Positions 1-64,000 of a stretch of DNA of 64,000 bases are shown here, in pieces; the stretch's first letter is position 1; every line of letters starts with the position of its first letter. The notes under the pieces were generated by a model, which was not told the origin of the DNA, ran no database searches, and worked only from the letters and a program-made list of their open reading frames with translations. The translations under genes were made by a program, and so were the position numbers. The stretch comes from Lachnospira multipara LB2003 (GTDB taxonomy: Bacteria > Bacillota > Clostridia > Lachnospirales > Lachnospiraceae): contig NZ_JNKW01000007.1 of assembly GCF_000702205.1 (NCBI RefSeq), forward strand, positions 1 to 64,000, written 5' to 3'.

Positions 1-231
1 CCGGGGTGGACTGACCTCTGGTGTATCGGTTGCATTACCAAGTGCATGGCCGAGTAGCCAAGTCGGGACGGGATAAACGCTGAAGGCATCTAAGCGTGAA
101 GCCCCCCTCAAGATGAGATATCCCATACGAATGTAGTAAGACCCCTTGAAGACGACGAGGTTGATAGGCAAAAGGTGGAAGCGTGGTGACATGTGGAGCT
201 GATTTGTACTAATAGGTCGAGGGCTTAACCA
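1..231 (+). rRNA. 23S ribosomal RNA, 3' end (partial)
   Basis: The first ~230 bases match the conserved 3' end of bacterial 23S rRNA: the segment with gaaggcatctaagcgtgaagc near 80-103 and the terminal block with ctaataggtcgagggcttaacc ending at about 230. The gene begins before the window. The mature 3' end is placed by similarity to other bacterial 23S ends and could be off by a few bases. Just after it, CTTAACC (224-230) can pair with GGTTAAG (237-243), a local hairpin that could act in 3'-end processing. No 5S gene is seen before the tRNA. Confidence 0.95.
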
Positions 232-363
232 AGAAAGGTTAAGGTTTGGATAGAGAGTGAGAAATCACTGAACATAAACGAGGGTTATTCTTAGAGAATG
301 ACTTACGGATGAATATATTTAATGTGCAGTTTTGAAGGAATGAGAAAGCAATATTCCTTGTTT

Positions 364-434
364 AGGGGTGTGGTGAAGTGGTATCATAGGGGTCTCCAAA
401 ACCTTTGGTGGGAGTTCGATTCTCTCCACCCCTG
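364..434 (+). tRNA. tRNA-Trp (anticodon CCA)
   Basis: The cloverleaf can be folded by hand. Acceptor stem AGGGGTG pairs with CACCCCT, followed by discriminator G at 434. The anticodon stem GGGGT/ACCTT encloses loop CTCCAAA, giving anticodon CCA. The T arm is GGGAG-TTCGATT-CTCTC. The 3' CCA is not encoded (bases after 434 are CTAG), so it must be added by nucleotidyltransferase. It lies about 130 nt after the 23S end and is probably co-transcribed with the rRNA operon. Confidence 0.93.
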
Positions 435-440
435 CTAGCT

Positions 441-473
441 AAAGTGTTAGTCGTTGACTAGCACTTTTTTTAT
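441..473 (+). terminator. Intrinsic terminator of the rrn/tRNA-Trp unit, copy 1
   Basis: Stem 441-452 pairs with 456-467 (AAAGTGTTAGTC / GACTAGCACTTT, one G-T wobble) around loop GTT, followed by a run of T. It is the first copy of a duplicated terminator. Confidence 0.9.
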
Positions 474-494
474 GCCTTTATAGTTTTATTAGTT

Positions 495-527
495 AAAGTG
501 TTAGCCATTGACTAGCACTTTTTTTAT
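495..527 (+). terminator. Intrinsic terminator, duplicated copy 2
   Basis: Stem AAAGTGTTAG (495-504) pairs with CTAGCACTTT (512-521), followed by TTTTT. The loop differs from copy 1 (CCATTGA region). Confidence 0.85.
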
Positions 528-555
528 ACCTTTATATAGGTTTATTAATAAGATT

Positions 556-591
556 AGTTGTAATACAACTGGTATAAGTTGTCATACAAAT
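556..591 (+). promoter_or_regulatory. Tandem palindromic operator upstream of pckA
   Basis: AGTTGTAATACAACT (556-570) is a perfect 7-1-7 palindrome. A second, 13/15-matching copy AGTTGTCATACAAAT lies at 577-591. The centres (563 and 584) are 21 bp apart, two helical turns, so two dimers would sit on the same DNA face. The same palindrome occurs before leuB at 50963. The regulator is unknown; the TTGTA-TACAA symmetry resembles GntR- or MarR-family sites, but that is only a guess. The pair lies upstream of the -35, a position usual for an activator. Confidence 0.6.
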
Positions 592-614
592 TTTATTTCC
601 TAGTTAGAAATCTA

Positions 615-642
615 TTGATTTTATTAATCTTTTATGTATAAT
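615..642 (+). promoter_or_regulatory. pckA promoter
   Basis: -35 TTGATT (615-620), 16-bp spacer, -10 TATAAT (637-642). Transcription should start near 649, about 48 nt before the pckA start codon. Confidence 0.7.
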
Positions 643-696
643 AGGAATTAAGTTGTTTAAATTCTAACAATATTAAATATAAAGAGAGGTTTTAAT

Positions 697-2310
697 ATGG
701 CATCAATTGATTTAAGCAAGTATGGGATTACAGGAGCTACAGAAGTAGTTTACAACCCATCTTATGAAGAACTTTATAAGGCAGAAACAGATCCAAGTCT
801 TACAGGTTTTGATAAGGGACAAGAAACTGAACTTGGCGCTGTTAATGTTATGACAGGTATCTATACAGGACGTTCTCCTAAAGATAAGTTTATTGTAATG
901 GATGAGAAATCTAAGGATACTGTTTGGTGGACATCAGAAGAATATCCTAACGATAACCATCCAGCTTCACAGGAAGCTTGGGAAGCTTGCAAGAAGTTAG
1001 CAGTTGAAGAACTTTCTGGTAAGAAGTTATATGTAGTTGATGGATTCTGTGGCGCAAATAAGGGTACACGTCTTGCAGTAAGATTCATCATGGAAGTAGC
1101 TTGGCAGGCACATTTTGTAAGAAATATGTTCATTAAGCCAACAGCAGAAGAAGAAGCTAACTTCGAACCTAACTTTGTAATCTACAATGCTTCAAAGGCT
1201 AAGGTTACTAATTACAAGGAATTAGGTCTTAATTCAGAAACAGCTGTTTTATTTAACGTATCTAGCCGTGAACAGGTAATTCTTAATACATGGTACGGTG
1301 GAGAAATGAAGAAGGGTATGTTCTCAATGCAGAACTACTTCTTACCACTTAATGGTATGGCTTCAATGCACTGTTCAGCTAACACAGATATGGAAGGTAA
1401 GCACACAGCAATCTTCTTTGGTCTTTCAGGTACAGGTAAGACAACTCTTTCAACAGATCCTAAGAGATTATTAATCGGTGATGATGAACATGGTTGGGAT
1501 GATAATGGTGTATTCAACCTTGAAGGTGGTTGCTATGCTAAGGTTATCGGTCTTGATAAGGAATCAGAACCAGATATTTACAATGCAATTAAGAGAAATG
1601 CTCTTTTAGAGAATGTTACAGTTGATGCTAATGGTAAGATTGATTTTAATGATAAGAGTGTTACAGAGAATACTCGTGTATCATATCCAATCGATCATAT
1701 TGATAAGATTGCTCAGAAGGTTAATAAGATTTCTTCAGGTCCAGATGCTGATAATGTTATTTTCCTTTCAGCTGATGCTTTCGGAGTACTTCCTCCAGTA
1801 TCTATTCTTACACCAGAGCAGACAAAGTATTATTTCCTTTCAGGATTTACAGCTAAGCTTGCTGGTACAGAAAGAGGAATTACAGAACCTACACCAACAT
1901 TCTCAGCTTGCTTCGGTCAGGCTTTCCTTGAGCTTCACCCAACAAAGTATGCTGAAGAACTTGTAAAGAAGATGGAAAAGAGTGGTGCTAAGGCTTACTT
2001 AGTTAACACAGGTTGGAATGGAACAGGTAAGAGAATTTCAATTAAGGATACTCGTGGTATTATTGATGCAATTCTTTCAGGTGATGTTCTTAAGGCTCCA
2101 ACTAAGAAGATTCCTTACTTCGATTTCGAAGTTCCTACAGAACTTCCAGGTGTTGATACAGGTATCTTAGATCCTAGAGATACATATGCTGATGCAGCTG
2201 AATGGGATAAGAAGGCTAAGGATCTTGCAGAAAGATTTGTTAAGAACTTCAAGAAGTACGAGACAAACGATGCTGGTAAGGCATTAGTTGCAGCTGGTCC
2301 TCAGTTATAA
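697..2310 (+). CDS. pckA: Phosphoenolpyruvate carboxykinase (ATP)
   Basis: This is the ATP-dependent PEP carboxykinase, which interconverts oxaloacetate + ATP and PEP + CO2 + ADP in the cytoplasm. In anaerobes it may run in the CO2-fixing direction. At 537 aa it has the family's usual length. The N-terminal part carries [10 protein letters not shown] (residues ~54-63, oxaloacetate site); the nucleotide site has the P-loop [12 protein letters not shown] (~242-252) followed by GDDEHGW (~260, kinase-2 motif) and a conserved region with [10 protein letters not shown] (~440). The start ATG follows GAGAGG at a normal distance. Codons are strongly biased (AAG, GGT, CTT), as in nifJ, which suggests high expression. 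It is monocistronic, with its own promoter, paired palindromes upstream and a terminator at 2354. Confidence 0.97.
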
Positions 2311-2353
2311 TTTGAATTATATTGTAATATATTGAATTTAATAGTTGTTAGGT

Positions 2354-2388
2354 ATGCCTTGGTCAGATTTGGCCAAGGCATTTTTTAT
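2354..2388 (+). terminator. pckA intrinsic terminator
   Basis: ATGCCTTGG (2354-2362) pairs perfectly with CCAAGGCAT (2373-2381), followed by a T-run. Confidence 0.92.
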
Positions 2389-2527
2389 TTTTTAAAAATT
2401 GGGGGATTGTTTTTTTAAAAAAGTTTTTAAAGGAACAATTTTATTAGATTTTATAAAATGTTTCTTTACTATTGATGGGTAAAATGGTATTCTACCACAG
2501 TAGGATTAAATCTGAAAGGTGATAAAA

Positions 2528-2776
2528 ATGGTAGATAGTCGTAATTTTAAGAACTTTAATAACAAGAATAGTAGAGGAGTATCTGATAATTTAAAGAAGA
2601 ATAAATGGATACCTTTTGTAGTTATTGTTGCATTAGCAATTGCTTTAATTGCATTAAATTATTTTATGATGGACATTTTACAGTGGGCAAATGAGTCAAT
2701 GCAAACAACACCAACAGGAACTGAAGAAAGTTCCACAGAACTTGTAAATTTTGCGCGAGTAATGATTGGATTATAA
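2528..2776 (+). CDS. Small single-pass membrane protein, unknown function
   Basis: The product is 82 aa. I chose ATG 2528 because AAAGGTG (2515-2521) lies 6 nt upstream; a longer in-frame GTG start at 2519 overlaps that ribosome site. The basic, Asn-rich N-terminus (about 30 residues) is followed by one hydrophobic segment (PFVVIVALAIALIALNYFMM, about residues 33-53) and a Thr/Glu/Ser-rich tail. By the positive-inside rule the N-terminus is cytoplasmic and the tail outside. I do not recognise the family. A strong terminator follows at 2819, so it appears to be a single-gene unit between pckA and arcC. Confidence 0.65.
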   Translation: MVDSRNFKNFNNKNSRGVSDNLKKNKWIPFVVIVALAIALIALNYFMMDILQWANESMQTTPTGTEESSTELVNFARVMIGL

Positions 2777-2818
2777 ATATAATCAATTCATGTGAATAAA
2801 TAAAAAATAATAATCATG

Positions 2819-2892
2819 CTGACCTTTTAAAAATTCTTTCTATACTTTTGATTGTATAAAAATTTTTAGAGTTTTTTAAGGTCAGTATTTTT
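2819..2892 (+). terminator. Long intrinsic terminator
   Basis: CTGACCTT (2819-2826) pairs with AAGGTCAG (2878-2885). The stem continues through A/T-rich arms (AAAAATTCT.. against AATTTTTAGAG..), and TATTTTT follows. Confidence 0.8.
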
Positions 2893-3064
2893 AATTTTCA
2901 GACAAAATATAAAAAAATAACTTAGAAATAAATTTTTTTTTGAGAGAATATTTTAAAAAATTAATTGCAAATAACTGACATAATTCCATCTTTATATGAA
3001 AAAAATATCAATCCAAAGAAAAACTATTATGAGAGAAAATGATTATAATGTTTGTGTTTTTTGC

Positions 3065-3093
3065 TTGCACCGGATTTGGGGATAAACTATAAT
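3065..3093 (+). promoter_or_regulatory. arcC promoter
   Basis: -35 TTGCAC (3065-3070), 17-bp spacer, -10 TATAAT (3088-3093). It lies inside the longest possible reading frame of arcC, which supports the downstream start at 3130. The preceding ~170 bases (2893-3064) are very A/T-rich and show no other feature. Confidence 0.72.
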
Positions 3094-3129
3094 GTAAGCA
3101 TAGTTAATAATATTGGGAGGGTCTTATAT

Positions 3130-4068
3130 ATGGATAATAAGAGAGTTGTTGTTGCGCTTGGAAGAAATGCTTTCGGTACAACTTTTAATGAACAAAAAAT
3201 AAATGTTGCTAAGGCAGCTAAAGCTATTGCAGATTTAGTCGAGGATAAGTATCAGGTTGTTGTTACACACAGTAATGGCCCACAGGTTGGTATGATTCAG
3301 ACTGCTATGACAGAATATGCTAGATTAGAGCCTGAGGATAGAACTGTAGCTCCAATGTCCGTATGTGGCGCTATGAGCGAGGGTTATATAGGATATGATT
3401 TACAGAATGCAATACGTGAGGAATTGCTAAATAGAGGTATTTATAAGACAGTTTCAACGGTTATAACACAGGTTAGAGTTGATCCTTTTGACGAGGCTTT
3501 TTCAAACCCTACTAAGGTTATTGGTAGATATATGACTAAGGAAGAGGCTGAAGCTGAGGAAGAGAAGGGAAATCATGTAATTGAGGAAGAACCTGGTAGA
3601 TTTAGAAGAATCATTGCAGCACCAATGCCAATAGATATTTACGAGATTGATGCTATTAGAGCACTTCTTGATGCAGGACAGGTTGTTATTGCTGCAGGTG
3701 GTGGCGGAATTCCTGTATTACAGCAAGGAACACATCTAAAGGGTGCTTCAGCTATTATTGAGAAGGACTACACAGCAGCTAAATTAGCAGAATTTACAGG
3801 AGCTAAGACACTTTTATTCTTAACAGCTGCAGACAAGCTTAAGATTGGTATTGATACAGACAATGAAGAAGAAGTAGATGATATTAAGGCTGAGGCTTTA
3901 ATTAAGCACATAAAGGAAGGCAATTTCCCAGCTATTACTACTCTTCCAAAAGTAGATGCATCTGTAAGATTTGTAACAGCAATTGAGGATTCTAAGGCTA
4001 TTATTGCTAATCTTGAGAAGGCAAGAGAAGCTGTTAATGGCAAGTCAGGCACAACAATTACAGCATAG
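3130..4068 (+). CDS. arcC: Carbamate kinase
   Basis: The enzyme transfers phosphate between carbamoyl phosphate and ADP, yielding ATP in fermentative catabolism of arginine, citrulline or purine derivatives. It is 312 aa, the usual size, of the amino-acid-kinase fold. Visible motifs are an N-terminal VVVALGRNAFG (the family's GGNA loop, here GRNA), THSNGPQVG (~residue 46), AAGGGGIPV (~188) and KDYTAAKLAE. ATG 3130 is preceded by TTGGGAGGG; an in-frame ATG at 3052 would put the promoter inside the gene and was rejected. No arginine deiminase or carbamoyltransferase gene is adjacent, so the source of carbamoyl phosphate is not shown here. The stop codon lies in the first unit of a 26-bp tandem repeat. 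Confidence 0.93.
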   Translation: MDNKRVVVALGRNAFGTTFNEQKINVAKAAKAIADLVEDKYQVVVTHSNGPQVGMIQTAMTEYARLEPEDRTVAPMSVCGAMSEGYIGYDLQNAIREELLNRGIYKTVSTVITQVRVDPFDEAFSNPTKVIGRYMTKEEAEAEEEKGNHVIEEEPGRFRRIIAAPMPIDIYEIDAIRALLDAGQVVIAAGGGGIPVLQQGTHLKGASAIIEKDYTAAKLAEFTGAKTLLFLTAADKLKIGIDTDNEEEVDDIKAEALIKHIKEGNFPAITTLPKVDASVRFVTAIEDSKAIIANLEKAREAVNGKSGTTITA

Positions 4069-4140
4069 CAGCTAAGATAAATATTAAGGCATAGAAGTTA
4101 AGATAAATGTTAAGGCATAGAAGTTTAGATAATTCTATGG
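4064..4140 (+). repeat. 26-bp tandem repeat, 3 units, overlapping the arcC stop
   Basis: Units at 4064-4089, 4090-4115 and 4116-4140 share CATAGAAGTTAAGATAAA and TTAAGG. The TAG of unit 1 is the arcC stop codon, so the array grew from the gene's end into the 3' UTR. Confidence 0.85.
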
Positions 4141-4187
4141 ATAATAAATACAAAAATTATATTTAACAATTAATTTTAGAAAAAATA

Positions 4188-4236
4188 AAGTCATGTATTA
4201 GATTTAAGATAGATTTAATACATGGCTTATTTTTTT
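4188..4236 (+). terminator. arcC intrinsic terminator
   Basis: AAGTCATGTATTA (4188-4200) pairs with TAATACATGGCTT (4216-4228) with one wobble, followed by ATTTTTTT. Confidence 0.85.
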
Positions 4237-4574
4237 GTGCAAAAAATTGTAGATGATTGAATTCTAGAGATTTTTTATAAACTGCTATTTTTTAAAGTTT
4301 CCCTGAAAAAATTAAAGAATTTAGCTTATATAAAAAACTCATTTTTATTTTGCAAAAACTTTTCATGGAAGAAATACAGATAAATAGTAAACTAGAAATG
4401 GAAACTGTTACCATCGGAATAAAAACACTACTTTACAAAGGGTTTTTATTTTGATAATATGCATTTGCACTCGCTTGTTTGACACGATATCTAATTACTA
4501 AACTGAAGTGAACTATTAATAAGCCAAGTATAAGGATTTTATTTTCTAAAAAGATTAGTAACAAAAAAGCGTGG

Positions 4575-4776
4575 TAAACAAAAGAGAATATTAAACAAAG
4601 GAGAATGTTAAACAAAGGAGAGTAATAAACAAAGGAGAATGTTAAACAAAGGAGAGTAATAAACAAAGGAGAGTAATAAACAAAGGAGAGTAATAAACAA
4701 AGGAGAGTAATAAACGAAAGAGAGTAATAAACAAAAGAGAATATTAAACAAAAAAGTATTAAACAAAAGAAAGCGA
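4575..4776 (+). repeat. 17-bp minisatellite, about 12 units
   Basis: A head-to-tail array with consensus TAAACAAAGGAGAGTAA. Ten exact-length units start at 4575, 4592, 4609, 4626, 4643, 4660, 4677, 4694, 4711 and 4728, with two degenerate units after (4745, 4760). Units at 4643, 4660, 4677 and 4694 are identical; those at 4592 and 4626 end in AATGT; the outer ones (4575, 4711, 4728) have AAAGAGA instead of AAGGAGA. Degeneration towards both ends and identity in the middle is typical of expansion by slippage or unequal exchange. 17 is not a multiple of 3 and TAA recurs, so it is non-coding. The surrounding gene-free sequence (4237-4574, 4777-5022) shows no gene that I can support. Confidence 0.95.
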
Positions 4777-5022
4777 TTAAGAATAGAAACTAAGAATTAA
4801 TTGGATCTGTTTTAAAAGATTAGCTAAGAAACATATGATTTTACCTAGTTTACAAAAGAGTGATTTGTAAGTTTACGAAAGAAAAAGCAATATAGAGTAT
4901 TCGTGAAAGGTTATGAATTGTAAAGAATACAATTTTTAGAAATTATAAATACAGAATACAGTTATTGTGGGGAAAACTTAATATTTTAAGAAGTAACAAA
5001 AAATTAAATCTGTTGGGTATAT

Positions 5023-5067
5023 GTGTAAATCTCCGCAATTAGATCGATTTATACGCAGATTTAGCAC
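5023..5067 (+). promoter_or_regulatory. Stem-loop in the 5' leader of the 135-aa gene
   Basis: GTGTAAATCT..GC (5023 onward) can pair with GCAGATTTAGCAC (5055-5067) with small bulges. The structure ends about 12 nt before the GGGAGGT ribosome site. It may modulate translation; its function is unknown. Confidence 0.4.
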
Positions 5068-5093
5068 AAGATAAACGTCGGGAGGTAGCAAAG

Positions 5094-5501
5094 ATGCTTT
5101 ATTTAGGAAGTAATGACTCTGTTATAAGTAACTTCAACATTACTAAGATGTTTGAGGATTTTTTCTATAATATTTTCAATATTAAGGATATGTGGAATAG
5201 TATAACTTTCGATGAAATTGAGAATATGATGTGTGGGCATGAGATGATTATAGTTTCATTAGATGAATCTGTAATTTATAGTGAAAAGGGTAGAAAATAC
5301 CTGGATATGGTTCGTAAACTCTTAAAGCGTAATGCTATTCGAGTTAGATTTTTAATGTATGATTATGAAGAATTACCTAAAGCTTTATCATGGATTGTAG
5401 ATCGTTACGGTAACTTCGTTCAGATTTTAAGAAGCAAGGATGATCCATTTGATGTATTTTTTAAATACACATTTCCAAATGTTTTATTAAGTGAGGGTTA
5501 A
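5094..5501 (+). CDS. Conserved-looking hypothetical protein (135 aa)
   Basis: The ATG is preceded by CGGGAGGTAGC, a strong ribosome site, so the gene is very likely real. The protein is soluble, acidic and aromatic-rich with no signal peptide or membrane segment. The order of predicted elements (EMIIVSLDESVIYSEKG, then KRNAIRVRFLMYDYEELPKA) suggests alternating beta strands and helices in the second half, but I recognise no family. It is transcribed alone: about 860 bp of repeat-rich gene-free DNA precede it after the arcC terminator, and a strong terminator follows. No function is proposed. Confidence 0.7.
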   Translation: MLYLGSNDSVISNFNITKMFEDFFYNIFNIKDMWNSITFDEIENMMCGHEMIIVSLDESVIYSEKGRKYLDMVRKLLKRNAIRVRFLMYDYEELPKALSWIVDRYGNFVQILRSKDDPFDVFFKYTFPNVLLSEG

Positions 5502-5524
5502 AAAGAGATAGATTATTAAATATT

Positions 5525-5570
5525 CATGGCTTTAATGGGGTTTAATCCTGTGTTAAAGCCATGATTTTTG
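5525..5570 (+). terminator. Intrinsic terminator
   Basis: CATGGCTTTAA (5525-5535) pairs perfectly with TTAAAGCCATG (5553-5563), followed by ATTTTTG. Confidence 0.88.
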
Positions 5571-5576
5571 TTTTAC

Positions 5577-5605
5577 TTGCATTTAGTAAGGGAAACCACT
5601 ATAAT
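5577..5605 (+). promoter_or_regulatory. Promoter of the ABC-F gene
   Basis: -35 TTGCAT (5577-5582), 17-bp spacer, -10 TATAAT (5600-5605). It leaves a leader of about 80 nt before ATG 5694. Confidence 0.72.
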
Positions 5606-5693
5606 TATTATGTTTGTGCTTTAATGGCGCATTGACTGTTAATTTTGATAAGAAGAGATATTTAGATTTCTCTATTTGGAGGTATTAAATTAG

Positions 5694-7331
5694 ATGATTA
5701 GTGCGAATAACGTAACATTAAGAATTGGTAAAAAAGCTCTTTTTGAAGATGTTAATATTAAGTTTACAGAAGGCAACTGTTATGGTCTTATTGGAGCTAA
5801 TGGTGCTGGTAAGTCAACTTTCCTTAAGATATTAACTGGTCAGATTGAACCTAGTAAAGGTGATGTTTCAATTACACCAGGCCAGAGACTATCATTCTTA
5901 GAGCAGGATCACTTTAAGTATGATGAATATTCTGTACTTGATACAGTAATTATGGGTAATGCAAGACTTTATGAAATCATGAAGGAGAAGGAAGCAATTT
6001 ATGCTAAGGAAGACTTTACTGAAGAAGATGGTAATAAGGCTTCTGAATTAGAGGCAGAATTTGCTGATATGAATGGTTGGGAAGCTGAATCAGATGCTGC
6101 TCAGTTACTTAATGGTTTAGGTGTTGAAACTGAGAACCATTATAAGATGATGAGCGAACTTGATGGTTCATTAAAGGTTAAAGTCTTACTTGCTAAGGCT
6201 TTATTTGGTAACCCTGATATCTTACTTCTTGATGAGCCTACTAACCACTTAGATTTAGATGCTATTGCTTGGTTAGAAGAATTCTTAATTAACTTTGATA
6301 ATACTGTTATTGTTGTTTCACATGATAGATATTTCCTTAATAAGGTTTGTACACATATTGCTGATATCGATTATGCTAAGATTCAGTTATATGCTGGTAA
6401 CTACGATTTCTGGTATGAATCAAGCCAGTTGCTTATTAAGCAGATGAAGGAAGCTAACAAGAAGAAGGAAGAGAAGATTAAGGAATTACAGGACTTTATT
6501 CAGAGATTCTCTGCTAATGCTTCTAAGTCTAAGCAGGCTACATCTAGAAAGAGAGCATTAGAGAAGATCGAGCTTGATGAAATCAGACCTTCTTCAAGAA
6601 AGTACCCATATATTGACTTTAGACCACAAAGAGAAATCGGTAATGAAGTTTTACAGGTTGAGGGTATTTCTAAGACTATTGATGGCGTTAAGGTTTTAGA
6701 TAATGTATCATTTATCGTTAACCATGATGATAAGATTGCTTTTGTAGGTTCTAATGAGCTTGCTACAACAACACTTTTTAATATTATTACAGGTCAGATG
6801 GAACCAGATGAAGGTAGCTATAAGTGGGGTGTTACAACATCTCAGGGATACTTCCCTAAGGATTCAGCTGCTGAATTTAATAGAGAAGATACAATTGTTG
6901 AATGGCTTACACAGTATTCACCAGATCCAGATCCAACATATGTTAGAGGATTCCTTGGAAGAATGTTATTTGCTGGTGATGATGGTGTTAAGAAGGTTAA
7001 GGTATTATCAGGTGGTGAGAAGGTAAGATGTTTACTTTCTAAGATGATGATTATGGGTTGCAACTGTTTAGTATTTGATGATCCTACTAACCACTTAGAT
7101 ATGGAATCAATCACTGCACTTAACAATGCATTAATTAAGTTTAGTGGTGTTGTAATCTTTACTTCACACGATCATCAGTTTATTCAGACTACAGCTAACA
7201 GAATTATGGAAATTGTTCCATCAGGTCAGTTAATTGATAAGATTACAACTTATGATGAATACCTTGAAAGTGATGAAATGGCTAGAAAGCGTCAGGGATT
7301 TGCAGATGCTGCATCAGAGGATGAAGACTAA
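5694..7331 (+). CDS. ABC-F family ATPase (YkpA/YbiT-like) with a degenerate second ATP site
   Basis: This is a 545-aa soluble protein with two ABC ATPase domains and no membrane segments, the ABC-F layout of ribosome-binding translation factors. Domain 1 has a canonical P-loop GANGAGKS (~34-41) and Walker B LLLDEPTNHLD (~178-188), but its signature is SELDGSLKVK instead of LSGG-Q/E. The ~80-residue charged linker (~240-315) matches the P-site tRNA interaction motif region. Domain 2 has GSNELATTTLF (~351-361) where a P-loop should be (no GK-S/T), a canonical signature LSGGEKVR (~437-444), and LVFDDPTNHLD, with Asp in place of the catalytic Glu. Site 1 (P-loop 1 + signature 2) is therefore intact and site 2 degenerate. 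A ribosome-associated role is inferred from family. Confidence 0.88.
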   Translation: MISANNVTLRIGKKALFEDVNIKFTEGNCYGLIGANGAGKSTFLKILTGQIEPSKGDVSITPGQRLSFLEQDHFKYDEYSVLDTVIMGNARLYEIMKEKEAIYAKEDFTEEDGNKASELEAEFADMNGWEAESDAAQLLNGLGVETENHYKMMSELDGSLKVKVLLAKALFGNPDILLLDEPTNHLDLDAIAWLEEFLINFDNTVIVVSHDRYFLNKVCTHIADIDYAKIQLYAGNYDFWYESSQLLIKQMKEANKKKEEKIKELQDFIQRFSANASKSKQATSRKRALEKIELDEIRPSSRKYPYIDFRPQREIGNEVLQVEGISKTIDGVKVLDNVSFIVNHDDKIAFVGSNELATTTLFNIITGQMEPDEGSYKWGVTTSQGYFPKDSAAEFNREDTIVEWLTQYSPDPDPTYVRGFLGRMLFAGDDGVKKVKVLSGGEKVRCLLSKMMIMGCNCLVFDDPTNHLDMESITALNNALIKFSGVVIFTSHDHQFIQTTANRIMEIVPSGQLIDKITTYDEYLESDEMARKRQGFADAASEDED

Positions 7332-7437
7332 TTAATATTAGATTTTTAAATGCAGTGACTTAAAGCGATGCAGCTTTTGAATAATAAGTAAAGCTGATTT
7401 AGAATAAGCACTTTACAAATAATATATTATAAACTTT

Positions 7438-7480
7438 AGGAAGTGAGATGCATATTTGCATTTCGCTTCCTTGTTTTACT
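7438..7480 (+). terminator. Intrinsic terminator after the ABC-F gene
   Basis: AGGAAGTGAGATGCA (7438-7452) pairs with TGCATTTCGCTTCCT (7457-7471) with two wobbles, followed by TGTTTTACTTTT. Confidence 0.82.
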
Positions 7481-7500
7481 TTTACTCTATATGTTATAAT
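7471..7500 (+). promoter_or_regulatory. ftsK promoter
   Basis: -35 TTGTTT (7471-7476), 18-bp spacer, -10 TATAAT (7495-7500). It overlaps the T-rich tail of the preceding terminator. Confidence 0.6.
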
Positions 7501-7536
7501 TAATAAGTTTAAAGGATATTTACGGGAGGGAGCTAA

Positions 7537-10167
7537 ATGGCTTTAATAAACGGACAAAATAAAAGACCGGTAAAAACTGTTAATAGAGCAAATACAAAAA
7601 AAGCTAAGGAAGCAGGCAAAACTAAGCCTGATACTAATAAAAAATCAGCTAAGAAAGAAGAGACAGAAGAATATGGCTTAAAGGAAGAAGTGGTGATTTT
7701 AAGCGCTTTTGCCTGTGCTGCTATCTTAGTTTTAAGTAATTTTGAACTTGCGGGTTCAGTAGGTAGGGCAATAAAGTGGATTTTATTTGGCTTTATTGGC
7801 GTCATGGAATATTTTTTCCCATTTGTTGCGGCAGGTACAATCATTTTTTTATCAGTTAATAAAAAATATATTAAGGCAGCTAGAATTAAATCTATAGCTG
7901 TTTATGGACTTATGGTTGTTCTTGCGGGAATGTGGCAAAGAATCACTAATTATCCAAGAATTGATGGTAATATTTTTGACTTTTTTACAATTTGTGCCAA
8001 TGAAAAAAGAGGTGGCGGATTTTTTGGAGGCTTAATATGTAAGATTCTCCACCCATTAGGGGCAGTGGGCTCTTTTGTAATTATGCTTGCCCTTTTAATA
8101 ATTTGCATTGTAGTAATAACAGAGAAATCCTTTATTAAGGGTATGAAAAATGCGAAGAATAAGAGTACAGAATTTTTAAAAGTTGCTAAGGAAGAATATA
8201 GTAATTACAGGGAATCAAATAGATTAGAACTTGAAAATGCACAAGATGACTTTGATGGAGATTTAGAAGAAACAAATAAAGAGAAAACTAGTGATTCCCT
8301 AAGGAATAAGGTTAAGAGTGTATCTAGAATGGGTAAAAAAGCCCGTGGTGTCACAAGTGATATCTTAATTACTGATACAGCTACAAAGCCTGAAGATGAA
8401 GACGTTGACATTGAAGGAATTAATAGATCTAGCGCTGAAACGGACGAGTATAGCGATGATATTTATGATCCAAATGATAATACTCAGATTTTTAATGGCT
8501 TTGATTCTAGTTTGATTGAAGATGAGATAGAAGGAAATCATGATGATTTAGAGCCTAATAAAGAGCAAGAGGCATTTGAAAGTGATGAAATTCCAAGCGT
8601 TAATGATAATGCAACAAGAGAGGCTCTTACAGACACATATGCTAATCCTAAATCAAAAAATGATGATGCCACAAAGAGTCATTTAAAGTATAGAAAGCCA
8701 GATATTAACTGCCTTAACAAGAGCAAACAAAAGGCTGTACTTGGTTGCGTTAAGGGAAAGAATGACGAAATTGCTAATACCCTAAGACAGACTCTTCTTA
8801 ATTTTGGGGTAGCAGTTGATGTTGTGGGAATTAGTTATGGCCCATCGGTTACAAGATACGAAATTCAGCCAGAACAAGGTGTTAAGGTAAGTAAGATTGT
8901 ATCCTTAGCTGATGATATTAAATTAAGCCTTGCGGCAGCAGATATTAGAATTGAGGCACCTATTCCTGGTAAGTCAGCAATTGGTATTGAAGTGCCAAAT
9001 AAAGAGCCTGTAGCAGTTGGTCTAAGAGAATTAATTGAATCCAAGGAATTTAAAAATAGTAAGTCAAAGCTTGTATTTGCCACAGGTAGAGATATTGCAG
9101 GTAAGGTTATTTTAGCTGATATTGCTAAGATGCCACATATGTTAATTGCTGGTGCCACAGGTTCAGGTAAGTCGGTATGTATTAACACAATTATTACAAG
9201 TATTTTATACAACGCTTCTCCAGAAGATGTACGAATGATTCTTGTAGATCCTAAGGTTGTTGAACTTAGTGTTTATAATGGAATTCCGCATTTGGCAGAA
9301 AAAGTTGTTACAGATCCTAAGGAAGCTGCTAAGGCACTTAACTGGGCTGTAATTGAAATGGACAGAAGATATAAGGATTTTGCTAAGTATGGAGTTAGAA
9401 ATCTAGAGGGTTATAACGAGAAGGTGGCAAAGGGAGAAGTAATAGATGATGCAGGTGAAGTAATAAAGGATAAGAAACCTCAGATTTTAATTATTATTGA
9501 TGAGCTTGCAGATCTTATGATGGTTTCAGCTAATGAAGTTGAAGATGCAATTTGTAGACTTGCTCAGCTAGCAAGAGCGGCAGGTATTCATATGGTAATT
9601 GCAACTCAAAGACCATCAGTTAATGTAGTAACAGGACTTATTAAGGCCAATGTTCCGTCAAGAATCGCTTTTGCAGTATCATCAGGTGTGGATTCAAGAA
9701 CAATTCTTGATATGAACGGTGCAGAAAAATTGCTGGGAAAGGGCGATATGCTTTACTTCCCATCTAATATTCCTAAGCCTATTAGAGTTCAGGGAGCCTT
9801 TGTTACAGATAACGAAGTAGCAGCAATAGTTGAGGATGTAAAGAAGAAAAATCCACCTGTTGTATATGATGAGAGTATTTCAAAAACAGAAATAGGCGCT
9901 GCATTTGTGGGACAATCTAGTGCTAGTGATGACAGAGACTCTTTATTTGCAGATGCTGGTAGATTTGTTATTGAGAACGAAAAGGGTTCAATTGGAATGC
10001 TTCAAAGACACTTTAAAATTGGCTTTAATAGAGCAGGAAGAATTATGGATCAGTTATTTGAGGCTGGTGTTGTTGGTCAGGAAATGGGTACAAAACCAAG
10101 AAAAATTGAAATGAGTATAGCAGATTTTGAAAAAATGCTTGGGTCTAATCCAGGGCAAAGTGCCTAA
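7537..10167 (+). CDS. ftsK: DNA translocase FtsK/SpoIIIE
   Basis: This septum-anchored hexameric DNA pump clears and segregates chromosome termini during division or sporulation. The 876-aa protein has a Lys-rich N-terminus, about four membrane segments (residues ~50-210), a long acidic linker (~210-385), then the motor. The alpha/beta motor contains a P-loop GATGSGKSVC (~535-545), LVDPKVVELS (~570) and IIIDELADLMM (~650, Walker B). The C-terminal winged-helix gamma domain (~805-865, with GSIGMLQRHFKIGFNRA) reads polar DNA guide sequences. The start ATG follows GGGAGGGA. The sequence does not separate FtsK from SpoIIIE function. It has its own promoter. Confidence 0.95.
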   Translation: MALINGQNKRPVKTVNRANTKKAKEAGKTKPDTNKKSAKKEETEEYGLKEEVVILSAFACAAILVLSNFELAGSVGRAIKWILFGFIGVMEYFFPFVAAGTIIFLSVNKKYIKAARIKSIAVYGLMVVLAGMWQRITNYPRIDGNIFDFFTICANEKRGGGFFGGLICKILHPLGAVGSFVIMLALLIICIVVITEKSFIKGMKNAKNKSTEFLKVAKEEYSNYRESNRLELENAQDDFDGDLEETNKEKTSDSLRNKVKSVSRMGKKARGVTSDILITDTATKPEDEDVDIEGINRSSAETDEYSDDIYDPNDNTQIFNGFDSSLIEDEIEGNHDDLEPNKEQEAFESDEIPSVNDNATREALTDTYANPKSKNDDATKSHLKYRKPDINCLNKSKQKAVLGCVKGKNDEIANTLRQTLLNFGVAVDVVGISYGPSVTRYEIQPEQGVKVSKIVSLADDIKLSLAAADIRIEAPIPGKSAIGIEVPNKEPVAVGLRELIESKEFKNSKSKLVFATGRDIAGKVILADIAKMPHMLIAGATGSGKSVCINTIITSILYNASPEDVRMILVDPKVVELSVYNGIPHLAEKVVTDPKEAAKALNWAVIEMDRRYKDFAKYGVRNLEGYNEKVAKGEVIDDAGEVIKDKKPQILIIIDELADLMMVSANEVEDAICRLAQLARAAGIHMVIATQRPSVNVVTGLIKANVPSRIAFAVSSGVDSRTILDMNGAEKLLGKGDMLYFPSNIPKPIRVQGAFVTDNEVAAIVEDVKKKNPPVVYDESISKTEIGAAFVGQSSASDDRDSLFADAGRFVIENEKGSIGMLQRHFKIGFNRAGRIMDQLFEAGVVGQEMGTKPRKIEMSIADFEKMLGSNPGQSA

Positions 10168-10262
10168 TGCCTAATAAAAATAAATCAAAAAAATATTAAA
10201 TGATTGTTTTTGAAAGGCTGGGTTAAAAATGTGACCGAGTTAGTATTTATGCTAATTTGCAA

Positions 10263-10291
10263 TTGTTTGACTGCTTACATTATGGTACAAT
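10263..10291 (+). promoter_or_regulatory. Possible fhs promoter
   Basis: -35 TTGTTT (10263-10268), 17-bp spacer, -10 TACAAT (10286-10291), about 45 nt before the fhs start. No clear terminator follows ftsK, so read-through is also possible. Confidence 0.5.
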
Positions 10292-10337
10292 CAACATGCG
10301 TTTAAAAAACGTATCTTTTAATTTTTGGAGGATTTGT

Positions 10338-12017
10338 ATGGCAATTAAAAGTGATATTGAAATCGCACAGGAAGCAAAATTAAAACACATTAAGGAAGTA
10401 GCTAGTTTAGTAGGCATTTCAGAAGATGATCTTGAAATGTATGGTAAATATAAGGCTAAGATTTCTGATGAGGCAATCAAGAGAGTTTCTAAGAACAAAG
10501 ATGGAAAATTGGTTTTAGTAACTGCTATTAATCCAACTCCAGCAGGAGAAGGAAAGACAACTATTAGTATTGGTCTTACACAGGCTCTTAATAAGATGGG
10601 TAAGAAAGCAATGGCGGCTTTAAGAGAACCATCACTTGGACCATGTTTTGGTATTAAGGGAGGAGCAGCAGGTGGCGGATACGCACAAGTTGTCCCAATG
10701 GAAGATTTGAATTTACACTTTACAGGAGATTTCCATGCAATTACATCGGCTAACAACCTATTAGCTGCAATGTTAGATAATCATATCCATCATGGAAATG
10801 AATTGGATATTGATGTTAATAATATAGTCTGGAAGAGATGTCTAGACATGAATGATAGAGCTCTACGAAATATAGTAGTAGGACTTGGAGAAAAAACAGA
10901 TGGCGTTCCAAGACAGGATCATTTTATTATAACTGTTGCATCTGAAATTATGGCTATTCTTTGCTTAGCTAATGATATGGCAGATTTAAAGGAAAGATTA
11001 GGTAAAATAATTGTTGCATATAATAGAAGTGGAGATCCTGTAACAGCAAATGATCTTGGTGCAACAGGTGCCATGGCAGCACTTTTAAAGGATGCTATTA
11101 AGCCTAATATGGTTCAGACATTAGAGAATACACCAGTGTTAGTACATGGCGGCCCTTTTGCTAATATTGCACATGGATGTAATTCAGTAAGAGCAACTAA
11201 GCTATCTTTAAAACTTGCTGATATTACAGTAACAGAGGCAGGTTTTGGTGCTGACTTAGGAGCAGAAAAATTCTTAGATATTAAGTGTCGTATGGCAGGT
11301 CTTAAGCCTGATGCAGTAGTTTTAGTTGCTACTGTAAGAGCACTAAAGTATAATGGTGGAGTTGCAAAGCAAGATTTAAATGAAGAAAATCTTGAAGCAC
11401 TTAAAAAAGGAATTGTTAATCTAGATAAGCATATTGAGAATATTCATAAATTTGGTATTCCAGTTGTTGTTACACTTAATTCTTTTGTTAGCGATACAGA
11501 AGCAGAATATGCATTTATTAAGGAGCATTGCGAAGCTCTTGGATGTGAGTTTGCATTAGCTAATGTATGGGCTAAAGGCGGCGAGGGCGGCATTGAACTT
11601 GCAACTAAAGTCCTTGAAACATTAGAGAATAAGGAAAGTAATTATAAGCCAATATATTCTCTTGATTTATCCCTTGAGGATAAGATTGAAACAATCGCTA
11701 AGGAAATATATGGTGCAGCTTCAGTAAGTTTTGATACAAAGGCTAGAAAGGCTCTAGATAAGATTACACAAATGGGCTATTCTAATTTACCAATTTGTAT
11801 GGCTAAGACTCAATATTCATTATCAGATGATGCTAGTTTATTAGGAAGACCAACAGGCTTTAATATAAATGTAAGAGAAGTATATGTTAATGCAGGTGCA
11901 GGTTTTGTAGTTTGCTTAACTGGTAAAATTCTTACAATGCCAGGTCTACCCAAAAAACCAGCAGCACTTGGAATTGATTACGATGAAGAAGCTGATAGAA
12001 TAACAGGATTATTCTAA
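10338..12017 (+). CDS. fhs: Formate-tetrahydrofolate ligase
   Basis: The enzyme joins formate to tetrahydrofolate with ATP to make 10-formyl-THF, feeding purine and formyl-Met synthesis and one-carbon metabolism in anaerobes. At 559 aa it has full length. The P-loop [15 protein letters not shown] (~63-77) and conserved segments such as [22 protein letters not shown] (~98-119) are clear. ATG 10338 has TTGGAGG upstream; the longer in-frame start at 10257 overlaps the promoter and is rejected. The C-terminal [11 protein letters not shown] is also conserved. Downstream fmt uses the 10-formyl-THF product. Confidence 0.96.
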
Positions 12018-12077
12018 GTGAATAAAAAAGACATTTGCTTATATTGAAAACAAAATCTAGTAAATTAATTAGAAATT

Positions 12078-12111
12078 GGAGGACAAGTTTTTAACTTGTT
12101 ATGAGATTATG
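12078..12111 (+). promoter_or_regulatory. murE ribosome site with a hairpin between SD and start codon
   Basis: GGAGG (12078-12082) is followed at once by a perfect 7-bp hairpin: ACAAGTT (12083-12089), loop TTT, AACTTGT (12093-12099). The in-frame ATG is at 12109. Linear spacing is 26 nt, but with the hairpin folded it becomes about 9 nt, the usual optimum. A short ATGAGATTATGA frame at 12101 overlaps the start. This decides the murE start and may regulate it. Confidence 0.65.
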
Positions 12112-13611
12112 ATTTTATCAGAGATATTAAAAAAATGTACAGAAAACGAATGCACTAACTTTACTTATGAGTTAGTAAAAGGAAGAGAAGATATTTTTGT
12201 TACAAATGTTACATCAGATTCTAGAAAAGTAGAAGAAGATGGGGTTTTTGTAGCAATAAAGGGTGCTGTAGTGGATGGACATAAATTCATAGGGAATGTT
12301 TTAGGAAAAGCTAAGGCAATCGTAGTAGATAAAGATGCTACACTACCAGAAACACCTGATGATTTAACAATTATTGCTACAGATAATACTCGTTTAGCAC
12401 TAGCTTTAATGTCAGCTGCTAATTATGGTAACCCTGATAAAGAACTTTTTACAATTGGAATTACAGGAACTAAAGGAAAGACTACAACAACATACATGAT
12501 TAAAAATGTTTTGGAAAATTGTGGTATTAAGACAGGTCTTATAGGAACAATTGAAACAATTATTGGTGAGGAACATATTCCATCAGAGAATACTACACCA
12601 GAATCAAGCCAGATTCATGAGACATTTAGAAAAATGGTAAATGCTGGTTGTGAGGCTGTTGTAATGGAAGTTTCAAGTCAGGGACTTAAATTAGATAGAA
12701 CAGCAGGTATTATGTTTAATATAGGCGTATTTACAAACCTTGAGCCAGATCATATTGGACCAAATGAACATGCTGATTTTGAAGAATATTTAGAATGTAA
12801 GGCTAAGTTATTTAGACAGTGTACAACAGGTATTGTTAATGCAGATGATGAGCATGTTTCAAAAATTATTGAAAAGGCAACTTGTAAAATAGAGACATAT
12901 GGAATTGATAAGGATGCTGATTTAAAGGCTGATAACATAGAACTTTTCCATGAGGGTGGCAATATTGGCTTAACATATAAATTAACAGGAAAAGCTATGG
13001 ATGAAGATTTAGATGTAAAATTAAATCTTCCAGGTAGATTTTCAGTATATAACTCACTTTCAGCCATTGCAGTAACAAGACATTTTAATGTTTCAAATGA
13101 GAATTTATTAAAGACTTTATTAGATGTTAAGGTAAAGGGTAGAATTGAGTTAGTAAAAGTATCTGACAAATTTAGTTTAATGATAGACTATGCACATAAT
13201 GCTATGTCCCTTGAGAGCTTACTTACAACACTTAGGGAATATAATCCACATAGAATTGTAACTTTATTTGGTTGTGGTGGTAACAGATCAAGAGATAGAC
13301 GATTTGAAATGGGTGAAGTTTCAGGTAGATTATCGGATTTAACAATTATTACTTCAGATAATCCAAGAGATGAGGAACCAGAAGCAATTATACAGGATAT
13401 AATTACTGGTATTTCAAAGACAAATGGAAAGCATGTGGATATAGTTAATCGTAAGGAAGCTATTAAATATGCAATTGCTAATGGTGAGCCAGGTGATATT
13501 ATTGTTCTTGCAGGAAAAGGACATGAGGATTACCAGATAATTAAAGGCGTTAAGCATCATATGGATGAAAGAGAGTTAATTGCAGAGGTATTAGAAGAAC
13601 TTAAGAGGTAA
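12109..13611 (+). CDS. murE: UDP-N-acetylmuramoyl-tripeptide synthetase MurE (meso-DAP type)
   Basis: This Mur ligase adds the third amino acid to UDP-MurNAc-L-Ala-D-Glu in peptidoglycan precursor synthesis. The start MILSEILKKC fits the family's N-terminus; the frame opens earlier with a TTG that is part of the ribosome site. It is 500 aa long. Motifs: TSDSRKV (~residue 35, UDP site), GITGTKGKTTTTY (~117, ATP loop), and the carbamylated-Lys region ECKAKLF. SDNPRDEEP (~415) is the DNPR signature of meso-diaminopimelate-adding enzymes, so the cell wall is predicted to be DAP-type. It lies outside the dcw cluster and is followed after 2 nt by priA. Confidence 0.94.
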   Translation: MILSEILKKCTENECTNFTYELVKGREDIFVTNVTSDSRKVEEDGVFVAIKGAVVDGHKFIGNVLGKAKAIVVDKDATLPETPDDLTIIATDNTRLALALMSAANYGNPDKELFTIGITGTKGKTTTTYMIKNVLENCGIKTGLIGTIETIIGEEHIPSENTTPESSQIHETFRKMVNAGCEAVVMEVSSQGLKLDRTAGIMFNIGVFTNLEPDHIGPNEHADFEEYLECKAKLFRQCTTGIVNADDEHVSKIIEKATCKIETYGIDKDADLKADNIELFHEGGNIGLTYKLTGKAMDEDLDVKLNLPGRFSVYNSLSAIAVTRHFNVSNENLLKTLLDVKVKGRIELVKVSDKFSLMIDYAHNAMSLESLLTTLREYNPHRIVTLFGCGGNRSRDRRFEMGEVSGRLSDLTIITSDNPRDEEPEAIIQDIITGISKTNGKHVDIVNRKEAIKYAIANGEPGDIIVLAGKGHEDYQIIKGVKHHMDERELIAEVLEELKR

Positions 13612-13613
13612 AA

Positions 13614-15827
13614 ATGTTTGCTGATATAATAATAGATATATCTCATGAACAACTAGATAGAACTTTTCAATACAATATCCCGGATAATCTCCGGGATATT
13701 GTTAAGATTGGAAGCCAGGTTAGAATCCCTTTTGGAAGAGGAAATAAACTTATTACAGGTTATGTTATTGATATAACAAGTAAAGCAAATTATCCAGTGG
13801 ATAAGATAAAGAATATTGAATCTTGTCTAGAAGATAGGGTAGGAATAGCAAGTGATATGATTAATCTAGCTTACTGGATTAAGAAAAATTTTGCATCAAC
13901 AATGAACCAGGCTTTAAAGACTGTAATTCCTGTAAAGGATAAAGTGGGTCCTAAGGAAAAGAAAAGTGTAGTTTTAAAGGTAACTAAAGAAAAAGCAGTT
14001 ATCCTAAATGAAACATACAAAAAGAAGAATTCAAAGGCCAAAGTTAGACTAATAGAGGCTTTGATAGAAGAACCAGTGCTTGAAATGGAAATAATAAGAA
14101 ATAAGTTAAATATTTCTACATCAACCATTAATTTGCTAGAAAAAGATAACGTAATTGAAGTAACTACTAAGAAGTATTATAGAAATCCTGTTAAGGACAA
14201 TGATGCTTTTAAGAAAAATAAGGCTATTGTGCTAAATAAAGAACAAGAAGAGGCAGCTAATACAATTAAAAAAGATGTAGAGGAACAAAGATATAATACT
14301 TATTTATTACATGGAGTTACAGGAAGTGGTAAGACAGAGGTTTATCTAGATGTAATTAAAGAGGTTATTGATGAGGGTAAGCAAGCAATTGTGCTTATTC
14401 CAGAAATTGCTCTTACATTTCAGACAGTGCTTAGGTTTTATCATAGATTTGGTAGTAAGGTTTCAATTCTAAATTCGAAGATGTCTAAGGGTGAGAGATA
14501 TGACCAGTTTTTGCGAAGCATGAAGGGAGAAATAAGTGTAATTATAGGGCCTAGATCCGCACTTTTTACACCATTTCCTAATCTTGGCTTAATAGTAATT
14601 GATGAAGAGCACGAAGGTGCTTATAAATCAGATAAGACACCAAGATATCATGCAAGACCTGTGGCAATTCATATTGCAAAGAATAAGCAGATTCCAGTTA
14701 TTCTTGGTTCTGCAACCCCTAGCATAGAAAGTTATGAATTGGCCAAAAGAGGCGAATATAAGCTTATAACGCTAAATAATAGAGCAGGAAATGCAACTCT
14801 TCCAAAGATTTATGTGGAGGATATGAGAAGAGAGCTTCAAATGGGAAATCGCTCGGTTTTTAGTAAGCGTTTACAAAGCTTAATAGTAGATAGATTAGAA
14901 AAAAAGCAGCAAATAATGCTGTTTTTAAATAAAAGAGGTGTTGCAGGATTTATTTCTTGTAGATCTTGTGGACATGTAATGAAGTGCCCACACTGCGATA
15001 TTTCTCTAACAGCGCATAATAATGGGAAATTAATGTGTCATTACTGTGGTTATGAGCAGCCAAATGTTACTATATGTCCAGAGTGTGGTTCTAAATATAT
15101 TGCAGGTTTTAGAGCGGGTACACAGGCCTTAGAAAGTCTTATTAATAAGATGTATCCGACGGCTAAGGTACTAAGAATGGATATGGATACAACTAAGAAT
15201 AAGGGGGGACATGAAAAAATCCTTGAGCAGTTTGCAAATCACGAAGCTGATATCTTAGTTGGAACACAGATGATTGTTAAGGGACATGATTTTCCAGATG
15301 TTACACTTGTGGGAATAGTGGCAGCAGATATGTCATTATACGCAGGGGATTATAGAGCTCCTGAGGTTACTTTCCAGTTACTTACACAAAGTGCTGGCAG
15401 GGCTGGTAGAGGTAATAAAAAAGGTGAGGTTGTTATACAGACCTATACACCAGAACATTACAGTATAGAGACTGCAGCTAATCAGGATTATATAGGCTTT
15501 TATGAGCAGGAAATTGCTTATAGAAAATTACTTGGTTATCCACCAATAATAAATATGCTAAAAATAACAGTATCAAGCGCATCTGAGGAGGCTCTAGATG
15601 AGGCTAGTAATTTACTAAAGGATAGGGCTAGTAACTTAGATAATTCCATAGTTTTAGGACCTAGCAAAGCAAATATTTATAAAATTAATGATATTTTTAG
15701 CAAAGTTATATATATTCGTAATAAAGAATATGATAAACTAACGTTGATATATGAGAACTTGGATGCTTATGTAGTAGGTAATCCTAAATTTAGAAATGTT
15801 AGTGTGAATTATGATTTTAATGCTTAG
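13614..15827 (+). CDS. priA: Primosomal protein N' (replication restart helicase PriA)
   Basis: PriA reloads the replisome at stalled forks: an ATP-driven 3'-5' helicase that recognises branched DNA. At 737 aa it has full length. After the N-terminal DNA-binding region come HGVTGSGKTEVYL (~233-245, Walker A), VIDEEHEG (~328, DEAH-type box), GSATPS (motif III), and four CxxC pairs (SCRSCG, KCPHCD, MCHYCG, ICPECG, ~447-490) binding two zinc ions. QSAGRAGRG (~600) is helicase motif VI. It starts 2 nt after murE using a ribosome site inside the murE end (AAGAGGT). A strong hairpin lies at codons ~21-29. Confidence 0.96.
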   Translation: MFADIIIDISHEQLDRTFQYNIPDNLRDIVKIGSQVRIPFGRGNKLITGYVIDITSKANYPVDKIKNIESCLEDRVGIASDMINLAYWIKKNFASTMNQALKTVIPVKDKVGPKEKKSVVLKVTKEKAVILNETYKKKNSKAKVRLIEALIEEPVLEMEIIRNKLNISTSTINLLEKDNVIEVTTKKYYRNPVKDNDAFKKNKAIVLNKEQEEAANTIKKDVEEQRYNTYLLHGVTGSGKTEVYLDVIKEVIDEGKQAIVLIPEIALTFQTVLRFYHRFGSKVSILNSKMSKGERYDQFLRSMKGEISVIIGPRSALFTPFPNLGLIVIDEEHEGAYKSDKTPRYHARPVAIHIAKNKQIPVILGSATPSIESYELAKRGEYKLITLNNRAGNATLPKIYVEDMRRELQMGNRSVFSKRLQSLIVDRLEKKQQIMLFLNKRGVAGFISCRSCGHVMKCPHCDISLTAHNNGKLMCHYCGYEQPNVTICPECGSKYIAGFRAGTQALESLINKMYPTAKVLRMDMDTTKNKGGHEKILEQFANHEADILVGTQMIVKGHDFPDVTLVGIVAADMSLYAGDYRAPEVTFQLLTQSAGRAGRGNKKGEVVIQTYTPEHYSIETAANQDYIGFYEQEIAYRKLLGYPPIINMLKITVSSASEEALDEASNLLKDRASNLDNSIVLGPSKANIYKINDIFSKVIYIRNKEYDKLTLIYENLDAYVVGNPKFRNVSVNYDFNA
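13674..13700 (+). other. Intragenic hairpin at the 5' end of priA
   Basis: AATATCCCGG (13674-13683) pairs perfectly with CCGGGATATT (13691-13700) around a 7-nt loop, 60 nt after the start codon. It is GC-rich against an AT-rich background and has no T-run. Confidence 0.75.
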
Positions 15828-15852
15828 TAAATAAGCGGATAGGAGAAATAAA

Positions 15853-16323
15853 ATGGCAATTAGAAATATTAGAGAATTAGGTGATGATACACTTAGAGCT
15901 GAGTGTAAAGAAATTAAGGAAATGACACCTAGAATTAAGGAATTAATTGAAGATATGTTTGAAACAATGTATGAGGCTAATGGTGTAGGTCTTGCAGCTC
16001 CTCAGGTTGGTATTAGAAAAAGACTTGTAGTAATTGACTGTGGTGATGATCCATTAGTACTTATTAACCCAGTTGTATTAGAAACTAGCGGTTCACAGAC
16101 AGGTCAGGAAGGCTGTCTTTCTGTACCAGGCAAGGTAGGAATTGTAACACGTCCAAATTACGCTAAAGTTAAGGCTCTTGATGAGAACATGGAAGAAATT
16201 ATTGTTGAAGGTGAAGAATTACTTGCAAGATGTATGCTTCATGAAATCGATCATTTAAATGGAATTATGTATGTAGATAAGGTTGAAGGCGAGTTAATGG
16301 ATGTTGACTATGATGAAGACTAA
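15853..16323 (+). CDS. def: Peptide deformylase
   Basis: This metalloenzyme removes the formyl group from the N-terminal Met of new proteins at the ribosome. The 156-aa protein carries all three family motifs: GVGLAAPQVG (~44-53), EGCLSVPG (~86-93) and MLHEIDHLNG (~128-137). The Cys of motif 2 and the two His of motif 3 bind the metal; the Glu is catalytic. The C-terminus is short and acidic. ATG follows TAGGAGA. It precedes fmt, which adds the formyl group that def later removes, the classical pairing. Confidence 0.97.
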   Translation: MAIRNIRELGDDTLRAECKEIKEMTPRIKELIEDMFETMYEANGVGLAAPQVGIRKRLVVIDCGDDPLVLINPVVLETSGSQTGQEGCLSVPGKVGIVTRPNYAKVKALDENMEEIIVEGEELLARCMLHEIDHLNGIMYVDKVEGELMDVDYDED

Positions 16324-16354
16324 TTAAGACTAATCTAGGAAAAGAGGAATTTAA

Positions 16355-17308
16355 GTGAAGGTTATTTTTATGGGAACACCGGATTTTTCGGTGGGAACTT
16401 TAGAAGAAATTATAAAAGCAGGCCATGAGGTTATGGCAGTAGTTACACAGCCAGACAAACCAAAGGGAAGAGGTAAAGCCCTACAGTATTCTCCAGTAAA
16501 GGAGGCAGCCCTTTCACACAATTTAGAAGTGCTACAGCCAGTTAAGGCAAGGGATGAGGCTTTTATTGAAAAATTAAGACAATATAATGCAGATGTATTT
16601 GTAGTTGTGGCTTATGGCCAGATTTTACCTAAAGAAATTATAGATATGCCAAAGTATGGATGCATTAATGTACATGCTTCTCTACTTCCAAAATATAGAG
16701 GTGCAGCACCTATTCAATATGCAGTAATTGATGGTTGCGAGTATTCAGGTGTTACAACAATGTTAATGGATGAAGGCCTTGATACAGGTGATATTTTATT
16801 GGTATCTAAGGTTAAGTTAGATGAGAAAGAAACAGGTGGTTCTCTTTTTGATAAATTAGAAGATGTTGGAGCTAAGTTATTAGTTACAACACTTTCTAAG
16901 TTAGAAGATGGTACAATCACAAGAACTAAGCAGATTGAGGAAGATTCAACTTATGTTAAGATGATTAAAAAGAGCATGGGTAAAATTGATTTTAATAAGT
17001 CAGCTATTGAAATAGAAAGACTTATTAGAGGTTTAAACCCATGGCCTTCAGCTTATACATCTCTAGATGGTAAGACATTTAAGATTTGGGAAGCTAATTG
17101 CTTAACTGATGTGGAATATGATTCATCTAAGTTGACTGAGATTAAGCCTGGAATGGTAATTAAAATCAATAAAAATTCTTTTGTAATAAAATGCAAGGAA
17201 GGCTATCTAGAAGCTTTAAGCGTACAGCTTGAAGGTAAGAAAAGAATGGATGCAGGTTCATTCTTAAGAGGATATAACTTAGAAGAAGGTACTATTTTTA
17301 ATTCATAA
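16355..17308 (+). CDS. fmt: Methionyl-tRNA formyltransferase
   Basis: The enzyme transfers the formyl group from 10-formyl-THF to Met-tRNA-fMet. It begins with GTG at 16355, preceded by AAAGAGG at good distance; the N-terminal MKVIFMGTPDFSV is the family's standard start. The catalytic domain has the INVHASLLPKYRGAAPIQ stretch (~residues 104-121, catalytic Asn/His) and DTGDIL (~143). The C-terminal OB-fold domain binds the tRNA (region of residues ~205-317, beginning RLIRGLNPWPSAY). The length of 317 aa is usual. Confidence 0.96.
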   Translation: MKVIFMGTPDFSVGTLEEIIKAGHEVMAVVTQPDKPKGRGKALQYSPVKEAALSHNLEVLQPVKARDEAFIEKLRQYNADVFVVVAYGQILPKEIIDMPKYGCINVHASLLPKYRGAAPIQYAVIDGCEYSGVTTMLMDEGLDTGDILLVSKVKLDEKETGGSLFDKLEDVGAKLLVTTLSKLEDGTITRTKQIEEDSTYVKMIKKSMGKIDFNKSAIEIERLIRGLNPWPSAYTSLDGKTFKIWEANCLTDVEYDSSKLTEIKPGMVIKINKNSFVIKCKEGYLEALSVQLEGKKRMDAGSFLRGYNLEEGTIFNS

Positions 17309-17336
17309 AGACTTTTAAGGGCGAGGTGACTAATTT

Positions 17337-18056
17337 ATGTATTATGGATATGGCTTAGGTTATGGATATTATTTTGATCCAACATATATCTTAATTATAA
17401 TTGCAGCTGTAATTGCATTAATTGCTCAGGCTGGAGTTTCAATTACTTTTGCAAGATACCAGAAAGTAAGAAGTGCTAGAGGTCTTAGTGGGGCAATGGT
17501 TGCTGAAGAGATTTTAAGAAGCCAGGGTATATTTGATGTTGGTGTATGCCATGTTTCAGGAAATCTTACAGATCATTATGATCCAAGAACTAAGATGGTA
17601 AATTTATCTGATTCGGTATATAATGCTACAAGTGTGGCAGCTATTGCTGTGGCAGCCCATGAATGTGGACATGCAATTCAGCATAATAAGGGCTATGTAC
17701 CACTAGCATTAAGATCTGGACTAGTTCCCTTTGCCAATATAGGATCTAAGGCATCTTGGATTTTTATTATACTTGGTGTATTAATGGGCTTTAATCAGAC
17801 TCTTATTACAGTGGGAATACTTATGTTTTCTTTAGCTGTATTATTTCAGATAGTTACTCTACCTGTTGAATTTAACGCTTCTAGAAGAGCCCTTAATATT
17901 ATTAAAAATAACGGAATGTTAATAGAAAAAGAAAACTCATATGCTAGAGCAGTTCTAACTGCAGCAGCATTTACATACGTAGCTTCTGCAGCATCTGCAG
18001 TTTTACAGCTATTAAGATTAATTATATTATTTGGAGGACGTGATGACCGCGATTAA
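17337..18056 (+). CDS. yugP: Membrane zinc metallopeptidase, YugP family
   Basis: This is a 239-aa integral membrane protein of the neutral zinc metallopeptidase type 2 (YugP) family. The N-terminus is Tyr/Gly-rich, followed by a membrane segment (YILIIIAAVIALIAQAG). The zinc motif HECGH lies at ~108-112 within AVAAHECGHAIQHNKGY, and further hydrophobic segments lie at ~130-180 and ~205-232. Its substrate is not known. It sits in the same place in many Firmicutes, between fmt and rsmB. Its end overlaps rsmB by 14 nt and contains the rsmB ribosome site. Confidence 0.88.
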   Translation: MYYGYGLGYGYYFDPTYILIIIAAVIALIAQAGVSITFARYQKVRSARGLSGAMVAEEILRSQGIFDVGVCHVSGNLTDHYDPRTKMVNLSDSVYNATSVAAIAVAAHECGHAIQHNKGYVPLALRSGLVPFANIGSKASWIFIILGVLMGFNQTLITVGILMFSLAVLFQIVTLPVEFNASRRALNIIKNNGMLIEKENSYARAVLTAAAFTYVASAASAVLQLLRLIILFGGRDDRD

Positions 18057-19344
18057 TTCAGTTAATCTAAGAGCAGTTGTATTAGATATGCTCTTAGAAA
18101 ATGAAAAAAATGGCGAATTCTCTAATTATCTTTTAAATAATGCGCTGGCTAAATACCAATATTTGGAAAAGAGCCAGCGCTCATTTATCGCTAAGCTATT
18201 TATTGGAACTATAGAAAGAAAGATAGAATTAGATTATATTTGCAATCAATTTTCAAAGACAAAGACTAATAAAATGAAGCCTTTAATTAGGTCTTTAATT
18301 AGAATGTCGATTTATCAGTTAATGTATATGGATATGGTTCCGGAATCAGCTGTATGTAATGAAGCTGTTAAATTAGCTAATAAAAGAGGTTTTTCTAATT
18401 TAAAGGGCTTTGTTAACGGAGTTCTTAGAAATATTGCTAGAAATAAAGAATCAATTAAATACCCAGATAGCTCGGATTTTGTTTTTTATAATAGTATTAA
18501 GTATTCAATGCCAGAATGGATAATTGAAATGTGGCTTAAAGACTATGAGAAGGAAGTTGTGTCTGATATACTTGCTGGTCTTTTTAAAGAAAAAAGAACA
18601 TATATTAGAGTTAACACAAATAAAACAACAGTTGCTAAGTTAGAAGAAATTCTAACAAAAGAAGGAGTTACTGTTAAAAAGACAGATATAGACTATGCCC
18701 TTGAAATAAGTGGATATGACTATTTAACCAATTTAGATAGCTTTAATGAGGGCTTATTTATAATTCAGGATTTAAGCTCAATTATTGCTGGCTTTAATTC
18801 TAATATTAAAGAAGGGGATATTGTTCTTGATGTATGCGCAGCACCAGGTGGTAAAAGCGTTAATGCTAGTTTATTAACCAAAGAAAAAGGAAGGGTTTAT
18901 TCAAGAGATATTTCCTATGAGAAGACAGATAAAATCGAGGAAAATCTTGATAGACTAGGTTTATTAAATGTAGATGTGGATGTATTTGATGCTACAGATT
19001 TCGATGAGGATATGGTAAATAAATGTGATGTAGTAATTGCAGATTTACCATGTTCAGGCCTTGGAATTATAGGCAGAAAGCCAGATATTAAATATAATGC
19101 TACAATGGATAAATGTAGAGAGTTAGTTAAAATACAAAAAGATATTTTAGTTAATGCTGCAAAATATGTTAAAGATGGGGCTTTTTTAATATATAGCACA
19201 TGTACAATTAATAAAGAAGAAAATGAAGATCAGGTTAGATTCATTGAAAGCCTTGGATTTAAATGTGAAGAAAAAAGACAATTATTACCAGGTCTAAATT
19301 CTGATACTGATGGATTTTTCTATGCAAGAATGAAAAAATTATAG
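18043..19344 (+). CDS. rsmB: 16S rRNA (cytosine-967-C5) methyltransferase RsmB
   Basis: RsmB methylates a cytosine of 16S rRNA using SAM. The N-terminal NusB-like RNA-binding domain (~1-130) is joined to a Rossmann methyltransferase domain. Motifs: DVCAAPGGKS (~262-271, SAM loop), ADLPCSGLG (~332-340, active-site Cys) and YSTCTINKEENE (~383-394, second Cys, catalytic nucleophile by family). I chose ATG 18043, 5 nt after GGAGG; the GTG at 18040 and the TTG at 18031 are alternatives. The product is 433 aa. A strong hairpin lies about 100 nt into the gene. Confidence 0.94.
   Translation: MTAINSVNLRAVVLDMLLENEKNGEFSNYLLNNALAKYQYLEKSQRSFIAKLFIGTIERKIELDYICNQFSKTKTNKMKPLIRSLIRMSIYQLMYMDMVPESAVCNEAVKLANKRGFSNLKGFVNGVLRNIARNKESIKYPDSSDFVFYNSIKYSMPEWIIEMWLKDYEKEVVSDILAGLFKEKRTYIRVNTNKTTVAKLEEILTKEGVTVKKTDIDYALEISGYDYLTNLDSFNEGLFIIQDLSSIIAGFNSNIKEGDIVLDVCAAPGGKSVNASLLTKEKGRVYSRDISYEKTDKIEENLDRLGLLNVDVDVFDATDFDEDMVNKCDVVIADLPCSGLGIIGRKPDIKYNATMDKCRELVKIQKDILVNAAKYVKDGAFLIYSTCTINKEENEDQVRFIESLGFKCEEKRQLLPGLNSDTDGFFYARMKKL
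18142..18180 (+). other. Intragenic hairpin at the 5' end of rsmB
   Basis: GCGCTGGCT (18142-18150) pairs perfectly with AGCCAGCGC (18172-18180). The loop holds a smaller CCA/TGG pairing. There is no T-run. Confidence 0.72.
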
Positions 19345-19355
19345 AGGAAAGATAT

Positions 19356-20438
19356 ATGGAAATTAATTATAAGATAAATGATGGAAGAGTGGATTTAAAA
19401 AGCCTAAATGCCGATGAATTAACTTCATATATTGAGAGCCTAGGAGAGAAGAAGTTTAGAGCAAATCAAATTTATCAGTGGATGCATGAAAAGCTGGTTA
19501 CTGATTTTGATTCTATGAAGAATGTGCCTTCTAAATTACTTGACACATTAAAAGAAAATGCGCATTTGACAGCTCTTACACCAATTAGAGTTCAGACATC
19601 TAAAATTGATGGCACTAAGAAATTCTTATTTAAGTTATATGATGGGAATGTCATTGAAAGTGTGCTTATGAAGTATCATCATGGTAATTCAGTTTGCATT
19701 TCATCCCAAGTTGGATGTAAAATGGGATGTCGCTTTTGTGCATCTACCCTTGATGGTTGCGTAAGAAATCTTTTGCCATCAGAGATGCTAGACCAAGTTT
19801 ATAGAATACAGGATAGCACGGGTGAGAGAGTGTCTAATATTGTAATTATGGGTTCTGGTGAGCCAATGGATAATTATGATAATGTATGTAAATTTTTGGA
19901 GTTGATAAATTCTCCTAAAGGACTTAATATAAGTCTTCGTAATGTTACTGTTTCAACATGTGGTCTTGTGCCACGTATAAAGCAGTTAGCTGACTTAAAA
20001 TTACAGATTACATTAGCAATATCACTTCATGCGCCTAATGATACACTACGAAAGACAATGATGCCAATAGCTAATAAATATTCAATTGAAGAGATAATTG
20101 ATGCTTGTAGATATTATCTAGAGCAGACAGGAAGAAGAATTTCTTTTGAATATAGCTTAGTGAAGGGTGTTAATGATACTAAAGAGTGCGCAAGGGAATT
20201 AATTGATTTAGTAACAGGCCTAAATTGCCATATAAATCTTATTCCGGTTAATCCAATTAAGGAACGAGATTATGAGCAATCTAATAAGGAAGCAATAATG
20301 GCATTTAAAAATAAACTTGAAAAATGTGGAATTAATGTTACTATTAGAAGAGAAATGGGTCGCGACATTGATGGAGCTTGCGGTCAATTAAGAAAAAGTT
20401 ATATGGAGGATAGTCATGAAAGCAGTAGCAATGACTGA
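19356..20438 (+). CDS. rlmN: Dual-specificity rRNA/tRNA adenine-C2 methyltransferase RlmN
   Basis: This radical-SAM enzyme methylates C2 of adenosine 2503 in 23S rRNA and position 37 in some tRNAs. The 360-aa protein has CKMGCRFCAST (~120-130) with the CxxxCxxC cluster motif, IVIMGSGEPMDNYDNV (GEP motif), and the C-terminal catalytic Cys in DIDGACGQL (~337-345). The Met-accepting second Cys is thus present. It starts shortly after rsmB (AGAGGAAAG upstream), and its last 23 nt overlap the phosphatase gene. Confidence 0.96.
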   Translation: MEINYKINDGRVDLKSLNADELTSYIESLGEKKFRANQIYQWMHEKLVTDFDSMKNVPSKLLDTLKENAHLTALTPIRVQTSKIDGTKKFLFKLYDGNVIESVLMKYHHGNSVCISSQVGCKMGCRFCASTLDGCVRNLLPSEMLDQVYRIQDSTGERVSNIVIMGSGEPMDNYDNVCKFLELINSPKGLNISLRNVTVSTCGLVPRIKQLADLKLQITLAISLHAPNDTLRKTMMPIANKYSIEEIIDACRYYLEQTGRRISFEYSLVKGVNDTKECARELIDLVTGLNCHINLIPVNPIKERDYEQSNKEAIMAFKNKLEKCGINVTIRREMGRDIDGACGQLRKSYMEDSHESSSND

Positions 20439-21138
20439 TATTGGTAAACAAAGAAAAACCAATCAGGATTTTGTCTATACGTCTATGACACCGATAGGAA
20501 TTCTCCCAAACCTTTTTATAGTAGCAGATGGAATGGGGGGCCATAAAGCAGGAGATATGGCATCTAGGTATACTGTGGAAACACTTGTTAAGCTTTTAAG
20601 AGAAAGCTCAAGTAAAGATGCAGTAACTACACTAGTGAACGCAATTACAAAGGTTAACAAATTGCTTATTGAAAAAGCAAAGGAATCAGAAGAATATACA
20701 GGCATGGGAACAACACTTGTTTGTGCAACATTTTCTAATGACACACTTTTAATTGCTAACGTTGGGGATAGTAGACTATATGTTGTAAACGAGGATATTC
20801 GTCAAATTACAAGAGATCATTCTTTAGTTGAGGAAATGGTTTTGGCTGGTGAAATCAATAAAGAAGAAGCTAGAACACACGAAAGAAAAAATGTCATCAC
20901 TAGAGCAATTGGTGCTACCGATGTGGTAGAACCAGATTTATTTAGAATTGATATTAAGAAAAACGACTATATTTTAATGTGTAGTGATGGATTAACTAAT
21001 ATGGTAGAAGACAATGTAATCGCTGATATTATAAATAGTGAATCAGATATTAATAATGCCGCAAAAAAACTGATAGACAAGGCAAATAAGAATGGTGGAG
21101 CAGACAATATATCAGTTGTAATTATTAAAATTGATTAG
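20416..21138 (+). CDS. stp: PP2C-type Ser/Thr protein phosphatase (Stp/PrpC)
   Basis: This metal-dependent phosphatase reverses phosphorylation by the neighbouring PASTA kinase. The 240-aa protein carries the PP2C Asp motifs: KTNQD near the N-terminus, VADGMGGHKAGD (~36-47), NVGDSRLY (~115) and MCSDGLTN (~191), with DNIS at the C-terminus. Together these form the two-metal site. The gene overlaps rlmN by 23 nt, and its ribosome site GGAGG (within ATATGGAGGATAG) lies in rlmN. The phosphatase-kinase-rsgA-rpe order is conserved across Firmicutes. Confidence 0.95.
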   Translation: MKAVAMTDIGKQRKTNQDFVYTSMTPIGILPNLFIVADGMGGHKAGDMASRYTVETLVKLLRESSSKDAVTTLVNAITKVNKLLIEKAKESEEYTGMGTTLVCATFSNDTLLIANVGDSRLYVVNEDIRQITRDHSLVEEMVLAGEINKEEARTHERKNVITRAIGATDVVEPDLFRIDIKKNDYILMCSDGLTNMVEDNVIADIINSESDINNAAKKLIDKANKNGGADNISVVIIKID

Positions 21139-21154
21139 AAAGGTATAAGTTAAT

Positions 21155-22843
21155 ATGTTAAGAAAAGGACAGTTTTTAGCTGACAGATATGAGATATTAG
21201 AGCAGATAGGCACGGGAGGAATGGCTGACGTATATAAGGCTAAAGATACTAAGCTTAATAGATGTGTTGCTATCAAAGTGATGAAGAAGGAATTTAGTGA
21301 CGATTCAACATTTGTTTCTAAATTTAGAGCAGAAGCTCAATCTGCAGCAGGTCTTACACATTCAAATATAGTTAGTGTATATGATGTTGGAGACGAGGAT
21401 GGAGTCTACTATATTGTAATGGAATTAGTAGAGGGAATTACTCTTAAAAAATATATAGAAAAAAGAGGAAAGATACCATTTAAGGAAGCAGTAAGTATTG
21501 CAATTCAGATAGTAAATGGTATGGAAGCAGCCCATAAATCAGGAATTGTTCATAGAGATATTAAACCACAGAATATCATTATCTCTAAAGATGGCAAGGT
21601 AAAGGTAACAGATTTTGGTATTGCTAAAGTGTCATCTAATACAACAATTAATTCTTCTCAAACAATGGGATCTGTTCATTATATTTCGCCAGAACAGGCA
21701 AGGGGTGGATTTTTAGATGCAAGAACAGATATCTATTCAATGGGCGTTACAATTTTTGAAATGTTAACAGGTACTGTACCTTTTGATGATGAGAATTCAG
21801 TTACAGTAGCTGTTAAACATATACAGGACAAGATACCATACGCTTCTTCAAGAGCTGAAGGTATTCCTGTAAGTATAGATAAGATTGTTGCAAAATGTAC
21901 AGAGAAAAAGCCTGATAGAAGATATCAATCAGCAGAAGAATTGCTTGCGGACTTAAAGAAGTCTCTAGTTATGCCGGATGTAGATTTTGTACAAACAACA
22001 CCTACAATGGAGGATACAATGTCAAGAAAAGAAGATTTAGATGAGAACATCAATGACGAATTAGATTTAGACGAGCTTGATGAAGATGTTCTAGCAGATG
22101 ATGCTACAAAGGAAGAAGTTGATGAGGATGATATTGATGATGAAGGCAATGAAAAGCTTGATAAGATCATGAAATATATCGGACTTGGAATTGCTGCAAT
22201 TATTCTTATAATTGTGATTTTCATCTTATTAAGACTTGCTGGATGTGGTACATCAAAGACTAATGAAACTGAAACAGAATCTACAACAGTAGAAGATGAT
22301 TCTAATATGGTTGAAGTACCTGATGTTACAGGACTTACAAGAGAAAAGGCTGTTGCTAAGTTAAATGGAGCTGGCTTAGGATATTCTGTTGTAAGACAGT
22401 CATCAGATACAGTAGAAAAGGATACAGTTATTTCACAGGGTACAGCAGCAGGAACAAAGGCAGCTAAGAATTCTAAGATTGTACTTACAATTAGTTCAGG
22501 TAAGGAAGATAAGGCTGTGGCAATACCTAATGTAATTGGTCAGACAGAGTCAAGAGCTACACAGACACTTAAGAATGCAGGTTTTGATGTTGCTGTAGAA
22601 TATGCTTATAGTTCTTCGGTTAATCAGGGCTTAGTAATTAGCTATTCACCAACTGGTAGTGCTCAGGAGGAATCAACAATTACAATTACAATAAGTAGAG
22701 GTCCAGAAGTACAGACAAAAGCAGAACCTACAATAAAGGAAACAGAATCAACAACAGAAGAGACAACAAAAGCAGAAGTTCCAACAAAGGCTGAAAAAGA
22801 ATCAACAACAGAAGAGACAACATCAGCAAAGGCTTCTAACTAG
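21155..22843 (+). CDS. prkC: PASTA-domain Ser/Thr protein kinase (PrkC/Stk family)
   Basis: This transmembrane kinase senses muropeptides or lipid II outside and phosphorylates wall, division and translation proteins inside. Kinase domain (~12-275): GTGGMADVYKA (Gly loop), VAIKVMKKE (Lys), HRDIKPQN (~132-139, catalytic Asp), DFGIAK (~153). A very acidic juxtamembrane linker (~290-338) leads to one membrane helix (~341-363). Outside are two PASTA domains (starting VEVPDVTGLT ~386 and VAIPNVIGQT ~452), fewer than the three of B. subtilis PrkC. A Thr/Glu/Lys-rich tail contains two copies of ESTTEETT from a 54-bp-period direct repeat. Total 562 aa. Confidence 0.95.
   Translation: MLRKGQFLADRYEILEQIGTGGMADVYKAKDTKLNRCVAIKVMKKEFSDDSTFVSKFRAEAQSAAGLTHSNIVSVYDVGDEDGVYYIVMELVEGITLKKYIEKRGKIPFKEAVSIAIQIVNGMEAAHKSGIVHRDIKPQNIIISKDGKVKVTDFGIAKVSSNTTINSSQTMGSVHYISPEQARGGFLDARTDIYSMGVTIFEMLTGTVPFDDENSVTVAVKHIQDKIPYASSRAEGIPVSIDKIVAKCTEKKPDRRYQSAEELLADLKKSLVMPDVDFVQTTPTMEDTMSRKEDLDENINDELDLDELDEDVLADDATKEEVDEDDIDDEGNEKLDKIMKYIGLGIAAIILIIVIFILLRLAGCGTSKTNETETESTTVEDDSNMVEVPDVTGLTREKAVAKLNGAGLGYSVVRQSSDTVEKDTVISQGTAAGTKAAKNSKIVLTISSGKEDKAVAIPNVIGQTESRATQTLKNAGFDVAVEYAYSSSVNQGLVISYSPTGSAQEESTITITISRGPEVQTKAEPTIKETESTTEETTKAEVPTKAEKESTTEETTSAKASN
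22745..22822 (+). repeat. Direct repeat in the prkC tail
   Basis: A 24-bp sequence coding ESTTEETT occurs identically at 22745-22768 and 22799-22822 (period 54 bp, in frame). It lengthens the extracellular low-complexity tail. Confidence 0.85.
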
Positions 22844-22850
22844 GTAGTTT

Positions 22851-23729
22851 ATGCAAGGAAAGATAATTAAAGGCATTGCTGGCTTTTACTACGTATATGT
22901 GGAAGAAGCCAGCAATATATATGAATGTAAGGCAAAGGGTATATTTAGAAATAAGAAAATCAAGCCACTTGTTGGAGATAATGTGGAACTTGATGTGGTT
23001 GATGAAGCTAATTTAAAGGGAAATATAACTAGGATACTTCCAAGGAAAAATGAGCTTATAAGACCAGCTTTTGCCAATATAGATCAAGCAATGGTAATTT
23101 TTGCCGTAAAACAACCAGATATTAATTACAACTTACTTGATAGATTTTTACTAATGATGGATTATCAGGATGTGCCAACAATTGTGGTTTTTAATAAAAT
23201 TGATTTGGCAACAGCAGATGAAATAGAAAAATTAGAAGAAATCTATAATAAGTGCGGATGTAAGTTAATATGGATGAGCACATATGATAATAAGGGAATT
23301 GAAGATGTTCTAGAAAGCCTAAAGGGAAAGACAACAGTTCTTGCAGGACCTTCAGGTGTAGGTAAATCTTCTCTTACTAACTTAATTTTACCTAAGGAAG
23401 TTAATGAAACTGGCGAAGTTAGTAGAATTGGTAGAGGTAGACATACTACTAGACATTCTGAGATTTTTAATGTAAGTGATAATACTTATATTGCAGATAC
23501 ACCAGGATTTACATCGCTTAATTTACCAGATATTGAAAAAGAAGAATTAAGATTTTATTTTGAGGAATTTAAAGAGCATGAAGGTAATTGCCGCTTTAAT
23601 GGATGTGTTCACGTAAATGAACCTAATTGTAGCGTCAAAGAGGCTCTAGGGGATGGACAGATAAGTAATAGACGTTATCAAAGTTATATAGAAATATATG
23701 AAGAATTAAAAAATAAAAAGAAATATTAA
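22851..23729 (+). CDS. rsgA: Ribosome small-subunit GTPase RsgA
   Basis: RsgA is a GTPase for late 30S maturation. At 292 aa it shows the family's N-terminal OB-fold, then a circularly permuted GTPase: the G4 motif NKID (~115) precedes the G1 loop GPSGVGKSSL (~165-174), and G3 DTPG (~220) follows. The C-terminal zinc region is CRFNGCVHVNEPNC (~246-259; Cys-Cys-His-Cys). The start ATG lies only 7 nt after prkC with a weak ribosome site (TAGGTAG), so coupling to prkC translation is likely. A perfect 11-bp inverted repeat lies inside the first 66 nt. Confidence 0.95.
   Translation: MQGKIIKGIAGFYYVYVEEASNIYECKAKGIFRNKKIKPLVGDNVELDVVDEANLKGNITRILPRKNELIRPAFANIDQAMVIFAVKQPDINYNLLDRFLLMMDYQDVPTIVVFNKIDLATADEIEKLEEIYNKCGCKLIWMSTYDNKGIEDVLESLKGKTTVLAGPSGVGKSSLTNLILPKEVNETGEVSRIGRGRHTTRHSEIFNVSDNTYIADTPGFTSLNLPDIEKEELRFYFEEFKEHEGNCRFNGCVHVNEPNCSVKEALGDGQISNRRYQSYIEIYEELKNKKKY
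22875..22916 (+). other. Intragenic hairpin at the 5' end of rsgA
   Basis: ATTGCTGGCTT (22875-22885) pairs perfectly with AAGCCAGCAAT (22906-22916) around a 20-nt loop, beginning 24 nt into the gene. Its GCTGGCT/AGCCAGC core recurs in the rsmB hairpin. Confidence 0.78.
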
Positions 23730-23745
23730 AAAAGGAAATTAGAAT

Positions 23746-24408
23746 ATGAATTATTTATCACCATCAATTTTATCAGCAGATTTTAAAAATTTAGGAAATG
23801 ACCTTAAGACAATTGACGAGGCAGGAGCAGAATATGTCCATATAGATGTTATGGATGGAAGCTTTGTACCTAATATTTCACTTGGTTTACCAGTAATTAA
23901 ATCAATTAGAAGTGCAACTAAGAAGGTTTTTGATGTACATCTTATGATTGATGAACCAATTAGATACATTGAAGAATTTGTTAATGCCGGAGCAGATATT
24001 ATTACAGTTCACGTGGAAAGTTGTCAGGATGTAGCTGCAACACTAGATAAGATTAAGTCTTTTGGAGTTAAGGCAGCTATTACATTAAATCCAGGTACAC
24101 CAGTAAAGGCCATTATGCCTTATCTTTCAATGGTAGATATGGTTTTGGTTATGAGTGTTAATCCAGGATTTGGTGGACAGAAATTTATTCCAGACTCAAT
24201 TGATAAGGTTAAGGCTATTAAAGCTGAATTAGAGAAGAAAAATCTTAATAAGGTAAATATTGAAATTGATGGAGGAATTAACATTGAAAACTTAGCAACT
24301 GTTCTTGAAGCAGGTGTTAACGTAGTAGTTGCTGGATCAGCAATTTTTAAGGGTGATGCAGCAGAGAATGTTAAGAAATTCAAGGAAGTAATGAGTGCTT
24401 GGAATTAA
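23746..24408 (+). CDS. rpe: Ribulose-phosphate 3-epimerase
   Basis: The enzyme interconverts ribulose-5-P and xylulose-5-P in the pentose phosphate pathway. The 220-aa TIM barrel has LSPSILSADF at its N-terminus, VHIDVMDGSFVPN (~31-43, metal-binding His and Asp), DVHLMI (~65), VMSVNPGFGGQKF (~134-146) and EIDGGIN (~174). ATG follows AAAGGAA. It is the last gene of the long operon and is closed by a strong terminator. In many relatives thiamine pyrophosphokinase follows here, but it is absent. Confidence 0.96.
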   Translation: MNYLSPSILSADFKNLGNDLKTIDEAGAEYVHIDVMDGSFVPNISLGLPVIKSIRSATKKVFDVHLMIDEPIRYIEEFVNAGADIITVHVESCQDVAATLDKIKSFGVKAAITLNPGTPVKAIMPYLSMVDMVLVMSVNPGFGGQKFIPDSIDKVKAIKAELEKKNLNKVNIEIDGGINIENLATVLEAGVNVVVAGSAIFKGDAAENVKKFKEVMSAWN

Positions 24409-24435
24409 TAAAGTAAAATAATAAAGTAAAAAATG

Positions 24436-24471
24436 AAAGGCGCTACAGATTAGTCTGTAGCGCCTTTTTTT
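24436..24471. terminator. Bidirectional terminator between rpe and ychF
   Basis: AAAGGCGCTACAGA (24436-24449) pairs perfectly with TCTGTAGCGCCTTT (24454-24467) around TTAG. A T-run follows on the + strand, and an A-rich upstream arm serves the - strand. Confidence 0.93.
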
Positions 24472-24520
24472 GAACCTAGCAATTTTTAAAATGTTAGCTT
24501 TATTTACACTTATATTAAAA

Positions 24521-25618
24521 TTAAACGTTAAATCTAAAGAGAATTACATCTCCATCTTTAACAACGTATTCCTTACCTTCCATACGTACAAGACCCTTTT
24601 CCTTAGCTGCGTTATAAGAACCGCAATCAAGTAAATCCTGATAGTAAACAACTTCAGCCTTAATAAAACCTCTTTCAAAGTCTGAGTGAATCTTACCAGC
24701 AGCGCCAGGAGCCTTAGTACCATTAGTGATTGTCCAAGCTCTTGTTTCTGTTTCACCAGCTGTTAAGTAACTAATAAGACCAAGTAATTTATAACTTGCT
24801 GCAATAAGCTTATCAAGACCTGATGACTTAAGACCTAAATCCTCTAAGAATTCCTTCTTTTCATCGTCATCAAGTTCAGAGATTTCCTGCTCAATCTGAG
24901 CACAGATAACAAATACTTCTGAGTTATTCTTAGAAGCAAAATCCTTAACCTTTGCAACGAATTCGTTACTAGCGCCATCATCGCTTAAATCATCTTCTGA
25001 AACGTTAGCAGCAAAGATAACTGGTTTAGCTGTTAAAAGGTTATATTCCTTTAAGAATGCTTCCTCTTCTTCGCCTTCGATTTCTAAGCTAGAAGCTAAA
25101 TTACCATCTTCTAAGTGCTTAATAAGTTTCTCAATGAATTCAACTTCGCGAGCTAAATCCTTGTTATTATAAGCGCCTCTCTTTTGCTTAGCAAGTCTTC
25201 TCTCTAAAACTTCAAGATCAGCAAAAATTAATTCTAAATTAATTGTCTCAATATCTCTTACAGGATCAATAGAACCATCAACGTGAACGATATTAGAGTC
25301 TTCAAAACATCTTACAACATGAACAATAGCATCAACTTCACGAATATTAGCAAGGAACTGGTTTCCTAAACCTTCACCCTTTGATGCACCTTTAACTAAA
25401 CCTGCAATATCAACGAATTCAATTACAGCAGGTGTAATCTTAGCTGAATTATAAAGAGCTGCAAGCTTATCTAGTCTTTCATCTGGAACAGTAACAACAC
25501 CAACGTTAGGGTCGATTGTTGCAAATGGGTAGTTAGCTGCAAGAGCTCCTGCTTTTGTAAGTGAATTAAATAGAGTTGATTTACCAACGTTAGGTAAACC
25601 TACGATTCCTAATTTCAT
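24521..25618 (-). CDS. ychF: Redox-regulated ATPase YchF (Obg-like)
   Basis: This universally conserved OBG-family nucleotidase binds ribosomes and prefers ATP to GTP. The 365-aa protein starts [18 protein letters not shown] (P-loop at residues ~6-14). [20 protein letters not shown] (~69, G3 and switch) follows, then a coiled insert, and the C-terminal TGS domain (~280-365) ends with [14 protein letters not shown] chose ATG 25618: the earlier in-frame ATG at 25630 is part of the ATGGAGG ribosome site. It is transcribed alone on the minus strand between two + operons. Confidence 0.96.
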
Positions 25619-25891
25619 TGTAACCTCCATGCCACATATAGTGGAAATAATTTTATGAAAAGTCAGTTATTAATAAACTGAGTTTTTTTATTTAGGGATA
25701 TTTTTCCCGATTAACGCAAGGAATATTTTAGCATAACTTAGCTAAATATGGGAGATTTATTTTTAATTTAAACAAATATAGAGCAGATTTTACAAAAAAC
25801 AATAAAAAAACACCAATATATGGGAAAAATCCCCACTTTAATACCACATTTCGCAAAGCTAGAATTTAGCGCTAATTTGGGCTGTTTGGGC

Positions 25892-25920
25892 TTGCTTTTT
25901 ATCTTATAAAGGGTTACAAT
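25892..25920 (+). promoter_or_regulatory. mraZ (dcw cluster) promoter
   Basis: -35 TTGCTT (25892-25897), 17-bp spacer, -10 TACAAT (25915-25920). Transcription would start near 25927, directly in front of the MraZ boxes. The rest of 25631-25891 is the ychF leader on the other strand; I see no gene there. Confidence 0.72.
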
Positions 25921-25927
25921 AGGGGTG

Positions 25928-25965
25928 AAAGTGGAGGGAATGTGAATAAAAGTGGTTGAAAGTGG
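25928..25965 (+). promoter_or_regulatory. MraZ box (direct AAAGTGG repeats)
   Basis: AAAGTGG occurs at 25928, 25949 and 25959, with a degenerate copy AATGTGA at 25939. The last three lie at exact 10-bp periods and the first is 11 bp ahead of 25939. Direct AAAGTGG-type repeats with 3-nt gaps before mraZ are the known binding pattern of MraZ in Mollicutes. Their place at +1 to +40 suggests autorepression of the division operon. Confidence 0.78.
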
Positions 25966-26023
25966 TTACTTTTAAAAATCGCAATTGACCCATAAAGCTT
26001 AACGTAGGAAAGGGGGAACGACT

Positions 26024-26461
26024 ATGTTGCAAGGTGAATATACGCACACAATAGACTCTAAAGGTCGTTTAATCGTTCCGGCAAAATTACGTGAAAGCTT
26101 AGGAGATAAATTTACAATAACTCGTGGATTTGATGGTTGCATTTATGCATACGCTGATAATGAATGGGAAGCTCTTAAAGACAGAATCTCTAAATTACCC
26201 CTAAATGATGCAAGAGCACGTTCATTAACACGTTTTTTCATAGGTGGCGCAAGTGAAGTTGAGGTGGATAAACAGGGAAGAATCCTTGTTTCGCCTACAC
26301 TTAGAAGCCACGCAGGCTTAGTTAAAGATGTGGTTTCTCTTGGCGTTGGTAACAAAGTAGAAATTTGGAGCCTAGAGAAATACAACGAAGTTAATGCCCA
26401 AAGCTTTGAGAATATTGAAAATGTAGCAGAATCTATGTTAGAATTTGGCTTTACTATTTAA
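26024..26461 (+). CDS. mraZ: Transcriptional regulator MraZ
   Basis: MraZ is a ring-shaped DNA-binding protein with two AbrB-like beta domains that controls the dcw cluster. The 145-aa protein shows the duplicated DxKGR-type motif: HTIDSKGRLIVPAKLRESLG (~10-29) and VEVDKQGRILVSPTLRSHAG (~78-97). It begins with ATG after AAGGGGGAACG. It leads the cluster, 400 bp from the divergent ychF, and its own boxes lie 60-100 bp upstream. Confidence 0.96.
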   Translation: MLQGEYTHTIDSKGRLIVPAKLRESLGDKFTITRGFDGCIYAYADNEWEALKDRISKLPLNDARARSLTRFFIGGASEVEVDKQGRILVSPTLRSHAGLVKDVVSLGVGNKVEIWSLEKYNEVNAQSFENIENVAESMLEFGFTI

Positions 26462-26489
26462 TGTTCATAAAGAATAGAGAGGTTTCATA

Positions 26490-27425
26490 ATGGAATTTAA
26501 GCATTATTCAGTTTTATTAGAAGAAACAATTGAAAATTTAAACATTAAGCCAGATGGAATTTACATGGATGGAACACTTGGCGGAGCAGGACATTCAAGT
26601 GTTATTGCTAGCAAATTATCTGATAAGGGAAGACTTATAGGAATTGATCAGGATGAGAATGCTATAGAAGCAGCATCTTTAAGACTTGAACCCTATAAAG
26701 ATAGGGTAAGTATAGTTAGAGATAATTATGTTAACTTTAAAAAAGTCCTAGATGATTTAGGAATTGATAAGGTTGATGGAATTGTTCTTGATCTTGGCGT
26801 TTCCTCATATCAGTTAGATACAGTTGAGAGAGGATTTACATATAATGTGGATACTCCCCTTGATATGAGAATGGATAACAGACAGCAAATGACAGCAAGA
26901 GATATAGTTAATGACTATAGCGAAGCTGATTTATATAGAATAATTAGAGATTATGGTGAAGATAGATTCGCAAAAAACATTGCAAAGCACATTGTAATTG
27001 AAAGAGCTAAAAAGCCAATTGAGACAACATTTGAGCTAAACGATATTATTAAGGCAGCAATTCCAGCTAAGGTAAGAGCTACAGGTGGTCATCCATCAAA
27101 GAGAACTTATCAAGCAATTAGAATTGAGCTTAATAAAGAGCTAGATGTCTTAGAGAATTCAATTGATGATATGATTGATAGATTAAATGTAGGTGGAAGA
27201 TTATGTATTATTACATTCCACTCATTAGAGGATAGAATTGTAAAGGTTAAATTTAAGACTGCACAGAATCCATGTACATGTCCACCAGATTTTCCGGTAT
27301 GTGTATGTGGTAAGAAATCAAAGGGTAAGGTAATTTCAAGAAAGCCTATATTACCTAGTGATAAGGAACTAGAGGAAAATTCTAGATCTAAGAGTGCTAA
27401 GCTAAGGGTTTTTGAAAAAAGATAG
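26490..27425 (+). CDS. rsmH: 16S rRNA (cytosine-1402-N4) methyltransferase RsmH
   Basis: RsmH methylates C1402 in the ribosomal P site using SAM. It is 311 aa. It has [12 protein letters not shown] (~26-37, SAM binding), GIDQDENAI (~51), [12 protein letters not shown] (~97-108), the conserved [16 protein letters not shown] and [12 protein letters not shown] (~236). The C-terminal [15 protein letters not shown] is the usual Cys-rich stretch. ATG follows AGAGAGGT. It is the second gene of the dcw cluster. Confidence 0.96.
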
Positions 27426-27465
27426 TAAAGGTATTAAATAAATCTTGCAAAGGAGGAGAAACAGC

Positions 27466-27969
27466 ATGGCAAACTATGGCAAAAGGAAACAATATAAAAG
27501 TGCTAAGAGAGCAACATATGTATCTGGAAGTGCTGCAAGACAACTTGCACCAAAGCCTGAAAGAGAAATAAAACGACGCCAGGAGTTAACAGAAAAAGAA
27601 CGTCTTGAAAGAAGAAGACGTTTAAGAATAAAGAAGCGTCAAAATAAGCTAAATCTTATTTATTTAACTGCAATGGCAGCCATAGTTGTTACTATAGTAG
27701 CTGTTTGTTATGGATTGGTAAGTCTTGAAACATCAACAAAGGCTAATCAAACGAGACTAGATAAATTACAACAAGAGTATCAGGATTTAAAGCAAGATAA
27801 TGACGAGTTAGAACTTCAGATTAATGCAAACATAGATTATGACAAGATTTATGATACAGCGGTAAATGAATTGGGAATGGTTTATCCCGATTCAAGTCAG
27901 GTTATTCTTTATGAGTCAGGCGAAAGTGAGTATGTTAAACAATATAAGGATGTACCTGGTACTGAATAA
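27466..27969 (+). CDS. ftsL: FtsL-like cell-division protein
   Basis: The product is a 167-aa bitopic protein with a long, very basic cytoplasmic N-terminus (~1-60, many Arg/Lys). One membrane helix follows (LIYLTAMAAIVVTIVAVCYG, ~64-83), then a coiled coil (LDKLQQEYQDLKQDNDELEL, ~100-120) and a short tail with AVNELGMVYPDSSQVILY. This layout and the place between rsmH and the PBP gene identify FtsL, which joins FtsB/DivIC and FtsQ to activate septal synthesis. The start ATG 27466 lies after AAAGGAGGAG; the TTG at 27445 overlaps that site and was rejected. Confidence 0.88.
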   Translation: MANYGKRKQYKSAKRATYVSGSAARQLAPKPEREIKRRQELTEKERLERRRRLRIKKRQNKLNLIYLTAMAAIVVTIVAVCYGLVSLETSTKANQTRLDKLQQEYQDLKQDNDELELQINANIDYDKIYDTAVNELGMVYPDSSQVILYESGESEYVKQYKDVPGTE

Positions 27970-27973
27970 AATT

Positions 27974-28010
27974 AATGCTGGCTTTGTAAATAAGGCCAGC
28001 ATTTTATGTT
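27974..28010 (+). terminator. Hairpin between ftsL and ftsI (weak terminator or attenuator)
   Basis: AATGCTGGC (27974-27982) pairs perfectly with GCCAGCATT (27995-28003). The tail TTATGTTT is only partly U-rich, so read-through into ftsI is expected. The core again contains GCTGGC/GCCAGC. Confidence 0.6.
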
Positions 28011-28037
28011 TAAAAGGCAAAAATTGGGAGTGTAGTA

Positions 28038-29969
28038 ATGGCTGATTACGAAAAAATTAGAGAAAGAAAATTAAAGAAAGCCAGAAAAGTTCTAAGAAGG
28101 GCAGGTAAGAAAGTCCAGGTGCTATTTCTTATAGTGGCGATTTTACTTGCAGGCTTAGGAGGTCGTATTTTTTATATAATTTATACTAGGGGCGATGAAT
28201 ATACACAAAGTGTATTAGATGAACAGACAAAGTCACTAAATACAGTTCTTGCCAAAAGAGGACAGATACAATCAAGTGATGGAACAGTACTTGCCTATAG
28301 TGAGAAGATGTATAATGTAATACTTGATGTGGCTCAGCTATTTAGTGATGATGAAGAAAGTGATAGTGATTTAACAGGAGATACTATTAACGCCTTAAGT
28401 AGTTACTTTAATATAGATAGATCAGAACTTATAGCTAAAGTGTATGACAACCAATCTAGCAGATATCTAAAGCTTGTAAAAGAAATCTCTAGTGAAGAGA
28501 TGGAAGGCTTTAAAAATCTTATGATTGTAACAGATGATAAGGGAAACGAAACTAAGACAAGTGTCGTGGATGTTTGGTTTGAAGAGACTTATGTTAGAAG
28601 ATATCCATATGATAATCTAGCGGCGGATGTTGTGGGTTTTTATAGCCAGAACAACGGCGGAGAATTAGGATTAGAATTAGAATATAATGATTATTTAACA
28701 GGGGTTAACGGACTTACATATAGTTACGTAGATGACGGCCTTGAAATAGCCAATGAAACAAAGGGCGTTACAGATGGATTAAATGTAGTAACAACAATCG
28801 ATTATAATATTCAAAAAATAATCGAAGAAAAAATAATAGCTTACAATCAGGAAAAACCATCAAAAAATACAGCAATAATGGTAATGAATCCTAGTAATGG
28901 TGAAATCCTTGGAATGGCAAGTTATCCAACATTTAATTTAAATGATCCGAGGGATTTAACAAAAAGCTTTACTGAGGAACAATTAGGGGCTATGTCTGAT
29001 GAAGATAAGACTAATGCTATGTATGACTTATGGAAGAATTTCTGTGTATCAGAAAGTTATGAGCCAGGTTCTGTATTTAAGCCAATAACTGTGGCAGCAG
29101 CACTTGATGAGGGTGTCGTTAAGGATGGGGATACCTATGTATGTAACGGTTATGAAGAGGTAAGTGGTTGGAAGGTTAAGTGTCATGCTTATGGACAAGG
29201 AGGACATGGACAATTAACCCTAGAACAGTCAATTATGGAATCTTGTAACCCATATATGATTAATTTAAGTATTAAGCTTGGAACAGTTAAGTTTGCTCAA
29301 TACGTATCAGTTTTTGGATTTGGTAGTCTTACAGGTGTTGATTTACCTGGAGAAACAGGCGGTATTATATATCCGGCAGATAAAATGACAGTAATTGATG
29401 CTGCAACAAACTCATTTGGACAGAATATAAATGTTAATATGGTCCAGATGTTATCAGCATATTGCTCATTAATTGAGGATGGTAATTACTATCAGCCACA
29501 TATTGTAAAAGAGATTGAGGACTCTAATGGTAATGTGGTAAAATCCTTTAATCAAACACTTATAAAACAGACTTGTACAGCAGATACATCAAAATTACTT
29601 AGAAGATACCTTTTTTCAACAGTTAATGAAGGTACAGCTAAGAAAGTAGCAGTTAAGGGATACAGTGTTGCAGGTAAGACAGGTACAGCTCAGAAAGCTA
29701 ACAGAGATGAACAAAAATGGCTTATTTCATTTATTGGACATGTGCCAGCAGATGACCCACAGATTGCTATATATGTTATTATTGATGAGCCAGATGGAAC
29801 AACAGGAACATCCGGTTCTTCAGCAGATGTATTAACACTAAGTCATGATGTTTTAGAGAGTTTATTACCTTATTTAGGTATATATGAGGATCTAACAGCT
29901 AGCGAGATTAATACACAAAATAGTGAAGATGAACTAACTGTAGAAGTACCAAATACTACACAGAATTAA
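28038..29969 (+). CDS. ftsI: Septal penicillin-binding protein 2 (FtsI/SpoVD family transpeptidase)
   Basis: This class B PBP cross-links septal peptidoglycan with FtsW. The 643-aa protein has a basic N-terminus, one membrane anchor (VLFLIVAILLAGLGGRIFYI, ~29-48), a dimerisation domain, and the transpeptidase domain. The serine motif is PGSVFKPITV (Ser ~345, SxxK), followed by ESCNP (~401, SxN) and AGKTGTAQ (~546-553, KTG). No PASTA domains follow, so it resembles FtsI/PBP2B without the extension. It lies between ftsL and murD. mraY, often next, is missing. Confidence 0.93.
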   Translation: MADYEKIRERKLKKARKVLRRAGKKVQVLFLIVAILLAGLGGRIFYIIYTRGDEYTQSVLDEQTKSLNTVLAKRGQIQSSDGTVLAYSEKMYNVILDVAQLFSDDEESDSDLTGDTINALSSYFNIDRSELIAKVYDNQSSRYLKLVKEISSEEMEGFKNLMIVTDDKGNETKTSVVDVWFEETYVRRYPYDNLAADVVGFYSQNNGGELGLELEYNDYLTGVNGLTYSYVDDGLEIANETKGVTDGLNVVTTIDYNIQKIIEEKIIAYNQEKPSKNTAIMVMNPSNGEILGMASYPTFNLNDPRDLTKSFTEEQLGAMSDEDKTNAMYDLWKNFCVSESYEPGSVFKPITVAAALDEGVVKDGDTYVCNGYEEVSGWKVKCHAYGQGGHGQLTLEQSIMESCNPYMINLSIKLGTVKFAQYVSVFGFGSLTGVDLPGETGGIIYPADKMTVIDAATNSFGQNINVNMVQMLSAYCSLIEDGNYYQPHIVKEIEDSNGNVVKSFNQTLIKQTCTADTSKLLRRYLFSTVNEGTAKKVAVKGYSVAGKTGTAQKANRDEQKWLISFIGHVPADDPQIAIYVIIDEPDGTTGTSGSSADVLTLSHDVLESLLPYLGIYEDLTASEINTQNSEDELTVEVPNTTQN

Positions 29970-29981
29970 TTGGAGGAAGTT

Positions 29982-31337
29982 ATGGATTTAAAAAATAAGA
30001 AAGTAATGGTAGTTGGAACCGGAATAAGTGGAATAGGAGCTGTAAACTTACTTAATAAAGTAGGTGCAGATTGTATCCTTTATGATTGCAATGATAAATT
30101 AAAAGTAGAAGATGTAGAGAATAAACTAGGTTTTAATAAGGCAGAAATTATTATAGGTGAATGTAGCGATGAATTAATAAAGAGAGTTGATTTATTAGTA
30201 ATTAGCCCAGGTGTTCCAATAGATAGCGAACTTGTAATAAGATTTAAGGAAGCTGGCGTTGAAGTTTGGGGCGAAATTGAATTAGCTTATAACTATGATA
30301 AGGGCCAGATAATTGCCATAACAGGAACTAATGGAAAGACAACTACAACAGCTTTAGTTGGCCAGATAATGAAGGCATATAATGAGAAGACATTTGTAGT
30401 TGGTAATATTGGACGCTCTTATACTGGAGAAGTGCTAAATACAAGTAAAGATTCAGTTACAGTAGCAGAAATTAGTAGTTTCCAGCTTGAAACAACTAAG
30501 AATTTCCACCCTAGAGTATCAGCAATTCTTAATATTACACCAGATCATCTAAATAGACATCATACAATGGAATGTTATGCAGAAACTAAGGAAAGAGTAG
30601 CCTTAATGCAGAATAAAGATGAAGTATGTGTATTAAATTATGAAGATGAGTGGCTACAGGATTTTAAAAAGAACTGCAAAGCTAAGATAGTTTGGTTCTC
30701 ATCAAAGAGAAAAGTAGAAGTTGGCGCATATGTTGATGGAGATATGATTCATTATACAGATGGCGTTAATGATAAAGAATTTTTAAATGTACATGACATG
30801 AGACTTCTTGGAGTACACAATTATGAGAATGTATGTGCAGCAATTGCCATGACTAAGGCAATGGGAGTACCTGATGATGTAATTATTAGAGAAATAAAGA
30901 ACTTTAGAGCTGTTGAACATAGAATTGAATATGTAGCAACAAAATCTGGAGTTGATTATTATAATGACTCAAAGGGAACTAATACAGATGCAGCAATTAA
31001 GGCCATTGAGGCAATGGTAAAACCAACAATTCTTATAGCTGGTGGCTATGATAAGGGCGTAGAATTTGACGACTACATTAAGGCCTTTAAGGGTAAAGTA
31101 AGATTTATGGTATTACTTGGTCAGACAAGCCAGATGATAGCAGATACAGCTAATAAGTATGGTTTTACAGATTATGTATTTGCTAATTCAATGGAAGAGG
31201 TTGTTGATATTTGTGCCAAAACTGCTAAAGAAGGAGAGGCAGTTTTATTATCACCTGCTTGTGCTAGCTGGGGAATGTTTGATAACTATGAGCAAAGAGG
31301 AAGAATATTTAAGGATTTAGTTAATAAGCTTCCTTAA
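29982..31337 (+). CDS. murD: UDP-N-acetylmuramoylalanine-D-glutamate ligase
   Basis: MurD adds D-Glu to UDP-MurNAc-L-Ala in the cytoplasmic stage of wall synthesis. It is 451 aa. An N-terminal Rossmann-like domain (VMVVGTGISGIGAVNLL) is followed by AITGTNGKTTTTALVG (~109-124, ATP loop), NITPDHLNRH (~183), and the ADP-ribose/C-terminal domain with NDSKGTNTDA (~324) and LLSPACASWGMFDNYEQRG (~425). ATG 29982 follows TTGGAGG; the TTG of that motif was rejected as start. It starts 12 nt after ftsI. Confidence 0.96.
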   Translation: MDLKNKKVMVVGTGISGIGAVNLLNKVGADCILYDCNDKLKVEDVENKLGFNKAEIIIGECSDELIKRVDLLVISPGVPIDSELVIRFKEAGVEVWGEIELAYNYDKGQIIAITGTNGKTTTTALVGQIMKAYNEKTFVVGNIGRSYTGEVLNTSKDSVTVAEISSFQLETTKNFHPRVSAILNITPDHLNRHHTMECYAETKERVALMQNKDEVCVLNYEDEWLQDFKKNCKAKIVWFSSKRKVEVGAYVDGDMIHYTDGVNDKEFLNVHDMRLLGVHNYENVCAAIAMTKAMGVPDDVIIREIKNFRAVEHRIEYVATKSGVDYYNDSKGTNTDAAIKAIEAMVKPTILIAGGYDKGVEFDDYIKAFKGKVRFMVLLGQTSQMIADTANKYGFTDYVFANSMEEVVDICAKTAKEGEAVLLSPACASWGMFDNYEQRGRIFKDLVNKLP

Positions 31338-31354
31338 TATTTAATGGAGAGTAT

Positions 31355-32632
31355 ATGGCAAATGATGTAAGAAAAAGATCTACAAACAAACGTAATACTC
31401 AAAAAGATATCAGTAGGACAAGGATAAATAGACAAGCAAAAAAGAAGCAACAAAACTACATAAAAAGCCATAGAAGAAAGAAAAGATTTAGATTAAACAT
31501 AAAAAGAAAAGCAGGATTTTATCTTGATTATTCTTTAATGTTTATAATGCTTTTACTTATAGGTGTTGGCCTTGTTATGGTATATAGTAGTTCTTCAACC
31601 ACCAAAGAAACGATTTTTGATATATTAAAAAGTCAGGTTTTATTTGCGGTAGTTGGAATATTTTTTATGATACTAGAAGCTAGAATAGTTGATTATCATA
31701 TATATAGTAAAAAGTGGGTTTCATATGGACTATATATTTTTTCACTCTTCCTAGTATTATTACTTTTAACACCACTTGGTAAAAATGTTAATGGTGCCAC
31801 ACGTTGGATTGGACTAGGCTCTTTTTCATTTATGCCTGTTGAAGTGGTTAAGGTAGGTGTCATAGCGGCACTATCCTTTAGAATAGTCAACTTAGGGGAT
31901 AGAATGAATAATACTTTTAGTTTATTTTGGCTATGGTTTTTTTATGGAGTAGTACCTGCGGGATTATTATATGTAATATCTAATAATTTAAGTAGTGCTA
32001 TTATTATTTCTGGAATGTGCTTTATAATAACATTTGTGGCATTTCCAGGGTATAAGCCCTTTGCTGCAGTAGTTGGTGTAGGAGGCGCTTTTGCAACCCT
32101 TCTTGTAACAAGACTTGTTAGTACACTAAATTCAGGAGACAATTTTAGACATGCAAGAATACTTGCTTGGCTACATCCTGAGGATTACGCAGATAATAAG
32201 GCTTACCAAACAATTCATGGTTTATATGCCATAGGCTCTGGCGGACTTTTTGGTAAGGGACTTGGAAAGAGTATGGTAAAAATAAAATTGCCAGAAGCAT
32301 ATAATGATATGATTTTTACCATAATTTGTGAAGAGCTTGGTTTATTTGGTGCGCTTTGCGTATTACTTGCTTTCAGTGTTTTGCTTTGGAGAATTGCCCA
32401 TGTGGCAAAAAATGCTCCAGACCTTTTGGGAGCACTGTTATGTACAGGGGTTTTTGCCCATATCTCTTTACAGGTATTGGTAAATATTGCTGTAGTAACT
32501 AATACTATACCAAACACTGGTGTTACATTACCATTTATAAGTAAGGGTGGAACGGCGCTTCTTATTCTTCTTATGGAAATGGGAGTAGTATTTAATGTAA
32601 GTAGTCAAATTAAGGATGAACTAAATGAGTAA
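31355..32632 (+). CDS. ftsW: Septal peptidoglycan glycosyltransferase FtsW (SEDS family)
   Basis: FtsW polymerises lipid II at the septum together with its class B PBP. It is 425 aa. The cytoplasmic N-terminus is unusually long and basic (~1-52, many Lys/Arg/Gln). About ten membrane segments follow, with SEDS landmarks GVGLVMVYSSSS (~70-80), GATRWIGLGSFSFMPVEVVKV (split across ~146-166; conserved Pro-x-E), a large loop with HPEDYADNKAYQ, GSGGLFGKGLG (~293) and PNTGVTLPFISKGGTALL (~385-402). Its last 8 nt overlap ftsQ (ATGAGTAA), suggesting translational coupling. Confidence 0.95.
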   Translation: MANDVRKRSTNKRNTQKDISRTRINRQAKKKQQNYIKSHRRKKRFRLNIKRKAGFYLDYSLMFIMLLLIGVGLVMVYSSSSTTKETIFDILKSQVLFAVVGIFFMILEARIVDYHIYSKKWVSYGLYIFSLFLVLLLLTPLGKNVNGATRWIGLGSFSFMPVEVVKVGVIAALSFRIVNLGDRMNNTFSLFWLWFFYGVVPAGLLYVISNNLSSAIIISGMCFIITFVAFPGYKPFAAVVGVGGAFATLLVTRLVSTLNSGDNFRHARILAWLHPEDYADNKAYQTIHGLYAIGSGGLFGKGLGKSMVKIKLPEAYNDMIFTIICEELGLFGALCVLLAFSVLLWRIAHVAKNAPDLLGALLCTGVFAHISLQVLVNIAVVTNTIPNTGVTLPFISKGGTALLILLMEMGVVFNVSSQIKDELNE

Positions 32633-33473
32633 AGTAGATGAGTTAGAAGGATTTCAGATTATAGATGTGGATGATGAACAGGAAGAAAAGGACAGAGTAA
32701 GTAGGACTAAAAAATCATCTAAGAAATCTAAAAAAAATAAACGCCAAAAAAGAAATAAAAAAAGAGATGGATTTCTAATGAAAATTTTGGTAATATTTTT
32801 GATTGTAACTTGCATTTGTGGTGGCGTTTATTTTGGTTTTAAAGTAGATGTAATAGAGTATGAAGGCAATACTCATTACAGTGATGAGGAAATGTCTAAA
32901 TGCATTTTTAATGATAAGACACCAAATTCACTTATATATTTTTTATTTGGTAATACGAATATTGAGATTCCCTTTATCCAAAAATATGATGTCGAGATTG
33001 AATGGCCAAGAAAGATTCATGTAAATGTCTATGAGAAAGCTATTATAGGCTATGTTAAATACATGGGCAGTTATATGTATTTTGATAAGGATGGAATTGT
33101 GGTTGAAAGCTCTAATGAGTTAGTAAACTCCCTCCCAGAGATTCAAGGATTAGATTATTCATCAATTGTGTTAAATGAGAAACTTCAGGTATCAGATACA
33201 AGTATTTTTGATAAGATACTAGATCTGGCCCAGGGTTTTGATAAATACGATATGGATGTGGATTCTATTTTCTTTGATAACGAAGGAAACATTTACCTAA
33301 ACATACAAAATGTTAAGGTAGCTATGGGAAATACAGATGATTATAGTGAAAGATTATTTGAACTAAAACAACTATATGAGAAATTAAATGGATTGTCCGG
33401 AACCCTATATTTAGACAGTTTTGACGGCAACACATCCTCAATTATTTTTAAGAAAGATTCTCAAAACGGTTGA
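32625..33473 (+). CDS. ftsQ: Cell-division protein FtsQ/DivIB
   Basis: This 282-aa bitopic division protein has a strongly basic cytoplasmic stretch (~28-48, runs of Lys), one membrane helix (FLMKILVIFLIVTCICGGVYFG, ~47-68), a POTRA domain (VIEYEGNTHYSDEEM onward, ~75) and the FtsQ/DivIB beta domain (~140-225). It scaffolds FtsL/FtsB at the septum. The start overlaps the ftsW stop. The ftsQ stop TGA lies inside the -35 element of an ftsZ promoter. Confidence 0.92.
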   Translation: MSKVDELEGFQIIDVDDEQEEKDRVSRTKKSSKKSKKNKRQKRNKKRDGFLMKILVIFLIVTCICGGVYFGFKVDVIEYEGNTHYSDEEMSKCIFNDKTPNSLIYFLFGNTNIEIPFIQKYDVEIEWPRKIHVNVYEKAIIGYVKYMGSYMYFDKDGIVVESSNELVNSLPEIQGLDYSSIVLNEKLQVSDTSIFDKILDLAQGFDKYDMDVDSIFFDNEGNIYLNIQNVKVAMGNTDDYSERLFELKQLYEKLNGLSGTLYLDSFDGNTSSIIFKKDSQNG

Positions 33474-33498
33474 TATTTTGAATGAAAAACGATATTAT
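33470..33498 (+). promoter_or_regulatory. Internal ftsZ promoter
   Basis: -35 TTGATA (33470-33475) contains the ftsQ stop codon. A 17-bp spacer separates it from -10 TATTAT (33493-33498). It would allow ftsZ to be expressed above the rest of the operon. Confidence 0.65.
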
Positions 33499-33541
33499 AT
33501 TTTATAAGTGATTTTTAAGGGAGTAGAAGGAGGCAACAACT

Positions 33542-34714
33542 TTGTTAGAAATTATGACAAACGACGCAGAAGGCTCTGCAAAGATTATAGTAGTGGGAGT
33601 CGGCGGATCAGGCAACAATGCTGTTAACAGAATGATAGATGAGAATATCAGTGGGGTAGAATTCGTAGGCATTAATACTGATGGTCAGGCACTTCAATTG
33701 TGTAAGGCTCCACAAGCAATTCAAATTGGAGAGAAGCTTACAAAGGGTTTAGGAGCAGGTGCAGTTCCTGAAATCGGAGAAAAAGCAGCAGAAGAGAATA
33801 TTGAAGATATTACTCAGGCACTAGAAGGCGCAGATATGGTATTTGTAACTTGTGGTATGGGTGGCGGAACTGGTACAGGTGCAGCACCAGTTGTAGCTAA
33901 AGTAGCTAAAGAATTAGGCATCCTTACAGTTGGTGTAGTAACAAAGCCATTTGCTTTCGAAGGTAAGACTCGTATGAGCAACGCTAATGTAGGTATAGAG
34001 AAGTTAAAGGAAAGTGTTGATACACTTATTATTATTCCTAATGATAGATTACTTCAGATCGTAGATAGAAGAACATCTATGCCAGATGCATTAAGAAAAG
34101 CTGATGAAGTTTTACAACAGGCAGTACAGGGAATTACAGATCTTATTAATGTTCCAGGTCTTATTAACTTAGACTTTGCTGATGTTAAGACTGTAATGAC
34201 AGATAAGGGTATTGCACATATTGGTATTGGTACAGGAACAGGTGATGACAAGGCAATTGAAGCTGTTAAGCAGGCTGTATCAAGTCCACTTCTTGAAACA
34301 ACAATTGAAGGTGCTTCACATGTTATTATTAACATTTCAGGTGATGTAAGCCTTATGGAAGCTAATGAAGCAGCAAGTTATGTTCAGGATTTAGCAGGAG
34401 ATAATGCTAATATTATCTTTGGTGCTATGATCGATGAAACAGTTACTGATAGAGCAACAATTACAGTAATTGCTACAGGTCTTGAAGATAGCAATGTTAA
34501 TTTAGCTCTTGCAGGATTCTCAGCTAAGGCAACTACAGCACCTAAGACTGTAATTAAGCCAACATATACATATAATGGCGGTTCTACAGCACCTAAGGTA
34601 GCTCAGGCTGAAGAAACTCCACTTCCTGGTCTAAAGCAACCAGAACCAATTACAAGTAATGTTAAGGAGAAAGGAATAACAATTCCTACATTCCTACAGA
34701 AAAGCAAGAAGTAA
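33542..34714 (+). CDS. ftsZ: Cell-division GTPase FtsZ
   Basis: This tubulin homologue forms the Z ring. It is 390 aa. The start is TTG 33542, 8 nt after AAGGAGG and giving [11 protein letters not shown]. The ATG at codon 5 is 20 nt from the ribosome site and less likely. Motifs: [13 protein letters not shown] (~19-31), [16 protein letters not shown] (~102-117, tubulin signature), the T7 loop [11 protein letters not shown] (~207-217, catalytic Asp). A variable linker (~320-370) follows, then the conserved tail [13 protein letters not shown] that binds FtsA/SepF-type partners. ftsA is not in the window. Confidence 0.97.
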
Positions 34715-34733
34715 TTTAGATTTAATGAATATT

Positions 34734-34772
34734 AAATCCGGACGGGGGTAACCAATCGTCCGGATTTTTGTT
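34734..34772 (+). terminator. Terminator of the dcw cluster
   Basis: AAATCCGGACG (34734-34744) pairs perfectly with CGTCCGGATTT (34757-34767), followed by TTGTTTTT. Confidence 0.92.
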
Positions 34773-34813
34773 TTTACAGATTAATCTGAAATTATATTAG
34801 GAGACAAAAGTAT

Positions 34814-34915
34814 ATGAAGAAGAAAAAGAAGAAAAGTTATTATTATGACAGGATTTTTGCCTTGTTATCAATAATAACCTTAATTGTAATTGTTCTTATG
34901 ATATACTTTGATTAA
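34814..34915 (+). CDS. 33-aa basic membrane peptide
   Basis: A small frame starts at ATG 34814, 9 nt after TAGGAGA. It encodes M, six Lys, SYYYDRIFALLS and a hydrophobic stretch IITLIVIVLMIYF ending in Asp. The poly-Lys start, the Tyr triplet and one membrane helix are a coherent small membrane protein with N-in topology. The good ribosome site and position right after the ftsZ terminator support it, but there is no homology evidence from the sequence alone. The function is unknown. Confidence 0.6.
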   Translation: MKKKKKKSYYYDRIFALLSIITLIVIVLMIYFD

Positions 34916-34934
34916 TATCGATTATTAGATGTTG

Positions 34935-34963
34935 TTGTTTCTTTAGACGAAAATGAGTATAAT
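34935..34963 (+). promoter_or_regulatory. lepA promoter
   Basis: -35 TTGTTT (34935-34940), 17-bp spacer, -10 TATAAT (34958-34963). Just downstream ACGCC-AAA-GGCGT (34969-34981) forms a small leader hairpin. Confidence 0.7.
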
Positions 34964-35011
34964 ATAAAACGCCAAAGGCGTGGAAAGTAATATATAGAAA
35001 AGGAATAAAAT

Positions 35012-36826
35012 ATGGCTAGCATTAAACAGGAAAATATTAGAAATTTTTGCATAGTCGCACATATTGATCATGGTAAATCAACATTAGCCGACAGAATTAT
35101 TGAGAAGACAGGATTACTTACTAGTAGAGAAATGCAGGAACAGGTCTTAGATAATATGGACCTTGAAAGAGAAAGAGGCATTACAATTAAAGCTCAGACT
35201 GTAAGAACAGTCTATAAAGCTAAGAATGGTGAAGAATATATTTTTAATTTAATTGATACTCCAGGACATGTGGATTTTAATTATGAGGTATCAAGAGCGC
35301 TTGCAGCTTGTGATGGCGCTATTTTAATCGTAGATGCTGCACAGGGAATCGAAGCTCAGACTTTAGCTAACGTATATTTAGCTCTAGATCATGACTTAGA
35401 TGTATTTCCTGTAATTAATAAAATCGACTTGCCAAGTGCAGAGCCACAAAGAGTTATAGATGAAATTGAAGATGTAATAGGAATTGAAGCACAGGACGCT
35501 CCACTTATTTCAGCTAAGAATGGCATTAATATTGAAGAAGTTCTAGAACAGATTGTAACTAAGATTCCAGCACCAACAGGTGATAGAAATGCTCCACTTT
35601 CGGCTCTTATTTTTGACTCTATATATGATGCATATAAGGGTGTAATTATATTTGTTAGAGTTAAGGAAGGTACAGTAAAGAAGGGTACTAAGATTAAGAT
35701 GATGGCCACAGGCGCATCTGAGGAAGTAGTAGAAGTTGGCTATTTTGGCGCAGGGCAGTTTATCCCTTGTGATGAACTTTCAGCAGGTATGGTTGGTTAT
35801 ATTACAGCAAGTATTAAGAATGTATCAGATACACGAGTAGGTGATACAGTAACAGATGCTAATAGACCATGTAGTGAACCTCTTCCAGGATATAAGAAGG
35901 TTAATCCTATGGTTTATTGCGGTTTATATCCAGCAGATGGCTCTAAATACCAGGATTTAAGAGATGCCCTTGAAAAATTACAGTTAAATGATGCATCCCT
36001 TTTCTTTGAACCAGAGACAAGTATAGCCCTTGGATTTGGCTTTAGATGTGGATTCCTTGGATTATTACATCTTGAAATTATACAGGAAAGACTAGAAAGA
36101 GAATATAATCTAGATCTTGTAACAACAGCACCTGGTGTAGTATATAAAGTACATAAGACTAACGGAGAAGTTATTGATTTAACTAATCCATCCAATATGC
36201 CAGATCCTTCAGAAATTGATTTTATGGAGGAACCATTTGTAACAGCAGAAATTATGGTAACAACAGAATTTGTTGGACCAATCATGAAATTATGTCAGGA
36301 AAGACGTGGCGTTTATCTTGGCATGGAATATATAGAACAGACAAGAGCATTACTTAAGTATGAATTACCACTTAATGAAATTATTTATGACTTCTTTGAT
36401 GCCTTAAAGTCTCGTTCAAGAGGTTATGCTTCATTTGATTATGAAATGAAGGGATATGTAAGATCTAAGCTTGTTAAGCTTGATATACTTATTAATAAAG
36501 AAGAAGTGGATGCTTTATCATTTATTGTATTTGCTGGAAGCGCAGAAGAGCGTGGAAGAAAAATGTGTGAGAAGTTAAAGCTTGAAATTCCTAGACAGCA
36601 ATTTGAAATTCCAATCCAAGCAGCAATTGGAAGTAAGGTTATTGCTAGAGAGACAGTTAAAGCACTTCGTAAGGATGTACTTGCTAAGTGTTATGGTGGT
36701 GATATCTCTAGAAAGAAAAAATTGCTTGAAAAGCAGAAAGAAGGAAAGAAGCGAATGCGCCAGATAGGTAATGTAGATATTCCACAGAAGGCGTTTATGA
36801 GCGTTCTAAAATTAGATGAAGAATAA
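35012..36826 (+). CDS. lepA: Elongation factor 4 (LepA)
   Basis: LepA is a ribosomal translocase-like GTPase linked to back-translocation and 30S assembly. It is 604 aa, the full family length. G motifs: [14 protein letters not shown] (~15-28), RGITIKAQT (~54), DTPGHVDF (~81), NKIDLPSA (~135). The LepA-specific C-terminal domain (~490-604) ends with [15 protein letters not shown] follows AAAAGGAATAAAAT. Its end overlaps the hemW start by 11 nt. The lepA-hemW pair is common in bacteria. Confidence 0.97.
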
Positions 36827-38006
36827 TAATCAATTAGGGATATATATACATATCCCTTTTTGTGTGCAGAAATGTGTCTATTGTGATTTTTTATCTGCAC
36901 CAGCAACTAATGATGTGAAAATTAAATACATAGAGGCGCTAAAAAAAGAAATAGAGCTTGTAGGTCTAAATAATAAAGAAAAAGAAATAGAGGTTAATTC
37001 TATTTTCTTTGGTGGAGGAACTCCAAGTTGCATAGACCCAGAGTTAATTCAAAGCGTATTAGATACTATAAAGAATAATTTTAGAGTAAACGAATTTGCA
37101 GAAATAACTATAGAATGTAATCCAGGAACCCTAAGTGAAGATAAGGCCTATAGTTATAGAAATGCAGGGATTAATAGAATTAGTTTTGGATTACAGTCAT
37201 GTGATGATAAAGAGCTTAAGATGCTTGGAAGAATTCATGATTTTGATGATTTTAGAGACAGCTTTAGAATGGCAAGAAATTATGGATTTAATAATATTAA
37301 CGTGGATTTAATGACAGGCCTACCCGGTCAAACAAAGGAAAGCCTATTAAAGACTTTAAAGACTGCCCTTGCCTTTAAACCTGAGCATATATCGGCTTAT
37401 GGCCTTATATTAGAGGAGGGAACAGTTCTCTTTGATAGAATCAATGAATATCCGCCAATACCAAGCGAAGAACTTGATAGGCAGATGTATGACATTACAA
37501 GAAAGAGCTTTATAAAGTCAGGATATGTTCAATATGAGATATCTAATTATGCAAAGCCTGGCTATGAATGTATTCATAATCTAAAATACTGGAATAGAGA
37601 GGAATATTTAGGCTTTGGTATAGGAGCGGCAAGCTTTATAGATGAGAAGAGATATTCTAATATTACGGATATTAATAGCTATATAGATATCACATCTAAA
37701 TTAATGGATGAGCTTATGGATAATAAGTTAATAAATATAGATTTATCTTCTCTTTATGCTAGCTTTGAAAAATTGGACATTAATGATGCAAAAGAAGAAT
37801 TTATGTTCCTTGGTTTAAGAAAGATTCAAGGCATATCAATTCTTGATTATAAGGAAAAATTTAATCAAGAGATTTATGAACAATATAGCAAAGAAATAGA
37901 AGACAATATAAATAAGGGTCTTTTAATTTTAGAAAATAATAGACTTAAATTAACAGCTAAGGGTATTGATATAAGCAATACAGTTATGTCTGATTTTATC
38001 ATATAA
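36816..38006 (+). CDS. hemW: HemW-type radical SAM protein (coproporphyrinogen III oxidase-like)
   Basis: The 396-aa radical-SAM protein has [16 protein letters not shown] (~10-25) carrying CxxxCxxC plus the following [11 protein letters not shown] (~63-70), ITIECNPGT (~98) and GLQSCDD (~125) follow. HemW proteins are haem chaperones rather than true HemN oxidases, and the family call here is by the CxxxCxxC-x-C pattern and linkage to lepA. It overlaps lepA by 11 nt and lacks a good ribosome site, suggesting coupling. A terminator-like hairpin with TTTTT lies at codons 7-16. Haem genes are not adjacent. Confidence 0.9.
36836..36861 (+). terminator. Terminator-like hairpin inside the start of hemW
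   Basis: AGGGATAT (36836-36843) pairs perfectly with ATATCCCT (36850-36857), ending in TTTTT (36857-36861). It lies 10 nt after the lepA stop but inside hemW codons 7-16. It may terminate most lepA transcripts unless hemW is being translated. Confidence 0.6.
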
Positions 38007-38011
38007 TATAT

Positions 38012-38054
38012 AAAACTCCGTAATTTAGATTAATCTAGACTACGGAGTTTTCTT
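38012..38054. terminator. Bidirectional terminator between hemW and the AraC gene
   Basis: AAAACTCCGTA (38012-38022) pairs with TACGGAGTTTT (38041-38051). The inner arms TTTAGATT/AATCTAGA extend the stem. T-runs are present for both directions. Confidence 0.9.
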
Positions 38055-38888
38055 TTATTTTTTTTCTTTACTTTCTAGGAATTCTCTATAAGAATTAGCA
38101 AATGTCTTAGGTGTAGTATCCATAAATTTCTTAAATTCTCTATGGAAATGAGACTGATCTGAGAATCCATAGCCTGAAATTAATTTACCAATTTCAAGAT
38201 TAGGATACTTAATAAATTCCTTAATAACGCATTGGAATCTTATTAGTTTGGCCATATCCTTAGGTGTAATACCAAATGCTGTATAGAATATCCTTGTAAT
38301 ATGTCTTGATGAATATCCGTACTTAGCAGCAAAATCTAGAATTGAACACGAACCGTCGCTATTAATAATATCATCAAGTAAAGTATTTACAAAAGGAGCT
38401 ACAGGTACATAAGTCTTACTATTAGCTAAGTAAGATGTAAATGCCTTTAAACGTTCCTTTGATGATTTGCAGTTTCTAAGGGAATCTACGAGCATTTTTT
38501 CATATGAATCTTTTTCAGGAGTATAATCCGAAACAGTATCTTTTAAAAGTGCAGGATATGATGAATTATCAGCGCCCTTACCAAAATAAGCTCCTCTTTC
38601 ATCAAAGCGAATTCCAAAGAAATGCTTATATGCTTTAAGATTTACCTCAGTATATTCTGTGTGTAAACCTATACAACAAAAGATAGAATCATCGTCATCA
38701 TCATTGTAACCAATTATCCATTCTGTATAAGGAGAAGGGATAATTCTAAGTGTAAGTGGTGTAGCTTTACTTGCATCAAGTTCGTAAACAACCATTCGAC
38801 TAGGCGAATATAGTGTATTAGTAGTAACTGTAAATGCACTAGTGTCTAATCCAAAGAAAGGCTGAATCATATTACTAGCTATACTCAT
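38055..38888 (-). CDS. AraC-family transcriptional regulator
   Basis: The 277-aa protein has a variable N-terminal half (ligand or dimer domain, ~1-160) and a C-terminal AraC/XylS double helix-turn-helix (~175-270): FAAKYGYSSRHITRIFYTAF (HTH 1) and ISGYGFSDQSHFHREFKKFM (HTH 2, the classical GFSDQSHF pattern). It is transcribed towards hemW from a perfect consensus promoter (38971-38999) with an AAGGAGGT ribosome site. The divergent partner is nifJ. No ligand can be named. Control of nifJ is possible from position only. Confidence 0.9.
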   Translation of the reverse strand: MSIASNMIQPFFGLDTSAFTVTTNTLYSPSRMVVYELDASKATPLTLRIIPSPYTEWIIGYNDDDDDSIFCCIGLHTEYTEVNLKAYKHFFGIRFDERGAYFGKGADNSSYPALLKDTVSDYTPEKDSYEKMLVDSLRNCKSSKERLKAFTSYLANSKTYVPVAPFVNTLLDDIINSDGSCSILDFAAKYGYSSRHITRIFYTAFGITPKDMAKLIRFQCVIKEFIKYPNLEIGKLISGYGFSDQSHFHREFKKFMDTTPKTFANSYREFLESKEKK

Positions 38889-38970
38889 ATTTACCTCCTT
38901 AATATTATTTTATAAAATATACGACGTTACTAAAAATAAAAAAACAAATTTTGTAGTAATATATAGTATT

Positions 38971-38999
38971 ATTATAATAATATAAGAATTTAATGTCAA
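38971..38999 (-). promoter_or_regulatory. Consensus promoter of the AraC gene
   Basis: On the minus strand: TTGACA (38999-38994), a 17-bp spacer, TATAAT (38976-38971). Both hexamers are perfect vegetative sigma consensus, the best promoter in the window. Confidence 0.85.
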
Positions 39000-39081
39000 T
39001 AAAATTATGTCCAATTTATTCAAAAAATCATAATAGGCGGTAAAATTAATCCATAAACTATTGATTATTTCTATAATATAT

Positions 39082-39152
39082 AATGTTAATTTTATAACAT
39101 TCAACTATAGTAATAGATAAAAAAACAAAACCTCACTAATAACATAGTTATT
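39082..39152. promoter_or_regulatory. Palindromes in the araC-nifJ divergent region
   Basis: AATGTTA (39082-39088) and TAACATT (39095-39101) form an inverted repeat. AATAACATAGTTATT (39138-39152) is a 6-3-6 palindrome. They lie between the divergent promoters and could bind regulators. The rest of the 450-bp gap is plain AT-rich DNA. Confidence 0.4.
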
Positions 39153-39251
39153 TTATTATCACATAACGTGAAAAATTTAACTAAGTAAATTGATGGTATA
39201 CAAATTATAGTGTCAATTTATGTATTTTAATTAAAAGTTTATGTTTTTCGG

Positions 39252-39280
39252 TTTACTTTTTTGTGCGAAAATAATAAAAT
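39252..39280 (+). promoter_or_regulatory. nifJ promoter
   Basis: -35 TTTACT (39252-39257), 17-bp spacer, -10 TAAAAT (39275-39280), about 60 nt before the start codon. Confidence 0.55.
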
Positions 39281-39340
39281 AACAATAGTTGGCGTTATGA
39301 ACTAATAATGTCAAATCATCAAAAGGAGGATGAAATAAAA

Positions 39341-42300
39341 ATGGCAAGAGTGAAACATTCTATGGATGGTAACACAGCCGCAGCTCATGTAGCTTATGCT
39401 TACACAGAAGTAGCTGGTATCTATCCAATTACACCATCAAGCCCTATGGCTGATGTAGTAGACCAGTGGTCTGCAGCCGGTAGAAAAAATATTTTTGGAA
39501 ACACAGTTAAGGTTTCTGAAATGCAGTCTGAAGCAGGTGCAGCAGGAACTGTTCATGGTTCTTTAGCAGCAGGTGCTTTAACAACAACATTTACAGCTTC
39601 TCAGGGTCTTTTACTTATGATCCCTAATATGTATAAGATTGCTGGTGAGCAGTTACCTTGTGTATTCGACGTATCTGCTCGTACAGTAGCAACACAGTCA
39701 CTTAATATCTTTGGTGATCATAGTGATGTGTACGCATGTCGTCAGACAGGTTTTGCAATGCTTTGTGAAACAAATCCACAGGAAGTTATGGATCTTTCTC
39801 CAGTAGCTCACTGTGCAGCATTAGAAGGTAAGGTGCCTTTCCTTAACTTCTTCGACGGTTTTAGAACATCTCATGAAATTCAGAAGATTGAAGAATGGGA
39901 CTACGAAGACCTTAAGGATATGTGCCCAATGGATGCAGTAGAAGAATTCAGAGCTCATGCTCTTAATCCAAATCATCCAGCAATGCGTGGTTCTCATGAA
40001 AATGGCGATGTATTCTTCCAGCATAGAGAAGCATGTAACACAGCTTACGATGCTCTTCCAGCTGTTGTTGAAAAATATATGGCTAAGGTTAATGAAAAGT
40101 TAGGTACTAACTATGATTTATTTAACTACTATGGTGCAGCTGATGCAGATAGAGTTATCGTAGCTATGGGTTCAATCAACGACGTATGTGAAGAAGTTAT
40201 TGATTACTTAACAGCTAAGGGTGAGAAGGTCGGCCTTATTAAGGTTAGATTATATCGTCCATGGTCTTCTAAGAACTTACTTAAGGTATTACCTAAGTCA
40301 GTTAAGAAGATTGCTGTTCTTGATAGAACAAAGGAACCAGGTTCTCTTGGTGAACCTCTTTACCTTGATGTTGCTACAACACTTCGTGAAGCAGGCTTAA
40401 ATGACATCACATTAGTTGGTGGTCGTTACGGTCTTGGTTCTAAGGATACACCACCTTCATCTGTATTCGCTGTTTATAAGGAATTAGAGAAGGATGCTCC
40501 TAAGAATAGATTTACAATTGGTATCGTTGATGATGTTACTAACCTTTCACTTCCAGAGGTTAAGCCAGCTCCTATTACAGCTGCTGCAGGTACAGTAGAA
40601 TGTAAGTTCTGGGGTCTTGGTGGTGATGGTACAGTAGGTGCTAACAAGAACTCTACTAAGATCATCGGTGACCATACAGATAAGTATATTCAGGCATACT
40701 TCCAGTATGACTCAAAGAAGACAGGTGGTATCACAATTTCTCACTTAAGATTTGGCGATAACCCAATTAAGTCTCCTTACTATATTAACCAGGCTGACTT
40801 CGTTGCATGTCATAACCCATCATATGTAATCAAGGGTTACAAGATGGTTCAGGACGTTAAGCCAGGCGGAATCTTTATGATCAACTGCCAGTGGTCAGAC
40901 GAAGAATTAAATGAACATATGCCTGCTGAAGCTAAGCAGTATATCGCTAAGAACAATATTCAGTTATATACAATTAACGCTATTGATAAGGCTATTGAAA
41001 TTGGTATGGGTAAGAGAACTAACACAATCTTACAGTCAGCATTCTTCAAGCTTGCTAACGTAATGCCAATCGATGAAGCAGTTACATTTATGAAGGAAGC
41101 TGCTAAGAAGTCTTACTCTAAGAAGGGTGACGCAGTAGTTGAAATGAACTACAAGGCTATTGATGCTGGTGTTGACGCTCTTCATAAGGTAGAAATCCCA
41201 GCTGATTGGGCTAATGCTACAGCTGAGAAGAAGGTAGTAGATCGTAAGGGTCGTCCAGCTACAGTTAAGATGGTTAACGAATTACTTGATCCTATCGGAT
41301 TAATGGATGGTGATAGCCTTCCAGTATCTGCATTTAAGGATTGTGCAGATGGTCAGTTTGAAACAGGTGCTTCTCAGTATGAGAAGAGAGGTACAGCTGT
41401 TATGGTTCCTGAATGGGATCCAACAAGCTGTGTTCAGTGTAATAGCTGTGCATTTGTTTGTTCACATGCAACAATCAGACCATTCATCTTAAATGAAGAA
41501 GAAGTTAAGGCTGCTCCAGCTAATATTAAGTTAGCTGATTCTAAGCATGCAGTAGATACAACAATGAAGTTTACAATGTCTGTATCTCCACTTGATTGTA
41601 TGGGTTGTGGCGAATGTGTAACTGTTTGTCCAGCTGCTGCTAAGGGTGCATTAAAGATGGTTCCACAGGAATCACAGGCAGAAGAACAGCCAGTATTTAA
41701 CTACTTAGTAGAAAATGTTGGTAAGAAGGAGATTAAGCCTGCATTTACAGACCTTACTCCTATTGGTTCTCAGTATAACCAGCCATTACTTGAATTCTCA
41801 GGTTCATGTGCAGGTTGTGCAGAAACATCTTATGCTAGATTAATTACACAGTTATTTGGTGAGCATATGTACATCTCTAACGCTACAGGTTGTTCTTCAA
41901 TCTGGGGTGGTCCAGCTGCTACATCACCATATACAGTAAATAAAGACTCATTAAAGGGACCAGCTTGGGCTAACTCATTATTTGAAGATAATGCTGAGCA
42001 TGGTTTCGGTATGTACTTAGGACAGAAGGTTCTTAGAGAGCAGGCTATTGCTAAGTTAACAGAAATGTATAACTCAGATAAGGCTACAGATAGCTTTAAG
42101 GCTGCTTACGATAAGTTCATTGAAACTAAGGAAGATACAAGAAATAACTCACAGGCTGTTGATGTATTAGTAGCTGAATTAGAGAAGGCTGCTGCTGCAG
42201 GTTGTGACATCGCTCCAGAAGTTCTTGCTAAGAAGGATTACCTTGCTAAGAAGTCTGTATGGATCTTCGGTGGTGATGGTTGGGCTTACGATATCGGTTT

Positions 42301-42916
42301 CGGTGGTCTTGACCATGTACTTGCTTCAGGCGAGAATGTTAATGTAATGGTATTCGATACAGAAATGTATTCTAATACAGGTGGACAGGCATCTAAGGCT
42401 TCTAACATTGGTGAAGTTTGTCAGTTTGCTGCTGCTGGTAAGGAAATCGGTAAGAAGTCTCTTGCTGAAATCGCTATGAGCTATGGTTACGTTTATGTAG
42501 CACAGATCGCTCTTGGTGCTAACCCAGCTCAGGCTGTTAAGGCAATTGCTGAAGCTGAAGCTTATCCAGGTCCATCACTTATCATAGGTTACGCTCCTTG
42601 CGAACTTCACGGTATCGCTAAGGGTGGTATGAACCACTGTCAGGATGAAATGAAGAAGGCTGTTAAGTCTGGTTACTGGAACCTCTTCTCATTCAACCCA
42701 GCTAATAAGGCTGAAGGTAAGAATCCATTCACACTTACATCTAAGGAAGGTGACGGATCTTATCAGGAATTCCTTAACAATGAAGCTCGTTATACAAGAC
42801 TTGTTAAGCCATTCCCAGAAAGAGCTGAAAAACTCTTCGCTGAATCAGAAAAGGCTGCTAATGACAGATTTAAGCATCTTCAGAAGCTTGTTGCTCTTTA
42901 CGGACAGGAAGACTAA
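39341..42916 (+). CDS. nifJ: Pyruvate:ferredoxin (flavodoxin) oxidoreductase
   Basis: The enzyme oxidises pyruvate to acetyl-CoA + CO2 and reduces ferredoxin, the central step of clostridial fermentation. The 1191-aa single chain fuses all domains: N-terminal pyrimidine/core domain (HVAYAYTEVAGIYPITPSSP, ~16-35), EKR/gamma domain (GGDGTVGANKNSTKIIGDHT, ~427-446), a two-cluster ferredoxin domain (SCVQCNSCAFVCSHA ~696; CMGCGECVTVCPAAAKG ~752) and the ThDP domain with CAGC (~823), GGDGWAYDIGFGG (~976) and a distal cluster Cys in MNHCQDEMKK. The start ATG 39341 follows AAAAGGAGG; an in-frame ATG at 39308 lies before that site and was rejected. Its codon bias (AAG, GGT, GCT) is extreme, implying very high expression. 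Confidence 0.97.
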   Translation: MARVKHSMDGNTAAAHVAYAYTEVAGIYPITPSSPMADVVDQWSAAGRKNIFGNTVKVSEMQSEAGAAGTVHGSLAAGALTTTFTASQGLLLMIPNMYKIAGEQLPCVFDVSARTVATQSLNIFGDHSDVYACRQTGFAMLCETNPQEVMDLSPVAHCAALEGKVPFLNFFDGFRTSHEIQKIEEWDYEDLKDMCPMDAVEEFRAHALNPNHPAMRGSHENGDVFFQHREACNTAYDALPAVVEKYMAKVNEKLGTNYDLFNYYGAADADRVIVAMGSINDVCEEVIDYLTAKGEKVGLIKVRLYRPWSSKNLLKVLPKSVKKIAVLDRTKEPGSLGEPLYLDVATTLREAGLNDITLVGGRYGLGSKDTPPSSVFAVYKELEKDAPKNRFTIGIVDDVTNLSLPEVKPAPITAAAGTVECKFWGLGGDGTVGANKNSTKIIGDHTDKYIQAYFQYDSKKTGGITISHLRFGDNPIKSPYYINQADFVACHNPSYVIKGYKMVQDVKPGGIFMINCQWSDEELNEHMPAEAKQYIAKNNIQLYTINAIDKAIEIGMGKRTNTILQSAFFKLANVMPIDEAVTFMKEAAKKSYSKKGDAVVEMNYKAIDAGVDALHKVEIPADWANATAEKKVVDRKGRPATVKMVNELLDPIGLMDGDSLPVSAFKDCADGQFETGASQYEKRGTAVMVPEWDPTSCVQCNSCAFVCSHATIRPFILNEEEVKAAPANIKLADSKHAVDTTMKFTMSVSPLDCMGCGECVTVCPAAAKGALKMVPQESQAEEQPVFNYLVENVGKKEIKPAFTDLTPIGSQYNQPLLEFSGSCAGCAETSYARLITQLFGEHMYISNATGCSSIWGGPAATSPYTVNKDSLKGPAWANSLFEDNAEHGFGMYLGQKVLREQAIAKLTEMYNSDKATDSFKAAYDKFIETKEDTRNNSQAVDVLVAELEKAAAAGCDIAPEVLAKKDYLAKKSVWIFGGDGWAYDIGFGGLDHVLASGENVNVMVFDTEMYSNTGGQASKASNIGEVCQFAAAGKEIGKKSLAEIAMSYGYVYVAQIALGANPAQAVKAIAEAEAYPGPSLIIGYAPCELHGIAKGGMNHCQDEMKKAVKSGYWNLFSFNPANKAEGKNPFTLTSKEGDGSYQEFLNNEARYTRLVKPFPERAEKLFAESEKAANDRFKHLQKLVALYGQED

Positions 42917-42976
42917 TAAAGACTTTAATTTAATAGATAATAACTAGGGATTAGTTATTAAGAACAGTTGGTACGC

Positions 42977-43013
42977 AAAGACCCGAATAGTAATGCTATT
43001 CGGGTCTTTTTTT
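42977..43013 (+). terminator. nifJ intrinsic terminator
   Basis: AAAGACCCGAATAG (42977-42990) pairs perfectly with CTATTCGGGTCTTT (42996-43009) around TAATG, followed by T-run. Confidence 0.94.
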
Positions 43014-43020
43014 ATCGATT

Positions 43021-43048
43021 TTGTTAATTTATGCTTATATGCTATACT
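43021..43048 (+). promoter_or_regulatory. Promoter of the HNH-like/kinase pair
   Basis: -35 TTGTTA (43021-43026), 16-bp spacer, -10 TATACT (43043-43048). Confidence 0.6.
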
Positions 43049-43119
43049 GTTGTTAAGAACAAAAATTGCTATATATTAAGAATTAAATATAGCTGACCAA
43101 TGATTAATTGGAGGTATTT

Positions 43120-43344
43120 ATGGATTTTTTTGAAGATATGAGCTGTTGTGGTCATAATGGAATGGAAGTAAAGTGGTCAGATACCTGTAATATCTGTGGT
43201 AAGAAACTTGTAGGTACAGATAGAGTTGTAGATTATATTGTTCCTTTAAGCGAGGGTGGTACAACTAATGTAGATAATCAATTTTATGTTTGCAGAGATT
43301 GCAAATATAAAAGACAAAGTAAGGAAATGGCTATCAAAAGATAG
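43120..43344 (+). CDS. HNH-fold zinc protein lacking the catalytic His
   Basis: This is a 74-aa protein. TCNICGKKL (CxxC) is followed by VVDYIVPLSEGGTTNVDNQF and YVCRDCKYKRQ (CxxC). Spacing and context match the HNH endonuclease family pattern CxxC ... DHIxPLSxGG...DN...LCxxCN. Here the invariant His after Asp is Tyr (DY instead of DH), so metal-dependent nuclease activity is doubtful. ATG 43120 follows TTGGAGG; the TTG of that site was rejected as start. It begins with an acidic FFEDMSCCG segment with two further Cys. The hybrid kinase gene begins 15 nt later, so they form a pair. Confidence 0.75.
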   Translation: MDFFEDMSCCGHNGMEVKWSDTCNICGKKLVGTDRVVDYIVPLSEGGTTNVDNQFYVCRDCKYKRQSKEMAIKR

Positions 43345-43359
43345 TTTGTTGGAGGAAAA

Positions 43360-44994
43360 ATGAAGGAATACCGTAAGGAAATAGTAAATGCTATTTTTAC
43401 AAATTATATAGTGGTTTACGAAATTGATTTGGATAAAGACTTAATTAGTTTGGTTTATAAGGACGAAGGAGAAGATCTAAGCAATTTTTTAGATGAGGGA
43501 AGATATTCATTAATAAATTCAAAATATGCGATTAATCAAATTGAGAAAGAATATTCAAGAGAATTTGAAAGACGCGGTGCTATTGATAATTTAAGAAGAG
43601 AATTAAAGGAAAAAATTAGTTTTAAATTTAGTTTTGCAGGATATGACGGAAAGGTTAGAACTGTAGAATATAGAAGGGTAGAAGCACTAGATAATGATGA
43701 TATAAGAAAGGTTTTAATGTCATTTTGCAGACTAGAAGATGACAGAGCTAGTGCTTTTAAATTAAAAAAAGAAAGACAAAAACATAGGGATTTACTTGAA
43801 GAAGAATTAAATAAGATAAAAGAAATTAGTCAGTCAAAATCAAGGTTTTTATCTAATATGTCCCATGATTTAAGAACTCCTATAAGTTCTATGATGGGAT
43901 ATATAAACTTAGCCAATATGCACCTTGATAATAGGGAATTAGTTGAAGATTATCTAAAAAAGATAAACACAAATTGCGACCAATTACTTGGAATAATCGA
44001 TGATGTACTTAGTATTTCTCAAATTGAAAGTGGTAGAGTAACAGTAGATGAGCAAAAGTTTAGCATAAATGAAGTGGTTGATGAAATTGTAGCTTTAATT
44101 ACTCCCCTTGCTAATAAAAAAGAGCAGGAATTAATTGTTGAGAAATCATATGAGAATGATGAAGTATTAATGGATAAGATTAAGGTGGAAAAAATTCTTA
44201 TAAATGTACTTAATAATGCTATTAAATACACTCATAGATGCGGAAAAATCATATTTAGAATTTTGGCTAAAGGGGACGTGGCTGATGGTAATTTAGGCTA
44301 TAGATTTGAAATTGAAGACAATGGCGTTGGAATAGATAAAAGCTTTTTAGAGCGAATTTTTGAGCCTTTTGAAAGGGAGAATGATAGAGAAATCGCTCAA
44401 ATTCAAGGAACAGGCCTAGGACTATCAATTACAAAGGAAATCATAAAGGTACTTGATGGTAAGATTGATATACAAAGCGTGAAATACGAGGGTACTAAGG
44501 TTGTAATAGACTTAAGCTTTAAGCCATTTAGACAGGATATTTTAGCTAAATATGAGGATTTTAATATTAGAAATCTAAGAAGAGCAGAAGATATTGCTAA
44601 TCAGAGAACATTCAACAAGAAGAGATTTTTAATTGTGGATGATAATGAGGCTAATTTAGAGATATTATCTACTTTTTTACAGGATTTAGGAGCAACAATT
44701 GATATTGCAACTAACGGAATGGATGCTATTAAGATAATTAGTGATAGTGATATATATCAGTATAATGCTGTATTAATGGATATTAAGATGCCTATTCTTG
44801 ATGGAGATGAGGCAACTAGGGAAATTAGAAAGCTAGATAATAGAACTATTGCTTCCATTCCAATTATTGGAATTAGCGCCAATGTTTATCCTATGGATAA
44901 GGAAAGAGCAATGGATGCTGGAATGGATGCATACATTGTAAAACCTGTTAATGTAGATGAACTATTAAGAGTTCTAAAGGATATAATGCTTTAA
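43360..44994 (+). CDS. Soluble hybrid sensor histidine kinase with receiver domain
   Basis: This is a 544-aa signalling protein without membrane segments. N-terminal region (~1-130): a PAS-like sensor, weakly recognised. A coiled linker leads to the dimerisation/phosphoacceptor motif RFLSNMSHDLRTPISSMMGY (His ~170) and an ATPase domain with N box (ILINVLNNAIKYTH, ~282), DNGVGID (~325) and GTGLGLSI (~351). The C-terminal receiver domain (~425-543) has VDDNEAN, phosphoacceptor Asp in VLMDIKMPILDG, a Ser/Thr switch at ISAN and Lys in YIVKPVN. No output response regulator is adjacent. The input signal is unknown. Confidence 0.9.
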   Translation: MKEYRKEIVNAIFTNYIVVYEIDLDKDLISLVYKDEGEDLSNFLDEGRYSLINSKYAINQIEKEYSREFERRGAIDNLRRELKEKISFKFSFAGYDGKVRTVEYRRVEALDNDDIRKVLMSFCRLEDDRASAFKLKKERQKHRDLLEEELNKIKEISQSKSRFLSNMSHDLRTPISSMMGYINLANMHLDNRELVEDYLKKINTNCDQLLGIIDDVLSISQIESGRVTVDEQKFSINEVVDEIVALITPLANKKEQELIVEKSYENDEVLMDKIKVEKILINVLNNAIKYTHRCGKIIFRILAKGDVADGNLGYRFEIEDNGVGIDKSFLERIFEPFERENDREIAQIQGTGLGLSITKEIIKVLDGKIDIQSVKYEGTKVVIDLSFKPFRQDILAKYEDFNIRNLRRAEDIANQRTFNKKRFLIVDDNEANLEILSTFLQDLGATIDIATNGMDAIKIISDSDIYQYNAVLMDIKMPILDGDEATREIRKLDNRTIASIPIIGISANVYPMDKERAMDAGMDAYIVKPVNVDELLRVLKDIML

Positions 44995-44999
44995 AATAA

Positions 45000-45038
45000 A
45001 AACCCTAATTGATTATAATAATCAATTAGGGTTTATTT
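45000..45038. terminator. Bidirectional terminator between the kinase and DnaK-like genes
   Basis: A perfect 15-bp stem (45000-45014 with 45020-45034; arms AAACCCTAATTGATT / AATCAATTAGGGTTT) around ATAAT, with A/T tails on both sides. Confidence 0.9.
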
Positions 45039-46785
45039 AAAATCTGTATGTATTTTTTATACTTGTTGTTATATCAGATAATTTGTTTATTATTTTAGTG
45101 TCTAATTTATCCAATTTGCATTTTGAGATGCATCGCTTTAATTCATAGGTCTTGTGCTTTAATTCTCTATAGGTGCTTTTATCAAGCTCTTTTTTATGGG
45201 CTTTAATATAGCTACTATACTGATTTAATGTTTGCACTGAATCATTATATATATCAATTAATTTTTGATATTCTTCGTCCTTTTTTCCAAAAATATTAGC
45301 TTCCCATTTTGCTTTTTCAATTTCTTCATCTGACATGGTGTTATTAGCAGTAATGGTTATTGATTGTTTATTGCCGGTTCCAAGGTCCTTGGCAGAAACA
45401 CTAAGTATACCGTTGGCGTCTATATCAAAGGTAACCTCAATTTGAGGTACGCCACTTAAAGCTTTTTTAATTCCTGAAAGTCTAAAATTTCCAATTAGTT
45501 TATTGTCCCTTGTAAACTTTCTCTCCCCTTGAAAAACCTTAATATCTACAGAGGTCTGGAAAGCACTTGCAGTTGTAAAAATTTGACTATGTCTAGTTGG
45601 TATAGTTGTATTTCGCTCAATTAATCTATTGGAAATACCACCTATTGTCTCTATGGATAAAGATAGAGGGGTAACATCCATAAGTAGAATTTGTGAGGCT
45701 CTAGAGCTTGGAGTTAGCTGATTATTTAGCTTTCCTCCTAATATAGCAGCACCAAGAGCTACACATTCATCAGGATTAATATTTCTTGTAGGCTCTTGTT
45801 TCATAACCTGTCTTAGGGTATCAACTACAATTGGCATACGAGTTGACCCACCAACTAATATTACAGAATCAATGTCTTCTTTTTTTAGTCTGGCATCTTT
45901 AAGGGCATTTTCTACAGGTATAAGGGTTTTATCAACTAAGTCCTTAGTAAGTTCGTTAAATTTGGCTCTTGTAAGGTTATATTCTAGATGATATGGTACA
46001 CCTTTAACCTGGGTAATAAAGGGAATATTAATTGTAAAGCTTAGGGCACAGGATAGTACTTTCTTAGCATTCTCAACCTCTTCTTTAAGTCTAGTTAAGG
46101 CTACATAATCCTTAGATAAGTTAATTCCTGTGGATTCGTTAAATTCCTTTATAAGAAATTGACAAATTCTTTCATCAAAATCATCTCCGCCAAGGCGGTT
46201 ATTTCCTGATGTTGCTAGTACTTCAATGGTATCATCATCAATTTCAATAATAGACACATCAAAGGTGCCTCCTCCTAAGTCATAAACAAGGATTTTTTGT
46301 GGCTTACCATTGTCAAGACCGTAGGCTAGGGCAGCAGCTGTAGGTTCATTTATAATTCGAATTACATTTAGTCCTGCAATTTTTCCAGCATCCTTAGTTG
46401 CAGTTCTTTGTGCATCGTTAAAGTATGCAGGAACAGTAATTACAGCATCTGTTACCTCTTCGCCTAAATAGCTTTCTGCATCTTCCTTAAGCTTCATAAG
46501 AATATATGCTGATATTTCCTGTGGTGAGAAGGTTTTTGAACCTATCTTTTTTTGATGGTTAGTTCCCATATATCGTTTTATTGAAAAAATTGTGTTTTCC
46601 GGATTAAGAGCTGCTTGTCTTTTTGCAAGATCACCAACTAAGCGTTCATTTTGCTTAGTAAAAGCAACTACAGAAGGGGTTGTTTGATAACCTTCTTGAT
46701 TGGTTATAACCACTGGGTAATCCCCTCTTGTAACGGCAACACAACTGTTTGTTGTACCTAAATCAATGCCAATAACTTTTCCCAT
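45037..46785 (-). CDS. DnaK paralogue (Hsp70 family), short C-terminus
   Basis: This is a 582-aa Hsp70. The nucleotide-binding domain is complete: [13 protein letters not shown] (~5-17), [19 protein letters not shown] (~140-158), [13 protein letters not shown] (~190) and GGSTRMPIV (~330). The substrate domain is present ([14 protein letters not shown], ~385). The C-terminal lid is short and Lys/Ser/Thr-rich, without the usual Gly/Glu-rich tail. No grpE, dnaJ or hrcA is nearby, so it is a lone paralogue and the main dnaK is likely elsewhere. The start ATG 46785 follows AAAGGAAAGG; the upstream in-frame ATG at 46827 lies before that site. Confidence 0.88.
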
Positions 46786-47006
46786 AAATAGCCTTTCCTT
46801 TGTTTTTACTAAGTTATATTTTAGCATGTAATTTTCAATTTAAAATGCATAAACAATAATAAATAATAAAAAAAGTATAAATTTAGCTTATGAGAATTTA
46901 TTGTTTATATTTAGCTTGAAATATGGTAATTTATTATGGTAATAAATGTGTTTTTAACTAATAGTTAAAGCTTGTAGGAAGTCAGATTGACTTGTGGGAG
47001 GTAAAA

Positions 47007-48107
47007 TTGGCAGGATCAATATTAGGTAATATTTTTAAAATATCCACATGGGGTGAATCTCATGGCAAAGCAGTTGGAGTAGTTATTGATGGATGTCCGG
47101 CAGGATTGGATTTATGTGAAGATGATATTCAAACTTTTCTTGATAGAAGAAAGCCTGGAACATCGCAGTTTACAACACCAAGAAAAGAAAATGATGAGGT
47201 GGAGATTCTTTCAGGGGTTTTTGAAGGTAAGACAACGGGAACACCTATTTCATTGCTTGTTTATAATAAAGAGCAAAGATCAATAGATTATAGTGAAATA
47301 GCCTCATATTATAGACCAGGACATGCGGATTATACATTTGATGCTAAATATGGATTTAGAGATTATAGAGGTGGTGGAAGAAGCTCTGGTAGAGAAACTA
47401 TTGGAAGAGTGGCAGCAGGCGCCATTGCCATAAAGATTCTTGATAGACTTGGCATTAGAATTAATGCTTATTCTAAGGAAATTGGCGGCATTTCAATAGA
47501 CTATTCTAGATTTGATGCAAAGGAATGTAATAATAATCCTTTTTATATGCCAGATAGTGTGGCAGCAGCAGCTATAGAGGATTTTGCTGCGCAAAAAAGA
47601 GCAGAAGGTGATTCAGTTGGTGGCGTAATTGAATGCGTTATTAAAGGAGTTATGCCTGGAGTTGGAGAAACGGTTTTTGAAAAGCTTGATGCTAATTTAG
47701 CTAAGGCTATTATGTCCATTGGAGCTTGTAAGGGCTTTGAAATAGGTGATGGTTTTGAAGTTTCAAAATCCCTTGGAAGTACTAATAATGACAGTTTTAC
47801 AGTTAATGATGGAAAGCTAGATAAGAAGACTAATCATGCAGGAGGCATTCTTGGTGGAATGGCTGATGGTAGTGACATTGTATTTAGAGCAGCCTTTAAG
47901 CCAACACCTTCAATTTCTAAGCTTCAAAGAACAGTAAATAAGTCAATGGAAGAAATAGATGTAAGTATTAAGGGGCGTCATGACCCAATGGTAGTGCCAA
48001 GAGCTGTGGTTGTGGTAGAATCAATGGCAGCAATTACACTTGTGGACTTGATTTTTATGAACATGACCTCTAAAATGGATGAGATTGTATCATTTTATAA
48101 AAGATAA
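47007..48107 (+). CDS. aroC: Chorismate synthase
   Basis: The last shikimate-pathway enzyme converts EPSP to chorismate with reduced FMN. The start is TTG 47007, right after TGGGAGGT, giving MAGSILGNIFKISTWGESHG, the family's N-terminus; the frame's earlier TTG (46992) overlaps the ribosome site. It is 366 aa. Conserved stretches: GESHGKAVGVVIDGCPAG (~16-33), DRRKPGTSQF (~45), YRPGHADYTFDAKYGFRDYR (~99-118) and RDYRGGGRSSGRET (~115-128). Other aro genes are not adjacent. Confidence 0.95.
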   Translation: MAGSILGNIFKISTWGESHGKAVGVVIDGCPAGLDLCEDDIQTFLDRRKPGTSQFTTPRKENDEVEILSGVFEGKTTGTPISLLVYNKEQRSIDYSEIASYYRPGHADYTFDAKYGFRDYRGGGRSSGRETIGRVAAGAIAIKILDRLGIRINAYSKEIGGISIDYSRFDAKECNNNPFYMPDSVAAAAIEDFAAQKRAEGDSVGGVIECVIKGVMPGVGETVFEKLDANLAKAIMSIGACKGFEIGDGFEVSKSLGSTNNDSFTVNDGKLDKKTNHAGGILGGMADGSDIVFRAAFKPTPSISKLQRTVNKSMEEIDVSIKGRHDPMVVPRAVVVVESMAAITLVDLIFMNMTSKMDEIVSFYKR

Positions 48108-48145
48108 AAATATAAAAAGCACAATAATGAAAGTAGGAGAAAAAG

Positions 48146-49282
48146 ATGTATAAGATTTTAGCAACATCTGGAAATGCCAAAAGAGCTGAATTCCAAACAG
48201 TTCATGGTACAGTTCAGACACCTGTATTTATGAATGTTGGTACAGTGGCTGCCATTAAAGGAGCAGTGGCAACTACAGATTTGAAAGAAATAGACACACA
48301 GATAGAATTGTCTAACACATATCACCTTCACGTACGTACAGGAGATAAATTAATTAAGGAGTTAGGTGGACTTCATAAATTTATGAATTGGGATAAGCCA
48401 ATTCTTACAGATTCAGGCGGATTCCAGGTATTTTCTTTAGCTGGATTACGTAAGATTAAGGAAGAGGGAGTTACTTTCCAGTCACATATTGATGGACATA
48501 AGATTTTTATGGGACCTGAAGAAAGTATGCAGATACAGTCAAACCTTGGTTCTACTATTGCCATGGCCTTTGATGAATGTGCACCAGCTAAGGCTGATAG
48601 AGATTATGTTGAAAAATCCGTAGCAAGAACAACTCGCTGGCTTAATCGTTGTAAAAAGGAAATGGATAGATTAAATTCATTAGAAGATACAGTAAACCCA
48701 CATCAGATGCTTTTTGGTATTAATCAGGGTGCAGTTTATGATGATATTAGAATTGAGCATGCTAAAAAAATCGCAGAAATGGACTTAGATGGATATGCAG
48801 TAGGAGGTCTTGCAGTAGGTGAGACTCATGAGGAAATGTATCATGTACTTGATGTAACAGTTCCTTATTTACCTAAGGATAAGCCAACTTATCTTATGGG
48901 TGTTGGTACACCGGCTAATATTCTTGAAGCTGTTGATAGAGGTATTGATTTCTTTGATTGTGTTTACCCTTCAAGAAATGGTAGACATGGTCATGTATAT
49001 ACTAAATTTGGTAAGATTAATCTCTTTAATGCTAAGTACGAGAAGGATTTAAAGCCAATTGAAGAAGGCTGTAATTGTCCTGCATGTCGTAATTATTCAA
49101 GAGCTTATATAAGACACCTACTTAAGGCTAAGGAAATGCTTGGTATGAGACTTTGTGTATTACATAACCTTTATTTCTATAATCATTTAATGACAGATAT
49201 AAGAGCTGCTATTGAAGCAGGTAATTATAAGAGCTTTAAGGATGAGAGATTATATCTTCTTAAGACATACGATAAGAAATAA
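48146..49282 (+). CDS. tgt: Queuine tRNA-ribosyltransferase
   Basis: Tgt exchanges guanine 34 for preQ1 in GUN-anticodon tRNAs. It is 378 aa. TNTYHL-type segment SNTYHLHVRTGD (~53), TDSGGFQVFSL (~88, catalytic Asp), GGLAVGET (~217) and the zinc site CNCPACRNYSRAYIRHLLKA with a later His (~309-340: Cys, Cys, Cys and His). ATG follows GTAGGAGAAAAAG. The usual partner queA is not upstream. yajC follows, as in many bacteria. Confidence 0.96.
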   Translation: MYKILATSGNAKRAEFQTVHGTVQTPVFMNVGTVAAIKGAVATTDLKEIDTQIELSNTYHLHVRTGDKLIKELGGLHKFMNWDKPILTDSGGFQVFSLAGLRKIKEEGVTFQSHIDGHKIFMGPEESMQIQSNLGSTIAMAFDECAPAKADRDYVEKSVARTTRWLNRCKKEMDRLNSLEDTVNPHQMLFGINQGAVYDDIRIEHAKKIAEMDLDGYAVGGLAVGETHEEMYHVLDVTVPYLPKDKPTYLMGVGTPANILEAVDRGIDFFDCVYPSRNGRHGHVYTKFGKINLFNAKYEKDLKPIEEGCNCPACRNYSRAYIRHLLKAKEMLGMRLCVLHNLYFYNHLMTDIRAAIEAGNYKSFKDERLYLLKTYDKK

Positions 49283-49390
49283 CTTGTAATTTATTATTAT
49301 TTAATAGACATATAATGGATTTTGGTTTATTATTTTTAAAGTATGTTAGGGATTAGACCAATCATATTAAGCAAAATATAGGAGGATTTT

Positions 49391-49675
49391 ATGAATCAGG
49401 CAATTATTATGATTATTTATATTGTTGCTATCGTGGTTATGATGTATTTCTTAGCTATTAGACCACAGAGAAAGCAGCAAAAAGAACAGGAAATGCTTTT
49501 AGAATCTATGGCAGTAGGAGATGCAGTTTTAACAACAAGCGGCTTTTATGGTACAATAGTTAGCATTTTCGAAGATGATGTTATTGTTGAATTTGGTGGT
49601 AACAAGAATTGCAGAATAACAGTTCAGAAGAAGGCTATTGCTCAGGTTGAAAAGACTGATAATTCAGAAAACTAA
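49391..49675 (+). CDS. yajC: Preprotein translocase subunit YajC
   Basis: The 94-aa accessory subunit of the Sec translocon has an N-terminal membrane helix (IIMIIYIVAIVVMMYFLAIRPQ, ~4-25) ending in the family's AIRPQRKQQKEQ motif, followed by GDAVLTTSGFYGTIVSI (~43) and VEFGGNKNCRITV. The ribosome site ATAGGAGG precedes ATG. secD/secF do not follow here; a terminator does. Confidence 0.95.
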   Translation: MNQAIIMIIYIVAIVVMMYFLAIRPQRKQQKEQEMLLESMAVGDAVLTTSGFYGTIVSIFEDDVIVEFGGNKNCRITVQKKAIAQVEKTDNSEN

Positions 49676-49689
49676 TTTTTCTTAAATAG

Positions 49690-49727
49690 AAAAGACTTAA
49701 AACTTATTAAAGTTTTAAGTCTTTTTT
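49690..49727 (+). terminator. yajC intrinsic terminator
   Basis: AAAAGACTTAAAACTT (49690-49705) pairs with AAGTTTTAAGTCTTTT (49710-49725) around ATTA, with T-run. Confidence 0.93.
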
Positions 49728-49795
49728 TAATGCAAATAATTTTTACTTATGGTATAATTATCTAAAATTATTGTGATTTTTATTTTGGGGGAATA

Positions 49796-50905
49796 ATGAA
49801 AAGTAAAGTAAAAGCTTTATTTAAGCTAAATGCAATCATTTTTTTATATGCATTTATAGTATGTTTAGTTGGTGTATGCATTTTATCAATAAGCTTTATT
49901 AACAGAAGTAATTCCTTAATCAAAAGCACTAGTTCAAGTATACAAAATAATATATCTTTAGGAGATCTAGAGGAATTAAACGAATATGTAGGGACAATTT
50001 TCTCCTCAAGAAATATTTCCCTTGGTGAAAATGAAGTAAATAAGGACCATGTATCAGCTTTTGGTCATTTAAAGGAATATGAAGAATATAAAACTATACA
50101 AAGGGAAATAGCTTTAATTAAGGAATCTAATAGGGATATTTACGACTTAGGAATTCTCTATATTGATATAGATAATAATAGAATGGTTTATTTAGTAGAT
50201 TCAGGGGCTTATGATTTGGGCTTTTGCAGAGGCCTTAGTTACGATTATTATACTAAGTTGGTTCTAAAAAAGAATGCATCAATAGGTAAGGTAAATAATA
50301 AGCTCTGTATATATAAAGGTGGCAATTTAACAAACGAAAAGTCTGTTGTAGTTGGCACTGTTACAATTTCAGTATCAACAGCTAGATGGATTGCTAATGT
50401 AAGAATTTTTATTATTGCCTTAGTTATTATTTGGCTTATAACATGTCTGATTTGTTCAATTTGTTATGTATATATACCGGATTTTTATAGAAATGCCTAT
50501 GCTTATTTAAAGGCAACAAAGGTTATATATAAGGCAAGGAAGGAAAGAAAGGAAAGACTTAAAGAACAAAGGCAGCAAACAAAGAATGTTAAAAAAGAAA
50601 GTTTGGATGGATTTAAAGAAGAACTTGAAAAAAACGACATTGACGAAAAAGACGTTGAAGAAAAAGGACATAAAGAAGAAATAGAAAGTAATGAAGAAAA
50701 AGGACATGAAAAAATAGAAAGTATTGAAGAAAAAGGACATGAAGAAGAAATAGAAAGCATTGAAGAAAAGGGACTTGAAAAAGAAGAGGAAAAATTAGAA
50801 GAAACAGACAGCGCAGATGATAAACCTAAGTCTGTTAAGAGGGAAGTTAAAGAAGGGGAGGAAGACCATCCGGTTATGGACTGGATAGTGGATCAATTAA
50901 AGTAA
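49796..50905 (+). CDS. Membrane protein with extracytoplasmic domain and repetitive acidic tail
   Basis: The product is 369 aa. ATG follows GGGGGAAT; an extended -10 TGGTATAAT lies at 49750-49758. The first membrane helix is at ~12-32 (NAIIFLYAFIVCLVGVCILS). An extracellular region (~33-200) with a NISLG repeat follows, then a second helix (~203-228, IFIIALVIIWLITCLICSIC). This two-helix, outside-domain layout resembles Cache-type sensors without an output domain. The cytoplasmic tail (~240-369) is Lys/Glu-rich, with about four degenerate 12-residue repeats (EEKGHEEEIESI). I do not recognise the family. No partner gene is visible. Confidence 0.75.
   Translation: MKSKVKALFKLNAIIFLYAFIVCLVGVCILSISFINRSNSLIKSTSSSIQNNISLGDLEELNEYVGTIFSSRNISLGENEVNKDHVSAFGHLKEYEEYKTIQREIALIKESNRDIYDLGILYIDIDNNRMVYLVDSGAYDLGFCRGLSYDYYTKLVLKKNASIGKVNNKLCIYKGGNLTNEKSVVVGTVTISVSTARWIANVRIFIIALVIIWLITCLICSICYVYIPDFYRNAYAYLKATKVIYKARKERKERLKEQRQQTKNVKKESLDGFKEELEKNDIDEKDVEEKGHKEEIESNEEKGHEKIESIEEKGHEEEIESIEEKGLEKEEEKLEETDSADDKPKSVKREVKEGEEDHPVMDWIVDQLK
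50658..50800 (+). repeat. Coding repeat (about 36 bp x 4) in the tail of the membrane protein
   Basis: Degenerate units encode EEKGHKEEIESN, EEKGHEKIESI, EEKGHEEEIESI and EEKGLEKEEEKL. One unit is 33 bp, so copy number and unit length vary in frame. Confidence 0.85.
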
Positions 50906-50912
50906 ATTAAAC

Positions 50913-50960
50913 TTGGTCAAATAGGAACCCTTTAGGTTTCCTGTTTGGCCTTTTTAATTT
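50913..50960 (+). terminator. Intrinsic terminator before leuB
   Basis: GGTCAAATAGGAACC pairs with GGTTTCCTGTTTGGCC (wobbles) around a short loop, followed by TTTTTAATTTTT. Confidence 0.82.
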
Positions 50961-50962
50961 TT

Positions 50963-50999
50963 GGTTGTAATACAACTTGACGAATGTGGTTAGACAACT
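50963..50999 (+). promoter_or_regulatory. Tandem palindromic operator overlapping the leuB promoter
   Basis: GGTTGTAATACAACT (50963-50977) repeats the pckA palindrome (14/15). A weaker copy TGTGGTTAGACAACT (11/15) lies at 50985-50999; centres are 22 bp apart. Site 1 abuts the -35 and site 2 ends on the -10, so binding here should block RNA polymerase (repression), in contrast to the upstream site at pckA. Confidence 0.6.
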
Positions 51000-51004
51000 A
51001 TAAT
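50977..51004 (+). promoter_or_regulatory. leuB-ilvD promoter
   Basis: -35 TTGACG (50977-50982), 16-bp spacer, -10 TATAAT (50999-51004). The ~95-nt leader shows no T-box or leader peptide that I can recognise. Confidence 0.75.
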
Positions 51005-51098
51005 ATATAATTAAAAAATAATTAGCTTTGACCTTAAATAATGAGGATAGTTTAAGGGATATGCTTTTATTTTTAAATAGGAAAATGAGGTAAAGAAT

Positions 51099-52184
51099 AT
51101 GGCTTATAATATTACGTTAATACCAGGTGATGGTATTGGTCCAGAAATTGTTGCAGAAGCAGTTAAAGTATTAGATAAGGTGGCTGATAAATTTAATCAT
51201 AGCTTTTTATTTACTAAGATTTTAATGGGTGGCTGTTCAATTGATGAATACGGAGTTCCACTTACTGATGAAGCAATTGAAATTGCTAAAAACAGTGATG
51301 CAGTATTACTTGGAGCTGTAGGCGGCAATGTGGGAAATTCAAGATGGTATGATGTGGCACCAAATTTAAGACCAGAGGCAGGACTTTTAAAGATAAGAAA
51401 GGAATTACAACTTTTTGCAAATTTAAGACCTGCTTACCTTTATAAGGAATTACAAAAAGCTTGCCCATTAAAGGAAGAAATAATTGGCGATGGCTTTGAT
51501 ATGGTAATTGTAAGAGAACTTACAGGTGGTCTTTATTTTGGTGAGAGAGAAACTAAGAAAGTTAATGGTGTAGAAACAGCTATAGATACACTTTCATATA
51601 ATGAGAACGAAATTAGAAGAATCGCAATTAAGGCTTTTGAAATTGCCATGAAGAGAAGAAAGAAGGTAACTTTAGTTGATAAGGCTAATGTTCTAGATTC
51701 TTCTAGACTTTGGAGAAAGGTAGTAGCAGAGGTTAGTAAGGAATATAGCGAAGTTGAGCTAGTTTATATGTTAGTTGATAATTGTGCAATGCAGTTAGTA
51801 ATGAATCCAGCGCAGTTTGATGTTATTTTAACTGAGAATATGTTTGGAGACATTCTATCAGACGAGGCAAGTATGATTACAGGCTCAATTGGAATGTTAT
51901 CTTCTGCATCCCTTGGTAAATCAAAGCTTGGTTTATACGAGCCAAGTCATGGTTCAGCTCCAGATATTGCAGGACAAAACAAAGCTAATCCAATTGCAAC
52001 TATTCTTTCAGCAGCTATGTTACTAAGATATAGCCTTAATTTAACTAAGGAAGCTGATGCAATTGAGGAGGCTGTAGCAAAAGTATTATCAGAGGGCTAT
52101 AGAACTGTTGATATTGCAGATAGTGATTGTGAAAAAATTGTTGGAACTAAGGAAATGGGTAGCTTAATAGCAGATAGAATTTAA
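51099..52184 (+). CDS. leuB: 3-isopropylmalate dehydrogenase
   Basis: The enzyme oxidatively decarboxylates 3-isopropylmalate in leucine synthesis with NAD. It is 361 aa. The N-terminus [39 protein letters not shown] (~89-107), the metal site [33 protein letters not shown] and the NAD motif [18 protein letters not shown] (~278-295) are all conserved. leuA, leuC and leuD are not in this window, so leuB sits apart from its pathway, joined to ilvD and ilvB. Isocitrate-type dehydrogenase is excluded by the NAD motif. Confidence 0.95.
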
Positions 52185-52207
52185 TAAAAGTAAAAGGAGA
52201 AGAGTTT

Positions 52208-53872
52208 ATGAAGAGTGATAATGTAAAAAAGGGAATGCAACAGGCACCACACAGATCTTTATTTAATGCATTAGGATTTACAGAAGAGGAGATGGAAAAG
52301 CCATTAGTTGGTATTGTAAGTTCCTATAATGAAATTGTTCCAGGTCATATGAATCTAGATAAGATTGTTAATGCTGTAAAACTTGGAGTAGCAGAAGCTG
52401 GTGGTGTACCAGTGGTTTTTCCTGCAATAGCTGTATGTGACGGTATTGCAATGGGACATATTGGTATGAAGTATTCCTTAGTAACAAGGGATTTAATAGC
52501 TGATTCCACAGAGGCAATGGCTCTTGCACATCAGTTTGATGCATTGGTTATGGTGCCAAACTGTGATAAGAATGTTCCTGGTTTACTTATGGCAGCAGCT
52601 AGAGTTAATGTACCAACTGTTTTTGTATCAGGTGGTCCAATGCTTGCAGGTCGTGTAAAGGGACACAAGACAAGTCTTTCATCTATGTTTGAGGCAGTTG
52701 GCGCTTGTGCAGCTGGTAAGATGAGTGAAGAGGATGTAAAGGAATATGAGCATAAGGCATGTCCTACATGTGGCTCTTGTTCAGGTATGTATACAGCTAA
52801 TTCAATGAACTGTTTAACAGAAGTACTTGGTATGGGACTTGGTGGAAATGGAACAATACCGGCTGTTTATTCTGAGAGAATTAAGCTTGCTAAGCATGCA
52901 GGTATGGCAGTTATGGAAATGTATAGAAAGAATATTCGTCCAAGAGATATTATGACAAAGGAAGCAATTATGAATGCTTTAACAGTTGATATGGCCCTTG
53001 GATGCTCTACAAATTCAATGCTTCATTTACCAGCAATTGCTCATGAAGTAGGCTTTGATTTTGATATTAAATTTGCTAATCCAATTTCAGAAAAAACACC
53101 TAATCTTTGTCATCTTGCACCAGCAGGTCCAACATATATGGAGGATTTAAATGAGGCAGGCGGTGTTTATGCAGTAATGAAGGAACTTGATAAGCTTGGC
53201 CTTATTAATAAGGATTGTATGACAGTTACAGGCAAGACAGTAGGAGAGAATATAGCATCAGCTAAAAATCTTAATCCTGAAGTTATTAGACCTGTGGAAA
53301 ATCCATATTCTAAGACAGGTGGTCTTGCAGTTCTTTCAGGAAATTTAGCTCCAGATGGTTCAGTTGTTAAGCGTTCAGCTGTAGTTGATGAAATGCTTGT
53401 ACATGAAGGACCAGCAAGAGTATTTGATTGTGAGGATGATGCAATTGTTGCAATTAAGGGCGGAGAAATTAAGCCAGGTGATGTGGTTGTTATTAGATAT
53501 GAAGGTCCAAAGGGAGGCCCAGGTATGAGAGAGATGCTTAACCCAACATCTGCAATTGCAGGTATGGGACTTGGCTCATCAGTTGCTTTAATTACAGATG
53601 GTAGATTCTCAGGTGCAAGCCGTGGTGCATCAATTGGTCATGTATCACCAGAGGCTGCTGTGGGTGGACCTATAGCATTAGTAGAAGAAGGAGATATTAT
53701 TTCTATTGATATTCCAAATCTAAGCCTTAATCTAAAGGTTTCTGATGAAGAATTAGAAAAGAGAAAGAAGGCTTGGACTCCAAGAGAACCAAAGGTTACT
53801 ACAGGATACCTAAAAAGATATGCATCAATGGTTACATCAGGTAATAGAGGTGCAATTCTAGAAGTTAAATAG
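52208..53872 (+). CDS. ilvD: Dihydroxy-acid dehydratase
   Basis: This Fe-S enzyme dehydrates dihydroxy acids to the 2-oxo acids of valine, leucine and isoleucine. It is 554 aa. Cluster cysteines lie in PNCDKNVPG (~118) and [20 protein letters not shown] (~188-207). Conserved [20 protein letters not shown] and the C-terminal region [12 protein letters not shown] and [20 protein letters not shown] (~462-481) are typical. It lies 23 nt after leuB, with AAAGGAGA as ribosome site. Confidence 0.96.
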
Positions 53873-53927
53873 TGATAAATTGATATTTGGACTTTATTTA
53901 TTTTCAAAAAAGTTATAAACTAAACAT

Positions 53928-53952
53928 TAAGTTGCACTAACGCGTCAACTTA
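53928..53952 (+). promoter_or_regulatory. Inverted repeat upstream of ilvB
   Basis: TAAGTTG (53928-53934) and CAACTTA (53946-53952) form perfect 7-bp arms separated by 11 bp. The AGTTG/CAACT halves resemble those of the pckA/leuB palindrome but with wider spacing. Function is inferred only. Confidence 0.4.
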
Positions 53953-54070
53953 TTGATGTGATAAATAGTAACTTTAAGACACATTTACAAAAGCTTTACG
54001 AGATGGACTATAAAGATAGTGGCTTTTCTTTATATCCATAAAAATAAAAAGCAAATTGGAGAGAAGGATT

Positions 54071-55762
54071 ATGAAAATTAATGGTTCAGAAATTATTGTG
54101 GAATGTTTAAAAGAACAGGGCGTTGATACTGTTTTTGGATATCCAGGAGGAGCTATCCTTAATGTATATGATGCCCTTTATAAGCATTCAGATGAGATTA
54201 CTCATGTACTTACAAGTCATGAGCAGGGAGCTGCTCATGCAGCTGATGGATATGCTAGGGCAACAGGTAAGGTTGGTGTATGTTTTGCAACATCTGGCCC
54301 TGGCGCTACAAATTTAGTAACAGGTATTGCAACAGCATATATGGATTCTATTCCTGTTGTTGCTATTACATGTAATGTTACAGTACCTCTTCTTGGAAAG
54401 GATTCATTCCAGGAGGTTGATATTGCAGGTGTGGCTATGCCAATTACTAAGCACAGCTACATTGTAAAGGATGTTAAAAAATTAGCAGATACTATAAGAG
54501 ATGCTTTTAGAATTGCTAAGGAAGGCAGACCAGGTCCTGTACTTGTAGATGTTACAAAGGATGTAACAGCTAATGTATGTGATTATGTTAAGAAAGAAAT
54601 AATGCCTATTAAGAGAAAAGTTACAGATTTAAAAGATGAGGATATTTTAAAGGCTGTAGATATGATTAAAGCATCTAAAAAACCATTCCTTTATGTAGGT
54701 GGTGGTGTTATTTTATCAGATGCATCTAATGAGCTTCGTGAATTTGCTAATTTAGTAGATGCACCAGTTTGTGATTCTTTAATGGGTAAGGGTGCTTTTT
54801 CAGGTCATGATAGTAAATATACAGGTATGATAGGTATGCATGGTACAAAGACATCTAATTTTGGCGTATCAGAATGTGATTTACTTATTGCAATAGGCGC
54901 AAGATTCTCTGATAGAGTAACAGGTAATGCTAAGAAGTTTGCCCGTCACGCTAAGATTTTGCATATTGATGTGGATCCAGCTGAAATCAATAAAAACATT
55001 CATAGCGATGCTTCTATTATTGGGGATGCTAAGGAAGTACTTACTAGACTTAATAAAGAATTAACACAGCAAAATCATAAAGAGTGGATTGATCATATAA
55101 GTGAGTATGCTTCTAAATATCCATTAAGATTTAATAAGGATACATTAAATGGCCCTAATATTATGGAACATATTGATGAAATAACTAAGGGCAAAGCAAT
55201 TATAGCAACAGATGTTGGACAGCATCAGATGTGGGCAGCACAACATTATAAATTTACAAACCCACGTACACTTCTTACATCAGGTGGTCTTGGAACAATG
55301 GGATATGGTCTTGGTGCAGCAATTGGTGCTAAGGTTGGTAGAAGAGATAAGGTTGTTATTAATATTGCAGGTGATGGTTGCTTTAGAATGAATATGAATG
55401 AACTTGCAACAGCAACTAGATATAATATCCCGGTTATTGAAATTATCTTTAATAATCAGGTACTTGGTATGGTTAGACAGTGGCAAGATCTTTTTTATGG
55501 CAAGAGATATTCAGCTACAGTTCTTGATGACCAGGTTGATTTTGTTAAGGTTTCAGAAGGGCTAGGTGCTCACGCTGTAAGAGTTACTACAATTGAAGAA
55601 TTTGATAATGCCCTAAAGGAAAGTTTAAGTCTTAATATACCTTGCGTAATTGAATGTATGATTGGCAAGGATGATAAGGTATTCCCTATGGTTTCACCAG
55701 GTGCCGCTATTTCTGATGCATTTGATAGAGAGGATCTTAATAAAAGAGAAAAGCAGGCTTAA
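54071..55762 (+). CDS. ilvB: Acetolactate synthase, large (catalytic) subunit
   Basis: This ThDP enzyme makes acetolactate or acetohydroxybutyrate, the first common step of branched-chain synthesis. It is 563 aa. Motifs: FGYPGGAILNVYDAL (~21-35), HEQGAAHAADGYARATG (Glu for ThDP, ~47-63), GPGATNLVTGIATAY and the ThDP-Mg motif GDGCFRMNMNELATA (~434-448) with the later NN. ATG 54071 follows GGAGAGAAGG; an in-frame TTG at 54056 overlaps that site. No regulatory subunit gene (ilvN) and no ilvC follow, so feedback control is encoded elsewhere or missing. Confidence 0.95.
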   Translation: MKINGSEIIVECLKEQGVDTVFGYPGGAILNVYDALYKHSDEITHVLTSHEQGAAHAADGYARATGKVGVCFATSGPGATNLVTGIATAYMDSIPVVAITCNVTVPLLGKDSFQEVDIAGVAMPITKHSYIVKDVKKLADTIRDAFRIAKEGRPGPVLVDVTKDVTANVCDYVKKEIMPIKRKVTDLKDEDILKAVDMIKASKKPFLYVGGGVILSDASNELREFANLVDAPVCDSLMGKGAFSGHDSKYTGMIGMHGTKTSNFGVSECDLLIAIGARFSDRVTGNAKKFARHAKILHIDVDPAEINKNIHSDASIIGDAKEVLTRLNKELTQQNHKEWIDHISEYASKYPLRFNKDTLNGPNIMEHIDEITKGKAIIATDVGQHQMWAAQHYKFTNPRTLLTSGGLGTMGYGLGAAIGAKVGRRDKVVINIAGDGCFRMNMNELATATRYNIPVIEIIFNNQVLGMVRQWQDLFYGKRYSATVLDDQVDFVKVSEGLGAHAVRVTTIEEFDNALKESLSLNIPCVIECMIGKDDKVFPMVSPGAAISDAFDREDLNKREKQA

Positions 55763-55798
55763 ATAACTAATAATTGCTAAGGCATTTATTTAGATTTT

Positions 55799-55931
55799 AA
55801 TAGTTGTATTTACGTTTGTAAGTACAACTATTAAACTACCCCCTTGTATTAATGAGGATAAATAAAGGGGGTTCTAATTATCCTAATTTCTCTAACCGCA
55901 AATTGAGAATATGGCTACTTTAGGATAATTA
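55799..55931 (+). promoter_or_regulatory. Structured leader before serC: three consecutive inverted repeats
   Basis: IR1: 15-bp arms 55799-55813 / 55818-55832 (one wobble; outer arms AATAGTTGTA/TACAACTATT) around GTTT. IR2: CCCCCTT (55839-55845) / AAGGGGG (55865-55871). IR3: TAATTATCCTA (55875-55885) / TAGGATAATTA (55921-55931), with an inner TTCTC/GAGAA stem. IR3 ends 10 nt before the serC ribosome site. IR1 or IR2 may terminate ilvB, though neither has a good T-run. A cis-regulatory RNA or operator is possible. It matches no riboswitch that I know. Confidence 0.55.
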
Positions 55932-55956
55932 AATAACTATGTAGGAGGAAGCGAAA

Positions 55957-57039
55957 GTGGCAAGAGTTTATAACTTTAGTGCAGGTCCAGCTGTTTTACC
56001 TGAGGAAGTATTAAAAGAAGCAGCAGATGAAATGATGGATTATAAGGGCAGCGGTCAGTCTGTTATGGAGATGAGTCATAGATCAAAAGTTTATGATGAA
56101 ATCATTAAAGAGGCAGAAAAAGACTTAAGAGATCTTCTTGAAATCCCAGATAATTACAAAGTATTATTTCTTCAGGGTGGTGCTTCACAGTTTTTTGCTG
56201 AAGTTCCAATGAACTTAATGAAGAATAAGAAGGCTGGATATATTATTACAGGTCAGTGGGCTAAGAAAGCATTTGCAGAAGCTAAGATTTATGGAGAGGC
56301 TGTAGAACTTGCTTCTTCTGCTGATAAGACATTTACATATATTCCAGATTGTTCTGATTTAGCTATAACAGATGATATGGATTATGTATATATTTGCGAG
56401 AATAATACAATTTATGGTACTAAATATAAGACATTACCAAATACAAAGGGTAAGATATTAGTAAGTGATGTATCATCATGTTTCTTATCAGAACCTATGG
56501 ATGTTACAAAATATGGTGTAGTCTATGGCGGCGTTCAAAAAAATATTGGACCTGCTGGTGTTGTAATTGCAATTATTAGAGAAGATTTAATTACAGACGA
56601 TGTATTGCCAGGTACACCAACAATGCTTAAGTGGAAGACACAAAGCGATAATGATTCCCTTTATAATACACCTCCTTGTTATAACATCTATATTTGTGGC
56701 AAGGTATTTAAGTGGATTAAGAAAATGGGCGGCTTAAAGGCTATGAAGGAACATAATGAGAAGAAGGCTAAGATCCTTTATGATTTCCTAGATGAATCTA
56801 AGATGTTTAAGGGAACAGTTCGTAAAGAAGACAGATCTTTAATGAACGTGCCTTTCATAACAGGCGATGACGATCTTAATGCTAAATTTATAAGTGAAGC
56901 TAGTAAGGCTGGTTTTGTTAACTTAAAAGGACACAGAACAGTTGGCGGTATGAGAGCATCTATTTATAATGCTATGCCAATTGAAGGCGTAGAAAAATTA
57001 GTAGAATTTATGAGAAAATTCGAAAAAGAAAATGCATAA
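55957..57039 (+). CDS. serC: Phosphoserine aminotransferase
   Basis: This PLP enzyme converts 3-phosphohydroxypyruvate to phosphoserine in serine synthesis. It is 360 aa with a GTG start (55957) after GTAGGAGG. YNFSAGPAVLPEEVL (~5-19), GSGQSVMEMSHRSK (~32), LFLQGGASQFFAEVPMN (~70-86), the PLP lysine in YGGVQKNIGPAGV (Lys ~195) and TPPCYNIY (~237) are family hallmarks. The C-terminal HRTVGGMRASIYNA (~326) is typical. serA follows. Confidence 0.96.
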   Translation: MARVYNFSAGPAVLPEEVLKEAADEMMDYKGSGQSVMEMSHRSKVYDEIIKEAEKDLRDLLEIPDNYKVLFLQGGASQFFAEVPMNLMKNKKAGYIITGQWAKKAFAEAKIYGEAVELASSADKTFTYIPDCSDLAITDDMDYVYICENNTIYGTKYKTLPNTKGKILVSDVSSCFLSEPMDVTKYGVVYGGVQKNIGPAGVVIAIIREDLITDDVLPGTPTMLKWKTQSDNDSLYNTPPCYNIYICGKVFKWIKKMGGLKAMKEHNEKKAKILYDFLDESKMFKGTVRKEDRSLMNVPFITGDDDLNAKFISEASKAGFVNLKGHRTVGGMRASIYNAMPIEGVEKLVEFMRKFEKENA

Positions 57040-57083
57040 AATTATAAATGGATAATATAAATTTTGGTATAGGGAGAGTAAAG

Positions 57084-58247
57084 ATGATTAATGTACATTG
57101 TTTAAATAATATTGCAAGCTGCGGTCTTAATTTATTTGGAGCAGATTATAATACTGAGAGCTCATATGAAGATGCAGAGGCTGTATTAGTTCGTTCTGCT
57201 AAGATGCATGATTTAGATTTATCTAATAATTTAGTTGCAATTGCAAGAGCAGGTGCAGGTGTTAATAATATTCCACTTGAAAAGTGTGCAGCAAATGGTG
57301 TGGTTGTATTTAATACACCAGGTGCTAATGCCAATGCAGTAAAGGAACAAGTTTTAGCTTGCCTTTTACTTGCATCTCGTGATTTAATTGGTGGAAATAA
57401 GTGGGTAGCTGATAATAAGGCAGATTCTGATATTGCTAAGACTACTGAAAAAGCTAAGAAGGCTTTTGCTGGTGGAGAAATTGCAGGAAAGAAGCTTGGT
57501 GTTATTGGTCTTGGTGCTATTGGTCAGTTAGTTGCTAATGCAGCAATTAGCCTTGGTATGGAAGTTTATGGTTATGATCCATACTTATCAGTGGCAGCAG
57601 CTCTTAATCTTTCTAGAGAAGTTAAGCCAGTTTATAATGTTGAGGATATTTATAAGGAATGTAATTATATTACAGTTCATGTTCCAGCACTAGATCAGAC
57701 AAAGGGAATGATAGGTAAAGATGCCTTTGAACTTATGCAGGATGGAACAGTTATTATTAACTGTGCTAGAGATGTATTAGTTGATGAGAGTGTAATTGGT
57801 AAATATCTAGAGTCAGGCAGGGTTAAGTGCTATGTTTCAGATTTCCCAAATCCAACAACTGCTAATTTAGATGGAGTTTTATGCTTCCCACATCTTGGTG
57901 CTTCAACAGCAGAGGCAGAAGATAATTGTGCAATTATGGCAGTTAATGAAATTAAGGACTACATCGAGAATGGTAATATTAGAAATTCAGTAAATTATCC
58001 TGCTTGTGACCTTGGCATTTGTCAGACAGCAGCTAGAGTTTCAGTTTGCCATAAAAATGTTCCAGCTGTTATTTCTAAGATAACAAATGTAATGGGTGAG
58101 GCTAATGTAAATATTGAATCTATGGCAAATGCATCTAGAGGTGAATATGCATATTCATTACTTGATCTTGATAAGACTATAGAAGATAGCGTAATTACTG
58201 AACTTGCAACTATTGAAGGTGTTATAAAGGTTAGAGTTGTAAAGTAA
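57084..58247 (+). CDS. serA: D-3-phosphoglycerate dehydrogenase (ACT domain)
   Basis: The first step of serine synthesis oxidises 3-phosphoglycerate with NAD. It is 387 aa. ARAGAGVNNIPLEKC (~56-70), NAD loop GVIGLGAIGQLVANA (~139-153), NCARDVLVDE (~225, substrate/catalytic), and the conserved FPHLGASTAEAEDNCA (~268-283, catalytic His). A C-terminal ACT domain (~312-387) probably gives serine feedback control. I chose ATG 57084, preceded by AGGGAGAG; an in-frame ATG at 57048 has no ribosome site. serB is not seen. Confidence 0.94.
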   Translation: MINVHCLNNIASCGLNLFGADYNTESSYEDAEAVLVRSAKMHDLDLSNNLVAIARAGAGVNNIPLEKCAANGVVVFNTPGANANAVKEQVLACLLLASRDLIGGNKWVADNKADSDIAKTTEKAKKAFAGGEIAGKKLGVIGLGAIGQLVANAAISLGMEVYGYDPYLSVAAALNLSREVKPVYNVEDIYKECNYITVHVPALDQTKGMIGKDAFELMQDGTVIINCARDVLVDESVIGKYLESGRVKCYVSDFPNPTTANLDGVLCFPHLGASTAEAEDNCAIMAVNEIKDYIENGNIRNSVNYPACDLGICQTAARVSVCHKNVPAVISKITNVMGEANVNIESMANASRGEYAYSLLDLDKTIEDSVITELATIEGVIKVRVVK

Positions 58248-58268
58248 AAATATAAGTGTTATAATCCC

Positions 58269-58310
58269 ATGAGGTATTGGAGACTAGCCAATACCTCATT
58301 TTTATTTTGG
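58269..58310 (+). terminator. serCA intrinsic terminator
   Basis: ATGAGGTATTGG (58269-58280) pairs perfectly with CCAATACCTCAT (58288-58299), followed by TTTTTATTTT. Confidence 0.93.
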
Positions 58311-58327
58311 TAATTTAAGGAGTTTGT

Positions 58328-59668
58328 ATGAATAATAAAGTAAACTCTACAGTTAAAGATATGACAACTGGAAATATATGGAAACAGCTTATTGTTTTTA
58401 TGATACCTCTTTTAGTAGGTAATATTTTTCAGCAATTTTACAATACAATTGATAGTGTGGTTGTTGGTAATTACGTTGGTAAGGATGCCCTAGCTGCTGT
58501 TACAAGTACATCACCGATTTCTATTATGTTAGTTGGCTTTTTTATGGGTATGTCAACAGGTGCTGGAGTTGTGGTTTCTCAGTACTTTGGAGCCAAGGAT
58601 ACTAAATCTCTTAGACGAAGTGTTCATACAGCGATTATGCTTACGATAATTCTTGGAATTCTATTTATGATTATTGGTTATTTAATAACACCAGTAATGT
58701 TAAGATTCATGGATACACCTAATTCAGTTATGAATGATGCAGATAAATATTTAAAGACATATTTTCTAGGTATTCTTGGACTTATGCTTTATAATATGGC
58801 ATCAGGAATATTAAGAGCTGTGGGGGATTCTAAGACACCTCTTTATGTTCTTATTTTTAGTTCAGTAATGAATATAATCTTAGATTTATTATTTGTTATT
58901 GTATTCAAATTAGGGGTATTTGGCGTAGCTCTTGCAACAATTATTGCCCAGTTCCTTTCTAGCTTTGTTGTCCTTTTTATTCTATTTAGAAGTAAGGATG
59001 TATATAGCCTTAGAATTAGAGAATTGTGTATAGATTTTGATATCTTGAAAAAAATAGTAAAGATTGGTTTCCCTGCTGGTATTCAAACAGCAATTGTGTC
59101 ATTTTCTAATGTATTTGTTCAATCATATATTAATCACTTTGGTGCAGACGCAGCTGCGGCTTGGGGTGTATATACTAGAATTGATGCCTTTGCAATACTA
59201 CCTCTACAAAGTATGGGACTTTCAATTACAACTTATGTTGGACAAAATGCCGGTGCTAATAAGAAAAAGAGAATTAATGATGGAATTAAGATAGCCCTAG
59301 TTATAGCAGTGGTAATCACAACAATTATTTGTGCGCCATTAGTTATATTTGCTCCAACTATAGCAAGCTTATTTAACAAAGAAGCACTAGTAATAGCTTA
59401 TGCCACAACATTTATAAGAGTTAATGAATTTTTTGATATAGTAGCATGTACTAATCAGATTCATGCTGGTGCTCTTAGAGGCGTGGGTAATGCCATTGTA
59501 CCATCAATTGTTATGATATTTAGCTTTGTAGTATTTAGACAGATCTATTTAAAAATAGTTTCTATGCTTACAAGTTCTATTATTCCTATTGCATGGGGTT
59601 ATCCTGCAGGTTGGATTTGTTGTAGCATAATTCTATTTATCTATTTTAAGAGGCATAAAATAGCATAA
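58328..59668 (+). CDS. MATE-family efflux transporter
   Basis: This is a 446-aa polytopic membrane protein of the multidrug/oligosaccharide-lipid exporter superfamily, with about 12 hydrophobic helices in two bundles. The N-terminal stretch PLLVGNIFQQFYNTIDSVVVGNYVG (split at ~23-47) is characteristic of MATE (DinF/NorM-like) exporters, as are AAVTSTSPISIM and QNAGANKKKRIN (~306). The coupling ion and substrate cannot be inferred. It is transcribed behind the serCA terminator with ribosome site AAGGAG and followed by a terminator. Confidence 0.92.
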   Translation: MNNKVNSTVKDMTTGNIWKQLIVFMIPLLVGNIFQQFYNTIDSVVVGNYVGKDALAAVTSTSPISIMLVGFFMGMSTGAGVVVSQYFGAKDTKSLRRSVHTAIMLTIILGILFMIIGYLITPVMLRFMDTPNSVMNDADKYLKTYFLGILGLMLYNMASGILRAVGDSKTPLYVLIFSSVMNIILDLLFVIVFKLGVFGVALATIIAQFLSSFVVLFILFRSKDVYSLRIRELCIDFDILKKIVKIGFPAGIQTAIVSFSNVFVQSYINHFGADAAAAWGVYTRIDAFAILPLQSMGLSITTYVGQNAGANKKKRINDGIKIALVIAVVITTIICAPLVIFAPTIASLFNKEALVIAYATTFIRVNEFFDIVACTNQIHAGALRGVGNAIVPSIVMIFSFVVFRQIYLKIVSMLTSSIIPIAWGYPAGWICCSIILFIYFKRHKIA

Positions 59669-59697
59669 ACTAATAAATAAAAATCTATAAAAATTTT

Positions 59698-59741
59698 AAG
59701 AGATAGGAATTGGTAAATATCCATTTTCTATCTCTTTTTAT
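59698..59741 (+). terminator. Intrinsic terminator after the MATE gene
   Basis: AAGAGATAG (59698-59706) pairs perfectly with CTATCTCTT (59728-59736), followed by TTTATCTTT. Confidence 0.85.
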
Positions 59742-59827
59742 CTTTAAATTTGGGAAACTTCATATATACGTATAAAATAAAAAATCGTAATTAACTTACA
59801 TTTTCAATACATAAAGAATAAATTAAA

Positions 59828-59856
59828 TTGTAATAAAAAGACATCAATGTTACAAT
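59828..59856 (+). promoter_or_regulatory. Promoter of the DUF1015 gene
   Basis: -35 TTGTAA (59828-59833), 17-bp spacer, -10 TACAAT (59851-59856). The two hexamers are also part of a TTGTAA/TTACAA inverted repeat. Confidence 0.6.
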
Positions 59857-59925
59857 AATAAACGAGGAAAATGATTTTTAAATGTCTAAAAAAGACATAA
59901 AACAATTACAATTTGGAGGATTTGT

Positions 59926-61161
59926 ATGGCAAATATTAGACCATTTCAGTGTTTAAGACCTAATGATGAGATAGCTAATAAATTTGCAGCACTACCCTAT
60001 GATGTTTACAATAGGGAGGAAGCAAGATTAGAGGTTATGAATAACCCTCAGTCTTTTTTAAAAATAGATAGGGCAGAAACTACATTAGCAGCTGATGTGG
60101 ATATTTATTCGGATGAGGTTTATGCACAGGCAAAAAAGCTTTTTGATGAGGCAGTTAGTGATAAAACACTATTTTTAGATAAGGATAGATCCTTTTATAT
60201 CTATGAACTTACAATGGATAATAGAACTCAGACAGGTATTGTTGCTACAGCGTCAATTGATGATTATTTAGCTAATGTTATAAAAAAGCATGAGAACACA
60301 AGACAGGATAAACAGCTTGATAGAATTAAACATGTTGATAGCTTATCAGCACAGACTGGTCCTATTTTCTTGGCATATCGCTCTAATGATATTATTAATA
60401 GGGAAGTTAATAGGGCTAAGAAGGAATGTCCAATTTATTCATTTACATCAGATGATAAAATAAGACATCAAGTATGGAAAATTTCTAATAAGGAAAGTGT
60501 AAGAATAATAGAGAATGAATTTGCTAAGATAGATTCTATTTATATTGCAGATGGACATCATAGAGCTGCATCTGCTGTAAGTGTTGGTCTAAAAAGAAGG
60601 GAAGAAAATCCATCATATAATGGCGATGAGAAATTTAATTTTTTCCTTTCTGTATTATTTCCTGATGAAGAATTAATGATTTTAGATTACAATAGAGTAG
60701 TTAGAGATTTAAATGGATTAAGTTCTGATGAATTTTTACAAAAAATAGAGGAACAAGGATTTATTATTAGTCCATGTGAAAGTGCTAAAAGACCTGATAA
60801 AAAGGGGACTTTTGGCATGTATTTAGATAATAAGTGGTATATACTTACAGCTAAGGATAGTATTAAATCTAGTGATGTGGTTGATGGCTTAGATGTCTCT
60901 ATTTTACAAAACAATATTTTAGGACCTATATTAAATATAACTGATCCAAAGACGGATAAAAGAATTGATTTTGTAGGTGGAATTAGGGGTATTAAGGAGC
61001 TTGAAAGAAAATGCAGTAAAGATTTTTGCCTTGCTTTTTTAATGTATCCAACATCAATAAATGAATTATTTATGGTTGCTGATGCTAATAAACTTATGCC
61101 ACCTAAATCAACTTGGTTTGAGCCTAAGCTACGCTCAGGTTTATTTATACATAAAATATAA
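59926..61161 (+). CDS. DUF1015-family protein
   Basis: The 411-aa cytoplasmic protein opens with IRPFQCLRPNDEIANKFAALPYDVYNREEARLEV-type sequence, the hallmark of DUF1015. Other conserved stretches are KKHENTRQDKQLDRIKHVDS (~107-126), IADGHHRAASA (~208-218, a His-rich motif) and a C-terminal KSTWFEPKLRSGLF. The function is unproven. In Clostridia it often lies near serC/serA, and it does so here (about 1.7 kb downstream), which suggests a link to serine metabolism. That association is from general knowledge and inference, not shown by the sequence. TTGGAGG precedes ATG. Confidence 0.9.
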   Translation: MANIRPFQCLRPNDEIANKFAALPYDVYNREEARLEVMNNPQSFLKIDRAETTLAADVDIYSDEVYAQAKKLFDEAVSDKTLFLDKDRSFYIYELTMDNRTQTGIVATASIDDYLANVIKKHENTRQDKQLDRIKHVDSLSAQTGPIFLAYRSNDIINREVNRAKKECPIYSFTSDDKIRHQVWKISNKESVRIIENEFAKIDSIYIADGHHRAASAVSVGLKRREENPSYNGDEKFNFFLSVLFPDEELMILDYNRVVRDLNGLSSDEFLQKIEEQGFIISPCESAKRPDKKGTFGMYLDNKWYILTAKDSIKSSDVVDGLDVSILQNNILGPILNITDPKTDKRIDFVGGIRGIKELERKCSKDFCLAFLMYPTSINELFMVADANKLMPPKSTWFEPKLRSGLFIHKI

Positions 61162-61174
61162 AAGAGGTAACAAA

Positions 61175-62098
61175 ATGATACATGAAACACTAGAAATTGC
61201 CATTGATTATAATAGTTTAGGAATTAAACATGACAAATCAAGGGCTACAATTACAACATATATAAAGGATTCATATCCAAATGATCAGGATAAATTTAAT
61301 CGTCCATTGATTGTGATTTTTCCTGGTGGAGGATACCATCACACATCTGTAAGAGAGGCAGAGCCTATTGCTCTTAAGATGTTAGATTATGGTTTTAATG
61401 CTGTTATAGTAAGATACAGTCTTATGCCAAATACCTATCCTTGTCAGCTCTATGAGGCTGCTTATGCTATGCATTATGTAAGAACTAATGCAAGTAAATG
61501 GGATGTGAACCCGGATAATATTGTAATTGCAGGTTTTTCTGCTGGTGGACATGTAGCAGGCTTACTTGCTACTAAATGGAACAGTAAGGAAGTTAAGCCT
61601 ATTCTTAATATGTTAAAGTGCGATAATGAATTTATTAAACCTAATAAGTTGATGCTTGGATATCCTGTAATTAGTTCGGGAGAATTTGCCCACAGGGCAT
61701 CCTTTGAAAGACTTATTTATGGCGGCACTAAAAATGAATTGGAGGGTCAAAAACTTGTGGGAATTGCAGGTCAGGATGGAGATTTAACTGGCGGAATGGT
61801 AAGTGGAGATAGAGACTACCTCTACGAAGAATTGTCTCTTGAAAAATGCGTAACAAGTGATACTCCAAAGACTTTTATGTGGCATACAGTTACAGATGCT
61901 TCTGTACCAGTTAATAATTCACTTTTATTTGCACAGGCTTTATTAGCTAATAATATTCCATTTGAATATCATGTATTTCCAAAGGGAAGTCATGGCTTAG
62001 CACTTGGAACTAAAGAAACTGCATCTAAGAATTTAGGTCATTACGAACCAAGAGTTTCTATATGGACTGATATGTTTAAGGATTTTGTTATGGACTAA
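61175..62098 (+). CDS. Alpha/beta hydrolase (acetyl-esterase/lipase type)
   Basis: The 307-aa cytoplasmic hydrolase has an oxyanion motif FPGGGYHHTS (~47-56, variant of HGGG), nucleophile elbow AGFSAGGHVAG (Ser ~125), Asp in VTDASVPVNNS (~245) and His in FPKGSHGLALG (~273), a complete triad. It resembles acetyl-xylan or carbohydrate esterases of the BD-FAE/AXE type, with no signal peptide, so the substrate is likely intracellular or unknown. ATG 61175 follows AAAGAGGT; the in-frame start at 61061 lies inside the preceding gene and was rejected. It precedes the branching-enzyme-like gene by 29 nt. Confidence 0.88.
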   Translation: MIHETLEIAIDYNSLGIKHDKSRATITTYIKDSYPNDQDKFNRPLIVIFPGGGYHHTSVREAEPIALKMLDYGFNAVIVRYSLMPNTYPCQLYEAAYAMHYVRTNASKWDVNPDNIVIAGFSAGGHVAGLLATKWNSKEVKPILNMLKCDNEFIKPNKLMLGYPVISSGEFAHRASFERLIYGGTKNELEGQKLVGIAGQDGDLTGGMVSGDRDYLYEELSLEKCVTSDTPKTFMWHTVTDASVPVNNSLLFAQALLANNIPFEYHVFPKGSHGLALGTKETASKNLGHYEPRVSIWTDMFKDFVMD

Positions 62099-62127
62099 TT
62101 ATTTAGTCAAAAAGGGGAGGAAGAAAT

Positions 62128-64000
62128 ATGAATAAGAAGTTGTACAATGTTATGAATTGGCCAGAAATTGAAGGAATTGTTTATGCGGATTGTAAAAATC
62201 CCATGAATATGCTTGGTAGCCATTTAATTAAAGAAGGAAATTTAATACAGATTTATAGACCTGATGCCGTAAGCGTGTCTATAAAGGTTGATACTAAGAC
62301 TTATGAACTAGAAAAAGTGGATGAATCAGGCTTTTTTGCATGTTTAGTTCCTTCAAGAAAAAAGAAGCTAGATTATTTAGTTACTTTAGAAGATGTTAAG
62401 GGCAAAACAATAACTTTTAAGGATGCTTATTCTTTTGATTTAAAGCCAAAGAATGATGAATTTAAGAACTTTTTTGCAGGACATGAATATGATGCTAATA
62501 AAATCTTTGGCAGTAAGGAAATTAGCATTGATGGAGTTAGTGGAACACTTTTTACAATTTGGGCGCCACAGGTTTCACGAGTAAGTGTTGTGGGAGATTT
62601 TAATAAGTGGAATGGAAAAATCCATCAAATGGAAGAAATCGATGATAGGGGCATATATAGACTTTTTATTCCAGGAGTTTGTAAAGGTGATAAATATCTT
62701 TATGAATTAAAGGTAAGGGGCGAGAAGGAATACTATAAAATTGATCCTTATGCAACAGAATTCACTAAGGGTAAGGAAAATTATAGTGTTGTTGGAAGTC
62801 CATTAAAAAAGACAGCCAAGAAATTAAAAACAAAGCAAACTACATCACCACGAATTTATGAATTAAATTTACTTGAATGGAGCAAGAAAAGTGGGATTAA
62901 GACATATGCAAAACTTGCAGAAGATATAGCCAATTATCTTAGTAAGCTAGGATTTGATTATGTAAATCTTATGCCTGTAGCAGAGTATTTTAATGAGGAT
63001 ACTTATGGCTATACAACAATAGGTATGTTTGCTCCAACAAAGAGATTTGGCAATCCAGATGATTTTGTGGAATTTATTGACATTTTGCATAGTAAAAATA
63101 TAGGTGTAATTATTGATTTTAACTGCGCATACTTTGGCACAGATACTAGAGGACTTCATAATTTTAATAAGACTAATTTATATGGTGGTCTATCACCAAT
63201 CCTAGAAAAAAATGAAACATGGAATGTCTATACTTATGATTATTACAACAATTGCGTATTGTCATTCCTTTATAGTAGCTTTAATTATTGGATAAGTAAT
63301 TTTGGCATTGATGGTATTAGAATAGATAGTCTTGCATCTATGCTTTATTTAGATTACGGTAAGGAGCCGGGAAGTTGGATTCCTAATATGTATGGTGGTA
63401 ATGAAAATTTAGCTGCTATAGAATTCATAAAAAATCTAAACAAAATGGCTGCTAAGGAAAATGTAATTACTATTGCTGAAGAATCTAGTGGTTGGATTGG
63501 AATTACTAAGGATTTTGACGGGGATAATCTAGGTTTTGACTATGTCTTAAATAAGAATTGGACTAACGATTATCTTGAATTTATGGAGCAGGATCCATTA
63601 TTTAGAAAAGGCCTTTATGACAATCTTATTTTGCCAATGGTTTATAACTACAATGAGAGATTTATACAAAAATTTAGTGCCGATGATTTATATGGCACGG
63701 GAGTTTCTCTTTACGCACTTGCAGCAGGAAATGATGCAGTTAAGAAAAAGTCGGATGTAAGACTTGCCCTTGCATATTTATATTTATATCCAGGAGCTAA
63801 GATGATTACCTTTGGTCAGGAACTAGGACTTGATTTAACTAATCCGGCCCTTAAATGGGATGCTAGTGATGAGGATATAGCCTTTATTAAGGACTTAAAT
63901 CATTTTATTACAAGTAATAGTGAAGTTTTTGATCAAGACACAAAGGAAGATGGCTTTAGATGGGTGGAGGATTGCAATAGCGAAGAGACAATTCTTGGCT
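62128..64000 (+). CDS. GH13 branching-enzyme-like protein with altered active site (partial, runs off the window)
   Basis: The ATG follows GGGGAGGAAG; about 624 residues are visible and the end lies beyond 64000. Layout matches GlgB: an N-terminal domain, a CBM48 domain (GTLFTIWAPQVSRVSVVGDF, ~residues 139-158), then a GH13 barrel. Region II FGIDGIRIDSLASMLYLDY (nucleophile Asp ~398) and AEES (acid/base Glu ~451) are kept. But the region I His is Tyr (DFNCAYF for DWVPAHF-type), MPVxEH is MPVAEY, and region IV LPLSHDE-type is LPMVYNYNE, so the conserved His and Asp become Tyr and Asn. A true glycogen branching enzyme is therefore doubtful; it may be a divergent or inactive homologue. Confidence 0.8.
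   Translation, partial: MNKKLYNVMNWPEIEGIVYADCKNPMNMLGSHLIKEGNLIQIYRPDAVSVSIKVDTKTYELEKVDESGFFACLVPSRKKKLDYLVTLEDVKGKTITFKDAYSFDLKPKNDEFKNFFAGHEYDANKIFGSKEISIDGVSGTLFTIWAPQVSRVSVVGDFNKWNGKIHQMEEIDDRGIYRLFIPGVCKGDKYLYELKVRGEKEYYKIDPYATEFTKGKENYSVVGSPLKKTAKKLKTKQTTSPRIYELNLLEWSKKSGIKTYAKLAEDIANYLSKLGFDYVNLMPVAEYFNEDTYGYTTIGMFAPTKRFGNPDDFVEFIDILHSKNIGVIIDFNCAYFGTDTRGLHNFNKTNLYGGLSPILEKNETWNVYTYDYYNNCVLSFLYSSFNYWISNFGIDGIRIDSLASMLYLDYGKEPGSWIPNMYGGNENLAAIEFIKNLNKMAAKENVITIAEESSGWIGITKDFDGDNLGFDYVLNKNWTNDYLEFMEQDPLFRKGLYDNLILPMVYNYNERFIQKFSADDLYGTGVSLYALAAGNDAVKKKSDVRLALAYLYLYPGAKMITFGQELGLDLTNPALKWDASDEDIAFIKDLNHFITSNSEVFDQDTKEDGFRWVEDCNSEETILG

Follow-up and report, generated by a model that had tools for sequence, protein, structure and literature searches.

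Paired palindromes before pckA and leuB of Lachnospira multipara as candidate operators of a GntR/FCD regulator of branched-chain amino acid genes

Paired Palindromes at the pckA and leuB Loci

The window analyzed here, namely the whole stretch of 64,000 nucleotides from L. multipara LB2003, contains two loci in which tandem palindromes precede a metabolic gene, pckA and leuB (table 1). The ilvD gene is assigned to a presumed leuB operon because the gap between the two genes is only 23 bp, and the ilvB-like gene that follows probably belongs to the same operon. The sequence-only reading of this DNA had described a palindrome and a weaker copy at each locus; we have reproduced all four elements and the spacing of their centres, which is 21 bp for pckA and 22 bp for leuB.

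Table 1. Features of the pckA and leuB loci and the candidate regulator gene (window positions, except for the last row)
Feature	Position	Strand	Details
pckA operator 1, putative	556-570 = AGTTGTAATACAACT; core 557..569 = GTTGTAATACAAC	+	exact palindrome
pckA operator 2, putative	577-591; core 578..590 = GTTGTCATACAAA	+	2 mismatches; centre 21 bp downstream of operator 1
Predicted pckA promoter	615..642	+	-35 TTGATT 615-620, spacer 16, -10 TATAAT 637-642; consensus match
pckA, phosphoenolpyruvate carboxykinase (ATP)	697..2310	+	TIGR00224 equivalog, 794.9 bits (cut-off 590)
leuB operator 1, putative	50963-50977; core 50964..50976 = GTTGTAATACAAC	+	1 mismatch; abuts predicted -35
leuB operator 2, putative	50985-50999; core 50986..50998 = GTGGTTAGACAAC	+	4 mismatches; inside predicted -35/-10 spacer
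Predicted leuB promoter	50977..51004	+	-35 TTGACG 50977-50982, spacer 16, -10 TATAAT 50999-51004; consensus match
leuB, 3-isopropylmalate dehydrogenase	51099..52184	+	TIGR00169 equivalog, 506.4 bits (cut-off 353)
ilvD, dihydroxy-acid dehydratase	52208..53872	+	PF00920, PF24877; next in presumed leuB operon
Acetolactate synthase large subunit (ilvB-like)	54056..55762	+	three TPP-enzyme domains over cut-off; name inferred
Candidate GntR+FCD regulator, 236 aa	G000:C9, about 15580-16290	-	two genes from ilvC

Exact copies of GTTGTANTACAAC in the 2.58-Mb genome are restricted to the two sites of the window, whereas places with up to two mismatches number 164 versus 115 for the reversed control pattern. 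Within the window, it is the tandem arrangement that is significant and not the single 15-mer. Lone 15-mers with up to three mismatches were discarded as a signal (7 found vs. 5.7 expected), while tandem pairs with a spacing of 20-23 and no more than two total mismatches to GTTGTNNNACAAC are observed twice and in none of 100 dinucleotide shuffles, a test in which a half scored "4" stands for at least four mismatches and totals of two or less alone were used. The earlier notion that such paired architecture is unlikely to arise by chance is upheld.

To obtain distances, the interval from -70 to +90 around each pair was searched for the promoter that best matched the consensus, so that transcript starts are predicted rather than mapped. 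On this basis the leuB pair lies at about -47..-13 and the pckA pair at about -92..-59, in agreement with the geometry originally noted; the sequence supports a repressor-like arrangement at leuB, and from position alone we infer that pckA might be activated.

Additional Pairs in the Same Genome

Two more tandem pairs, both with centres 21 bp apart, lie upstream of ilvC and of cstA, and were found among the 13 places of the genome with one mismatch. A profile built from the four pairs of pckA, leuB, ilvC and cstA (hereafter R1) matches 12 further distinct places in its own genome at E<=10, the best 150 candidates being scored. The top five of these precede gdhA, ilvE, the citrate synthase gene, ilvA and leuC, and another, weaker place precedes a hypB-hypB-gntR operon, which has one perfect site with just a half site beside it. 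Five of the 12 places are located inside ORFs (C1:486888, C2:451263, C9:42591, C2:421183 and C2:431337). An intergenic pair with five mismatches before a ribosomal protein L19-like ORF (C1:338571) was rejected as a target, being probably due to chance.

Target genes were identified with NCBIfam cut-offs, and ilvN, ilvD, leuA, leuD, tRNA synthetases, trpE, trpD and HypA were recognized by eye in many loci. The putative targets would then be leuB-ilvD-ilvB, ilvC, ilvE, ilvA, leuC(D), cstA, gdhA, citrate synthase and pckA, with hypB-hypB-gntR as a weaker one. The pairs before the citrate synthase and glutamate dehydrogenase genes lend support to the proposed connection of oxaloacetate, or central metabolism, with branched-chain amino acids. 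The pair spans the predicted promoter or transcript start at ilvC, leuB, leuC, ilvA, cstA and citrate synthase, and is upstream of the predicted -35 at ilvE, gdhA and pckA.

Position of pckA in the Putative Regulon

The idea that pckA is a conserved member of the regulon is not supported. No site with up to two mismatches was found upstream of pckA in the best 80 pckA loci (500 bp of upstream DNA examined in 76 of them and 12-339 bp in 4), and the strong site is not kept even in sister species, since the pair is degenerate in G002 and G003 and absent from G010 and G011. Because of this lack of conservation, pckA may be regarded as a lineage-specific member at best, though its pair ranks among the best of the genome. 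One could go further and consider this pair as a chance or decaying element, with the regulon limited to leuB and the other branched-chain genes. The position of the pair agrees with this view: relative to the predicted promoter it differs from that of ilvE by about 18 bp, which is no whole number of turns, and the phase comparison revealed no common activator phase for pckA with the ilvE and gdhA pairs. However, the pckA pair has a single mismatch in total with 21-bp spacing, a quality that the window shuffles never reached (even at two mismatches), and is intergenic, 106 bp ahead of the start codon; moreover, the degenerate pair at the same place in sister species suggests a site under change and not an accident. 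We judge the chance or decay of the pckA pair to be rather unlikely, while giving it more weight than the other alternatives considered below.

A Candidate Regulator of the GntR/FCD Type

The best candidate for a protein that may bind the pairs is the ilvC-linked GntR+FCD product of the hypB-hypB-gntR operon. Its N-terminal part matches the winged helix-turn-helix domain PF00392 (71 bits, cut-off 27) and its C-terminal part the FCD ligand domain PF07729 (69.8 bits, cut-off 24.3), which is helical in the predicted model. The metal site of FCD domains comprises the motif D-X3-H plus two His residues; E152-X3-H156, H200 and H222 are invariant in all 15 orthologues, with Glu in a position occupied by Asp in the LldR and NanR chains aligned to it. 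The best NCBIfam profile is that of LldR, with 107 bits versus a cut-off of 311, and naming the protein as LldR, PdhR, NanR, GlcC or ExuR was rejected because every score listed, for 25 of the 28 matched families, is below its cut-off. A fold search with the single-chain model (pTM 0.59) matched NanR, DhdR, VanR, FadR and CGL2915, the last of which we take to be LldR.

The GTTGT-N3-ACAAC core of the palindromes fits the operator consensus published for FadR-subfamily GntR proteins, given as NyGTM-N0-1-KACNy with GT and AC usually 3 nt apart in a survey of GntR motifs (PMC4494728). This GT...AC core is invariant, or nearly so, in 16 aligned pairs, with the exception of the second copy at citrate synthase. 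In the 10 carriers read, no more than one gene separates gntR from ilvC, and in many genera the gene is located near ilvC, ilvN or ilvD.

Co-occurrence of the Candidate Regulator and Paired Sites

An orthologue of the candidate GntR (at least 60% identity) is present in five of the 22 genomes of the genus, which are related and hence do not represent 22 independent cases. At E<=0.01, and scoring the best 150 candidates per genome, R1 has a match in all five carriers versus one of the 17 others, and this single match (G019:C3:248354) is inside an ORF. A second model, R2, was trained on genus pairs only and run over 397 genomes of the family at E<=0.001, scoring the best 16 candidates per genome; it matches six genomes, each of which is one of the 12 that encode an orthologue with at least 58% identity. 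Outside the genus, R2 matches are found in four of 10 carriers versus none of 384 others, again among the best 16 candidates (Fisher p 2e-7, genomes taken as independent). The candidates scored per genome were 150 in the R1 scans and in a permissive scan, and 16 in the R2 family scan, and absence is not exhaustive in any of them.

Six of the 10 carriers outside the genus fall below the strict R2 threshold. In the permissive scan (best 150 candidates), the ilvC pairs of G180, G279, G076 and G358 carry 3-5 mismatches and reach no better than E 0.0016-0.05, G236 lacks a pair at ilvC and has just one with seven mismatches at the gntR start, and the sole match of G354 (C94) is inside an ORF. Judging from predicted promoters, all 10 carriers scored have an ilvC pair that starts at about -5 or -8, and it would therefore stand at a repressor position. 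The fragmented assemblies of G010 and G011 yielded one and two strong targets, respectively, and G003 has matches before leuC (C8, six mismatches) and ilvA (C4, three mismatches). Left out of the targets were rows inside ORFs (G180:C39, G279:C2:48402, G010:C188, G354:C94 and G350:C3:168971) and G358:C39, which straddles an ORF end.

Taken at the sequence level, the further targets, the candidate protein and the co-occurrence across genomes support the initial suggestion of one common regulator and a real regulon. The sites might belong to another transcription factor, the GntR gene near ilvC being a passenger, given that six GntR-domain proteins exceed the family cut-off in the genome (GntR family surveyed), including a second GntR+FCD protein, L127. 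We hold this to be improbable, for the motif and the orthologue of the ilvC-linked gene go together in the genomes compared, the operator core agrees with the FadR-type consensus and the gene neighborhood recurs in many genera. L127 itself was rejected as the regulator on the basis of the match list, since frames of its length (223 aa) are also present in G004, G006 and G018, genus genomes without a motif match among the best 150 candidates.

T-Box Elements and the Control of cstA

T-box elements (RF00230) have matches in all 22 genomes of the genus, and one is upstream of cstA in each of the 10 non-carriers of the genus with at least 57% CstA identity, the specifier being AUC (Ile) or CUC (Leu) in the six read by eye. 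The operator pair is instead found at cstA in the three carriers with at least 96% CstA identity (pair scoring left out five distant CstA loci and did not include G007). The L. multipara genome has eight T-box matches, none of them coinciding with the paired sites of the ilv and leu genes, cstA, gdhA or pckA; T-box control of the window's genes was rejected, no RF00230 match being present there. Despite the abundance of T-boxes in the genus, it is most improbable that RNA control by a T-box or attenuator explains the co-regulation, with the palindromes as incidental hairpins, since leuB operator 2 lies within the predicted -35/-10 spacer and both ilvE copies upstream of the predicted -35, so that transcripts started at these promoters would not include them, and the motif tracks the GntR gene across genomes.

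T-box riboswitches resemble the present system in that cstA is controlled by one in genus relatives without the regulator, but they differ in acting at the RNA level, sensing tRNA and having no match at these sites. If the regulator exchange is right, cstA would be under a T-box in species without the GntR and under the operator pair in those with it. Many annotations describe CstA as a carbon-starvation or pyruvate transporter; such an exchange would independently tie it to branched-chain amino acid status.

Proposed Mechanism and Comparison with Known Systems

The paired palindromes are probably docking sites of one regulator of leucine, isoleucine and valine genes, plus a few central-metabolism genes, in some Lachnospiraceae-type bacteria. 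With considerable confidence, we consider them to be operators of a FadR-subfamily GntR/FCD protein controlling a branched-chain amino acid regulon. Two GntR dimers would sit side by side on one face of the DNA, about two helical turns apart. The bound protein should repress at ilvC, leuB, leuC, ilvA, cstA and citrate synthase, because there the predicted promoter or transcript start falls within the pair, and the upstream location at ilvE, gdhA and pckA would suit activation or looping. The ligand is likely to be a carboxylic acid of the pathway (2-keto, hydroxy or dicarboxylic), for example 2-isopropylmalate or 2-ketoisovalerate. A broader reading, which we advance tentatively and at somewhat less than even chances, is that a hitherto undescribed, dual-acting GntR/FCD protein is the master switch of branched-chain synthesis in scattered Lachnospiraceae, senses a pathway acid and thereby couples Leu/Ile/Val to oxaloacetate, glutamate and CstA transport, and has replaced the T-box at shared targets such as cstA; two sister species would then place the same gene under branched-chain amino acid control through RNA in one case and through protein in the other.

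The candidate shares with FadR-subfamily proteins such as PdhR, LldR, GlcC, NanR and DhdR the GntR winged helix, the FCD domain and, in its putative operators, a palindrome in which 3 nt separate GT from AC. It differs from the named groups in scoring far below the equivalog cut-offs shown and in its putative regulon, which would cover branched-chain amino acid biosynthesis together with oxaloacetate and glutamate metabolism. IlvY of enteric bacteria is a LysR-type activator encoded beside ilvC, with tandem operators near the ilvC promoter. The system proposed here similarly has a regulator adjoining ilvC, tandem operators near its promoter and metabolic control of the pathway, but with a GntR/FCD protein at a repressor position on ilvC. 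CodY of low-GC Gram-positives has a broad branched-chain amino acid regulon extending into nitrogen and carbon metabolism, as here; however, it belongs to another protein family and the CodY box is unlike the present operator.

The class of the regulator is known and the putative regulon is new. The GntR motif survey of 2015 has a table row for Clostridia with the entries 1, 14, 53, which we take as one FadR-subfamily regulator, and "ilv" does not occur in the main text (PMC4494728). Our literature search retrieved no account of such a regulon among the matches listed, and the control of branched-chain synthesis in gut Lachnospiraceae appears little described. Branched-chain amino acid synthesis by these bacteria bears on host metabolism; the present proposal, if right, provides a named candidate gene, an operator pair of 34-35 bp and about ten testable targets.

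A few further sites may also be mentioned: a pair upstream of a trpD-like gene, which is present in G002 and less well matched in G003; a pair with four mismatches before a reductase-like ORF in G180 (L301); one unpaired but perfect site in G350:C2 (L315); and a pair with three mismatches just ahead of an Lrp-like ORF in G046 (L302).

Paired Palindromes in the Window and Their Conservation

The palindrome pairs that a sequence-only reading had placed before pckA and leuB are present as described (table). In the 2.58-Mb genome of Lachnospira multipara LB2003 (G000), where the window forms the first 64 kb of contig C6, exact GTTGTANTACAAC occurs solely as the two palindromes of the window. Tandem pairs with at most two mismatches to GTTGTNNNACAAC, summed over both copies at a spacing of 20-23, number two in the window versus none in 100 dinucleotide shuffles of it, which bears out the claim that this paired architecture is unlikely by chance; the single motif at three mismatches shows no enrichment in the window. 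Alignment of 16 pairs gives GTTGT-N3-ACAAC, in which GTA or GTC and TAC or GAC usually surround the centre. As described in PMC4494728, the consensus of the FadR subfamily is NyGTM-N0-1-KACNy, with a GT-AC distance usually of 3 nt, and many GntR sites have weaker extra boxes 7-12 nt off centre.

The expectation that the motif would be conserved upstream of orthologous genes held for leuB, the pair being kept with unchanged 22-bp spacing in G002 and G003 (G000-G021 denote genomes of the genus, higher numbers those of the family), and failed for pckA. Among the best 80 of 586 relatives' pckA loci (identity 82-91%), none has a site with two or fewer mismatches upstream (500 bp in 76, 12-339 bp in four), and in G002 and G003, with PckA proteins sharing 99% and 96% identity with that of G000, this position holds no more than ATTTTTAAACAAC and GATGTCATACCAA; the pckA site is thus strong only in G000. 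Between the tRNA-Trp gene and pckA lie two near-identical terminator-like hairpins, each followed by a T run and arranged head to tail. The product of the open reading frame (ORF) upstream of leuB begins with a hydrophobic stretch and ends in Glu/Lys-rich repeats (units resembling EKGHEEEIESIE).

Coordinates of the features discussed (L, locus; C, contig)
Feature	Sequence	Positions
tRNA-Trp gene	window	364-435
Terminator-like hairpins	window	438-535
pckA pair	window	556-591
ORF upstream of leuB	window	49796-50905
leuB pair	window	50963-50999
Poor intergenic pair	G000, C1	338571
CheX-like and response-regulator protein gene	G000, L126	3631-4953
HypB/CobW-type GTPase genes	G000, L126	5821-7207
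HypB/CobW-like ORFs	G002, L178	
HypB/CobW-like ORFs	G003, L179	
cstA T-box	L276	1501-1806
cstA T-box	L278	1501-1765
trpD-like T-box	G000, L359	
trpD-like pair	G002, L256	1505-1538
trpD-like pair	G003, L311	1249-1282
Pair upstream of Lrp-like ORF	G046, L302	1503-1537

Further Targets in L. multipara

The genome scan for the motif and its downstream genes, proposed with the initial observation, revealed new tandem pairs before cstA and ilvC, both 21 bp centre to centre, among 13 one-mismatch places. A sequence-only profile of these two pairs and the two of the window (R1), with which the best 150 of 2101 first-look candidates were scored, retrieved 16 distinct places at E<=10: the four pairs used for training plus 12 more. 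The top five of the latter, in rank order, precede gdhA, ilvE, a citrate synthase gene, ilvA and leuC, which is followed (by eye) by a leuD-like ORF; one more precedes a hypB-hypB-gntR operon, five fall within ORFs and one is a poor intergenic pair. NCBIfam cut-offs are exceeded by the products of pckA, leuB, ilvC, gdhA, ilvE, ilvA, leuC and the citrate synthase gene (subfamily model). CstA has Pfam support, but its score is far under the cut-off of the NCBIfam CstA pyruvate/proton symporter model.

A Candidate GntR Regulator and Its Co-occurrence with the Pair

The gntR gene of this operon, two genes from ilvC in G000, codes for a protein of 236 aa that combines a GntR and an FCD domain, one of six in that genome whose GntR domain scores above the family cut-off. 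At 40 bp upstream of the operon's first ORF, taken in its longest form, is a perfect GTTGTCAGACAAC accompanied by just a half site, and in G187 a tandem pair with two mismatches is found at the start of gntR itself.

Genus orthologues (60-100% identity) are present in five of 22 genomes (G000, G002, G003, G010 and G011), and R1 matches at E<=0.01 were found in all five carriers plus G019, where the match sits inside an ORF. Among 397 family genomes, 12 have an orthologue of at least 58% identity and 15 further ones weaker homologues (37-47%, E<=1e-40). A second profile (R2), trained solely on genus pairs and applied with stricter filters to the best 16 candidates per genome, detected pairs at E<=0.001 in six of the 397 genomes, every one among the 12 carriers: G000 and G002, and, outside the genus, G046, G187, G306 and G350. 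Both searches are taken to cover one set of 397 genomes, given their matching identifiers and counts. Outside the genus this amounts to 4/10 carriers versus 0/384 others (p about 2e-7 if genomes are independent).

A permissive scan of 13 carriers plus direct reading located pairs before ilvC, with 0 to 5 mismatches, in G003, G011, G350, G046, G187, G279, G306, G076, G180 and G358, and none in G236; the ilvC start of G010 lies beyond the contig end and ilvC was not seen in G354. Across 14 non-carrier genus genomes with readable ilvC, the best pair within 400 bp still has 7-9 mismatches, and in 13 of the 14 an ilvN-like frame ends ahead of ilvC (by eye). The gntR gene adjoins ilvC or lies one gene from it in G010, G011, G046, G180, G279, G076, G236, G358, G187 and G306, an ilvN-like ORF flanking its other side in G306; in G350 it is away from ilvC, which still has the pair elsewhere in the genome. 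Near distant homologues (loci L220, L221 and L225), ilvC- or ilvD-like ORFs are seen by eye.

Across 15 aligned orthologues, 14 of them 58-93% identical to the first, E152, H156, H200 and H222 are invariant, whereas LldR and NanR carry Asp in place of E152. The AlphaFold model (mean pLDDT 84, pTM 0.59) retrieves FadR-type regulators, including NanR, DhdR, VanR and FadR, with TM-scores of only 0.38-0.56, probably reflecting uncertain domain orientation in the model. By family analogy, we infer that the ligand may be a carboxylate. Two consecutive HypB/CobW-type GTPase genes share the operon, and similar ORFs precede gntR in G002 and G003; that they might load metal into the FCD domain is pure speculation. 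Between gntR and ilvC of G000 lies a gene for a CheX-like and response-regulator protein, ORFs of this type occurring also in G002 and G003.

Geometry at Predicted Promoters

Counted from the best consensus promoter of each pair, the ilvC pair begins at -5 or -8 in all ten genomes scored (G002 and G187 lying outside this set), spanning -5 to +28 in G000, G003, G011, G046, G306 and G180, -5 to +29 in G350, -5 to +27 in G279 and -8 to +25 in G358 and G076. The leuB pair, for which repressor geometry had been claimed, indeed covers -47 to -13 in G000 (-49 to -15 in G003). Pairs lie at +3 to +36 before cstA (G000, G003), leuC and ilvA (both G000), and at +10 to +43 before the citrate synthase gene (G000, G003). 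Positions at these six genes predict repression. The ilvE pair lies at -74 to -41 or -75 to -42 across four genomes, the gdhA pair at -96 to -63 (G000, G003; weak promoter matches) and the pckA pair at -92 to -59, close to the -58 to -93 previously estimated; such positions would suit activation.

T-boxes and Operator Pairs

In all ten non-carrier genus genomes with CstA at least 57% identical (G001, G004, G006, G007, G009, G013, G014, G016, G017 and G021), a T-box lies about 75-250 bp before cstA, at gathering score in six and under it in G001, G007, G013 and G016; not all of these assemblies are complete (G009 59%, G006 78%), making absence of the regulator less certain in such cases. At cstA, the operator pair (two mismatches) is found in G000, G002 and G003, which have no T-box at this place. 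Distant CstA proteins (42-45%) in five genus genomes, including carrier G010, have no adjacent T-box, and no CstA match was found in four genus genomes. Six alignments read by eye show Ile or Leu specifiers among the T-box loci (two tabulated, eight more): AUC in G021, G009, G014 and G017, CUC in G004 and G006. The exchange of regulators at cstA is not general, because leuA-like genes retain T-boxes in carriers and non-carriers (e.g., G002, G003, G011 and G004). T-boxes of G000 precede trpE, trpD-like and tRNA synthetase ORFs (by eye), none at operator-pair sites. Among the papers listed by our literature searches, which did not extend to RegPrecise, none joins T-box, cstA, branched-chain and isoleucine, and none deals with a GntR regulon that governs the synthesis of branched-chain amino acids in Lachnospiraceae.

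Other pairs were observed in carriers. One lies just downstream of a consensus promoter of a trpD-like gene, stronger in G002 than in G003; a trpD-like ORF of G000, possibly an orthologue, has a T-box upstream, not a pair. In G046, exact GTTGTATTACAAC and, 22 bp further along, a weaker copy are found just upstream of an Lrp-like ORF, possibly a further regulator in the circuit.
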